Shown here piece by piece: positions 1 to 36,485 of a stretch of 36,485 bases of DNA. Within the stretch, counting starts at the first letter, position 1; each line of letters starts with the position of its first letter. The position numbers and the translations under genes were made by a program. The notes under the pieces are model-generated. The model worked only from the letters and a program-made list of their open reading frames with translations. It had not been told where the DNA came from and searched no databases. This DNA is from Bacteroidota bacterium (GTDB taxonomy: Bacteria > Bacteroidota > Bacteroidia > AKYH767-A > JABDAW01), in the NCBI GenBank assembly GCA_013288905.1, contig JABDAW010000006.1, positions 4,623 through 41,107 of the forward strand. Reading direction: 5' to 3'.

Positions 1-1
1 C

Positions 2-727
2 ATTTCAGAGACTGCTAAATTAGGTGAAAATGTTTATGTCGGAGCCTTTGCATATATCGGGAATGATTCTATCATCGGGAATAATGTGAAGATTTATCCA
101 CAAGTTTATATCGGTGAAAATGTGAAGATCGAAGACAATACCGTGCTATTTTCGGGTGTCAAGATTTACCCAGATTGTGTTGTAGGGAAAAATTGCACAT
201 TGCATTCAGGAGCTGTCATTGGATCTGATGGATTTGGTTTTGCACCTGATAAGAACAATAATTATGTAAAGGTAGCCCAAATAGGTAATGTCGTTATTAA
301 GGATAATGTTGAGATAGGGTCTAATACAACTATTGATCGTGCTACTTTAGGCTCTACTATCATCCATTCGGGAGTGAAATTGGATAACCTTATTCAGATT
401 GCCCACAATGTGGAAATAGGTGAGAACACTGTGATTGCAGCACAAACTGGAGTTGCGGGAAGCACTAAAATCGGAAAAGATTGCATGATTGGCGGGCAGG
501 TCGGAATTGTTGGTCATCTGACTATAGCAGATAAAGTAAAAATTGCTGCTCAATCTGGCATCGGACAAAGTATTCTAAATGAAGGAGAGACCGTTCAAGG
601 TTCGCCGGCATTCGAGAGCCATGACTATAAAAGAACCTACGTAATGTTTAAAAAACTTCCTGATTTAGAGAAAAGAATTTCTGAATTGGAACAGGCATTG
701 GAAGAATTAAAATCGAATATTCAATAA
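2..727 (+). CDS. lpxD: UDP-3-O-acylglucosamine N-acyltransferase LpxD, 5'-truncated by window edge
   Basis: Frame is open from the window start ([20 protein letters not shown]...) into the listed ORF. Hexapeptide left-handed beta-helix repeats and the motif [47 protein letters not shown] are typical of LpxD. Lies directly upstream of lpxC/fabZ. Confidence 0.95.
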
Positions 728-730
728 ACT

Positions 731-2152
731 ATGAGTGAGAAACAAAACACTATAAAAACAGCCGTCACCGTATCTGGAATCGGCTTACATACAGGGACAG
801 ATGTAAATATGACTTTCAAACCTGCTCCCGAAAATCATGGCATAAAATTTCAACGTATTGACCTCCCTGATAAACCTATCATTGAGGCAGATGTGGATTA
901 TGTCGTGGATGTTTCAAGAGGGACCACTTTAGGAAAAGGTGGTGCCAGGGTTGTCACCATCGAACATTCTTTGGCAGCAATCACAGGGCTTGAAATTGAT
1001 AATGTTTTGATTGAATTGGATGGTCCTGAAGTGCCAATCATGGATGGCAGTTCCAAGCCATTTCTTGATGCTTTGCTGGATATTGGAATTCAGGAGCAGA
1101 CTTTACATCGTGAATATTATGATCTGAAAGAAAACATCTCCTATTTCGATAACGAAAAGAAGGTGGAGATGGTGGCTATTCCTGATGATATGTATAAAAT
1201 CACGGTGATGGTGGATTACAATTCTCCAGTCCTCGGCACGCAACATGCCAGGATGAATAACATCGGTGAATTTGCTCGTGAAATAGGTGCCTGCCGTACC
1301 TTCTGCTTCCTTCATGAATTAGAGGCTTTGCTGGCGAATAACCTTATCAAAGGGGGTGATTTGAATAATGCTATCGTCATTGTTGACAGAGTTGTTTCTG
1401 AAGGAGAATTAGATCATCTCGCCGAATTATTCCATAAGCCTAAGGTGGAAGTCAAGAAAGAAGGTATTCTCAACAATCTTCAATTGCGATATCAGAATGA
1501 ACCTGCCCGTCATAAACTGCTGGATATTGTCGGCGATCTGGCTTTGATAGGAGTGCCATTGAGGGCGCATGTATTGGCAGCGCGCCCGGGTCACGCTTCT
1601 AATGTTGAATTTGCCAAGAAGATCAAAAAGATGATCAAGGAAGAGCGCAGGAATCAAAAAGCTCCTGCTTATAACTCAAATCAAAGAACCATTTTCGATA
1701 TTAATCAGATAGCAAAACTATTGCCCCATCGCTATCCGATGCTGATGATTGATAAGATTATTGAAATCTCTGATCATCACGTGGTGGGTGTGAAAAACGT
1801 TACGATGAACGAATGGTTTTTCCAGGGACATTTCCCGGGGAATCCTGTGATGCCTGGCGTAATGCAGATAGAAGCGATGGCACAGACCGGTGGCATCCTT
1901 GCTCTTAATTCGGTAACAAATCCTCAGGATTACTGGACTTATTTCCTCAAGATAGAGAATGTGAGATTTAAGCAAAAGGTAGTTCCGGGTGATACTTTGA
2001 TATTCAAATTAGAGTTGGTAACGCCCATCCGCCGGGGCATCTGCCACATGCGTGGTGCTGCTTATGTAGGTGATAAAATAGTTACCGAAGCTGAGATGAT
2101 GGCACAGATTGTCAAGAAAGACATCGAGCAGTTGACCACAGTAAATGCTTAG
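731..2152 (+). CDS. lpxC/fabZ: Bifunctional LpxC deacetylase / FabZ 3-hydroxyacyl-ACP dehydratase fusion
   Basis: N-terminal LpxC (TVSGIGLHTGTDVNMTFKPAP, IEHSLAAITGLEIDNVLIELDGPEVPIMDGSS, AARPGHASN) and C-terminal FabZ (IAKLLPHRYPMLMIDKI, FPGNPVMPGVMQIEAMAQTGG) in one ORF. The fusion is established in Bacteroidota. Confidence 0.97.
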   Translation: MSEKQNTIKTAVTVSGIGLHTGTDVNMTFKPAPENHGIKFQRIDLPDKPIIEADVDYVVDVSRGTTLGKGGARVVTIEHSLAAITGLEIDNVLIELDGPEVPIMDGSSKPFLDALLDIGIQEQTLHREYYDLKENISYFDNEKKVEMVAIPDDMYKITVMVDYNSPVLGTQHARMNNIGEFAREIGACRTFCFLHELEALLANNLIKGGDLNNAIVIVDRVVSEGELDHLAELFHKPKVEVKKEGILNNLQLRYQNEPARHKLLDIVGDLALIGVPLRAHVLAARPGHASNVEFAKKIKKMIKEERRNQKAPAYNSNQRTIFDINQIAKLLPHRYPMLMIDKIIEISDHHVVGVKNVTMNEWFFQGHFPGNPVMPGVMQIEAMAQTGGILALNSVTNPQDYWTYFLKIENVRFKQKVVPGDTLIFKLELVTPIRRGICHMRGAAYVGDKIVTEAEMMAQIVKKDIEQLTTVNA

Positions 2153-2178
2153 CCTGCCTTCGGTTTATCTTTTACGAT

Positions 2179-4017
2179 TTACCGGGTGTCAATTATTACT
2201 AATTTCCCTTTCGCTAATATTCCATTTTCATTAACTGCTTCCCAAAAGTAGATGCCATTGCTCAATGGAAGCGTGATGGTCTCCTTTTCTTTGGCATCAT
2301 TAAAACTTTGGGAATAGATTGTTCTTCCAAGGACATCTATAATTTCTATTTCGTAATTTCTAATGCCTGAATGGCTAAGTATGAACATTCCGTCATTAGG
2401 ATTTGGGTAGATTAAAATATTTTGTTTGTCGTAAATAGAAGGAATTCCTGTAAAAGCAAAGCAGATTGTATCTGACTTGGTAGTGCAGCCGTTAACATCG
2501 GTTTCAATGGCTTGGTAGCAGCCGGTATGCTGCACAACATATACAGGATTAGTATCTCCCGGCATGGGTATTGAATAATTATACCATTGCAACCCTGTCG
2601 TGAAGTTGGTGATTGTCAATGTGTCTTCGCTTTGAATAATATGCGGCTGTACAGGTGGAATGAAAACAGTAAAATAGAAAGTCTGTGAGGAGGAATCGGT
2701 AAATACTCCGCAGACTGTAGAATCATAAGCAATGAGGGTAACAGTATCAATGCCTGAGTGAATATAAGAGTGTGTGGGATTAGTTAAGGTGCTTGAATCA
2801 CCATCACCAAAACGCCAGAGATAACCAGATGCAGTATTATTCGTATTTGTATAATGAACATTCAATGGACTACAGCCAGAGAGAGTATCCAGAGTAAAAG
2901 ATGGAGGCAAATGTTGGACATTATATTGATTGACAAAATTTGGAAGTCCATACAATGTCATCCCATTTAATAGAACTGCATTTGAAACAAAATTACATCC
3001 TGATCCAAGAACATTTGGGGTGTTTATTGTACCAAGATAATTTGTGTTTCGCCCATCAACATAGATTTTATCGTGAGGTCCTAATAATAAAGCCCCTCCA
3101 CCAGTCCCTGGAACTGTATCTATTAAATATTGAGAAGCATTAATAGTTGCTGAATCATTGGAGGAAATATCATATTGATAAAGTAATGAATTACTATAGC
3201 CCGAAACATATAGTTTGGAATTATCAGGTGAAAAAGCCAACCCATAAGGATTATCATTAGTTATTGGTAAGGTTATAAGATTTGAAAGGATTCCTGTTGA
3301 ATTATCGAAATCATAAAGTTCTACTTCATAAGCAGAATAGGAAAATGCAGCAGCTAATTTTTGTGAATTTGGTGAAGCTTTTAGATACCCTGCATATTCA
3401 ATAACAGAAGGAATCATTCCAATATGTGTTACAACTGGGGCAGCAATTCCCGAATTTGAAACCAGGTAAGAATAATAAGCATTATCATTCCAATTATGAA
3501 CAATTACCCAATAATCAATTCCATTACAATGTCTGACACCACAAAGTTTTTCAGTAACTGGGACAAGAAGTTGAAAATTTTTTACGGTAACGGCTCCAAG
3601 TCCTGAATTTAAAGACATGTCCACCTCGGAATAACTGAAGCCTTGAACTCTTGCTGCATCAACACATGTAAAAATATAATAGACATTTGCACTATCCGGT
3701 TTTGGAATTATTAAACAAGATTGAGTAGATGAATTACCTCCCCAAAGATGGTCTCCATTAAACATGTGATTATTGGTTCTGTCCCAAACTGCGAGTGAAC
3801 CATCAGTATAAAACAATAAATTGCCTGAAGAATCAGTAAGAGCTGTGCAGCCTGCCCAGGCATACATTAAACTTCCTGAAACATTAACTGGGTTTCCTGT
3901 ACTGAAATTTAAGGCACAAGTATTACCAAAATACCAATTAGTATTTTGATAGGGATACTGGCAATACCCGCCGATACTCATCCCCACAATCGCCACAAGT
4001 AAATAAATCTTCTTCAT
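2179..4017 (-). CDS. Secreted protein with beta-propeller-like N-terminus, PKD-like domain and T9SS type A C-terminal sorting domain
   Basis: Signal peptide MKKIYLLVAIVGMSIGGYCQ; PKD-like segment YLWRFGDGDSSTLTNPTHSY; C-terminus ILIYPNPNDGMFILSHSG...GIYFWEAVNENGILAKGKLVI is typical of the T9SS sorting domain. Confidence 0.87.
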   Translation of the reverse strand: MKKIYLLVAIVGMSIGGYCQYPYQNTNWYFGNTCALNFSTGNPVNVSGSLMYAWAGCTALTDSSGNLLFYTDGSLAVWDRTNNHMFNGDHLWGGNSSTQSCLIIPKPDSANVYYIFTCVDAARVQGFSYSEVDMSLNSGLGAVTVKNFQLLVPVTEKLCGVRHCNGIDYWVIVHNWNDNAYYSYLVSNSGIAAPVVTHIGMIPSVIEYAGYLKASPNSQKLAAAFSYSAYEVELYDFDNSTGILSNLITLPITNDNPYGLAFSPDNSKLYVSGYSNSLLYQYDISSNDSATINASQYLIDTVPGTGGGALLLGPHDKIYVDGRNTNYLGTINTPNVLGSGCNFVSNAVLLNGMTLYGLPNFVNQYNVQHLPPSFTLDTLSGCSPLNVHYTNTNNTASGYLWRFGDGDSSTLTNPTHSYIHSGIDTVTLIAYDSTVCGVFTDSSSQTFYFTVFIPPVQPHIIQSEDTLTITNFTTGLQWYNYSIPMPGDTNPVYVVQHTGCYQAIETDVNGCTTKSDTICFAFTGIPSIYDKQNILIYPNPNDGMFILSHSGIRNYEIEIIDVLGRTIYSQSFNDAKEKETITLPLSNGIYFWEAVNENGILAKGKLVIIDTR

Positions 4018-4045
4018 GCTATATAATCGTTGGTTTTTATTTCTG

Positions 4046-4053
4046 CAAAAGTA
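4046..4053 (-). promoter_or_regulatory. Bacteroidota-type -7 box (TAnnTTTG)
   Basis: TACTTTTG on the minus strand about 30 bp upstream of the start at 4017. No clear -33 element. Confidence 0.35.
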
Positions 4054-4225
4054 GGTATTAATTCAGATAAAAGAAAAGAGGGGGAAGAAAAAACGTGCCT
4101 ATATAGTATGAGTGATTTTGTGCATTCGATGAGAAATTGACCAAGGAATTTCTGAAGCTTTTATTCAAAAGAGAAATTCTTTTTGGAAATTTTCATTTCT
4201 ACTATTCAATGAAACACTTTGGCAA

Positions 4226-4414
4226 TTCACTCAAAACTTTTGAATGAATCACCAAAACCTTTGGTTATTTACTCAAACGTTTTGATGATTTACCCAAACG
4301 TTTTGGTGGTTCACTCAAAACATTTGGTGGTTTACTCAAACGTTTTGGTGATTCATTCAAACGTTTTGGTGACTCACTCAAACGTTTTGGTGATTCACTC
4401 AAAAGCTTTCAGTG
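4226..4414. repeat. Array 1: nine contiguous 21-bp units, consensus ttcactcaaacgttttggtga
   Basis: Units start at 4226, 4247, 4268 ... 4394 with no phase change; a degenerate tenth follows. AAA...TTT dyad in each. Confidence 0.95.
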
Positions 4415-4599
4415 AGCCACCAAAAATCATTTTTGGAGCGGTTGACGAAGCCTTCTTAACAAATATTTATATGAATATCATAATATTATATATAGACAGT
4501 ATAAATGTTTAAAATTTCAACCATTTTTTATAAATCTTATAAAAATAGAAAAAATATTTTTTTTATTTTCTTATGATTTTATATTGTTAAAAAAAATTG

Positions 4600-4607
4600 T
4601 ATATTTG
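4600..4607 (+). promoter_or_regulatory. Bacteroidota-type -7 box (TAnnTTTG)
   Basis: TATATTTG about 55 bp upstream of the CDS at 4660. No well-spaced -33 TTG was found. Confidence 0.4.
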
Positions 4608-4659
4608 CCTCCTTAATAACTAATGCCTGTGAGAGCAGGAAAAATAAAAAATAAATAAA

Positions 4660-5331
4660 ATGATAAGTCAAAAATTTAACGGTTTCAACACATGGTTCCC
4701 GATAGTGATCGCGTACCTTATTTTAAATGCTACAAGATTGAGAATTTCCAGCGCACAAATAACTGCTTTAACCGCTATGGGCACAGCGTGGACTCCGGCT
4801 TGGGCAAAATATTCAAGCATGGCAACACAAACTCATGGCAGCATTTCAGACATTCAAGGTTTGTATGATGATGACCATTCTTACATGGAAAAGGTGAAAT
4901 TGCAATTGAAATATGACATGAATGTCGAATTGTCGGGCGATGACATCAGGGTTATTGAAATCCATGTGGATGCTGACCCACGCGGAGAAGTTCCTGCTTA
5001 TGGTTATGCACCTAATGGCGTGGTTGTTAATAACAGGCATTTGCTGGCTTCCATTGATGTTTCCAGCACCGAAGAAGGCCATACAAATGATGGCAAAAAG
5101 CCTGTGGATGTAGCAAGAATCGGCATGAAGAGAATTATTATAGGAGCTACTGCGCCTATTCCTGCCGCTTCGACTTTTTTGCCTTATCCTGCATCGGGTT
5201 CGGTAGATTTTGATATGGCATTCACAGCCGATCAGGCAGGGATGCAATGTTGCGTCGTTTTCTGGTATGAGAACCCAAAGGGCGATAATCGCAGCCCTGA
5301 AAGTGTCATGCTGGTTTTCCCGATAATCTAA
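4660..5331 (+). CDS. Hypothetical protein, 223 aa
   Basis: Long ORF with its own intergenic upstream region, a -7-like TATATTTG box about 55 bp upstream and a hairpin/T-tract terminator just downstream. Family not recognised. Confidence 0.75.
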   Translation: MISQKFNGFNTWFPIVIAYLILNATRLRISSAQITALTAMGTAWTPAWAKYSSMATQTHGSISDIQGLYDDDHSYMEKVKLQLKYDMNVELSGDDIRVIEIHVDADPRGEVPAYGYAPNGVVVNNRHLLASIDVSSTEEGHTNDGKKPVDVARIGMKRIIIGATAPIPAASTFLPYPASGSVDFDMAFTADQAGMQCCVVFWYENPKGDNRSPESVMLVFPII

Positions 5332-5350
5332 AGTTATTTCCTAAAAAAAT

Positions 5351-5380
5351 AAAGCCTTCTCAATGTGGGAAGGCTTTTTT
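5351..5380 (+). terminator. Rho-independent-type terminator, possibly bidirectional
   Basis: aaagccttc-tcaatgtgg-gaaggcttt followed by a T run; A-rich on the opposite side. Lies between convergent CDSs ending at 5331 and 5495. Confidence 0.85.
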
Positions 5381-5494
5381 GTGGACGAGAGTTTTTTTTT
5401 GTTCCAAATTTTTTACTCCTCCTTTTATGATAGCATCCCCTTTTTGGGGTGCTGCAATAAAATGAGGAGAATGATTAAACAACAATTACCAAGT

Positions 5495-6055
5495 TTATTG
5501 AGCACTGTTATTCTTCGCCGGAAGCTCCTTAAAGGAATTCAAAACCACATCCATATCTTTTTCATTATTGGGTAATAAATCAGCCACAGTCCAGCAGTAA
5601 ACCTGGTAGAAATGACTCATGCTCTCGATGATGTAACATTTATAAACCATCGTTAATTGATCATGCCTGCCGACGATGGTAACCTTATAGGCATCCAAGC
5701 CATTTACCTTGACCTGCTCGGGATTAGAGGACTGTACCTGTGTCAGGCTGCCGACAATATTGGAGGTGCTGGTATCGAAGAATTCAACCAAAGTGATGGC
5801 TTTGTTATTCACCGTGAGATTAGAACGGATTTCGTCAATAACGATGACATACATGTTTCGCATCGAATCTGAATATTGCAAAGAAGCATCATCATTCAGC
5901 AAGGTCTTGGAAGGCACGAGATAGGTGGGCAACTGGACGCTGTATAGATCTTTAATCTTGACTTCTCTGAAGGTCGTTTCCTCAGCATTTTTATTGGTAA
6001 CGGTGATGCATCCGGCAAGGAGGAGAAACAGGAGATATAGGGGAAGTTTGTTCAT
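5495..6055 (-). CDS. Small putative lipoprotein
   Basis: Internal start MNKLPLYLLFLLLAGCITVTNKN gives a lipobox (LLAGC). The ORF-track start at 6133 adds 26 residues upstream of the signal peptide, so the start is likely 6055. Confidence 0.7.
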   Translation of the reverse strand: MNKLPLYLLFLLLAGCITVTNKNAEETTFREVKIKDLYSVQLPTYLVPSKTLLNDDASLQYSDSMRNMYVIVIDEIRSNLTVNNKAITLVEFFDTSTSNIVGSLTQVQSSNPEQVKVNGLDAYKVTIVGRHDQLTMVYKCYIIESMSHFYQVYCWTVADLLPNNEKDMDVVLNSFKELPAKNNSAQ

Positions 6056-6299
6056 TAATTTGGGGAATAAAAAGCTATGATTCAAGGAACAAAAATAAAT
6101 ATTATTATGGAAACAAATATAGATAGAATCCATTATACCTTTTTAGCTCCTTATTTAATGCTAACTTTATTAAAGATGCTACGTAATAAGCAGAATTTAT
6201 TAATAAAATAACTTCTTTATAAAATATATTGGCTAATAAACTAATTTTGAGCGGTGAATAAAAGATACTTTTTCAGGAAAGGGCGAACGATAATTTGAT

Positions 6300-9200
6300 A
6301 TGAAGAGAAGCTTACTTGTGCTTTGTTTCCTTTGGTTTCACTGCTTTTACCATATTGCTTTTGCGCAAAATAATTTTAAATCTCAAGAGGATTTAAAGAA
6401 GAATGCCGAGAAGACTTTTACCGCAAAAGACTATGTAAAAGCGACGCCTCTATTCTCCCAACTGCTAAGTACGGTGCCTAAGGATGCTAATTATAATTAT
6501 AAATATGGGGTCTGTATTCTTTACACCAATAATGACAAGGGTAAGTGCCTGAAGTATCTGCAATTTGCGGCGAAGAATCCAAAAACCACGAATGATGTTT
6601 ATTATTATTTAGGGAAGGCATATCATCTGAATCAAAGGTATGACGAGGCAATCAGCGCATTCAATACTTTCAAAAAGAATGCCTCCTCAGGAGATATACA
6701 AAAGAAAGGTGTTGATGCAGAAATACAAAGTATCAACAATGCCAGGAATCATTTAGGCAGTAATGTCAATATGGTGATCGTGTCTAAGAATCAAATTCCT
6801 ATTGCCTCCTTCACAACCGCTTATGATGTGAGTGCAATGGGTGGAAAAATCATTGACAAACCGCCTATCTATAGGATGAAAGCTGATAAAAATGATATTA
6901 CAAATAATACTGTTTATATAAATAACGGTCTTAAAGTAATTTACTTTTCGAGCTATGGAATTGATGGGAAGGCTGGTAAGGATATATACAAAGTAACAAA
7001 GAATAAAAAGGGGGAATGGTCGGAGCCAGTAAACCTTGGTGCCCCTGTTAACACGGGTTCTGATGAAGATTATCCTTTTATATCTCAAGATGGCAAGACA
7101 CTTTATTTTTCGAGTAAAGGTCATAACAGTATCGGAGGATATGATGTCTTTAAATCGGTTTATGATTCTGCGAAAAACACCTGGTCTGAACCTGTAAGTG
7201 TGGGTACTCCTGTTAATTCTCCTTATGATGATCTGTTGTTTGTTGTTGATAGTACAGGCAATGCAAATTTTGCCTCCACCAGGGAGAGCAGTGATGGGAA
7301 TATTGGTTTTTATAAAATGATTATCTCTGAAAGACCTATTGAATTTACAACGATCAAAGGTTCTTTGAGAACAGATAAAACGACTGATTCAAAAGATGCA
7401 ACAATTACAATTTTAAATTACAATGATGGCAGTGTAGTTGATGTGATAAAGGCTGATGAACTGACAGGTTCTTATGACATGAAACTAAAGCCTGGCAGGG
7501 GTTATACTATTGTTGTTGAAAAGAAAGGTTATATTCCACATGCCGAGAATATATATATACCCGACCAACTTGTTGAGCATGTCTTAGGTCAAGAATTGAG
7601 ACTATCTAAAAGTGATTCTTTGGAAGAATTATCTATCTCGAATTACTTTTCAATTTTGGAAGAAAATACTGACCTGAATACAGCAATTAAAACAGAAGAA
7701 ATCACAAGTGATTTTAAGCATGCTGAAAACTATAAAGAGAAGTTGAAGACTGTTGCGATAAATGATAGAACAATTGATGTCACTCCACCTGTCAATGATA
7801 TTAGCATGCAGGCTAAAACACTTCCGGTATCTGCCTTTGCAATAAATACAGGAGCAAATAATATTTCCGTTGATACTTCCTCTCCATACTCAAAAGGCAA
7901 TGTAGCAGGGGGAACTTCTAACAATGAAACACCGGCAAAAAAAGAAGAAATTAAACCGGATACTTCCAAACAAGAAATACCTAATGTAATAACTGCCAAG
8001 ACCACTAATAATGAAATTGTAACTATTGCATATAGCGATGCTGCCGCCATTCAAAATGAAGCAAAGGAAATGAAAAAGAATGCTGAAATAGCTGAATCCA
8101 TAGGCAAAGCAAGAGATAGCATGGCAATAAATTTAAATAAAGAGATAGCTTCCTTACAAAAGAAAATTGCTGTAGAAAAGAATGTTGTTATTAAAAAGCA
8201 TTTGCAAGATTCTATACAGCAAAGGCAGAATGAAGCAGCACAATTAAAGGAGGAAGCAAATGTTGCATATTCACTTTCTAAAGAATATAATGAAGATGGA
8301 AGTAAACTTCAAAAGGATGCTGATGAAAGCCTTGCTATTGCAAAGGCTTTGGAGAATTCATCAAAAACTAAGGCAGATGTAAATAATCAAACTGCTGCAA
8401 AAAATAATGATAACAAAAGAATTGAAGATACTTTATATAAAAAGGTAGAGAAAATAAACACAAATGATTTGATATTAAAGGCAGCTGCAAGTTTTTCAGA
8501 ACTATCAAAAGAAAAGCTGATGGAATCGGATAGCGTGTCATTGGCGGCAAATCAACTAAAGACGGAATCTGTTTCTCTTACAAATAAAGCAAACGATACT
8601 ATTAAGAAAGCTACTATAACCCCTGAACCGGAGAAGACAAGATTAAGAAAGAAGGCAGCAGAATTGGAGCGGCAATCTGCACAAAAACAAATAGAATCAG
8701 ATCAAGCAACCACTCATGCAAGACAACTGAAAGACTCTGCTGTAAAAGAAGAGAAGAAGGCAACAATAGCAAAGGGTTTGACCAATGATATTATCAATTC
8801 TAAAGAAGGCATTACTGTAATTTCAACTCCTTCTACTCAAACTGAAAAAGGTTTTCAAAGTAGCGAAGTTAATAATGAAACAACGAAAAAAACAAATACG
8901 GCTGATACATTAGTAACTACTTCTATTGACAATGCTTCAAAGAATGATACAACAAAAATTACAAGCACTATAAAAAATAAAGGAAACATTCCGGATATTG
9001 CATTACCCACTCAAACAAAAAGCAATAATAATTTAAATGCAAATACCTCGTCAAATGGAGGAATTGATAAAGACAATAATGCTTCCAATGGAAATAACTC
9101 GATAAACATAAATAGTAATAATAGGAAGGACAGTCTTGTGGCGAATGTTGTTCCAAATGACACATCAATTAATCAAAGTAATGCATCAAAAGCCCCAACA

Positions 9201-11846
9201 ACAATAGATAGTGCGGCATATAAAGTAAAAGCTGATACACTTTATTCACAATCCAAAAGGCTTAATGATCAATCACAACAACTTTATGCAAAAGCAAAGA
9301 AATCTAAAAACCAAAAGGAGAAAATTAAATTGATGCAACAGGCTCAAAACCTAAGCGATTCCTCTATTGAGAAGCAAAAACAAGGTGATGTGGCAAGTGC
9401 AATTGCACCTCAAATAAAAACTACTGAAATACCTGCTGTAGTTGTAAAAAATGACACCCAAACAAATACGATTTCAAATGATACAACAACTAACAATGCT
9501 TCAATTGTTATAATAAAAGATACTTCCACATCTCCTAAAAAAATTGATACCGCATCTAAAGAAATAAAAGCAACTGCGGATGTTAGTAATCATCCATTGA
9601 AAGAACAAGGTGCCATAGAAAATAAAGGGAACATAGATTCTGCAAGGATAATTATTCCATCAACCACAAAAGGAAATGATGTTTCAAAAACTTCTAGAGC
9701 CACTAATGAAAATAATTTAAATTCTCAACAACCAATTAATTCGAACCCGGCTGAAAGCTTTAGGACACAGGCACTTCAATTAGATAATGAAGGGGATAGT
9801 CTTTCAAATCAATCGAAAATACTTTATGTAAAAGCTAAGGCTACCGATGATAAAGTTGAAAAGCGAAATCTTAATATGCAAGCATTCAATCTTCAAAATG
9901 AAAGTAAATCATTGCATCAACAGGCTGCTGATAAAAGAAAAGAGGCTGACCAATTAAATCAACCTAATTCCACTAATGAAATTGTAACAACTAAAGCTGA
10001 TACGAGCAATCAAAATATTGAGGTTGTAAAAAGCTCCGACAATAACACGAATGCAAAAAATTCTAATAACTCGATACCAGCGCAACCACCTGTTTCTATG
10101 GGGAATGAACGATTGGATACCAATAATGTTGATTATCCAAGATATATTCAATTGGTTGCATCAGCAAAGGAAAAACAGAAGGCAACAGAAGCTGAATTTG
10201 CGAAAGCAGTGGACTTGGAAAACCAGGCTAAAGATGAAAATAAGCAAGCCCAAGAAAAATTAGATCAGGTAAATAAATTAAAGAAGAAAAAAGAAAAACA
10301 ACAAGCCACGAAGGATGCTAAAAATTTACAAAGCGAAGCAAAATTAAAACAGCATGATGCCGACAGTATCTATGTTCTTGCAAAGGAAATGGCAAAACAA
10401 TCGGATAATCAAAAAGCTGAAGCGATTACATTAAGAGAAAAGTTGGAAATCCAAGACTCTGCTGATAAATCTTCTTCCAAAATAAATGAAACTGAATCAA
10501 AAAATAATACAAGAACCAAGCAAGATATTTCAAACAGTTCATCCAATAATTATGTCTTCAGCATCTCGAATGAAAAAGCCACTAAGAATGAGAAACGAAG
10601 CATTCCTCATAATGAAAAACTCCCTGATGGGTTATATTTTAAGGTCCAGATAGGAGCATTTAAAACACCTGTCTCCTCCGATGCCTTCAAGGGTTTGCAG
10701 CCCATAACTTATGAGGATGGTCCGAATGGATGGCTTCGATATACTGCAGGATTATTTCAAACTTTTGAGAGTGCCAACCTTGCAAAGAAAGAAATTAGAA
10801 GAATTGGTTACAAGGATGCCTTCGTCGTGGCTTATCATAACGGAAAAAGGATTTCAATTTACGAAGCAGGATTATTGATTCATGACTATACAAAACCTCA
10901 AAAGGAGACTTATCAATTTGTTTATATCGAAGAAACAAAGGTCTTGAAAGCTAACAGTATTTATCCTGAAAAGTATGCCCCGGAACTTGCGGATGTCAAT
11001 CTGAACGTCTTTAACAATGCGGTGAAAAGATCACCCGTGGCTTTGGTTAATGATGTGAATGATTCTTCAAAAAATACCGTTGCATCATCTTTACAAAACA
11101 ATATTCCCACCGCAACAACTTCTTCAAATCAATCTTCATTCAATATTAAAAACACCGATGGATTATTTTATACCATTCAGGTAGGTGTGTATGGAACTGC
11201 CACTCCCCCGCGCATTCTTGAATCATTGAAGCCATTAAATACTGAAGTTACTCCAAAGGGTTATTATCGTTTCTTATCTGGTCTGTATAATTACTTTCCA
11301 CCTGCCGATGCTGCCAAAAATCAGATTGCCAGGACTCTGGTTCCTGATGCTTTTGTGGTTGCTTATTATAAGGGTTCGAGGATCGGATTGGTACAGGCAA
11401 GGGAATTAGAAAAGACTGTTACCCCAACGAAATTTGATGTTGCCCCAACTTCTACAAACATTCAGGAACCCGCACCAATCAATACAAATACTACAACCAG
11501 CAATAACGATTCAGCCGCAATACATACTATTGCGCCAATAATCAAGGCACCTGAAGAACCTATAAGTCCCTCCACTATTATCTTCAAGGTTCAGTTGGGA
11601 GCTTATCGCGAACAGGTGCCTTTTGATGTGGTGGATTTGTTCCTAAAGTTAAGCAGCAAAAACATTACCCACTACAAGGATGCTGATGGTCTTACCTATT
11701 ACTTTGCCGGCGAGGTTCATGATTATGATACCGCAGTCCAATTAAAAAATATGGTCATTGCTGCCGGAATCAAAGATGCATTTGTCGTGGCTTTTAGCGG
11801 AGATAAAAAAGTCCCGATGGAGAAAGTAAAGAAGCTGGTTAAATAA
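6300..11846 (+). CDS. 1848-aa TPR + PD40-like + coiled-coil + three SPOR-like domain protein
   Basis: Signal peptide; TPR-like N-terminus; PD40-type motifs (DEDYPFISQDGKTLYFSSKGHNSIGGYDVFKS); Asn/Lys/Ser-rich coiled-coil middle; three C-terminal SPOR-like repeats (YFKVQIGAFK..., YTIQVGVYG..., FKVQLGAYR...). Confidence 0.9.
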   Translation: MKRSLLVLCFLWFHCFYHIAFAQNNFKSQEDLKKNAEKTFTAKDYVKATPLFSQLLSTVPKDANYNYKYGVCILYTNNDKGKCLKYLQFAAKNPKTTNDVYYYLGKAYHLNQRYDEAISAFNTFKKNASSGDIQKKGVDAEIQSINNARNHLGSNVNMVIVSKNQIPIASFTTAYDVSAMGGKIIDKPPIYRMKADKNDITNNTVYINNGLKVIYFSSYGIDGKAGKDIYKVTKNKKGEWSEPVNLGAPVNTGSDEDYPFISQDGKTLYFSSKGHNSIGGYDVFKSVYDSAKNTWSEPVSVGTPVNSPYDDLLFVVDSTGNANFASTRESSDGNIGFYKMIISERPIEFTTIKGSLRTDKTTDSKDATITILNYNDGSVVDVIKADELTGSYDMKLKPGRGYTIVVEKKGYIPHAENIYIPDQLVEHVLGQELRLSKSDSLEELSISNYFSILEENTDLNTAIKTEEITSDFKHAENYKEKLKTVAINDRTIDVTPPVNDISMQAKTLPVSAFAINTGANNISVDTSSPYSKGNVAGGTSNNETPAKKEEIKPDTSKQEIPNVITAKTTNNEIVTIAYSDAAAIQNEAKEMKKNAEIAESIGKARDSMAINLNKEIASLQKKIAVEKNVVIKKHLQDSIQQRQNEAAQLKEEANVAYSLSKEYNEDGSKLQKDADESLAIAKALENSSKTKADVNNQTAAKNNDNKRIEDTLYKKVEKINTNDLILKAAASFSELSKEKLMESDSVSLAANQLKTESVSLTNKANDTIKKATITPEPEKTRLRKKAAELERQSAQKQIESDQATTHARQLKDSAVKEEKKATIAKGLTNDIINSKEGITVISTPSTQTEKGFQSSEVNNETTKKTNTADTLVTTSIDNASKNDTTKITSTIKNKGNIPDIALPTQTKSNNNLNANTSSNGGIDKDNNASNGNNSININSNNRKDSLVANVVPNDTSINQSNASKAPTTIDSAAYKVKADTLYSQSKRLNDQSQQLYAKAKKSKNQKEKIKLMQQAQNLSDSSIEKQKQGDVASAIAPQIKTTEIPAVVVKNDTQTNTISNDTTTNNASIVIIKDTSTSPKKIDTASKEIKATADVSNHPLKEQGAIENKGNIDSARIIIPSTTKGNDVSKTSRATNENNLNSQQPINSNPAESFRTQALQLDNEGDSLSNQSKILYVKAKATDDKVEKRNLNMQAFNLQNESKSLHQQAADKRKEADQLNQPNSTNEIVTTKADTSNQNIEVVKSSDNNTNAKNSNNSIPAQPPVSMGNERLDTNNVDYPRYIQLVASAKEKQKATEAEFAKAVDLENQAKDENKQAQEKLDQVNKLKKKKEKQQATKDAKNLQSEAKLKQHDADSIYVLAKEMAKQSDNQKAEAITLREKLEIQDSADKSSSKINETESKNNTRTKQDISNSSSNNYVFSISNEKATKNEKRSIPHNEKLPDGLYFKVQIGAFKTPVSSDAFKGLQPITYEDGPNGWLRYTAGLFQTFESANLAKKEIRRIGYKDAFVVAYHNGKRISIYEAGLLIHDYTKPQKETYQFVYIEETKVLKANSIYPEKYAPELADVNLNVFNNAVKRSPVALVNDVNDSSKNTVASSLQNNIPTATTSSNQSSFNIKNTDGLFYTIQVGVYGTATPPRILESLKPLNTEVTPKGYYRFLSGLYNYFPPADAAKNQIARTLVPDAFVVAYYKGSRIGLVQARELEKTVTPTKFDVAPTSTNIQEPAPINTNTTTSNNDSAAIHTIAPIIKAPEEPISPSTIIFKVQLGAYREQVPFDVVDLFLKLSSKNITHYKDADGLTYYFAGEVHDYDTAVQLKNMVIAAGIKDAFVVAFSGDKKVPMEKVKKLVK

Positions 11847-12057
11847 TAGACCTCTATCATATTTAATCACTATTTGTTTTATAAAAAGTCCCCCCAGGGA
11901 CAACTTCTAATCTTTTGCTATAAACAGGTAATCACTACCGGACTTTCGCACCATCTGATTTGCGATAATTATGAAAGAAGTCTAATCCCTCCTCTATGTT
12001 TTATAATTTTGGAATAATGTGAAATTTAATTAGGCATGAAGAAATTTTTCTCTTCTT

Positions 12058-12288
12058 AATACAAATTATAGAAGGCGGAATACAAATTATAGGAAGGGGG
12101 ATGGTATTTATAGGAAGCGGGACGGTAATTACAGGAGAAGGGACGGTAATTATAGGAAGGGGAATGATAATTATAGAAGCTGGGATAATAATTATAGGAC
12201 AGCAGAAAGCAATTATAGAAGGAGGGAAGGACATTATAGAAGGAGGGACAGCAATTATAGAAGGGGGGACAGGCATTATATATTGCAT
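12058..12288. repeat. Array 2: eleven contiguous 21-bp units, consensus ~gacggtaattataggaagggg
   Basis: Units start at 12058, 12079, 12100 ... 12268, all exactly 21 bp. Confidence 0.95.
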
Positions 12289-12599
12289 AGAAATCAATAC
12301 TTTAGATAATTTTTTGCTGGCTTTCATCTTTTATAATAACAGGGAATTCAAAACTTAATTGTAACAAACCATTATACGCCAAATGAAATTAGAAATTAAT
12401 CATTCAAAATAACAAAGCCATAAGATACATGGAATAGATGTCGTGCTTTATCGGATTTTTTTAATGTTTATAAAATGGAGTTTAATTTAACAAACATGAA
12501 AAAAAGATGAATGATAATAAACCTTTTTAATATATTCGCCGTCTTAAAAAAATAGAATACATTCCTTCCACCTTTTGTATCACTTCATAAAAACAAAAT

Positions 12600-15500
12600 A
12601 TGAAAAAAATAACTATCCTTCTTTCAACCATTTTCTTTTTAATCAGTTATAACCTTTCCGCACAGCTTTATTGGATGGAGCATGGCGGTAGTCCTGACGT
12701 AGATGAGGGTATCGCAGTCGGCTCTGATGCTGCCGGAAACACCTACGCTACCGGCTATTTCACAAACACTGCAAAATTCGGTTCTACTATCCTTACAACC
12801 TTTGGGCAGACTGATATAGTTCTTACAAAGATGAATAATTTAGGTGCTTATGTATGGGCAGTTCAAGCTGGCGGTATTGGTTCAGATCGCCCGACAGCTC
12901 TGCGCACCGACTCTATGGGTAATTGCTACATTACCGGGTTTTATTACGGCACCGCCACCTTTGGAAGCTTTCATATTACATCTACAGGCGCGCAGGATGT
13001 CTTTATCGCAAAATATGACAGCTCTGGTACCTGTATTTGGGTGCGTACTTGTGGCGGAACAGAGGAAGACATTGGTCATGCCATTGCTCTTGATCCTTCG
13101 GGGAATGTCGTGGTTACCGGGGAATTCCAAGGGACTTCGACTTTTGGCACTTCTGTCTTCACAAGCATGAATAACAGTGTTGATATCTTTACTATTAAAT
13201 ATGATAACAACGGTACCTTCTTATGGGCGAAGCAAGGTGCGGCAAAATACACCGATATTGGAGCTGCTGTGGTATGTGATGCTTCCGGAAACGTATATGT
13301 GACGGGGCAATTCAGCGATACCATTACTTTTGATTATGTTACCAATTGCAATATGTATAATGGAATATTCCTCATTAAATATAATGCCTCCGGTGTTGAA
13401 CAATGGATGAAGTTTTCCGGTGGTGGAAATTACAATGTTGCCAATACCATCTACATTGATCAGAGCGGAAACCCTGTAATAGCAGGTGATTTGCATGGCA
13501 GCATTACTTTTTTCTATGCCCCTACCAATATTACCATGACTACCACCTATCCCAACAATATCTTCCTTGCTAAATATAGTCCTGCCGGTAATCTTATCTG
13601 GAGTCTTGCCAATGGTTCCAACTCTTATGTTACTGCAAAGAGCCTGGTGATTGATGAACTCGGCAATAATTATCTTACCGGAAACTTCGCCTGTACTTTC
13701 ACTCAATATGCCGATGTTTATGGTCAGGGAACCTTCTGTAGCATTGGGTTTAATGATATTTATGTTTCCAAATGGGATGTTGCGGGGAATAAAATCTGGA
13801 ACAGACAAGTCGCAGGTCATGCTGATGACAATGGAACCGGCATTGCATTGAATGCTGCCGATGAAATATTACTTACCGGGAGCTTTGGAGAAACAGTTAT
13901 TTTTCCTGTCCGCTGGGCAAATTTCATTGGATATGCCGATACTGTCTTTAATGGCTGTACTCCGTACTATTGCAATGACTTTAGTTATTCTCAATACAAG
14001 GGTTTGAGGTCTTATGGAAACTCGGATATGTTTGTGGCGAAGTGCCTTGATACTATGCGGCAGCCTTATGACTATTTTCTTCGCTCCGGCAATAATTGCG
14101 ACAGACCTTATGACAGTATGTGCCTTGGGCAATGGCTTGGACCTTGTTCTGATTCTGCTCATGGCTGCGATTCTGTCATTGTTCAGGTAAATACTTTTGC
14201 TTGTAAGGACCTCGCGCCATCTTATTCTTTCCATTGGTCTAATGGTTCTACTAATGACACCGCTAAGATTTGGACTTCGGGATGGGTTTATCTATTACAT
14301 TCCCATCCAGATGCCTGTGACACTAAGACAGATTCCATCTATGTTACTATTTATCCCATTCCGCCTATTCCTGCAATCTCTGACAACCAATTGGTGAACG
14401 TAGATGCTATTCAGACATACATTGTGCAGGTTTGTGTGCCTGATTCCATTAGTATATGGGCTAGCAATTATGATCCCACGGATTCTATTTATTGGATTAA
14501 TCCAAATAATGTCATTACACATGATTCCAGCCTTCCTAATAACCACGTTGATGGATTATATCTTTTCGTTGTTACGAATTCTTATGGCTGCACCGATACT
14601 AATGCTGTCCTGCTTGAATTTGATTCCTTGCTTCCTCCCATTCATCCCAAAATAATTTTTCCTCAAGACACTTTTAATACCGATACCATTACCCTTTGTC
14701 TTGGTAATCCTTTCGAAGCTGTCATAAGAGATACTGTTACCGGGGCTGACTGCTATCCGAATACTACTATCATCTGGACTGTTTCCCCTGTGATTCCTGA
14801 ATTATTCGGTATCTATTTTACTCAGTATTGTCAATGGTATATTTACAACTGGTTTTGGCCCTCTGTCAGTGGTTGGTACACGGTTACTGCACATATTAAT
14901 TTGGGAAATGTCTGTAATCTTATTGATGTAACCACTTCGCGCTCCATTTACATCGTTGTTCTCCCCCACCCTACTCCTATCATTAAAGGAGATACTGCCT
15001 TCTGTCCCGGAGATTCTGTTGAATTGCTCGCATCCGGCGGTGTGAGTTATCTTTGGGGGTATAATGAATTCAATACCTATTATTTTACCCAATTCAATAC
15101 TAATCAAGATATCTGGGTGAATCAAACAGGTTACTATATCGTCGCTGTTACTAATGCCGGCGGCTGTAGCGATTCCATAATAGTACATGTTCAGCAAAAG
15201 CCTTACCCTGAAATCACCATGAATCCTGTTTTCGGAATCATTTGTCCCAATGACTCTGTCTTGCTCACTGTTTCGGGCAATGGAACCTTCGCTTGGGATG
15301 GTCCGAACGGTGCTATTCCGGGCGATACCGACCAGATATATGTTCAGCTCGCAGGTCAATATTATTGTTACAATGTTGATACGCAAGGTTGTCCACAACT
15401 TTCCAATACTGTCATTGTTACGGCATACAATACTCCCTATCTTAAAGTCATTCCCGACACTGCTTTTTGTAAAGGCGATTCTGTGGAGATCGTTGTTGTT

Positions 15501-16814
15501 ACTACTCCCGGCAGCAATATCACTTGGCTTCAGCCTCTTTCCGGTGATAGTCTTTTCGTCTATGTTGATACTACTGATTACTATTCTTGTTCGGTATTTT
15601 CCTGTAATATCACGACCATAGCCGGTGTTCATGTTACGATGGTTACCTCTGCTGCGCAGATTGATTATACTGGTTCCACTACCTTCTGTGCTGGCGATTC
15701 AATCGTGTTGTCTGGGAATAGCGGAATGACACAATATATCTGGCAACCCGGTAATATTATAGAGCCGACGATGACTGCCTATACCAGCGGCACCTACCTT
15801 TTGATGACTCTTGACTCTCTTGGCTGCCAGGCTTTTGATAGTGTTACCATTACTGTTACTCCGGCTTATTATACTCCATCTTTGAAGGTCATTCCTGATT
15901 CTGTCTTTTGCATAGGGCAGTCTGTGGTGTTGAATGTTTTGTCTGATTCATTAAGCACCATCCAATGGCTTAATCCTCTTTCCGGTAATAGCTTCCAGCA
16001 GGTTGTTGATACCACCGGAACATACATTTGCAGCGTAACTTATTGCAATATCACAACTACTGACAGCATCACGGTTACGGAATTAAATCCTGCTGCAAAC
16101 ATCACTGCATCCGGTCCCCTGACTTTCTGTAGTGGAGATTCCATAACCCTCACTGGCAGCGGCAATTTCACAAATTATATATGGCTTCCTGATTCTGTTT
16201 CCAATCAAAACATCATTGTTCACAATCCTGCTGTCTATCATCTCACCATAACTAATTACATTGGCTGCACAGCGACAGATTCCATTAAGATAGACACCAT
16301 TCCAAACCCTACTCCCATGGTGCCTTCAGCCGCTACCTGTGCTGGGACTTCCATCACTCTTATTGCGAATGGCAATCAGCAGGTTTATTGGTATAATGAT
16401 GAATTTGCTACCACTCCTTTTGATTCAGGATATACCTTTACCACACCTTTGCTTTATACTACGATGACTTATTACATCCTCACGAATACCGGGGTTTGCA
16501 GAAGTATGCTTGTCCCGGTTGTTGTGGAAGTTGAGCCTTGCTTTATTAATATTCCAAATATCTTTACTCCTAATAATGATGGCTATAATGACTTCTTTGC
16601 CTTCCAAGCCGATGGTTTCCTGACTTATCATCTTATTATTTATGATCGCTGGGGATTAAAGATGTTTGAAAGCTACCAACCGAATCTTTATTGGGATGGT
16701 TATGATCAGGCAGGCAGGCAATGTCCTGACGGCACCTACTATTATATCTTCTATGGCGATGATTATAATGCTCATCCTTATTCTACGCATGGTTATATTA
16801 CTCTTATAAGGTAG
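12600..16814 (+). CDS. Large secreted protein with SBBP-type beta-propeller repeats, Ig/PKD-like repeats and type B (gliding-motility-associated) T9SS C-terminal domain
   Basis: Repeats such as DAAGNTYATGYFTNTAKFGS and DPSGNVVVTGEFQGTSTFG; C-terminus NIPNIFTPNNDGYNDFFAF...LIIYDRWGLKMFES...WDGYDQAGRQCPDGTYYYIF...HGYITLIR. Confidence 0.93.
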   Translation: MKKITILLSTIFFLISYNLSAQLYWMEHGGSPDVDEGIAVGSDAAGNTYATGYFTNTAKFGSTILTTFGQTDIVLTKMNNLGAYVWAVQAGGIGSDRPTALRTDSMGNCYITGFYYGTATFGSFHITSTGAQDVFIAKYDSSGTCIWVRTCGGTEEDIGHAIALDPSGNVVVTGEFQGTSTFGTSVFTSMNNSVDIFTIKYDNNGTFLWAKQGAAKYTDIGAAVVCDASGNVYVTGQFSDTITFDYVTNCNMYNGIFLIKYNASGVEQWMKFSGGGNYNVANTIYIDQSGNPVIAGDLHGSITFFYAPTNITMTTTYPNNIFLAKYSPAGNLIWSLANGSNSYVTAKSLVIDELGNNYLTGNFACTFTQYADVYGQGTFCSIGFNDIYVSKWDVAGNKIWNRQVAGHADDNGTGIALNAADEILLTGSFGETVIFPVRWANFIGYADTVFNGCTPYYCNDFSYSQYKGLRSYGNSDMFVAKCLDTMRQPYDYFLRSGNNCDRPYDSMCLGQWLGPCSDSAHGCDSVIVQVNTFACKDLAPSYSFHWSNGSTNDTAKIWTSGWVYLLHSHPDACDTKTDSIYVTIYPIPPIPAISDNQLVNVDAIQTYIVQVCVPDSISIWASNYDPTDSIYWINPNNVITHDSSLPNNHVDGLYLFVVTNSYGCTDTNAVLLEFDSLLPPIHPKIIFPQDTFNTDTITLCLGNPFEAVIRDTVTGADCYPNTTIIWTVSPVIPELFGIYFTQYCQWYIYNWFWPSVSGWYTVTAHINLGNVCNLIDVTTSRSIYIVVLPHPTPIIKGDTAFCPGDSVELLASGGVSYLWGYNEFNTYYFTQFNTNQDIWVNQTGYYIVAVTNAGGCSDSIIVHVQQKPYPEITMNPVFGIICPNDSVLLTVSGNGTFAWDGPNGAIPGDTDQIYVQLAGQYYCYNVDTQGCPQLSNTVIVTAYNTPYLKVIPDTAFCKGDSVEIVVVTTPGSNITWLQPLSGDSLFVYVDTTDYYSCSVFSCNITTIAGVHVTMVTSAAQIDYTGSTTFCAGDSIVLSGNSGMTQYIWQPGNIIEPTMTAYTSGTYLLMTLDSLGCQAFDSVTITVTPAYYTPSLKVIPDSVFCIGQSVVLNVLSDSLSTIQWLNPLSGNSFQQVVDTTGTYICSVTYCNITTTDSITVTELNPAANITASGPLTFCSGDSITLTGSGNFTNYIWLPDSVSNQNIIVHNPAVYHLTITNYIGCTATDSIKIDTIPNPTPMVPSAATCAGTSITLIANGNQQVYWYNDEFATTPFDSGYTFTTPLLYTTMTYYILTNTGVCRSMLVPVVVEVEPCFINIPNIFTPNNDGYNDFFAFQADGFLTYHLIIYDRWGLKMFESYQPNLYWDGYDQAGRQCPDGTYYYIFYGDDYNAHPYSTHGYITLIR

Positions 16815-16876
16815 TTTTCTTGGAATGTTTCATAAGATAGGAATAATGCTGCTTTGTTGTATATACGAAGTTTCGG

Positions 16877-16946
16877 CTTGTCATTCCGTCGAAGGAGGAA
16901 TCCTATTATTATTCCAATAAGATTCCTCCTTCGTCGGAATGACAAG
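16877..16946. repeat. REP/MITE-like hairpin, copy 1
   Basis: cttgtcattccgtcgaaggaggaatc ... gattcctccttcgtcggaatgacaag: 26-bp arms, one mismatch. Confidence 0.93.
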
Positions 16947-17066
16947 GACTCACAGTTTCAAAAATGTAATTGTATTATTGGTTTATTCAGCCCAACAGTC
17001 CTTATTAAGAATATCCTTTTCCAAAGATTCAATATTGAATACTGAAAGATTAAGGTTGTGTTGATT

Positions 17067-17107
17067 AACTTTACTAAAGCTTTGAACTTTAGTAAAGTCA
17101 GATGCCA
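17067..17107. repeat. Solo copy of the shell-module palindrome pair
   Basis: aactttactaaagctttgaactttagtaaagtcagatgcc; same as the start of 5' modules A and C but not followed by an array. Confidence 0.85.
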
Positions 17108-17125
17108 TTAATTTTTATTTATTTC

Positions 17126-17293
17126 ACTCCTACGGAGTTTTGGAAGTTGTTGTTCCTTGTTTGCTATTAAGATTTCACTCCTTCGGAGTTTTAGAAAGAA
17201 CCTTAAGAATATTTAAAAACTCCGTAGGAGTGAAATCTTAATAGATAATATGCTCCATCATACCATTAAAACTCCTTAGGAGTGACATGATAT
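17126..17293. repeat. Cluster of cactcctacggagt-type palindromes
   Basis: ttcactcctacggagtttt (17125ff), ctattaagatttcactccttcggagttttaga (17164ff), inverted aaaaactccgtaggagtgaaatcttaatag (17215ff), and aaaactccttaggagtgacat. Confidence 0.85.
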
Positions 17294-17297
17294 GGAG

Positions 17298-17426
17298 AAC
17301 TTTACTAAAGCTTTCAACATTAGTAATGTCAGATGCCGAACTCCTTGCCATTAAAGCCTTCCATCCACATCTCTTTCCTGAAGTTCCTGGTATGGAAATT
17401 CTTTTTCTAAGTATAAGAGTGGAAAT
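17298..17426. repeat. Conserved 5' shell module, copy A (precedes array 3)
   Basis: 17347-17407 gccattaaagccttccatccacatctctttcctgaagttcctggtatggaaattctttttc is identical over 61 bp to 25327-25387. Confidence 0.95.
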
Positions 17427-17972
17427 TCTAAGGTTATATGCACTGTATCTAAGGTTAGTTACAGTGTATCTAAGGTTAGTTACAGTGTATCTAAGGTTAG
17501 ATACGCTGTATCTAAGGTTAGATACGCTGTATCTAAGGTTAGATACGCTGTATCTAAGGTTAGATACGCTGTATCTAAGGTTAGATACGCTGTAACTAAG
17601 GTTAGATACACTGTAACTAAGGTTAGATACAGTGTAACTAAGGTTAGATACAGTGTAACTAAGGTTAGATACGCTGTAACTAAGGTTAGATACAGTGTAA
17701 CTAAGGTTAGATACAGTGTAACTAAGGCTACATACGGAATTTGTAAGCAAGCATACAGAAGATGTAAGCACACATACAGAAGATGTAAGCACACATACAG
17801 AAGATGTAAGCACACATACAGAAGATGTAAGCACACATACAGAAGATGTAAGCAAGCATACTGAAGATGTAAGCACACATACAGAAGATGTAAGCACGCA
17901 TACAGAAGATGTAAGCACGCATACGGAAGATATAAGCACACATATTGATAATGTATGCTTACATTATCAAAT
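17427..17972. repeat. Array 3: ~26 units of 21 bp, two unit families in one register
   Basis: 17427-17741: 15 units near tctaaggttagatacgctgta. 17742-17951: ~10 units near tgtaagcacacatacagaaga. Further degenerate 21-mers extend to about 18056. Confidence 0.95.
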
Positions 17973-18181
17973 CTTATGCTTAGACCTTTCATTCTTAACC
18001 TTGGATCCACTATCTCTAACCTTCTTTTTCCTGAACATAAGGTTGCGATTTCAACTATTAAACATAGAAATTCTTGTCTTTACATTAGATAAGAAATTTC
18101 AAGAGATGGTTCTTCAATAAAGATAAGTTTTTAAATCGCCCTGTTTATTGGGAATTCTGGAAAGAACCTTATTTTGAATTT

Positions 18182-18341
18182 AATGACTGTCGGGTTGTAT
18201 AAACCAAATTTTATCTTGTCATTCCGACGAAGGAGGAATCCTATCCATATTTCTATAGGATTCCTCCTTCGTCGGAATGACAAGTTTACACAGTTTTTAT
18301 ACTGTAATTATATTGTTGGTATAAATAACCCGACAGTCATT
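18182..18341. mobile_element. MITE-like nested palindrome, copy 2 of the same hairpin with 15-bp outer inverted repeats
   Basis: Outer aatgactgtcgggtt / aacccgacagtcatt (perfect). Inner 30-bp perfect arms 18215-18244 / 18255-18284 with a 10-nt loop. Confidence 0.82.
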
Positions 18342-18371
18342 TTGAATTTATATAAGGTATAATATGTTTCC

Positions 18372-20987
18372 CTAAGCAGACCGTAATCTCCTCTTTGTGG
18401 TGTGTTGAAAATTCTCTTTTATAGTTTGTTTCAAAACAGGTTTTATCTCTTGTTTCTTTTCCTTCAATTTAGTCCTTAGTTGTATGGCGAAGGTTCCCCC
18501 AATAAAACTTAAGAGCAATAAAGAACTGATCAGCGAAATAGTTTCACAGGGAGCATAAAAAGCAGGTTCAAATTTGAATTCAATAAGATGATTTCCGGCA
18601 GGGATATTCATGCCTCTCAAGATATAATCCGTACGAAAGTATTTTGCAGGTTTGCCATCCAGATATGCATTCCAGCCATTAGAAAAATAAACCTCCGAAA
18701 ATACTGCGAGTTGCTCAGAAGTCGTATTTGAATGGTAGGTTAAATCATTCGGAAGATAATTGGTTAATTTAATAGTAGAAAGAGAATCCGGCGCAGGGTG
18801 AAGATTGCCTAAAGAAGATTTGAATTGCGCATCAATGACAGCAATGCTGGCAGGATCAAACTTCCCCATGACATTAAGTTCTGAATCTGCATTCTCGACA
18901 ATCTTATAATCTTTCACAAACCAGCAGTTTCCCAAAGCATTAGTATTGAGATAGGGCGCGCCATCCAAACTATCAATAATATATTTCCCATTAAGCATAT
19001 TTATACAATCAGCGCTCGCCATCGCTTGCTTAATTTGCTCTTGATTCCTGGTCTTAAAGGAATTATTAATCTTGCTTATTTCATTAAGCAATTCAGCATT
19101 TTTCAACTCATGGAACCGTTGTAATATTGCACCGTTATAACCTCCGATAGATTTATGGAAAAACGAGGTACGAGCATCATTAAAAGGATCCCCTTGTATA
19201 TTCATGACGCGATAGTCAAGGCTTTTATCTTTTTGAATTTCAAGGTCGGCATTCTGAGGCAGATAAGCGATATCGCCAATATTGGGATACTTAAAACTAT
19301 CATCATTAAGATACCTTTTATCCACTGCCCAGAGATCGCCAACAATCAATAATCCCATGCCAATGATAAGATATTGTTTCCTGAAATTAAATCTTGCATA
19401 AGCACATATCAGAAGCCCGGCAAGAGCAATGAATCCAAAGCTTCGAACGGCATCATTAAAGAGAATATTATCACGGGCTTTGGTGACATTATCATTAAAT
19501 TCTTCAGCTTGACTGTTGCTATGTCCTTGTTTAATCAATTGGTCTTTGTAAAGCGTGTATTCATTCTTTAGTTCTATTTTTCCATTCGTCAAAACCTCAA
19601 TAGTCTTGTTTGTATCGGAATATATTGTTGCGGAAATAAAGATTAGAAAAGTAATAGCCGAAGCAATGACGATGTCAGTATAAAGTCTTTTCTTGTTAGT
19701 AAGAAGATATTTAGTGTTAAGAATTCTATTCAAAGCAAAGACCGCAAGAAGAGGCATACAAAACTCGGCAATGATAAGAACAATGGTGACAGACCGGAAT
19801 TTATCATATTCAGGAAAATGTTCATACATCCAATAATTAAAATCAGGGAAATTTTTCCCCCAGGCAAGCAAGATGGAAAGAATCGTACCGACCAGAATCC
19901 ACCATTTATTATTCCCTTCCACAATCATAAGCCCGAGAAGAAAAAGAAAACATACGATAGCCCCGACATAAACAGGTCCGTTAGTAAATTTTTGATTGCC
20001 CCAGTAAGCAGGAAAGTTCCCGATGTTCTCCTGAAATATGGGATTGACATTATTCAATGCCCCATCCTCATCATGAATGGTCTCATTGCTGCGACCTCCC
20101 TTGAAATTAGGAACCAGCATCGTCATCGTTTCGCCGATACCATAACTCCATTCAAAAACAGCATCCTTAGAAAGACCTGTAGCAGTCTTCCTGGCGGTAA
20201 GATCGCTGGGTCCGCGAATTGAATATTTGCTGTAATCTGCCATAGCATACAGGCTGGTGAGATTAGACAAGATGGCGATAACAGTAACCGTAAGAATGAT
20301 GGCTGAAGCATTGATAAAAGATTTCCAGAGCTTGTCTTTAAAGGTTTTATATACCTGGAAAGCCAGCATGACCATGAGCAGCAAAATGAGATAATAAGTA
20401 ACCTGGGGATGACCGGCATTAATCTCAAGAGCAACAGCCAAACCGGTAAGCGCACCACCGATAAGATATTTGCCACGGTAAGTAAGAATTATTCCAGCCA
20501 AAACAGGCGCCATATATCCGATGGCTTCGGCTTTTGTATTATGTCCGGAAGCAATAATAATAAAGAAATAAGACGAAAGACCAAATGCCAGAGCACCAAT
20601 AACAGCAAGGCGATAATCCACATTAATAACTATTAAAAGAAGATAGAACCCTGCGAAATAAAGAAAGAGATAATTGGCAGGATTAGGGATGCCTAAGGTC
20701 AAAGCTTTGTCAATGTATTGAATAAGATTGAAAGGATACCTTGTCGAAATAGGATAAGAAGGCATTCCACCAAACATACTGTTGGTCCAAAGTGGCTCGG
20801 CATCATGTACATTCCTGAAATCGGTAATCTCTTTAGAAGCCCCGTACCATCGGTCAATATCACCTTGATTCAAAACTTTATTCTGAAGCAACGGAGAGAA
20901 ATAGATCAATGCTACTGCAACAAAAATGGCTATTACAATAGTGTGTTTCAGGATTTGGGTACTTAGATTTCTATTCACAGCATTCAT
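18372..20987 (-). CDS. YfhO-like polytopic membrane protein
   Basis: Many hydrophobic segments; motifs LNQGDIDRWYGASKEITDFR, GGMPSYPIST, SGHNTKAEAIGYMAPVLAGI and a C-terminal YFSNGWNAYLDGKPAKYFRTDYILRGMNIPAGNHLIEFKFEP. Start placed at MNAVNRN (20987) instead of the listed 21113. Confidence 0.87.
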   Translation of the reverse strand: MNAVNRNLSTQILKHTIVIAIFVAVALIYFSPLLQNKVLNQGDIDRWYGASKEITDFRNVHDAEPLWTNSMFGGMPSYPISTRYPFNLIQYIDKALTLGIPNPANYLFLYFAGFYLLLIVINVDYRLAVIGALAFGLSSYFFIIIASGHNTKAEAIGYMAPVLAGIILTYRGKYLIGGALTGLAVALEINAGHPQVTYYLILLLMVMLAFQVYKTFKDKLWKSFINASAIILTVTVIAILSNLTSLYAMADYSKYSIRGPSDLTARKTATGLSKDAVFEWSYGIGETMTMLVPNFKGGRSNETIHDEDGALNNVNPIFQENIGNFPAYWGNQKFTNGPVYVGAIVCFLFLLGLMIVEGNNKWWILVGTILSILLAWGKNFPDFNYWMYEHFPEYDKFRSVTIVLIIAEFCMPLLAVFALNRILNTKYLLTNKKRLYTDIVIASAITFLIFISATIYSDTNKTIEVLTNGKIELKNEYTLYKDQLIKQGHSNSQAEEFNDNVTKARDNILFNDAVRSFGFIALAGLLICAYARFNFRKQYLIIGMGLLIVGDLWAVDKRYLNDDSFKYPNIGDIAYLPQNADLEIQKDKSLDYRVMNIQGDPFNDARTSFFHKSIGGYNGAILQRFHELKNAELLNEISKINNSFKTRNQEQIKQAMASADCINMLNGKYIIDSLDGAPYLNTNALGNCWFVKDYKIVENADSELNVMGKFDPASIAVIDAQFKSSLGNLHPAPDSLSTIKLTNYLPNDLTYHSNTTSEQLAVFSEVYFSNGWNAYLDGKPAKYFRTDYILRGMNIPAGNHLIEFKFEPAFYAPCETISLISSLLLLSFIGGTFAIQLRTKLKEKKQEIKPVLKQTIKENFQHTTKRRLRSA

Positions 20988-21219
20988 ACTAATATTATCA
21001 AATTTACCTCCTTTAAATATTTCGGTGGTAAAATTAGAAGAACATTTCTGAATGGCAATACCAATTAAGGTATCTTTAACAGCAATAGAAAAAAGGTTCT
21101 TAGAATAGTTCAAACCCTGCTATTGACAGGTCAATTGGGTTATTGAATATTTAATGGAAAGGAAAAAAGATTTACATTGATTGTCCGGAAATCTGTTTTG
21201 ATGAACTTTACCATTAATG

Positions 21220-21282
21220 ATGAGTTATGAAGTAGGAGTTATGAATCTGTTGACAACTCATAACTCATACTTAATAACTCAT
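21220..21282. repeat. 25-bp-arm inverted repeat touching a stop codon
   Basis: atgagttatgaagtaggagttatga / tcataactcatacttaataactcat, 23/25 pairing. The right arm ends in the stop codon of the minus-strand CDS (21282-21284). Confidence 0.9.
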
Positions 21283-22523
21283 TACTCTTTTACAAACTTC
21301 CCTCGCTCGCTACTATTATTGCTTCTTATCTCATAAAAATAAATTCCGCTATTCCAATTGTCAATTGATAATTGACAATTGACATTGGATAAGATTCCTT
21401 TATAGACTTCATTCCCCAGAAGGTCAGTTATTGTCAATTGTGCATTATCAATTGTCCATTGAGACTTGATGTTTAGAATAGTAGTAGTGGGATTGGGATA
21501 GAGGGTGATGCTTGGGGCGGAAGGAGGTATGGAGGGGATTCCTGTAGTCATATCATACACGGAAATAAAATTCCCAAATGCAACTGGTTCATTTCCGACA
21601 TTAATAGTATCCGTCACAGTATTTGTAAGAGAGTCAATGACACTTACTGTATTATCATATTCATTTGCAACATAAATCTTATCTCCATTAGGGCTTATAG
21701 ATATACCTTGTGGGTATCCACCTACTGGAATAGTAGCTGAAACACTATTTGTATTAGTATTTATTATGCTTACTGTATTATCATCAGCATTTGTAACATA
21801 TACATTATTCCCATTAGGGCTTACTGCTACTCCAAAAGGTACATTGCCAACTGGAATTGAATCCAAAACAGTATTAGTTGCAGTATTTATTACATAAACT
21901 TTATTGCTAAAACCATCATTAGCAACATATAACTTACTTCCATCAGGACTAACAGCTACGCCAAAAGGATTATCGTAAGGAAAATGACCAACATGAATTA
22001 TTGACAAAACAGTATCAGCCATTGTGTTAATAGTGCTAACTGTAGCATCAGAACTATTCACAACATAAACTTTACTTCCATCTGGGCTGACAGCCATACC
22101 CATAGGATAATTACCAACCGGAATTGTTGCTGAAACCATATTGGTAGTTGTATTAATTACACTTACTGTATTAGAACCCTGATTCGAAACATATACTTTA
22201 GTTCCATTTGGAATTACAACAAGTGTCCAAGGTCTATTACCTACATTAACAGGAGCAGAAACAGCATTAGTAGCAGTGTTTAAAACACTTATGGAATGAG
22301 AATCTAAATTCGAAATAAATACTTTACTTCCATCTTGACTCACAGATACCCCAAAAGCTCCATAGACAACTGGAATTGTAGCAGTTACCGTATGTGTTGT
22401 TACATTAATAACAGATACTGTACCAGCACCAGCATTCGTGATATACGCAGTCTGCCCCTCCCCCTTCCCTCCAATGAAACCCGCCACCACAAGCATCATT
22501 AATTTTATAACATTATTCTTCAT
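21282..22523 (-). CDS. YVTN-family beta-propeller protein with T9SS C-terminal sorting domain
   Basis: Repeats such as AVSPDGSKVYVVNSSDATVSTINT and ISPNGDKIYVANEYDNTVSVID; C-terminus ITLYPNPTTTILNI...GIYFYEIRSNNSSERGKFVKE. Confidence 0.9.
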   Translation of the reverse strand: MKNNVIKLMMLVVAGFIGGKGEGQTAYITNAGAGTVSVINVTTHTVTATIPVVYGAFGVSVSQDGSKVFISNLDSHSISVLNTATNAVSAPVNVGNRPWTLVVIPNGTKVYVSNQGSNTVSVINTTTNMVSATIPVGNYPMGMAVSPDGSKVYVVNSSDATVSTINTMADTVLSIIHVGHFPYDNPFGVAVSPDGSKLYVANDGFSNKVYVINTATNTVLDSIPVGNVPFGVAVSPNGNNVYVTNADDNTVSIINTNTNSVSATIPVGGYPQGISISPNGDKIYVANEYDNTVSVIDSLTNTVTDTINVGNEPVAFGNFISVYDMTTGIPSIPPSAPSITLYPNPTTTILNIKSQWTIDNAQLTITDLLGNEVYKGILSNVNCQLSIDNWNSGIYFYEIRSNNSSERGKFVKE

Positions 22524-22569
22524 GATTTTAATTTGTTTGATAAAACGATTTTTGAATATTTTGGAATGG

Positions 22570-22577
22570 CAAAGTTA
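22570..22577 (-). promoter_or_regulatory. Bacteroidota-type -7 box (TAnnTTTG)
   Basis: TAACTTTG on the minus strand about 47 bp upstream of the start at 22523. No clear -33 element. Confidence 0.4.
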
Positions 22578-22614
22578 CATTAAATAGTTTGGAATAGGAA
22601 AAGTTTCCACGAAT

Positions 22615-22706
22615 CCTTTCAGGTGCGAAGCTCCTGGAAGGTTTAATTCTTATAAATCAAGAGAAATGTATGCATCCTGACTGGAGCTTCGCACCAGTCA
22701 GGATGC
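22615..22706. repeat. Two adjacent hairpins with complementary loops
   Basis: cctttcagg-tgcgaagct-cctggaagg (22615-22641) and gcatcctgactgg-agcttcgca-ccagtcaggatgc (22672-22706). The loops are exact reverse complements. Confidence 0.92.
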
Positions 22707-22750
22707 CTGTTCCAAAAACTTAGTCAATGGTTGAAATTGTTTAGCCTATA

Positions 22751-22881
22751 TTTTTTTAACCTTAGTAGAAAGTAATGTTAAGTGAGACATAAAAACCTTA
22801 TTACCTTATTTAACTTTATATAATATGGCAATAAGGTTTTAAAATCTAAACTTGTTTCCTATTCTACTAAGGTTAAAAAAA
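22751..22881. repeat. Inverted-repeat element upstream of array 4
   Basis: 20-bp perfect arms tttttttaaccttagtagaa (22751-22770) / ttctactaaggttaaaaaaa (22862-22881), with inner aaaccttatt / aataaggttt arms. Confidence 0.92.
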
Positions 22882-22882
22882 A

Positions 22883-22989
22883 CAGCAGGAACATCAGATG
22901 CCGAACTCCTTGCCATTAAAGCATTCCAGCAACATCTCTTTCCTGAAGTTCTTGGTATGGAAATTCTTTTTCCAAGTATAAGAGTGAAA
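22883..22989. repeat. Conserved 5' shell module, copy B (precedes array 4)
   Basis: 22912-22972 matches copies A and C at about 57 of 61 positions. The upstream catcagatgccgaactcctt matches copy A. Confidence 0.95.
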
Positions 22990-23325
22990 TATCCAGGCGT
23001 AAGACCTCAACTCTTATGCATAAGACCCCAACTCTTATGCATAAGACCTCAACTCTTATGCATAAGACCCCGACTCTTATGCATAAGACCTCAACTCTTA
23101 TGCATAAGACCTCAACTCTTATGCATAAGACCCCAACTCTTATGCATAAGACCTCAACTCTTATGCATAAGACCCCGACTCTTATGCATAAGACCCCGAC
23201 TCTTATGCATAAGACCTCAACTCTTATACTTAGATATTTCACTCTTATGCCTAAGAGTTGAAGTCTTATACTTAGATATTTTATTCTTATGTATAGTTCC
23301 TCGACTCTTAACCTTGGTTTTTTAA
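22990..23325. repeat. Array 4: 16 units of 21 bp, core unit ctcttatgcataagacc[c/t]c[a/g]a
   Basis: Ten near-identical units 23011-23220 plus degenerate edge units, all 21 bp. Each core unit holds the 12-bp palindrome CTTATGCATAAG. Confidence 0.96.
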
Positions 23326-23411
23326 GAAAGAACCTTGGAAATAGTATTTACAGATATAGTTCTTTAGCTTTTATGTATAGCTTCTATAGAAGCATACTTT
23401 CTTCCATTAAT
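23310..23411. repeat. Conserved 3' shell module, copy B (follows array 4)
   Basis: aaccttggttttttaagaaagaaccttggaaatagt...cttccattaat; 102 bp, ungapped match to 25809-25910 with about 12 mismatches by eye. Confidence 0.93.
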
Positions 23412-23443
23412 ACCTTGCAAGGAACCCTTGATTTGAATAATAG

Positions 23444-23814
23444 ACCTCTTCGGAAAATAGTAAAGTAAGTATAAAATTTCCTTTTTAACCTTAGTATAAA
23501 ACCTGGCATTGGCTGTAATCCAAACCTTATTCCCTTATTCAATAGGCTTTACTGGGAATTTTGTGGGTAAATGATTATAGCGGGATATTAACCAAAATTT
23601 AAAGGGATAAAATTTAACCACAGAGTACACAGATTAACACAGATTTTGGTCGCCAAGAATCTGTGTTAATCTGTGTACTCTGTGGTTAAATTTTATCCTA
23701 TTGAATCAATGTAAATTAAGCTTCCCACAAAATTCCCAGTAGAACCATTCAATAAGGTAATAAGGTCATCATTGACTCTAATTATTTTCTACTAAGGTTA
23801 TTTTCCGAAGAGGT
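23444..23814. mobile_element. ~370-bp nested inverted-repeat element
   Basis: Layers: acctcttcggaaaata/tattttccgaagaggt; aaccttagta/tactaaggtt; accttattcccttattcaat/attcaataaggtaataaggt (imperfect); actgggaattttgtggg/cccacaaaattcccagt; centre is a 41-bp perfect hairpin. Confidence 0.8.
23605..23698. repeat. 41-bp-arm perfect hairpin (ccacagagtacacagattaacacagatt type)
   Basis: 23605-23645 is the exact reverse complement of 23658-23698; loop ttggtcgccaag. Confidence 0.96.
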
Positions 23815-23858
23815 ATAATCTTTCCTACAATCTGATTAGTGAAGGAGCTGCTTTTAAA

Positions 23859-25223
23859 TTATTTTTCGCGGGTAAATCGTACAAAAACACCTTCTTGTTT
23901 CAGAAGAAATGAAGCAGCATCCGTCTCAAAAAGAAGTTCAATTCCATAATCAAAATTCTTAAAATCATCTTTTGCAATCGCTTCCATCGGAATAGGAATT
24001 TGTCCTGTCGCCTGATTGATTAAAGTAGAATCATGCTTACTGATAGTGATGTGCATCTCTAATCCTTTATTATAATAGATTCCCAAATACTTATTTAATT
24101 CTTCGGGACTGACATTTATGGTTTTATGATTAGAAATAGTATAAGGTTTATTGTAACAAATCTTCAGGACAGTACTCATCACTTCGCTGATAGCTGTCAC
24201 GGTGCCATTAGTACATAAAGCAACGGTAAAATGATCCTCAGGAAAGTATTCCAAAGTAGAAACAAAGCCGTCTATTTGCCCGGTATGACCATACCCAAGC
24301 TTGTTGTAGAAAAGGAAAGTAAACATTCCCATTCCATAATCATCCTTCATTGTTTTCATAAGTTCAAGACTGTTTTTATTAACCAACTTACAGGCAAATA
24401 GAGCATCAATAAATTTATTTAAATCGCTCGGAGTAGCGACTACAGACCCGCTCCCGACAAAGACACTACCGTCGGACTCCTTCATTTTAGCGGCATGATT
24501 CCCGGTAAAGAAATAAGAATAAGACTCCTTGTTCTTCACATCAATTTTAGTGGTGGAATAGGTATTTTCTAATCCAAGCCTGGCAGTTATTCTATCCCGA
24601 AGCGCATCCTTGTAAGACTGATGACAAATCTTTTCAATAATATAAGCCAGCAGATTATAATTTGTGTTGCTATAAGCAAACTTCTCATCCGGCGCAAATT
24701 CGGGAGGCTTGCTTGCAATAAGAGAAAGCATTTCTTCTTGTGTTTTCGGCTGATCCATCCAATCATAAAATGCAGTATCTTCGGTGAAATCAAAAAGCCC
24801 GCTCCTGTGTTGAAGAAGATGAGTGATGGTAATTTTATCAGCATTGGGAAGGCGAGGAAAAAACTTCTTTAGCGTATCCGTAAGACTTAATTTCCCCTCC
24901 TCGACAAGCTCCAAAATCATGGTCGCAGTAAACAGTTTGGAGATAGAACCTATTTTATATTTGGTATCAATGGTGGAATGGATTTTCTCTTCCTTGGAAA
25001 TTAAGGAATAGCCCGTGCTGCAGGTATAAATAATCGTATCATTCTTAGAAACAGCAATGCTGTACATCCCTTTATGATTGCTCATGATGGCGGTAAACAA
25101 ACTATCCAATCTTTCTTTATTAATACTTTGGGCACTACATATATTAATGCTAATACCAGCCAAAAAGAAGGCTGCGAAAACGGTATAAACAATCAACCCA
25201 TTTCTAAAATTAAGGAAACTCAT
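23859..25223 (-). CDS. Serine hydrolase of the class C beta-lactamase / penicillin-binding family
   Basis: KYKIGSISKLFTATMILELVEEGKL contains the SxxK motif; LLQHRSGLFDF, YSNTNYNLLAYIIEKI and GYGHTGQIDGF are family motifs. Signal peptide at MSFLNFRNGLIVYTVFAAFFLAGISINICSAQ sets the start at 25223. Confidence 0.9.
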   Translation of the reverse strand: MSFLNFRNGLIVYTVFAAFFLAGISINICSAQSINKERLDSLFTAIMSNHKGMYSIAVSKNDTIIYTCSTGYSLISKEEKIHSTIDTKYKIGSISKLFTATMILELVEEGKLSLTDTLKKFFPRLPNADKITITHLLQHRSGLFDFTEDTAFYDWMDQPKTQEEMLSLIASKPPEFAPDEKFAYSNTNYNLLAYIIEKICHQSYKDALRDRITARLGLENTYSTTKIDVKNKESYSYFFTGNHAAKMKESDGSVFVGSGSVVATPSDLNKFIDALFACKLVNKNSLELMKTMKDDYGMGMFTFLFYNKLGYGHTGQIDGFVSTLEYFPEDHFTVALCTNGTVTAISEVMSTVLKICYNKPYTISNHKTINVSPEELNKYLGIYYNKGLEMHITISKHDSTLINQATGQIPIPMEAIAKDDFKNFDYGIELLFETDAASFLLKQEGVFVRFTREK

Positions 25224-25277
25224 ATTAGTTATTTGTTTTTGCAAAACTAAAATTTCAAAAGGAAAGGAAGGGTGAAG

Positions 25278-25419
25278 AACTTTACTAAAGTTTCTGACTT
25301 TAGTAAAGTTGAAAGCCGAACTCCCAGCCATTAAAGCCTTCCATCCACATCTCTTTCCTGAAGTTCCTGGTATGGAAATTCTTTTTCCAGGTATAAAAGG
25401 GAAAAATCTAAGGTTAGTT
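25278..25419. repeat. Conserved 5' shell module, copy C (precedes array 5)
   Basis: 61-bp identity to copy A at 25327-25387; also shares the upstream aactttactaaag palindrome pair. Confidence 0.95.
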
Positions 25420-25818
25420 TCCAAGGAACAGTGCATTGTTTCAAAGGAACAGTGCATTGTTTCCAAGGAACTGTGCATTGTTTCCAAGGAACAGTGCATT
25501 GTTTCTAAGGAACTGTGCATTGTTTCCAAGGAACAGTGCATTGTTTCCAAGGAACTATGCATTGTTTCCAAGGAACAGTGCATTGTTTCCAAGGAACAGT
25601 GGATGGTTTCTAAGGAACTATGCATTGTTTCCAAGGAACAGTGCATTGTTTCTAAGGAACAATGCATGGTTTCTAAGGAACTATGCATGGTTTCCGAGGA
25701 ACTATGCATTGTTTCCGAGAAACTGTGTATAGTTTCAAAGGAACTATGCTTAGATGCTAAGGAACTGTGCCTGGTTTCCGAGGAACTATGCTTAGATACT
25801 GTGCATCTAACCTTAGTT
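25420..25818. repeat. Array 5: ~19 units of 21 bp, consensus tccaaggaacagtgcattgtt
   Basis: Units start at 25420, 25441 ... 25777, 25798 with constant period; units become more diverged toward the 3' end. Confidence 0.96.
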
Positions 25819-25910
25819 TTTTAAGAAAGAATCTTGGAAATAGTACTTATAGATATAGTTCATTTCCTTTTATGTTTAGGTTCTATAGAAGGATGCTTTC
25901 TTCTATTAAT
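25809..25910. repeat. Conserved 3' shell module, copy C (follows array 5)
   Basis: aaccttagttttttaagaaagaatcttggaaatagt...cttctattaat; 102 bp, homologous to 23310-23411. Confidence 0.93.
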
Positions 25911-25959
25911 TCGTTGCATCAAAGTAAGTTAAGGGAATAAAGGTTTAAAGGCATAGGGC

Positions 25960-26068
25960 ATAAGGTATAGGGAATAGGGTATAGGGTATAAGGTATAGAG
26001 TATAAGGTATAGAGTATAAACCTTATACCCTATACCTTATACCCTATACCCTATTCCCCATGCCTTAT
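25960..26068. repeat. 48-bp-arm hairpin made of ataggg/ataagg tandem motifs
   Basis: Arms 25960-26007 and 26021-26068 pair with about 3 mismatches; 13-nt loop. Confidence 0.92.
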
Positions 26069-26101
26069 ACCCTATTCCCAAAACACTTACTTTAATTTTT
26101 C

Positions 26102-26109
26102 TAATTTTG
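26102..26109 (+). promoter_or_regulatory. Bacteroidota-type -7 box (TAnnTTTG)
   Basis: TAATTTTG about 30 bp upstream of the CDS at 26139, just downstream of a 48-bp-arm hairpin. No clear -33 element. Confidence 0.4.
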
Positions 26110-26138
26110 GCATCTCATAATCTAATAATATATACAAC

Positions 26139-27932
26139 ATGAAAAGTCTATCCTTAATCGTAATCACCTTTGTTTTAGCCACCTTCAGTATTGCCCAGAC
26201 CATCCCTGCATCTAAGAGAGTGCAATGGTCTCCTGTCGGAATGTTTTCTAATAATCCTGTCATCACCACCGAACTTAATGTCATGAATTTTGGTGCTCAT
26301 GGCGACAGTATCAATGATGATGCCCATGCCATTGACAGTGCCATGAACTCTTTGAATGGTCATGCCGGCATTATCTATTTTCCTCACGGAAATTATCTGA
26401 TTAAATCAACGTTGAATCTGCCTGACAGTGTCATTCTGCGTGGTGATTGCTATGATTCTGCACGTTTGATTTTTAATCTTAATGGTGCTAATATTGATTG
26501 CATAGATGCCCAGGTAAATCAGACTGATACCTTCCAAAACATTGTTGCAGGATTTACCATAGATACTACTTATATTGTTCTGGACAGCACTACCGGCTTC
26601 AATGTCGGCGATTATGCTGAAATTTCCGAGACTAATGGCGCCTGGAATACTGTTCCCGCGACATGGGCTGTGGATTGTGTCGGGCAGATCATTCATATAA
26701 CTGCCATCAGTGGCGATACGATTCACTTTACGAACCCTTTGCGAATCAACTATACACCTTCTCTTCATCCCCAGATTAGAAAATGGACTCCGAGAAAGTT
26801 TGTTGGCATCGAAGATTTGCGCATGACCCGTGCTGATACCGGTCTGCCCGCAGGAGGCTATATGATGAATTTCTATAACGCCATTAATTGTTGGGTAAAG
26901 GGCGTTGAAAGTTATCATAGTTGTGGTGCTCATGTGGCTCTGAATGTCAGTACCAATATTACTGTATCAGGATGTTATTTTCATGATGCTTATGCTTATG
27001 ATGGCACGAATACAAGGGGCTACGGCGTTATGATGATTCAGCATACCGGGCAATGTCTGGTAGAAAATAATGTCTTTAATCATCTTCGTCATGCTGTCAT
27101 TGTGAAGCAGGGTGCTAATGGAAACGTTGCCGGGTATAACTATGCCATTAATGAATATCGCGTGGAAAATCCCACTGATGCAGGAGCCGATCTGGTATGT
27201 CACGGGCACTATTCTTTTGCTAATTTATTTGAAAGTAATATTGTAAATAATATCATGATAGATTCGACTTGGGGACCCACAGGTCCTTATACCACTTTCT
27301 TTCGTAATCGCGCGGTATTGTATGGTATTTTGATGACTCCCGGTGCCAGTGTTTTATCAGACAGTCTTAATTTCGTCGGCAATGAAACTACTGACAATGC
27401 TTTTCTTCATGGCTTATATTATCTTGCCGGTACGAATCATTTTCAATGGGGTAATAATATCTTAGGCACCATCACTCCGGCGAATACCACTCCTCTTCCT
27501 GATACGTCTTATTATAGAACATCATTTACTGACCTCTTTCCGACCACTCCCTATCCTCCAACCATTGGTATTCCTAATACTTTGAATACAGGCACCATTC
27601 CCGCCATGCAAAGATATGTTGCCGCTGGAAGGATGACAGTTTCACCAAATGCTCCTTGTGTTTTAACAGGAATTCCTTCGATTAATTCTACAGAGAAAGT
27701 TCTTATTTATCCCAATCCTGCTGCTGATAATTTCTTTGTCATGTTGAATAATAATGGTTCTTCTACTCTGGAAATAATTACGTTGGATGGAAGAATGATT
27801 TCTTCTGTTTCTATTCCCAAAGACCAGCATCTTACAGAAATAAATACTGCTGATTTCCCACAAGGCATCTACTTTATCAAGGTGATTAATGATAAAGAAG
27901 TCGTGGTGAAGAAGATTGCTGTAGAAAGGTAA
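26139..27932 (+). CDS. Secreted parallel beta-helix (pectate-lyase-like) protein with T9SS C-terminal sorting domain
   Basis: NVMNFGAHGDSINDDAHAIDSAMNSLNGHAGIIYFPHGNYLIKSTLNLPDSVILRGDC is typical of pectate-lyase-like proteins; C-terminus LIYPNPAADNFFVML...GIYFIKVINDKEVVVKKIAVER. Confidence 0.88.
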   Translation: MKSLSLIVITFVLATFSIAQTIPASKRVQWSPVGMFSNNPVITTELNVMNFGAHGDSINDDAHAIDSAMNSLNGHAGIIYFPHGNYLIKSTLNLPDSVILRGDCYDSARLIFNLNGANIDCIDAQVNQTDTFQNIVAGFTIDTTYIVLDSTTGFNVGDYAEISETNGAWNTVPATWAVDCVGQIIHITAISGDTIHFTNPLRINYTPSLHPQIRKWTPRKFVGIEDLRMTRADTGLPAGGYMMNFYNAINCWVKGVESYHSCGAHVALNVSTNITVSGCYFHDAYAYDGTNTRGYGVMMIQHTGQCLVENNVFNHLRHAVIVKQGANGNVAGYNYAINEYRVENPTDAGADLVCHGHYSFANLFESNIVNNIMIDSTWGPTGPYTTFFRNRAVLYGILMTPGASVLSDSLNFVGNETTDNAFLHGLYYLAGTNHFQWGNNILGTITPANTTPLPDTSYYRTSFTDLFPTTPYPPTIGIPNTLNTGTIPAMQRYVAAGRMTVSPNAPCVLTGIPSINSTEKVLIYPNPAADNFFVMLNNNGSSTLEIITLDGRMISSVSIPKDQHLTEINTADFPQGIYFIKVINDKEVVVKKIAVER

Positions 27933-28037
27933 TATCCAAATTATATATTCAGTCTTCGGGTTTTCACCTCGTGGAATGATGTGCTATTATTTGTCCATTA
28001 ACTTTGTAATATTGCACCTCAAAATAAACACATATAT

Positions 28038-28976
28038 ATGAGTAGAAATTTAATTGTATTAATGACTGTAATGATGATTGCAGTAAGTGCTGCGGCACAG
28101 AATGATTCTTTAACGAAGAAAGATACTTTAACCAAAAGAGATACTATCTGGCGTAGAGGCGGCTATGGAAATGTAACCTTCAATCAAGCTTCCTTTTCAG
28201 ATTGGGCTGCGGGCGGACAAAATTCCTATGGCGGGAATGCTTTGTTATCTCTTTTTGCTAAAATGAAAAGTGGAAAATGGGCTTGGGATAATACCCTCGA
28301 CTTAGCCTTTGGTGGTTCCAAAATAGGTAACCAACATGCGCAGAAGACTGATGATAAAATTGACTTTAACTCTAAGGTGGGTTGGGATATGGGGCGTAAT
28401 TTTTATCTAACTTACCTTCTTGGCTTCAAAACTCAATTTACAGAAGGATTTAATTATACTGATACCTCCAGAACGAGGATTTCAAACTGGCTCACGCCTG
28501 CTTATCTTTTAAATTCTGTGGGTATAGATTGGAAGCCTTCTGATAAACTTTCGGTTTATTTGTCTCCGGTAACATCCCGAACCACTTTTGTGGAAGATCA
28601 GATGCTTATTAATGAAGCTCTCCTGGCTAATCAAACTCTTTTCGGTGTTCCTCCGGGCTTAAAGATGAAAAATGAAATAGGAGCGTACTTTAAATTGAAG
28701 CATCGCTTTAAAGTTATGCAGAATATAAACCTTAGTTCAGAGGTAGATTTGTTTTCTAATTACGAACAAAACCCTCAAAATGTAGTTGTCAATTGGGAAG
28801 AAGTCCTCGCCATGAAAGTTAATAAATATATTAATGTCCTTATCCAGACTCAATTGATTTATGATGATCAGGTTTTGATTCACAGAGCTAATGGCACTGC
28901 TGGTCCAGGCACTCAATTCAAAGAAGCTTTAGGCATAGGATTTGCTTATCGTTTTGAAGGATTTGGAATAAAATAA
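28038..28976 (+). CDS. DUF3078-family protein
   Basis: WRRGGYGNVTFNQASFSDWAAGGQNSYGGNALLSLFAKMKSGKWAWDNTLDLAFGG is characteristic; signal peptide present. Confidence 0.87.
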   Translation: MSRNLIVLMTVMMIAVSAAAQNDSLTKKDTLTKRDTIWRRGGYGNVTFNQASFSDWAAGGQNSYGGNALLSLFAKMKSGKWAWDNTLDLAFGGSKIGNQHAQKTDDKIDFNSKVGWDMGRNFYLTYLLGFKTQFTEGFNYTDTSRTRISNWLTPAYLLNSVGIDWKPSDKLSVYLSPVTSRTTFVEDQMLINEALLANQTLFGVPPGLKMKNEIGAYFKLKHRFKVMQNINLSSEVDLFSNYEQNPQNVVVNWEEVLAMKVNKYINVLIQTQLIYDDQVLIHRANGTAGPGTQFKEALGIGFAYRFEGFGIK

Positions 28977-28988
28977 TAATTGATTATT

Positions 28989-29969
28989 ATGGCTGGAAAT
29001 AATAGCAACAATAAAACTAATGTAGCTCTTATTTCTTTTGCCTTCCTTCTTTTCTTCACCATTATTTTTAGTCAGCGTGTAGAAAGTTTTTCTGTAAAGC
29101 CCTTTAAGCCTGTTGCCGCCGATACCACCGAAATAGCTTTCGTTGCTGATACTCAAGCCCCCTTATGGGTCGAAACTTTGAAGCTCAAGCGCAATCATAA
29201 TGAGAAAGCCACAGAGATGATCTTTAAAGAAATACTTGCTACTCATCCGCGATGTTTCTTTATTCTTGGCGATATTGTTTCATGGAGCGGGATTGAGAAA
29301 AATTGGAATATAATGGACAAATATCTCAGAGATTTGAGGGCTGCGAATATCCCTGTTTATGCTTGTCTTGGAAATCATGAATATCTTGGAAGCGGCACCG
29401 ATGGTCAAACTAATTTCCAGAAGCGATTTCCTAATCACCATAATACCGGATATGTTGAAATTGTTGATTCCATAGCGGTTGTCTTGATGAATTCAAATAT
29501 AAAGGTAATGAGTCCCAAAGATACTGCCATTCAAAATCAATTCTACAAGGAAACTTTGAAACGATTGGATGCAGACCCCGCCATTCAATATATTATTGTA
29601 GGCTGCCATCATCCCCCATATACCAACAGCAGCATTGTCAATCCTTCTAAGAATGTAATGAACTATTTCGTGCCCCTTTTCCTTCGCACGAAGAAGTGTA
29701 AACTCTTTATTACCGGGCATTCACACAACTTCGAATACTTTAAAAGAGATGGGAAGGACTTTGTAATTGTCGGAGGCGGCGGTGGTCTTCATCAACCTCT
29801 CGTTAAAACTTCAAAACGAATTCCTGACTCTGCCAATGGCTATGATCCGATGTTTCATTATCTTACTATAAAGAGATTCAACGACCATCTTCAACTTACA
29901 TCCCATCAACTTAAAGAAGACTTCTCCGGTTTTGAAAACGGCTTTACCTTTGCTATTCAAAAACCATAG
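28989..29969 (+). CDS. Metallophosphoesterase
   Basis: FVADTQ, ILGDIVSW, CLGNHEYLG, VGCHHPPYTNSS and ITGHSHNFEYF match calcineurin-like phosphoesterase motifs. The listed start is TTG at 28980; an in-frame ATG lies at 28989. Confidence 0.9.
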   Translation: MAGNNSNNKTNVALISFAFLLFFTIIFSQRVESFSVKPFKPVAADTTEIAFVADTQAPLWVETLKLKRNHNEKATEMIFKEILATHPRCFFILGDIVSWSGIEKNWNIMDKYLRDLRAANIPVYACLGNHEYLGSGTDGQTNFQKRFPNHHNTGYVEIVDSIAVVLMNSNIKVMSPKDTAIQNQFYKETLKRLDADPAIQYIIVGCHHPPYTNSSIVNPSKNVMNYFVPLFLRTKKCKLFITGHSHNFEYFKRDGKDFVIVGGGGGLHQPLVKTSKRIPDSANGYDPMFHYLTIKRFNDHLQLTSHQLKEDFSGFENGFTFAIQKP

Positions 29970-29994
29970 GGTTCTTAGAAAAACTCATGACCTT

Positions 29995-30330
29995 GAAGGC
30001 AATAGAAAATAACTGCTCACATCCTTCTAAACTTTTGGAATTGAGCAAGTAGTATTGATCAGACCATTCCATCTTTGCGGAATGGAGTAAGCGGTACTGA
30101 TCAGACCATTCCCAAACTTCGGAAGGCAGTGATTGATACCGATCATTGTTATCTAAAACATTGGAATGATATGAACAGTGTTTTGTATTGTAGTCCAAAA
30201 CTTTGATTTTAAATGAAAATAACTGACCATTACGGAACACATTTGCGTTTCGCAGTGACCCGTACGACTTAGTCCAAAACAAATTTGCGTTTCGCAGTGA
30301 TCCGTACGACTCAGTCCAAAACACATTTGT
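29995..30330. repeat. Array 6: eight degenerate 42-bp (2 x 21) units
   Basis: Units start at 29995, 30037, 30079, 30121, 30163, 30205, 30247, 30289, each exactly 42 bp. The last two are nearly identical (gtttcgcagtga[c/t]ccgtacgact[t/c]agtccaaaaca[a/c]atttg). Confidence 0.88.
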
Positions 30331-30356
30331 GAAGGTTTGAAATAGAAATTCAAAAG

Positions 30357-30905
30357 TTAAGCAGATAATCCGAAAAGCTTATAATTCTTAATTCTTTGGA
30401 AAATCTTAAAGAAGATATATCCAAGAAAAATACCTGTTAGCATTCCACAAACGACATCTCCCGGGTAATGAACTCCGAGGTAAATACGGCTATATGAAAC
30501 CAGCATCGCATAAGGCAATAAAACAAAAACTATCCAGGAAAATCTCTTTCGCAATAAAAAGAAAATAAAGGCTGCTATGGCGAAGCTTGTGGAAGCATGC
30601 GAAGAGGGAAACCCATACTTGCCTCCATGATAATCCTTTACCAAATGAATGGTATCGGCAAGAGCCGCTTCATGAGACGGACGGGGTCTTTCGACCATAT
30701 TCTTGATTAATCCTGAAGTCAATTGATCGCTGCATATAATTAAGGCAATAGAAAATAACAGGATGATGAAACCTTGGTTCTTAAACTCTCTAAAAATCAA
30801 GATTAAAATGAAAATATAAAGCGGAATCCAAATTAATTTATTGCTCGCCCAATACATGATAAAATCGAAAAAGGAATTGTGCATTCCATTTAGAAAAAGG
30901 AACAC
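30357..30905 (-). CDS. PAP2-family phosphatase (membrane)
   Basis: KNMVERPRP, YGFPSSHASTSFAIA and YSRIYLGVHYPGDVVCG match the three PAP2 motifs. The ORF-track start is GTG at 30905; the true start may be slightly upstream. Confidence 0.9.
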   Translation of the reverse strand: MFLFLNGMHNSFFDFIMYWASNKLIWIPLYIFILILIFREFKNQGFIILLFSIALIICSDQLTSGLIKNMVERPRPSHEAALADTIHLVKDYHGGKYGFPSSHASTSFAIAAFIFFLLRKRFSWIVFVLLPYAMLVSYSRIYLGVHYPGDVVCGMLTGIFLGYIFFKIFQRIKNYKLFGLSA

Positions 30906-30939
30906 GGAAGTGTCTATGGAATTGAGAGTTTCTATGAGG

Positions 30940-31935
30940 TTACAATTTGTTAAGTTCCTTCCAAAGCATGTCTTTCAGCTTCGCAATTCCAGATTCTGTA
31001 ATCGAAGAAATAAATACTGAAGACACGCCTCGCGGAACTTCCTTTTTCATCTCTCTTAATAATTCAGCATCCAGCAAATCAGATTTTGTAATAGCCAAAA
31101 TCCTTGATTTATCTAATAGTTCAGGATTATATAACTTTAATTCTTTAAGTAATATTTTATAATCCTTCTTGATGCTTTTGCTGTCAGCAGGAATCATAAA
31201 CAAGAGAACAGAGTTCCTTTCTATATGTCTCAAGAAGCGAGTGCCGAGTCCCTTTCCTTCATGCGCCCCTTCGATTATCCCTGGAATATCAGCCATCACG
31301 AAAGATTTGTTTTCATGGTAAGATACGATACCGAGATTTGGAACCAAGGTTGTGAAAGGATAATCGGCAATCTCTGGTTTTGCGGCAGAAACCACTGAAA
31401 GCAAAGTTGATTTCCCAGCATTAGGAAACCCAACCAAGCCCACATCGGCAAGGAGTTTTAATTCTAATATCTTCCATTCTTCCTTGGCGGGATCACCAGG
31501 TTGAGCGTATCGCGGGCTTTGATTAGTAGAAGATTTGAAATGATTATTTCCCTGCCCTCCTCTGCCGCCTTCCAAAAGGATTTCTTCTTGACCGTCCTCA
31601 GAAATTTCAAATAAAACTTCACCTGTCTCAAAGTCCTTCGCAATAGTCCCAATAGGGACTTCAAGAATATCATCCTTCCCATTAGCACCGGTTTTTAAAG
31701 TGCTGCCACCACGCTCGCCGGGAGTTCCAAGGACATGTTTACGATATTTCAAATGCAATAGGGTCCACATTTGTTTATTTCCTTTGACAATGATATGTCC
31801 TGCCCTGCCACCATCACCACCATCAGGTCCACCTTTAGCGGTTAATTTATCACGATGAAAATGCACCGCCCCCGGACCACCGGCACCTGTGCGGCAACAA
31901 ATCTTTACATAATCTACGAAGTTGGAAGAAGCCAT
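30940..31935 (-). CDS. obg: GTPase Obg/CgtA
   Basis: [42 protein letters not shown] (Obg fold), [13 protein letters not shown] (G1), [25 protein letters not shown]. Confidence 0.97.
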
Positions 31936-31952
31936 ATTTTTGTTTTTAATAA

Positions 31953-32010
31953 TTAAGGTCTAAAGATATCGGCTCTTCAAACTCGAACAACCTATATCTT
32001 TAGACCTTAA
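31953..32010. repeat. 17-bp-arm perfect inverted repeat between tonB and obg
   Basis: ttaaggtctaaagatat (31953-31969) / atatctttagaccttaa (31994-32010). Confidence 0.9.
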
Positions 32011-32024
32011 ATTATAAACTGATA

Positions 32025-32837
32025 TTATTGTAATTTAAATTGTATTGGTAAATTATATGAAACAGGTACTGCACGTCCATTTTGTTTACCCGGTTTCCAA
32101 TTTGGCATTGCTTTTACAACCCTAACTGCTTCCTCATCACAACCAGCACCAATGCCTCTTAAAACTTTTACATTACTGATTTTCCCTTCTTCATCAACCA
32201 CAAAATTAACGAATACTTTTCCCTGTATATTTGTTTCTCTTGCCATAGAAGGATATTTCATATTATCATTCAAATATTGAAATAGTTTCTCCTCACCGCC
32301 AGGAAAGGAAGGCATTTGCTCCACATAAGAATAGACTTCCGGCTTCTTTGGCGGAGGAATAGGTGCTGAAGGTGCCGCATAAACCGTAGTATCCGGTCCT
32401 GGAGTTGCATCAGGAGGAGGTGGCGGTTTAGGTGGCTCGGTATTTTTTGGAAGTTCAGGCTCATCAACAGGCTTGATAACAACCTTTGGGGGCACAAAAC
32501 GAACTTGCTCTACTTGCTTTGGAATGTTTAATTTTGGAGGAGGAGGTAACTCCTTTTCCAATGGAGGAGGCGGACCTAATTCGGTTACCACTTCCTTAGT
32601 CCTGTGCTTTGCGTTGGTATCTTCAGATGGACTTAATAGTTTTATGATTAATGGAATTGCCAATACAAAAAATACTATTCCTAAAGTAATTCCAAAAGAA
32701 ACAGATGCTCGCTTTCCGTAAAATCTTCTTAAATCATAAGCACCATATTGACGATTCCTTGTTTCAAAAACAATATCATTTCTGCCGGTAGAAACTTCAT
32801 TGCCCCAATCGTTTAAAAATACATTATTACTTTTCAT
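32025..32837 (-). CDS. tonB: Energy transducer TonB
   Basis: N-terminal TM segment, Pro-rich linker, C-terminal TonB domain (PSFPGGEEKLFQYLNDNMKYPSMARETNIQGKVFVNFVVDEEGKISNVKVLRGIG). Adjacent exbD genes. Confidence 0.93.
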   Translation of the reverse strand: MKSNNVFLNDWGNEVSTGRNDIVFETRNRQYGAYDLRRFYGKRASVSFGITLGIVFFVLAIPLIIKLLSPSEDTNAKHRTKEVVTELGPPPPLEKELPPPPKLNIPKQVEQVRFVPPKVVIKPVDEPELPKNTEPPKPPPPPDATPGPDTTVYAAPSAPIPPPKKPEVYSYVEQMPSFPGGEEKLFQYLNDNMKYPSMARETNIQGKVFVNFVVDEEGKISNVKVLRGIGAGCDEEAVRVVKAMPNWKPGKQNGRAVPVSYNLPIQFKLQ

Positions 32838-32881
32838 TGTCCTTTTCTTTAATGATGCAAAAAGTGATTAAATTCCATAAA

Positions 32882-33430
32882 TTATTTATCCTTAATCAGA
32901 GCTTTATCGTCGGCAGTAATAGGAACCAAAGCATAAATGGGTGCTTTGGTAATCTTCATTTCATCCATAATATCCACGAAGTTTTTATACCTCGAAGAAT
33001 CCACAGGTTTAATCAATATCACCATAGGGAATTTATCGGGATCTTTACCAAGACCTCTCATAATGGCAGCTACATCTCTCTCTTTTTCCAATACAACCTT
33101 CCGAATACCATCCTTGGAATAAGTTGTGGTATTTACTTCGGGTTTTGTGATTCCCATCCACCAATAGACTTTATCTTTATCGCCAAGAATCAGGTTCATT
33201 ACTCTCTTTTCATTTACTTCTGGGGGCTTGGGAGCATTATCTTTTGGCTTTTCTGGAACTGCTATTTCCATTGTTTTAGGCTTTGCGAATGTTGTAGTAA
33301 GCATGAAAAATGTCAACAAAAGAAATGCCAAATCAACCATTGGAGTCATGTCAATTCGGGTAGATTGTTTCTTACTCCTGACCTTACCGCCTTTTTTATC
33401 ACCGCCGCCTTGCTGTTGTACTTCTGACAT
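32882..33430 (-). CDS. exbD: Biopolymer transporter ExbD (copy 2)
   Basis: RIDMTPMVDLAFLLLTFFMLTTTFAKPKTMEIAVPEK is the ExbD TM segment and downstream motif. Confidence 0.92.
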   Translation of the reverse strand: MSEVQQQGGGDKKGGKVRSKKQSTRIDMTPMVDLAFLLLTFFMLTTTFAKPKTMEIAVPEKPKDNAPKPPEVNEKRVMNLILGDKDKVYWWMGITKPEVNTTTYSKDGIRKVVLEKERDVAAIMRGLGKDPDKFPMVILIKPVDSSRYKNFVDIMDEMKITKAPIYALVPITADDKALIKDK

Positions 33431-33442
33431 AGTATTTAGTAT

Positions 33443-34063
33443 TTATTTATTATCAGGTTCGTTAACTCCAGGTTCAGCAATCAGGTTGGTGATGAGATTA
33501 AAATGATTTACATCCTGGCTTTTCAATGTTTCAATAACTTTATTGATGACAGGGAATTTGGTATCCAAATCTCCTTTAATAGCAATTCTCAACTTAGGGT
33601 TTGCAAGTCTTGAATAGATGATCCAATCAGCTAATTCATTATTCAATGAATCGGCTGGAATACCAGGCTGAATAATTGCTTTCCGTGCATCAGCTTCCAT
33701 GTCCAAATAAGATTGCAGTTGGCTTAAAGGCAGCCCAAAACTTGGCAATACCGCAAAACGATTTATCTGGTCTGGAGTGAATTTAATATTATGTGCATTA
33801 CCCATATTCGTCAGCAAGGTTTGCTTGGTGAATTTCCCATCCATACCAAAGAATACTTTGCCGTCCTTAGAAACAGTAAGCAATAGAATATCGGTATCCG
33901 GCAGACGGAAATTAGCATGTGACTTGGGCATATCTACTTGCACGGGTTCTTCGGGAGCGAATTTGGTGGTCAACATAAAAAACGTTACCAACAAAAACGC
34001 AAGATCAACCATCGGAGTCATATCCAAGGTCGGCGAACTTCTATGCGGTTTTACTTTAGGCAT
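33443..34063 (-). CDS. exbD: Biopolymer transporter ExbD (copy 1)
   Basis: TLDMTPMVDLAFLLVTFFMLTTKFAPEEPVQVDMPKS; ExbD TM motif. Confidence 0.92.
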   Translation of the reverse strand: MPKVKPHRSSPTLDMTPMVDLAFLLVTFFMLTTKFAPEEPVQVDMPKSHANFRLPDTDILLLTVSKDGKVFFGMDGKFTKQTLLTNMGNAHNIKFTPDQINRFAVLPSFGLPLSQLQSYLDMEADARKAIIQPGIPADSLNNELADWIIYSRLANPKLRIAIKGDLDTKFPVINKVIETLKSQDVNHFNLITNLIAEPGVNEPDNK

Positions 34064-34071
34064 ATCCTTTT

Positions 34072-34147
34072 AATTAGGAATTACGAATTAGGAATTAGGA
34101 ACCAGGATTCGTAAAGACTCCTAATTCCTAATTTCTAATTCCTAATT
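34072..34147. repeat. 29-bp-arm inverted repeat between exbB and exbD
   Basis: aattaggaattacgaattaggaattagga / tcctaattcctaatttctaattcctaatt, 27/29 pairing; overlaps the exbB stop codon (34142-34144). Confidence 0.92.
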
Positions 34148-34954
34148 GTTTTCCTTGTATTTAGCTGCAAAAGTATTTACGATGCTGAAACCTGCTTCGT
34201 CAATACCATAAGTCAAACCATCTATCTTGGAGGTGAAATAATTATAAAGGATAATAGCTATCGCTGAAGTTCCGATACCAAAAGCAGTATTGATAAGAGC
34301 TTCAGAAATACCTGTAGAAAGAGCAATAGCATCTGGCGCACCTGCCGCTGCCAACGCTTTGAAGGCGCGAATCATACCAAGTACAGTTCCGAGCAGCCCC
34401 ATCAAAGTGGCGATAGAAGCGATGGTAGAGATAATCACCAAATTCTTTTCCAGCATAGGCAATTCCAATTGAGTAGCCTCTTCAATATCTTTTTGGATAG
34501 CGAGGATTTTACGTTCTTTATCCAAGCCATGTTCGTTTTCCATTTCTTTGTATTTGCTCAAACCGGAGCGCACTACATTAGCGATAGAACCTTTCTGACG
34601 GTCGCATTCGGTAACAGCACCGTTGAAGTCGCCGCTGGTCATCATACCACGGATTTTCTTCACAAAAACTTCCACATTGCCAGAACCTTTAGCCTTGGAA
34701 ATAGTAAGCATACGCTCGATGGCAAAGGTAATAACAAGGATCAACATCCCGATAAGAATAGGCACGATAATACCTCCTTTGTGAATAATCCCCATGGTGT
34801 CATTAGGATTTTTCTCGGGATCATTTCCTTGAAAATGCGAAGGATCGCCAAGGACATAAGCATAGATAATGAAAGCGACAACGAATGCCACAGGGATAAC
34901 TACTGCGGCAAACATGGAACGAAGACTGCCGGAAGATTCTTTAGATTTACTCAT
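34142..34954 (-). CDS. exbB: MotA/TolQ/ExbB proton channel family protein
   Basis: TM segments with IASIATLMGLLGTVLGMIRAFKALAAAGAPDAIALSTGISEALINTAFGIGTSAIAIILYNYF; first gene of the cluster. Confidence 0.93.
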   Translation of the reverse strand: MSKSKESSGSLRSMFAAVVIPVAFVVAFIIYAYVLGDPSHFQGNDPEKNPNDTMGIIHKGGIIVPILIGMLILVITFAIERMLTISKAKGSGNVEVFVKKIRGMMTSGDFNGAVTECDRQKGSIANVVRSGLSKYKEMENEHGLDKERKILAIQKDIEEATQLELPMLEKNLVIISTIASIATLMGLLGTVLGMIRAFKALAAAGAPDAIALSTGISEALINTAFGIGTSAIAIILYNYFTSKIDGLTYGIDEAGFSIVNTFAAKYKENN

Positions 34955-35178
34955 TTTTATTTGTATTTAATTAAGTTTATTTATTTGTTGGATTTATTAC
35001 CTTTTATTCTCTTACCTTTATTTTTGAAAGTCCTTAATAACTTCTATTGGCTGGTTTTTATTGTATGATTCTATAAAAATTTGGAGCGGCGAATTTAGAA
35101 AAATTTTGATTGAAACAAGAGAAAAGGAAAAAAAATTTATGTCTAAGGTCTATAACCTAAGGGTCAGGCGACCTACAA

Positions 35179-36485
35179 CTATTCTTTTATAAACTTTCCT
35201 CGCACACTATCATTCGCCCCTCTGACCTCATAGAAATAGACTCCTTCGCTCCATGTGGAGACATCTATTTGAGTTGTGAATGATGAGTTATTAGTTATGA
35301 GTTGTTGGTAGATTTTATTCCCAAGAACGTCTTCAATGATTAATTGAGAGTTGGGAATTGGAGTTTGAGAATGAAGGGTGATGGTTATATTTGCCGGATT
35401 GGGGAAGAGGGTGAGGGTTGGGGTATTAGTTATTTTTTGAATACCTGTAACCCAAGGTGTTTCGATTAATTCACAATCAAGCCATCTTCCACTTGTGGTA
35501 CTGTCAAAGTCAAATATCTTTGTAAAAGTATTATTAGTGATATTATAACTAAATGCTACTCCGCAATTATGTGCTCCTCCTCCAGTTGCTAATCCATATA
35601 ATTTGCCATTACTTGCCTGCATTAGGCTTCGAACAGGTACATATCCATTAATACTGTCAAAGTCATATATGTCTGTATAAGTATTGGTGTTAATATCATA
35701 ATTGAAGATAACCCCTTCATTATTTGCCCCACTTCTTCCGGTAATTCCATACAGTAGCCCATTTGTTGCTTGAATTAAACTGCCTGATGGATTTGCGCCT
35801 GTCAAAGAATTAAAATCATAAATATCTGTGTATATATTGGTGGCAACATTATAACTAAAAATTACTCCTCCACTATGTGCTCCACCAATATTTGTCATTC
35901 CATAAAGGAGTCCATTTGTTGCATTAAGTAATGCTGTATTGCCTGGTCCTATTCCTGATGGACTTTGAAGTGAACGTAATAAGGTATAGGTTGAGTTTGT
36001 AGGGTCAAAACTAAAAAGCACTCCAGAATTGTATGCCCCGCCATTATAAGTCATTCCATAAAGTTTGCCATTACTATATTGAATTAATGTTCCATAAGCA
36101 CTTTTACCAGTAGTGGATGAAAAATCAAATATATCTGTATAAATATTGGTGTTTGGATCAACCTTATAAATAGTGCCACAGCCATTTACGCCACCTTGAG
36201 AACATAACCCATATAAGTTCCCATCAGAGGCAAGATACATTCCACTCATTGCATAATATCCTTCTATGGAGTCACATTCAAAATCATGAATATTATGGAA
36301 TACTCCTGATAAAGGGTCATAATTAAAAATAACACAACTATCCTGACATCCACCTGTATAGGTTACTCCATAAAATTTCCCATTGTTTGCTCTTAGCATA
36401 CTTCCCAAAGGAAATGTCCCAGTAGAATCAACCATTGAATAAACGGTATGGAAATTATTACCATTTCCATCAGCTACAAAAATAG
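35179..36485 (-). CDS. GloVer-type choice-of-anchor repeat protein with T9SS C-terminal sorting domain; N-terminus beyond window
   Basis: Repeats such as GLLYGMTNIGGAHSGGVIFSYNVATNIYTDIYDFNS; C-terminus LTLFPNPANITITLHSQ...GVYFYEVRGANDSVRGKFIKE. Frame stays open upstream of 36435 to the window edge (IFVADGNGNNFHTVYS). Confidence 0.87.
   Translation of the reverse strand, partial: IFVADGNGNNFHTVYSMVDSTGTFPLGSMLRANNGKFYGVTYTGGCQDSCVIFNYDPLSGVFHNIHDFECDSIEGYYAMSGMYLASDGNLYGLCSQGGVNGCGTIYKVDPNTNIYTDIFDFSSTTGKSAYGTLIQYSNGKLYGMTYNGGAYNSGVLFSFDPTNSTYTLLRSLQSPSGIGPGNTALLNATNGLLYGMTNIGGAHSGGVIFSYNVATNIYTDIYDFNSLTGANPSGSLIQATNGLLYGITGRSGANNEGVIFNYDINTNTYTDIYDFDSINGYVPVRSLMQASNGKLYGLATGGGAHNCGVAFSYNITNNTFTKIFDFDSTTSGRWLDCELIETPWVTGIQKITNTPTLTLFPNPANITITLHSQTPIPNSQLIIEDVLGNKIYQQLITNNSSFTTQIDVSTWSEGVYFYEVRGANDSVRGKFIKE

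Follow-up and report, generated by a model that had tools for sequence, protein, structure and literature searches.

A constant-length 21-bp satellite with rewritten units in the intergenic DNA of a Bacteroidota genus

Our analysis of tandem arrays in three genomes of one Bacteroidota genus shows that the sequence of the repeat unit is rewritten quickly while its length and hairpin-like symmetry stay. We tentatively interpret the arrays as a genome-wide, constant-length satellite, in which units are rewritten and their length and dyad symmetry are kept as a spaced platform at the level of the DNA, an account that we hold as somewhat short of probable when taken as a whole. Its rewriting half is well supported and its platform half is hypothetical. 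The evidence in its favor comprises the constant period, the diversity of the units, signs of local duplication, array replacement, dyads, strand symmetry, a non-coding nature and the co-occurrence of arrays at orthologous positions. Fixed length with drifting sequence has been a puzzle in some bacteria ever since such repeats were described. The genus offers dense arrays, three genomes and element copies with conserved flanks and replaced arrays. Such copies separate length from sequence and make selection on the period, the dyad symmetry and the function of the leader directly testable.

Tandem arrays of the window

The window, which is the whole stretch of 36,485 nucleotides that was analysed, lies on contig C6 of a Bacteroidota genome (G000; 2.64 Mb, 58.7% complete). 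TRF and unit listing identified real 21/42-bp arrays at five of the six sites for which the original prediction had reported a strict period (Table 1). Arrays A1 to A5 hold the register, with a self-identity of 0.67-0.94 at lags 21, 42, 63 and 84 and of at most 0.45 at off-register lags. The sixth site (A6) is only weak, and the count of eight 42-mers made earlier was too high, A6 consisting of 2.4 and 2.2 copies of two 42-mers. A3 is composed of two abutting arrays whose units differ (91-94% match in A3a and A3b by TRF). A3, A4 and A5 are not independent of one another. These three have a left flank of ~95-130 bp in common, A4 and A5 also have a right flank in common, and the A3 unit matches the reverse complement of the degenerate right end of A5.

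Table 1. Arrays and flanking elements of the window (positions are those of the window)
Feature	Position	Strand	Description
Array A1, degenerate	4204..4403	.	TRF: 21 bp x 9.5, 77% match; unit ATTCACTCAAACGTTTTGGTG
A2 flank	11992..12057	+	Common to arrays L255 and L256 of G000; 86-90% identity over about 60 bp
Array A2, degenerate	12058..12280	.	TRF: 21 bp, about 10 units, ~73%; AATTATAGGAAGGGGGATGGT type
A3 leader flank	17293..17426	+	GATGCCGAACTCCTTGCCATTAAAGCCTTCCATCCACATCTCTTTCC...; one of six copies in G000
Array A3a	17427..17735	.	TRF: 21 bp x 14.7; unit TCTAAGGTTAGATACACTGTA; 8-bp stem TTAGATAC/GTATCTAA
Array A3b	17730..17944	.	TRF: 21 bp x 10.2; unit ACATACAGAAGATGTAAGCAC; adjoins A3a, register continuous
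A4 leader flank	22900..22999	+	94% identity with A3 leader, 89% with A5 leader
Array A4	23000..23310	.	21/42 bp, 87-90% match; TAAGACCTCAACTCTTATGCA; 7-bp stem CATAAGA/TCTTATG
A4 right flank (tail)	23309..23419	+	87% identity with A5 right flank
A5 leader flank	25273..25416	+	Sequence homology with A3 and A4 leaders
Array A5	25417..25791	.	TRF: 21 bp x 17.9, 85%; unit GTTTCCAAGGAACTGTGCATT
A5 right flank (tail)	25808..25918	+	A3 unit, in reverse complement, at its inner edge
A6, weak	30025..30329	.	Two unlike 42-mers, 2.4 and 2.2 copies, 111 bp between

Relatives of these arrays were recognised outside the window. A1 has a homologue in an array of a second genome of the genus (G002, L227:16440-16562; unit CACTCAAAACTTTTGAGTACA), which lies beside the orthologous gene. 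The unit of A5 is also that of the array at L004, a further copy of the A5 leader, and the left flank of A6 is 93% identical over 107 bp to the flank of L259, a 42-bp array elsewhere in G000. An inverted repeat that is long and nearly perfect (of the CATTCCGWCGAAGGAGGAATCCTAT...ATAGGATTCCTCCTTCGTCGGAATG type) occurs twice, once on each side of A3, at 16882-16945 and 18220-18284. Inverted repeats and arrays with 7/14-bp units, such as (GAATAGT)53, were also observed in the window (25948-26079 and 34072-34147) and at L007:3578-3951 and L008:4716-4973. Heptamer arrays are found, too, in a genome of the same family (G003) and in unrelated Bacteroidota, and they therefore look like a separate, wider phenomenon.

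Period, placement and sequence of the arrays in the genus

The sequence given to TRF comprised 432 kb from the window genome, 277 kb from G001 and 1,055 kb from G002 (a genus total of 1.76 Mb over three genomes) and 123 kb from G003, and arrays of at least 60 bp were counted. The genomes are fragmented drafts in which genes were called with a simple codon-score script, and totals per genome are extrapolations from the sampled stretches. The sharp excess of 21- and 42-bp periods with diverse units that was predicted for the genome and its relatives did emerge: 319 of the 379 arrays in the genus have periods at multiples of 21 (50/79 in G000, 41/45 in G001 and 228/255 in G002), and periods of 20 or 22 are almost absent. 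The lag spectrum of G002 registered 236 segments at lag 21 versus 3 at lag 20, and 264 at lag 42 versus 6 at lag 41 and 8 at lag 43. None of the five arrays in the 123 kb of G003 had a period at a multiple of 21, and among 80 other Bacteroidota loci (1.32 Mb) two of 20 arrays did, both at 84. Indels are as scarce as originally noted (0% in 226 of 294 arrays), and higher-order units of 42, 63, 84 and 126 bp are present in the genus. Arrays are spaced at one per 4.5-9 kb, and in G000 and G002 they account for 2.7-3.9% of the sequence sampled. Their median length is 184-200 bp, a figure that we do not count as evidence, for 17 of 48 contig starts in G002 fall inside arrays and assembly probably cuts long ones. 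Arrays with periods of 21, 42 and 63 bp also occur in G061, a Bacteroidota genome outside the sampled genus (L155:3687-3943 and L233-L237; several with a common GGTCTCANCGG-like core), and the trait is thus not confined to this genus. A 42-bp array carrying the perfect palindrome TTCGCACATGTGCGAA was observed in G044, a genome of the same class (L065:345-577).

All arrays were located between genes, as the original prediction had it, and none was found inside a called gene in the sampled genomes of the genus. They occupy 26-77% of the intergenic gaps of at least 150 bp, varying with genome and gene orientation, and their own orientation relative to genes follows no consistent rule or preference. 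In two of the three genome pairs, arrays co-occur at orthologous gene sides above the level of independent placement (combined p 0.02), but of the 23 array pairs at such sides just 3 show clear sequence kinship. In the clearest orthologous pair (L015/L199), AAAACGGTCGT is kept and the adjacent palindrome differs (CCTGAAATTTCAGG versus TTCCAGAATTCTGGAA).

The lack of homology between the units of different arrays was confirmed in an all-against-all comparison, in which between-array similarity equalled the shuffled distribution bar about 22 related pairs out of 7,750. Within arrays, repeats are imperfect (mean adjacent-unit match, 87%); the identity of adjacent units is 0.919 and falls to 0.863 at a distance of eight units, and end units have a divergence of 0.085 versus 0.052. 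Adjacent units that are most alike and end units that are most diverged are the mark of local duplication. No universal short motif was found across the arrays, the best short word in G002 being CGGAA (16 of 99 arrays versus 6 expected; the G000 and G001 samples are small). The 10.5-bp harmonic is absent within units, in G+C as in AA/TT, and curvature phasing encoded in the sequence was rejected on these grounds. Of the original interpretation, the intergenic placement of the arrays and their non-coding nature are supported, and phasing through sequence-encoded curvature is not.

Inverted repeats and leader flanks

Three properties were missed in the first reading of the window: the excess of inverted repeats, the leader elements and the independent evolution of flanks and arrays. 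Stems of at least 6 bp are present in 20 of 100 non-redundant units versus 3.2% in dinucleotide shuffles (p 4e-11); with the minimum set at 5 bp the figures are 35 of 100 versus 12.4%, and two thirds of the 21-bp units lack a stem of that size. Stem columns are half as variable as other columns (29 of 38 arrays, p 0.002). Furthermore, double changes kept the pairing in 17 of 34 cases versus 27 of 157 slid controls, with a p-value (2e-4) that is approximate because the repeat units of one array are related by descent and not independent. A cruder dyad-arm measure yielded a weak palindrome enrichment, the clear signal coming from contiguous stems, and by this measure the dyads of the 42-bp arrays lacked covariation.

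Many arrays directly adjoin a repeated leader, and some a repeated tail as well. The left flank of A3, A4 and A5 is present in six copies in G000, each adjoining a 21/42-bp array. Another leader, that of L038, occurs in two species, at nine places in G002 and at six in G000. All 15 copies lead within about 100 bp into an array of 21, 22, 42 or 63 bp, from about seven unit families, and a search of 295 genomes of the class returned only two marginal short matches to this leader outside the genus. Units of 22 bp (CTTGCCTTAGCAAGTATACCTA) rather than 21 characterise one leader subfamily (L020:8168-8332, L243, L244, L245 and L248), which is a rare case of period drift. Flanks can be 85-94% identical yet border unrelated arrays, as is the case for A3, A4 and A5, and in A4/A5 and L038/L231 unrelated arrays are enclosed by flanks conserved on both sides. 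Among same-genome pairs with edge-adjacent flank homology, 12 of 32 have unrelated arrays, and in these 12 the flanks are on average 86% identical. L038 and L209, on the other hand, have an array in common and unrelated flanks. Array and flank therefore evolve independently. Flank and array have also been duplicated whole, as in L010/L011 (89% over 527 bp), and the genus has several unrelated flank families.

Two other flank features were considered and discarded. The core ATCCACNNCNCTTTCC, common to two leaders, is present at only a few arrays and is not a general array mark, and the inverted flanks of G001, considered as element termini, turned out to be REP-like elements located where convergent genes end. 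REP-like hairpin elements (CCCGCTATCCGCTGTAGCC...AGCAGCGGGCTGCCGCTACTATCGGGGCT) were observed at gene ends in G001 (L034, L079, L104 and others), and G002 carries a REP-like element of 232 bp at 63 places (L260-L275). Other repeated flanks in these two genomes are separate REP-like elements close to gene ends, which means that a shared flank need not be a leader.

Explanations and known systems

In the mechanism that we propose, units multiply through local duplication, as the gradient of identity within arrays shows. Duplication, slippage and template switching would then keep rewriting the unit, which may be seeded in part from the array edge because the A3 unit matches the right end of A5 in reverse complement. 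Unit length, at two helical turns, and dyad symmetry could persist because the array serves as a regularly spaced DNA platform, whose putative user would most likely be a nucleoid or architectural protein responding to spacing and symmetry and not to one fixed sequence. With neither a universal motif nor a 10.5-bp compositional phasing in the arrays, the sequence does not point to a ligand for this candidate platform, and the counts of HU/IHF and RAYT are not special in the genus (no expansion of HU or of RAYT). We consider unlikely a stronger form of the account, in which a dedicated protein would read 21-bp-spaced dyads of any sequence and organise the chromosome at several hundred sites between genes, the leader nucleating and renewing each array. 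The chief rival to the platform is a mutational process with no function, a serious possibility that we nevertheless regard with some doubt. Here, a 21-bp slippage register, whether inherited or mechanistic, combined with quasi-palindrome template switching, would renew intergenic arrays that are simply tolerated. The signatures of local duplication, the emergence of a new unit from edge sequence (the right end of A5 and the unit of A3), the absence of a universal motif and a residual identity at lag 21 in intergenic DNA beyond the arrays are all consistent with such a process, as are dyads and pairing-preserving changes that are equal on both strands, which template switching would give. Template switching that extends imperfect inverted repeats is, according to PMC3820800, an established type of mutation, and quasi-palindrome correction plus slippage could yield both symmetry and covariation without function. 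However, this process leaves unexplained why the period is exactly 21 after replacement of the whole unit, why nothing similar appears in the 123 kb of G003, in the same family, and why they co-occur at orthologous gene sides.

The flanks bring mobility into consideration. Non-autonomous, MITE-like elements carrying a minisatellite, as BrickBuilt does, would copy leader, array and tail together, with later divergence of the array. Repeated leaders and tails do adjoin arrays, and whole flank-plus-array duplicates such as L010/L011 exist; copying of this kind is likely a true part of the story, not the whole. As the sole explanation it is quite unlikely, for terminal inverted repeats scored below the 95% shuffle level in the four element copies tested, the flank families are several and unrelated, arrays and flanks reassort (L038/L209), and the elements account for spread but not for constant length. 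The hairpins in the units could also suggest that transcribed arrays act as strings of RNA hairpins or as small RNAs, and an RNA role has been proposed for Bacillus repeats (PMC8161180; PMC8625621). Yet folding is equal on the sense and antisense strands, with the sense strand lower in 39 of 74 cases between co-directional genes, and G-T mismatches equal A-C mismatches, which favors a DNA-level cause over an RNA cause. Given also the lack of orientation preference relative to genes and of any Rfam match in the window, we regard an RNA role as improbable. Least credible of all are translated heptad-repeat proteins (21 bp being seven codons), although single arrays are open in a frame that starts in the leader (L242, L238). 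The variable columns have no mod-3 signal of a codon pattern (z = -0.27), open frames are in no excess over GC-matched intergenic 21-mers (an excess against simple shuffles disappeared with this control), and the leader ATG is lost in L243, L244, L245 and L248. Translation into 7-aa repeats is therefore refuted as a general account. Neither of the outcomes named at the outset as contrary to the original prediction, a broad spread of periods or translation in one conserved frame, was observed.

Concerted evolution of the alpha-satellite type in eukaryotes produces homogenised tandem units, higher-order repeats and array edges that are more diverged. The genus arrays are close to this pattern, with homogenised units, higher-order repeats (42, 63, 84 and 126 bp) and more diverged edges, but here the arrays are short and scattered between bacterial genes at hundreds of sites. 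Archaeal Borg tandem repeats (PMC9879509) are perfect, of many unit lengths and about half in ORFs. Units unique to a locus, fast turnover and a likely origin from local sequence are common to both, whereas the genus arrays keep a fixed length, consist of imperfect repeats and are absent from called genes. The nearest anatomical match is BrickBuilt of Porphyromonas gingivalis, a minisatellite-MITE whose single element, with one 23-nt unit, occurs in 19 copies and has terminal inverted repeats of the IS5 type (PMC4596501). BrickBuilt has, like the elements described here (A4/A5 and L038/L231 for leader and tail; a leader in 15/15 copies), an intergenic leader, a short tandem array and a tail in many copies in a Bacteroidota host. 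Unlike in BrickBuilt, the units vary between copies, there are several leader families and terminal inverted repeats were not found.

The original prediction knew of no named class for this pattern, but tandem repeats in bacteria that keep a constant size (20-21 or 52 nt) and vary in sequence have been published (Subirana and Messeguer, 2021; PMC8161180), and prokaryote satellites have been surveyed (PMC6749651). The former study (PMC8161180) noted that the length equals two helical turns, proposed a nucleoid role or protein, and demonstrated transcription for the 52-nt repeats of Bacillus coagulans. A short sequence that is characteristic of a species and present in most of its repeats is described there as usual, not defining, and flanks and leaders go unmentioned. 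The genus arrays are like these repeats in their constant length of 20-21 nt (319/379 at multiples of 21), in their unrelated sequences with several families per genome, in being non-coding and in being nearly species-specific, with leaders confined to the genus bar marginal matches and 3/23 orthologous-side pairs clearly related. They are unlike them in their Bacteroidota host, their density of one array per 4.5-9 kb, their higher-order units of 42 to 126 bp (42/63/84/126), their leader flanks that outlast the arrays and their measured inverted-repeat constraint, and, as far as the samples show, no short sequence is common to all of the repeats here. As the defining features that were tested are all present, the genus arrays belong to the same constant-size kind (PMC8161180). 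Relative to the published descriptions compared, their leader anatomy, array replacement and symmetry statistics appear to be new.

Follow-up and report, generated by a model that had tools for sequence, protein, structure and literature searches.

The 21-bp array and its surroundings

The window, i.e. the whole stretch of 36,485 nucleotides analysed here, contains arrays 1 to 5, all with a 21-bp unit length, and two short arrays with a doubled period (Table 1). In array 3, TRF separates a left part at 17427-17735 (period 21, 14.7 copies, 94% matches, 0% indels) from a right part at 17730-17944 (period 21, 10.2 copies, 91% matches, 0% indels). Laying out the array as 21-mers phased from 17407, i.e. 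from the leader end (17406), showed that two unit families follow each other in exact register over the junction, without any indel. This agrees with an earlier note on this DNA, which had given the unit sequences and the junction correctly. Its count of 15 plus about 10 units holds if the junction unit and a degenerate tenth unit are included; otherwise there are 14 + 1 + 9 clear units. The range proposed there for the two families (17427-17972) has to be shortened, as the last ~29 bp (17944-17972) consist of degenerate edge units with a palindrome and do not belong to family 2.

This palindrome at the right edge of array 3 is perfect, with 11-bp arms (TTGATAATGTA-TGCT-TACATTATCAA, ~17945-17971, read off the sequence). 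A second element here, TTATGCTTAGACCTTTCATTC, is related to units at the edges of arrays 4 and 5.

Table 1. Repeat features of the window, with array 3 and its flanks given unit class by unit class
Feature	Position	Strand	Description
Array 1	4204..4403	+	21-bp period, unit ATTCACTCAAACGTTTTGGTG (TRF)
Array 2	12064..12280	+	21-bp period, unit ~AATTATAGAAGGGGGGACAGT (TRF)
Enclosing inverted repeat, left copy	16877..16946	+	70 nt, 86%; itself palindromic; brackets the array-3 region
Leader of the array-3 element	17300..17406	+	Dispersed repeat; its final part is the anchor GGTATGGAAATTCTTTTT
Left edge unit, array 3	17407..17427	+	CTAAGTATAAGAGTGGAAATT; 15-17/21 conservation across arrays 3, 4 and 5
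Family 1, array 3	17428..17721	+	14 units, consensus CTAAGGTTAGATACGCTGTAT and variants; unit near-palindromic
Junction unit, array 3	17722..17742	+	CTAAGGCTACATACGGAATTT; between families 1 and 2 in sequence
Family 2, array 3	17743..17931	+	9 clear units, consensus GTAAGCACACATACAGAAGAT
Right edge, array 3	17932..17994	+	3 degenerate units in register; palindrome and TTATGCTTAGACCTTTCATTC
Trailer start, array 3	17995..18057	+	TTAACCTTGG; leader anchor to trailer exactly 588 bp = 28 x 21
Enclosing inverted repeat, right copy	18215..18284	-	Partner of 16877..16946
Array 4	22972..23307	+	Array-3 leader; core unit TTATGCATAAGACCTCAACTC; anchor to trailer 16 x 21 bp
Array 5	25387..25806	+	Array-3 leader; core unit CAGTGCATTGTTTCCAAGGAA; anchor to trailer 20 x 21 bp
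Two short arrays with 42-bp period (2 x 21)	30025..30329 (30025-30124, 30236-30329)	+	TRF

Further palindromic dispersed repeats crowd these intergenic regions (16877-16946, 18215-18284, 17120-17290 and 23597-23706; CTTGTCATTCCGTCGAAGGAGGAATCC; ACTCCTACGGAGT; AACCACAGAGTACACAGATTAACACAG). Palindromic intergenic elements made of 7- or 14-bp units (ATAGGGT / ACCCTAT; AATTAGG / TCCTAAT) lie at 25948-26079 and 34072-34147. Seven divides 21, yet no connection between these elements and the 21-bp arrays was established. A search for Rfam families, Flavo-1 included, gave no match in the window.

Kinship of the two unit families

Families 1 and 2 are identical at 12 of 21 positions in their actual register, and the best of the 20 other offsets gives 10. 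On its own, this match is modest evidence (P = 0.003 with the register fixed, P = 0.07 when the best of 21 offsets is taken). The junction unit agrees with family 1 at 15/21 and with family 2 at 13/21 positions. In addition, the right-edge unit of array 5, CTATGCTTAGATACTGTGCAT, which stands in the same leader register, matches both family 1 (16/21, P 3e-5) and family 2 (12/21, P 6e-4). The earlier note had read the families as separate expansions of two sequences that were joined in register; the best offset, the intermediate junction unit and the common match to the array 5 edge unit all argue against this. Judged from these alignments, the two families go back to one unit and have since diverged.

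Two families, each internally homogeneous, occur together in 15 arrays genome-wide. The true register was the best of the 21 offsets in 11 of them, and in three of the remaining four both parts are one and the same family displaced by a small indel, so that a small offset brings the match to 17-20/21. A switch of family in register is thus what descent from one array predicts. As the observation that would count against its reading, the earlier note had named a single ancestor changed by point mutation only; this is largely what array 3 presents, and 11/15 two-family arrays agree with it. Since phase is undefined between two unrelated periodic sequences, the expression "in phase" makes sense for array 3 only through the homology of its families.

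Sister arrays share edges and differ inside

Copies of the array-3 leader precede arrays 4 and 5 and are also found on contigs C38, C28 and C1. The leaders of arrays 3, 4 and 5 are 86-90% identical. This leader is shared by arrays 3, 4, 5 and C38/C28 and the trailer by arrays 4 and 5, while the other arrays have different flanks or none that we detected. The TTAACC/CTAACC trailer lies 588, 336 and 420 bp from the leader anchor in arrays 3, 4 and 5, which is exactly 28, 16 and 20 units. The left interiors of the three arrays agree at just 6-10/21 positions and their left edge units at 15-17/21. The trailer units of arrays 4 and 5 match at 17-19/21; the array 3 trailer is less conserved (7-12/21). 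Such edges, kept while the interior turns over, are the mark that concerted evolution through local amplification leaves. The two-family array 3 shows how sister copies could end up looking unrelated, each amplifying a different old unit.

The 21-bp rule across the genus

Our survey covered stretches totalling 431 kb of the source genome (G000), 854 kb of G001 and 102 kb of G002, which represent three species of one genus; G003 belongs to the sister genus. Arrays were counted at a TRF score of at least 100 and a period of at least 9. Across the three species, 228 of 274 tandem arrays have a period that is a multiple of 21 (44/66 in G000, 168/191 in G001 and 16/17 in G002). In the 431 kb of the source genome, TRF reported for the most part periods of 21 (38 arrays), 42 (17), 63 (6), 84 (2) and 126 (3). 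A lag scan of the same sequence gave 44, 40 and 24 regions at lags 21, 42 and 63; nearly all other lags gave about 1-5, the runners-up being lag 54 (11 regions) and lag 45 (8 regions). The 21-bp periodicity of this genome is far above chance. Neighbouring periods (20, 22, 41, 43, 44, 64) make up about 5% of arrays. Among the exceptions are rare 22-bp arrays, CTTGCTAAGGCAAGTAGGTATA, at L018:8168-8332 and L026:16415-16579, which lie in opposite orientation within near-identical flanks.

Outside the genus, multiples of 21 account for 0/1 arrays in the sister genus and 2/17 in 80 other Bacteroidota loci. Sampling of 20 further members of the order revealed no such array in 19 and a single one in G009. 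Deeper sampling showed multiples of 21 in 10/12 arrays of G009 and in 4/5 arrays of G044, a genome reached via locus L077. The trait is therefore patchy outside the genus, and the 21-bp arrays are nearly absent in its sampled relatives. Intergenic examples are L077:3687-3943 (G044, isolate 336R_metabinner_73_sub) and L207:3500-3696 (G009). G009 carries the same ObgE match as isolate palsa_967.

By extrapolation from density, G000, which is incomplete, would contain roughly 300 arrays and G001 about 700. The median length of an assembled array is about 226 bp. Longer ones are probably lost to assembly, because 19 of the 37 sampled contig starts of G001 fall inside arrays, against 1.6 expected. 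With about half of these starts in arrays, the arrays appear to fragment the assemblies of the genus. They are mainly intergenic, and the orientation classes of their flanking genes equal the background, with no orientation bias. Most ORFs that overlap arrays are read-through frames without other support. Terminators or promoters were rejected on the basis of these background orientations and of the promoter- and terminator-like sites around array 3, which occur at shuffled levels.

The step is kept while the letters vary

The earlier note had proposed that spacing, and not sequence, is the conserved property. Our results support this, through the genome-wide 21-bp rule, the whole-unit distances of 28, 16 and 20 between leader and trailer with unlike interiors, and a deficit of indels. 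Different unit families are only slightly more alike than shuffled ones. An exact register from end to end was observed in 112/117 arrays. Comparing successive units in 157 arrays, we counted 4,555 substitutions and 10 indel segments. In the control, which consisted of dispersed repeats from intergenic DNA of these genomes, the numbers were 3,431 and 407 (8.4:1). The fold-difference is approximate, because arrays entered the set for their 21-bp periodicity and one mutational event is counted in more than one pair of units. The direction of the deficit would survive a large discount. Planted 1-bp indels were recovered in 98% of cases. With Ts/Tv at 0.84 in arrays and 0.75 in the control, substitutions follow an ordinary spectrum, and unusual mutagenesis was discarded on this ground.

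Within arrays, identity drops with unit distance, which is local homogenisation. Even distances are favoured, corresponding to higher-order units of 42 bp; in a stricter set, 18/148 arrays show this 42-bp alternation and none the opposite pattern. Orthologous arrays could be compared at one gene pair only, with few reciprocal best hits between the samples (median identity 53%). At this conserved pair, which has arrays in both species (L015:10129-10385 and L148:5819-6189), the 42-bp units are related and apparently inverted relative to the genes. The L148 array has a second in-register family with the palindrome TTCCAGAATTCTGGAA.

A period inherited without function would need no selection: one old dispersed 21-bp minisatellite would slip by whole units while its letters drift. 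The leaders, trailers and edge units common to several arrays fit this scenario, as do the in-register homology of family switches and the concentration of arrays in a single genus. However, indels arising at 8.4:1 would disperse the period well before identity is lost. When we simulated sequence turnover at this ratio, only 15-28% of arrays kept period 21 (72-85% lost it), and a retention of ~90% required 150-450 substitutions per indel; the model is simple, and its adjacent-unit identity (0.93-0.98) lies above that observed. Moreover, G009 and G044 bear arrays of the same period outside the genus, and shuffled sequences resemble one another as much as most families do. We regard simple inheritance of the period as unlikely.

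Discussion

We put a probability of about 60% on array 3 belonging to a minisatellite lineage that evolves in concert under a constrained period and turns over by whole units, with phasing of the DNA helix as the likeliest reason for the constraint. Array 3 would be one member of a system of hundreds of intergenic arrays evolving in concert. Each of them would turn over through local gain and loss of whole units, in steps of 21, 42 or 63 bp, and single variant units would be expanded again and again, changing the interior and leaving old units at the edges. The families of array 3 would be two such expansions, and would share a register because both came from diverged descendants of one ancestral unit. 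The 21-bp step itself would be held against drift, tolerating substitutions and not indels. Of this picture, local homogenisation, steps of whole units, kept edges, the common register, the homology of the families and the deficit of indels are observations.

What constrains the step is probably the phasing of the helix. The lattice, and not the letters, would be read, with equivalent positions returning on one helix face every two turns (2 x 10.5 = 21 bp). The reader may be a candidate nucleoid or insulator-type protein that binds cooperatively or with weak sequence specificity. Spacing that is kept while sequence varies is what we observed, as a helically phased protein-binding lattice should display; we infer that selection acts on helical phase and that a binding factor exists. 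The copy number of HU/IHF-family genes is not raised and equals that of relatives. A broader proposal, which we offer tentatively, is that of a genome-wide DNA lattice in which selection keeps only the two-turn distance, a putative architectural or insulating factor recognises the phased geometry, and the system is gained and lost patchily in the Bacteroidota. Curved DNA with phased A-tract bends was also considered; no 10.5-bp A/T component was found, and the arrays are therefore not intrinsically curved.

The number 21 also corresponds to seven codons, so that arguments from frame and from helix coincide in number. Translation as heptapeptide repeats, with the reading frame explaining the missing indels, would agree with a slight excess of stop-free frames (4.45 per unit against 4.20 under a dinucleotide null) and with one paralogous gene pair of G001 that has true in-frame 42-bp repeats (L121, L164). 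But variable columns are not gathered in one codon position, most ORFs across arrays are read-through frames, the + frame of array 3 is stopped by TAA in half of its units, and the Pfam matches of the array-3 ORF (LPP, Baculo_PEP_C) fall under curated cut-offs; we give this explanation hardly any weight. In the paralogous pair (L121:6325-6649 and L164:8730-9083), a similar N-terminal context, HLM.LKNENAFLKN, is followed by unlike in-frame repeats of 42 bp (14 residues), GIPKDDLGGIQLNK and GIPKNRVGIKNVPE.

Pairing, as DNA cruciform or RNA hairpin, could instead be the conserved feature if units were selected as palindromes. Unit dyads of at least 16/21 occur in 9.6% of families and in 1.6% of control 21-mers, in about one family in four the unit folds better than its shuffled versions (p < 0.1), family 1 of array 3 and array 4 are strongly palindromic, and L148 has an apparent compensatory change, a single case. 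In most families, however, neither a dyad nor a hairpin reaches significance, which rules out pairing as the general rule. Some G002 arrays and the array-3 region are clearly enclosed by inverted repeats, but such enclosure is likewise confined to a minority (8% of G001 arrays against 1.5% of controls). As an account of the arrays, pairing is very unlikely.

A mechanistic ruler is somewhat easier to accept, although still improbable. Here, a lineage-specific nuclease, polymerase or recombination activity would write or duplicate 21-nt steps of local letters, in keeping with the strict step, the locus-specific sequence and the restricted, patchy distribution. Against it, edge units and in-register homology point to inheritance from older arrays and not to fresh writing, and the substitution spectrum is ordinary. 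An Argonaute guide source (21-nt guides) was dismissed, since array-bearing genomes of the order lack the Piwi domain. Writing driven by reverse transcriptase was rejected because G001 has no such enzyme, and mobility of the RAYT/REP type because Y1_Tnp matches in the genus are few and either partial or broken, with no intact RAYT.

The constrained minisatellite lineage that we favour has its closest described counterpart in BrickBuilt of Porphyromonas gingivalis, a minisatellite within a MITE with leader, tail and a 23-nt unit, present in 19 intergenic copies per genome (PMC4596501). Both occur in Bacteroidota, are intergenic and consist of head-to-tail units of similar length without spacers; copies have common leader and tail flanks, and copy number changes by whole units (PMC4596501). 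In contrast to the one 23-nt unit sequence of BrickBuilt (PMC4596501), the 21-bp arrays differ in unit at almost every locus. They also number in the hundreds instead of 19, with flanks from several different dispersed repeats. The TAACTGA heptamer direct repeats of Beggiatoaceae, Cyanobacteria and some Bacteroidetes (PMC4679880) likewise form many intergenic sets per genome with a patchy spread. They are, however, heptamers of fixed sequence that repeat every 7 bp and often lie a short way upstream of a start codon (PMC4679880), whereas the 21-bp arrays are variable in sequence and unoriented.

Copies of the Flavo-1 RNA (RF01705) adjoin several G002 arrays (L114:6071-6637, L130:14-498, L200:3133-3215), and in two cases flank the array on both sides as an inverted pair, a MITE-like arrangement. 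Flavo-1 is a neighbour of these arrays and not the array itself; dispersed repeats and arrays may therefore travel together. A CRISPR array was rejected, as there are no spacers and the units are directly adjacent and drift gradually along the array. In the full-text literature covered by our search, which lies mostly outside the subscription journals, we found no account of a sequence-independent 21-bp array system.

Plasmid iterons are tandem sites about two helical turns apart, conserved in sequence and located at replication origins beside the rep gene. The 21-bp arrays share the step of about two turns but are chromosomal, occur by the hundreds per genome and have no common sequence.

The closest known bacterial minisatellites thus keep their sequence and vary in copy number, whereas the 21-bp system keeps length alone. 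With hundreds of natural replicates per genome and no sequence common to them, it offers an uncommon chance to tell selection on DNA geometry apart from selection on sequence. The arrays let one ask if helically phased chromatin sites that do not depend on sequence exist in bacteria.

Follow-up and report, generated by a model that had tools for sequence, protein, structure and literature searches.

The three 21-bp repeat cassettes A, B and C of the window, i.e. the whole stretch of 36,485 nucleotides that was analysed, are members of one dispersed non-coding minisatellite cassette family, six loci of which were found in the genome that holds the window. This genome (G000, with the window on its contig C6) is a 2.64-Mb assembly that is 59% complete, and two other species of the same genus, G001 and G002, were studied alongside it. 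The cassette is built from an upstream segment, a leader of about 80 bp, an array of 21-bp units and, in some copies, a tail. It is a new variant of minisatellite-bearing cassette, embedded in an unusually dense satellite system with a single period. The best explanation for its features, and one that we consider probable, is a single family of phase-locked cassettes that exchange modules and turn over their arrays in whole units.

Anatomy and distribution of the cassette

All three copies lie on the plus strand. Copy A starts with an upstream segment (17201..17330) that is common only to one further locus, D (91% identity over 115 columns), and that includes dispersed hairpins of the types CTCCGTAGGAGT and ACTTTACTAAAG, which are also found apart from arrays. 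It is followed by the leader (17331..17409) and by a core of 28 in-register 21-bp units (17410..17997) with degenerate edge units; this core contains two unit families, AGGTTAGATACRSTGTAWCTA at 17427-17735 and AGCACACATACAGAAGATGTA at 17730-17944. In copy B, the leader (22896..22974) precedes 16 in-register units (22975..23310) with the main unit TGCATAAGACCYCRACTCTTA and degenerate distal units (TACTTAGATATTTCACTCTTA), and a tail closes the cassette (23310..23411). Copy C has the same layout: leader (25311..25389), 20 in-register units (25390..25809) with the main unit TGCATTGTTTCCAAGGAACWG and again degenerate distal units, and tail (25809..25910).

The first-pass annotation had described 21-bp arrays behind a common 5' module, two unit families within copy A and an ungapped 3' module in B and C, and all of this was borne out. 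The 5' modules of A, B and C match the module consensus with BLAST E values of 2e-38, 1.6e-34 and 2.6e-33, respectively, and their best ungapped 100-bp identities are 87/100 for B and C and 92/100 for A and C. The 3' modules at 23310 and 25809 are identical at 90 of 102 ungapped positions; a clearly common tail is restricted to the pairs B/C and E/F. The annotation had also named recurrence of the same shell with different cores and a fixed 21-bp period at many loci as the confirmation of its reading. A search of the whole genome revealed three more leader loci, D (C38/L004), E (C28/L005) and F (C1/L006), the last with two leader modules in tandem; this pattern is present at the six G000 loci, all of which adjoin an array with a 21-bp period, and it was seen again in G002, where eight loci with another leader family were compared. 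When the sampled sequence was searched with a profile of the leader, no further convincing copies emerged. An IUPAC pattern of its most conserved part matched none of 84,980 GTDB genomes and nothing in IMG/VR, and the 5' module is absent from 60 relatives except for one trivial 31-bp match.

Other features accompany the cassettes in the window. A gene of the beta-lactamase family (PF00144; 23859-25709, minus strand) has a likely start near 25223, and its longest open reading frame begins within array C; thus, automatic gene calls may over-extend into arrays. Dispersed intergenic hairpins of the CACAGATTAACACAGA and CCTCCTTCGTCGGAATGACAA types, which are not specific for arrays, occur at 23612-23700, 16883-16945 and 18217-18290.

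One register from leader to tail, with conflicting modules

The cores had been described as unrelated to each other, and this view has to be revised: once they are anchored at the leader, a weak but clear homology emerges, and the cores are in phase. With position-specific, leader-anchored core profiles (with TTCTTTTT as the anchor in copy A), register 0 was the best of the 21 rotations in 14 of 15 pairs, and not one of 20,000 random register assignments equalled the observed total of core similarity. The distance from the leader to the motif ACCTTRG is 588 bp in A, 336 bp in B and 420 bp in C, corresponding to exactly 28, 16 and 20 units. If the cassettes are written in lines of 21 bp from a fixed point in the leader, the step is kept through the array, the edge units and the tail. 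All copies keep a single 21-bp register from the leader through the core to the tail, and the cores have a common ancestral unit from which they have diverged far more than the leader. The averaged core unit is roughly TGCTTAGTTGCTAAACAACTA, and it is best preserved in edge units such as TGCTTAGATACTGTGCATCTA in copy C and TACTTAGATATTTCACTCTTA in copy B. The in-register homology and the unbroken phase indicate that the cores are turned-over descendants of one array rather than unrelated inserts.

The pace of divergence differs between modules and between copies. Leaders are 0.79 to 0.97 identical, and core identity amounts to 0.87 for C and D and 0.77 for E and F, but to only 0.35-0.50 otherwise. 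Copies A and C have lost the similarity of their cores (0.44) at a leader identity of 0.97, whereas E and F have kept a common core even though their leaders, with an identity of 0.79, are among the most diverged. Core turnover is thus episodic. No consistent polarity was detected that would point to directional growth of the arrays from the leader.

The four modules also disagree on how the copies are related. By the upstream segment A goes with D, by the core C with D, and by the tail B with C; these groupings are strong. The leader groups A with C and B with D, a weaker signal that rests on about three variable sites. Exchange between copies would be the simplest reading of this mosaic, which also fits the suggestion in the first-pass annotation that cores are replaced inside a conserved frame.

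A second species, G002, repeats the cassette design with a different leader, and it has array-specific leaders of its own: among the leader families tested, three match solely beside arrays and a fourth mostly so, unlike two generic hairpin repeats that are spread everywhere in this genome. Eight cassettes with the leader built on ATCGGGTTTTATAACGGG, aligned at the leader end, have homologous units (e.g. GATATTCATCCCGAAGCAAAA, GACTCTTACCCTGAAGAAGAG and GCTTCTCATCCCGACCAAGGA) in one register; none of 5,000 random registers was as good, although only 12 of the 28 pairs rank first singly. Where two arrays share a flank, its orientation to the array agrees in 134 of 151 pairs (28:3, 14:0 and 92:14), pairs that are not independent of each other. 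Since members of the genus are only about 60% identical in protein, their intergenic DNA cannot be aligned. At one syntenic site, between two POT transporter genes, an array of 42-bp units was kept in both G000 (L039:10137-10366) and G002 (L056:5841-6172). It has the conserved motif TGGCATAAAACGGTCGT and a palindrome that is altered on both arms (CCTGAAGTTTCAGG / CCAGAATTCTGG), and it is inverted relative to the genes between the species; the flanking proteins are 45-56% identical.

A genus-wide class of 21-bp arrays

Satellites are considered scarce in bacterial genomes. For a census, we picked arrays with Tandem Repeats Finder (TRF) and counted as satellites those with a period of 10-200 and at least four copies, in samples drawn from fragmented MAGs (roughly 0.5 Mb for G000, 0.17 Mb for G001 and 1.09 Mb for G002). 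The densities were 122, 133 and 202 satellites per Mb, respectively. The class of elements turned out to be wider than first noted: in G002, the genome sampled best, almost all strong tandem arrays have periods divisible by 21 (214 of 220 satellites). The arrays make up about 3-4% of the sampled sequence, they are intergenic, and they are present in 45-59% of the G002 gaps of at least 150 bp, whatever the orientation of the genes. Strong arrays with a multiple of 21 bp were absent from the 43 kb of sister-genus sequence examined and from the single stretches that represented 17 relatives at the order and class level. Arrays of this kind are the dominant intergenic tandem repeat of the genus. 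The window contains further examples, none with an assigned strand: a 21-bp array without the leader family described here (4204..4403), a 21-bp array whose left flank and related unit are common to L027:654-892 and L037:2881-3121 (12058..12280), and two short arrays of the same class with a 42-bp period (30025..30329). Contigs of G002 often start inside a 21-bp array, as in L019, L050, L051, L141 and L148, so that arrays probably break assemblies and their true lengths and numbers are underestimated.

The uniform period is accompanied by very little common sequence. The units fall mostly into small or singleton families, and the information content of rotation-aligned units is only slightly above that of shuffles, i.e. 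there is hardly a common motif. They are moderately palindromic or prone to structure. Indels in the arrays amount to about 2% of substitutions, a figure that is biased by the TRF-based selection.

Satellites in the sense of Subirana and Messeguer (a unit of 10-200 nt in at least four tandem copies) have been surveyed in prokaryotes; Table 1 of that survey gives at most 23 per Mb for bacteria and 89 per Mb for archaea, and the surveyed satellites include transposed families in Leptospira and Methanocella (Subirana & Messeguer 2019, PMC6749651). The arrays described here are satellites by this definition, and those of the survey are likewise non-coding and in part dispersed. At 122-202 per Mb, the genus has more of them than any bacterium or archaeon in that table, with the reservation that the survey applies an extra regularity criterion that was left off here, and a period lock like that of G002 is absent from the sections of the survey consulted (PMC6749651). 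The archaeal Borg tandem repeats are similarly pervasive and fast-evolving and have many unit sequences; however, they consist of perfect units of many lengths, are often located in ORFs and are said to have arisen independently (PMC9879509), whereas the intergenic units found here are imperfect, have a single length and are related to each other within a leader family. Nearly all satellites of the genus have one period and almost no sequence in common. In the leader-anchored families, core turnover, conservation of phase and module exchange can be seen together, which is rarely possible for concerted evolution in bacteria, and what fixes a repeat period becomes a question accessible to direct tests.

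Proposed mechanism and alternative explanations

We suggest that copies of the cassette spread between intergenic sites and that their modules are exchanged and reshuffled by ectopic recombination or gene conversion; segmental duplication could also have spread the same module together with its core. Slippage or unequal crossing-over would add, remove and homogenise units of the arrays in steps of a full 21 bp, so that a new unit variant could take over the core in a given lineage with little change in the single-copy leader. Within families, the fixed period would be inherited. It is probably also held by a constraint on unit length, as is suggested by its uniformity across apparently unrelated families; given the selection bias in the indel figure, this constraint has the standing of a hypothesis. 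The cassette most likely does without a host function, as a selfish or neutral satellite; a structural role is possible but unproven, with units that are hairpin-prone and exactly two turns of B-DNA long. It is tempting to speculate that the genus has a dedicated process or constraint that both produces and keeps hundreds of intergenic 21-bp arrays of free sequence in leader-bearing, module-shuffling cassettes. We put this forward tentatively, as a minority possibility; if true, it would amount to a bacterial satellite system that is defined by spacing and not by sequence.

A rival explanation would be that the arrays exist because a DNA-binding protein that polymerises, DNA topology or the replication and repair machinery needs repeats two B-DNA turns apart, a platform in which sequence is free but spacing is not. 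The period lock of the G002 satellites, its persistence in near-random units with almost no common motif, the low share of indels and the filling of about half of the larger G002 gaps irrespective of gene orientation would all agree with such a platform. However, AA/TT and A+T show no 10.5-bp phasing, common ancestry within families accounts for part of the period lock, and the TRF selection favours arrays without indels; we regard the platform as unlikely, if still worth serious consideration. Two further candidates were rejected: phased A-tract curvature is ruled out by the lack of a 10.5-bp harmonic, and an origin of the 21-mers from 7-bp repeats by the nature of the lag-7 signal of AA/TT, which comes mainly from AA-TT pairs, as would be expected of palindromes, and not from repeated 7-mers.

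The closest known kind of element is the BrickBuilt minisatellite-MITE of Porphyromonas gingivalis, which has 19 dispersed copies, many of them partial; all of these share one 23-nt unit family, and the terminal inverted repeats are of the IS5 type (PMC4596501). Like BrickBuilt, the cassette is an intergenic element of the Bacteroidota in which a leader and a tail flank a spacer-free head-to-tail array at several loci. In contrast to BrickBuilt, its period is 21, no single unit family is present in all copies (most pairs of cores being within the range of 0.35-0.50 given above), the cores have diverged beyond recognition and yet remain in phase, consistent inverted ends were not detected, and some 100-200 arrays of this period occur per Mb. 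MITEPgRS / MITE464 of P. gingivalis is an array-bearing dispersed element as well, but it differs in its period, with internal repeats of 41 nt, and in its flanks, which are themselves repetitive (PMC4596501).

The general anatomy shared with BrickBuilt, with leader, tail and several intergenic copies, would suit a classical MITE, i.e. a non-autonomous transposon with terminal inverted repeats that is moved by a host transposase and carries a minisatellite inside. This is, however, a rather improbable account of the cassette. When the leader is compared to the reverse-complemented tail, two of the six copies show marginal similarity and the other four no more than expected by chance (p 0.02-0.93 for terminal inverted repeats, none of them consistent), and the left ends differ among copies. 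No transposase is attached to the cassette, and in a search for the Y1 family the IS200-type Y1 transposases were only partial or broken in G000, G001 and G002. REP/BIME elements are palindromic intergenic repeats mobilised by RAYT (Y1) transposases, and the richness in palindromes is a likeness; but the cassettes form tandem single-period arrays and not scattered single palindromes, and an intact Y1 (RAYT) transposase for a REP/RAYT system was not found in G000, which is 59% complete, G001 or G002. A reverse transcriptase was likewise not detected in G000 or G002. IS200-like Y1 genes (PF01797) are full-length in most relatives including the sister genus, and those of G000-G002 are partial or contain stops.

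The first-pass annotation had offered, as its other option, that unrelated arrays were born independently at a fixed point. By eye the cores do seem unrelated, and most arrays of the genome belong to different unit families; still, in each of the two leader families tested the cassettes agree in their leader-anchored register and in their unit skeleton, which makes independent birth very unlikely. The mosaic of the copies fits recombination between modules and whole-unit turnover instead.

It is highly improbable that the cassette is a gene in which heptapeptide repeats follow a conserved N-terminus, 21 bp being seven codons. Frames are open through the leader and the array in B (157 aa) and C (171 aa), and there are 4.4 open frames per unit compared to 3.9 in shuffles. 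But the reading frame of copy A stops within its array, several members of the G002 family have in-frame stops when the units are read directly, and the differences among copies of the module are distributed 54/62/48 over codon positions 1/2/3, without an excess at the third position. This distribution, together with the lack of a Pfam match of these frames at the curated cut-off, rules out protein-coding heptad repeats, and the leader module is non-coding. No known RNA family was found in Rfam.

Scarcely credible, finally, is a CRISPR-like immune memory with units copied from invaders: the 24-nt exact stretch of a C unit present in one IMG/VR contig, in what seems to be coding sequence, is set against the absence of IMG/VR matches for four of five other units scanned (the fifth, an AT-rich 21-mer, has three), against unit change by in-register drift and not by replacement with foreign sequence, and against 14-mer matches of the units elsewhere in G000 that are not in excess (5 versus 4 in shuffles). 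For G002 units, 48 such matches were counted compared to 24 in shuffles. The units abut without the variable spacers that separate the constant repeats of a CRISPR array, and the module and seven unit patterns gave no systematic matches to IMG/VR. The match of the C unit, at L179:4709-4729, is taken as chance.

Tandem repeats of another kind are present in the same window. At 25948-26079 and 34072-34147, 7/14-bp arrays form the inverted arms of long hairpins (AAGGTATAGGGTAT .. ATACCCTATACCTT and AATTAGG .. TCCTAAT), and similar 7-bp arrays occur elsewhere in G000 and also in relatives.
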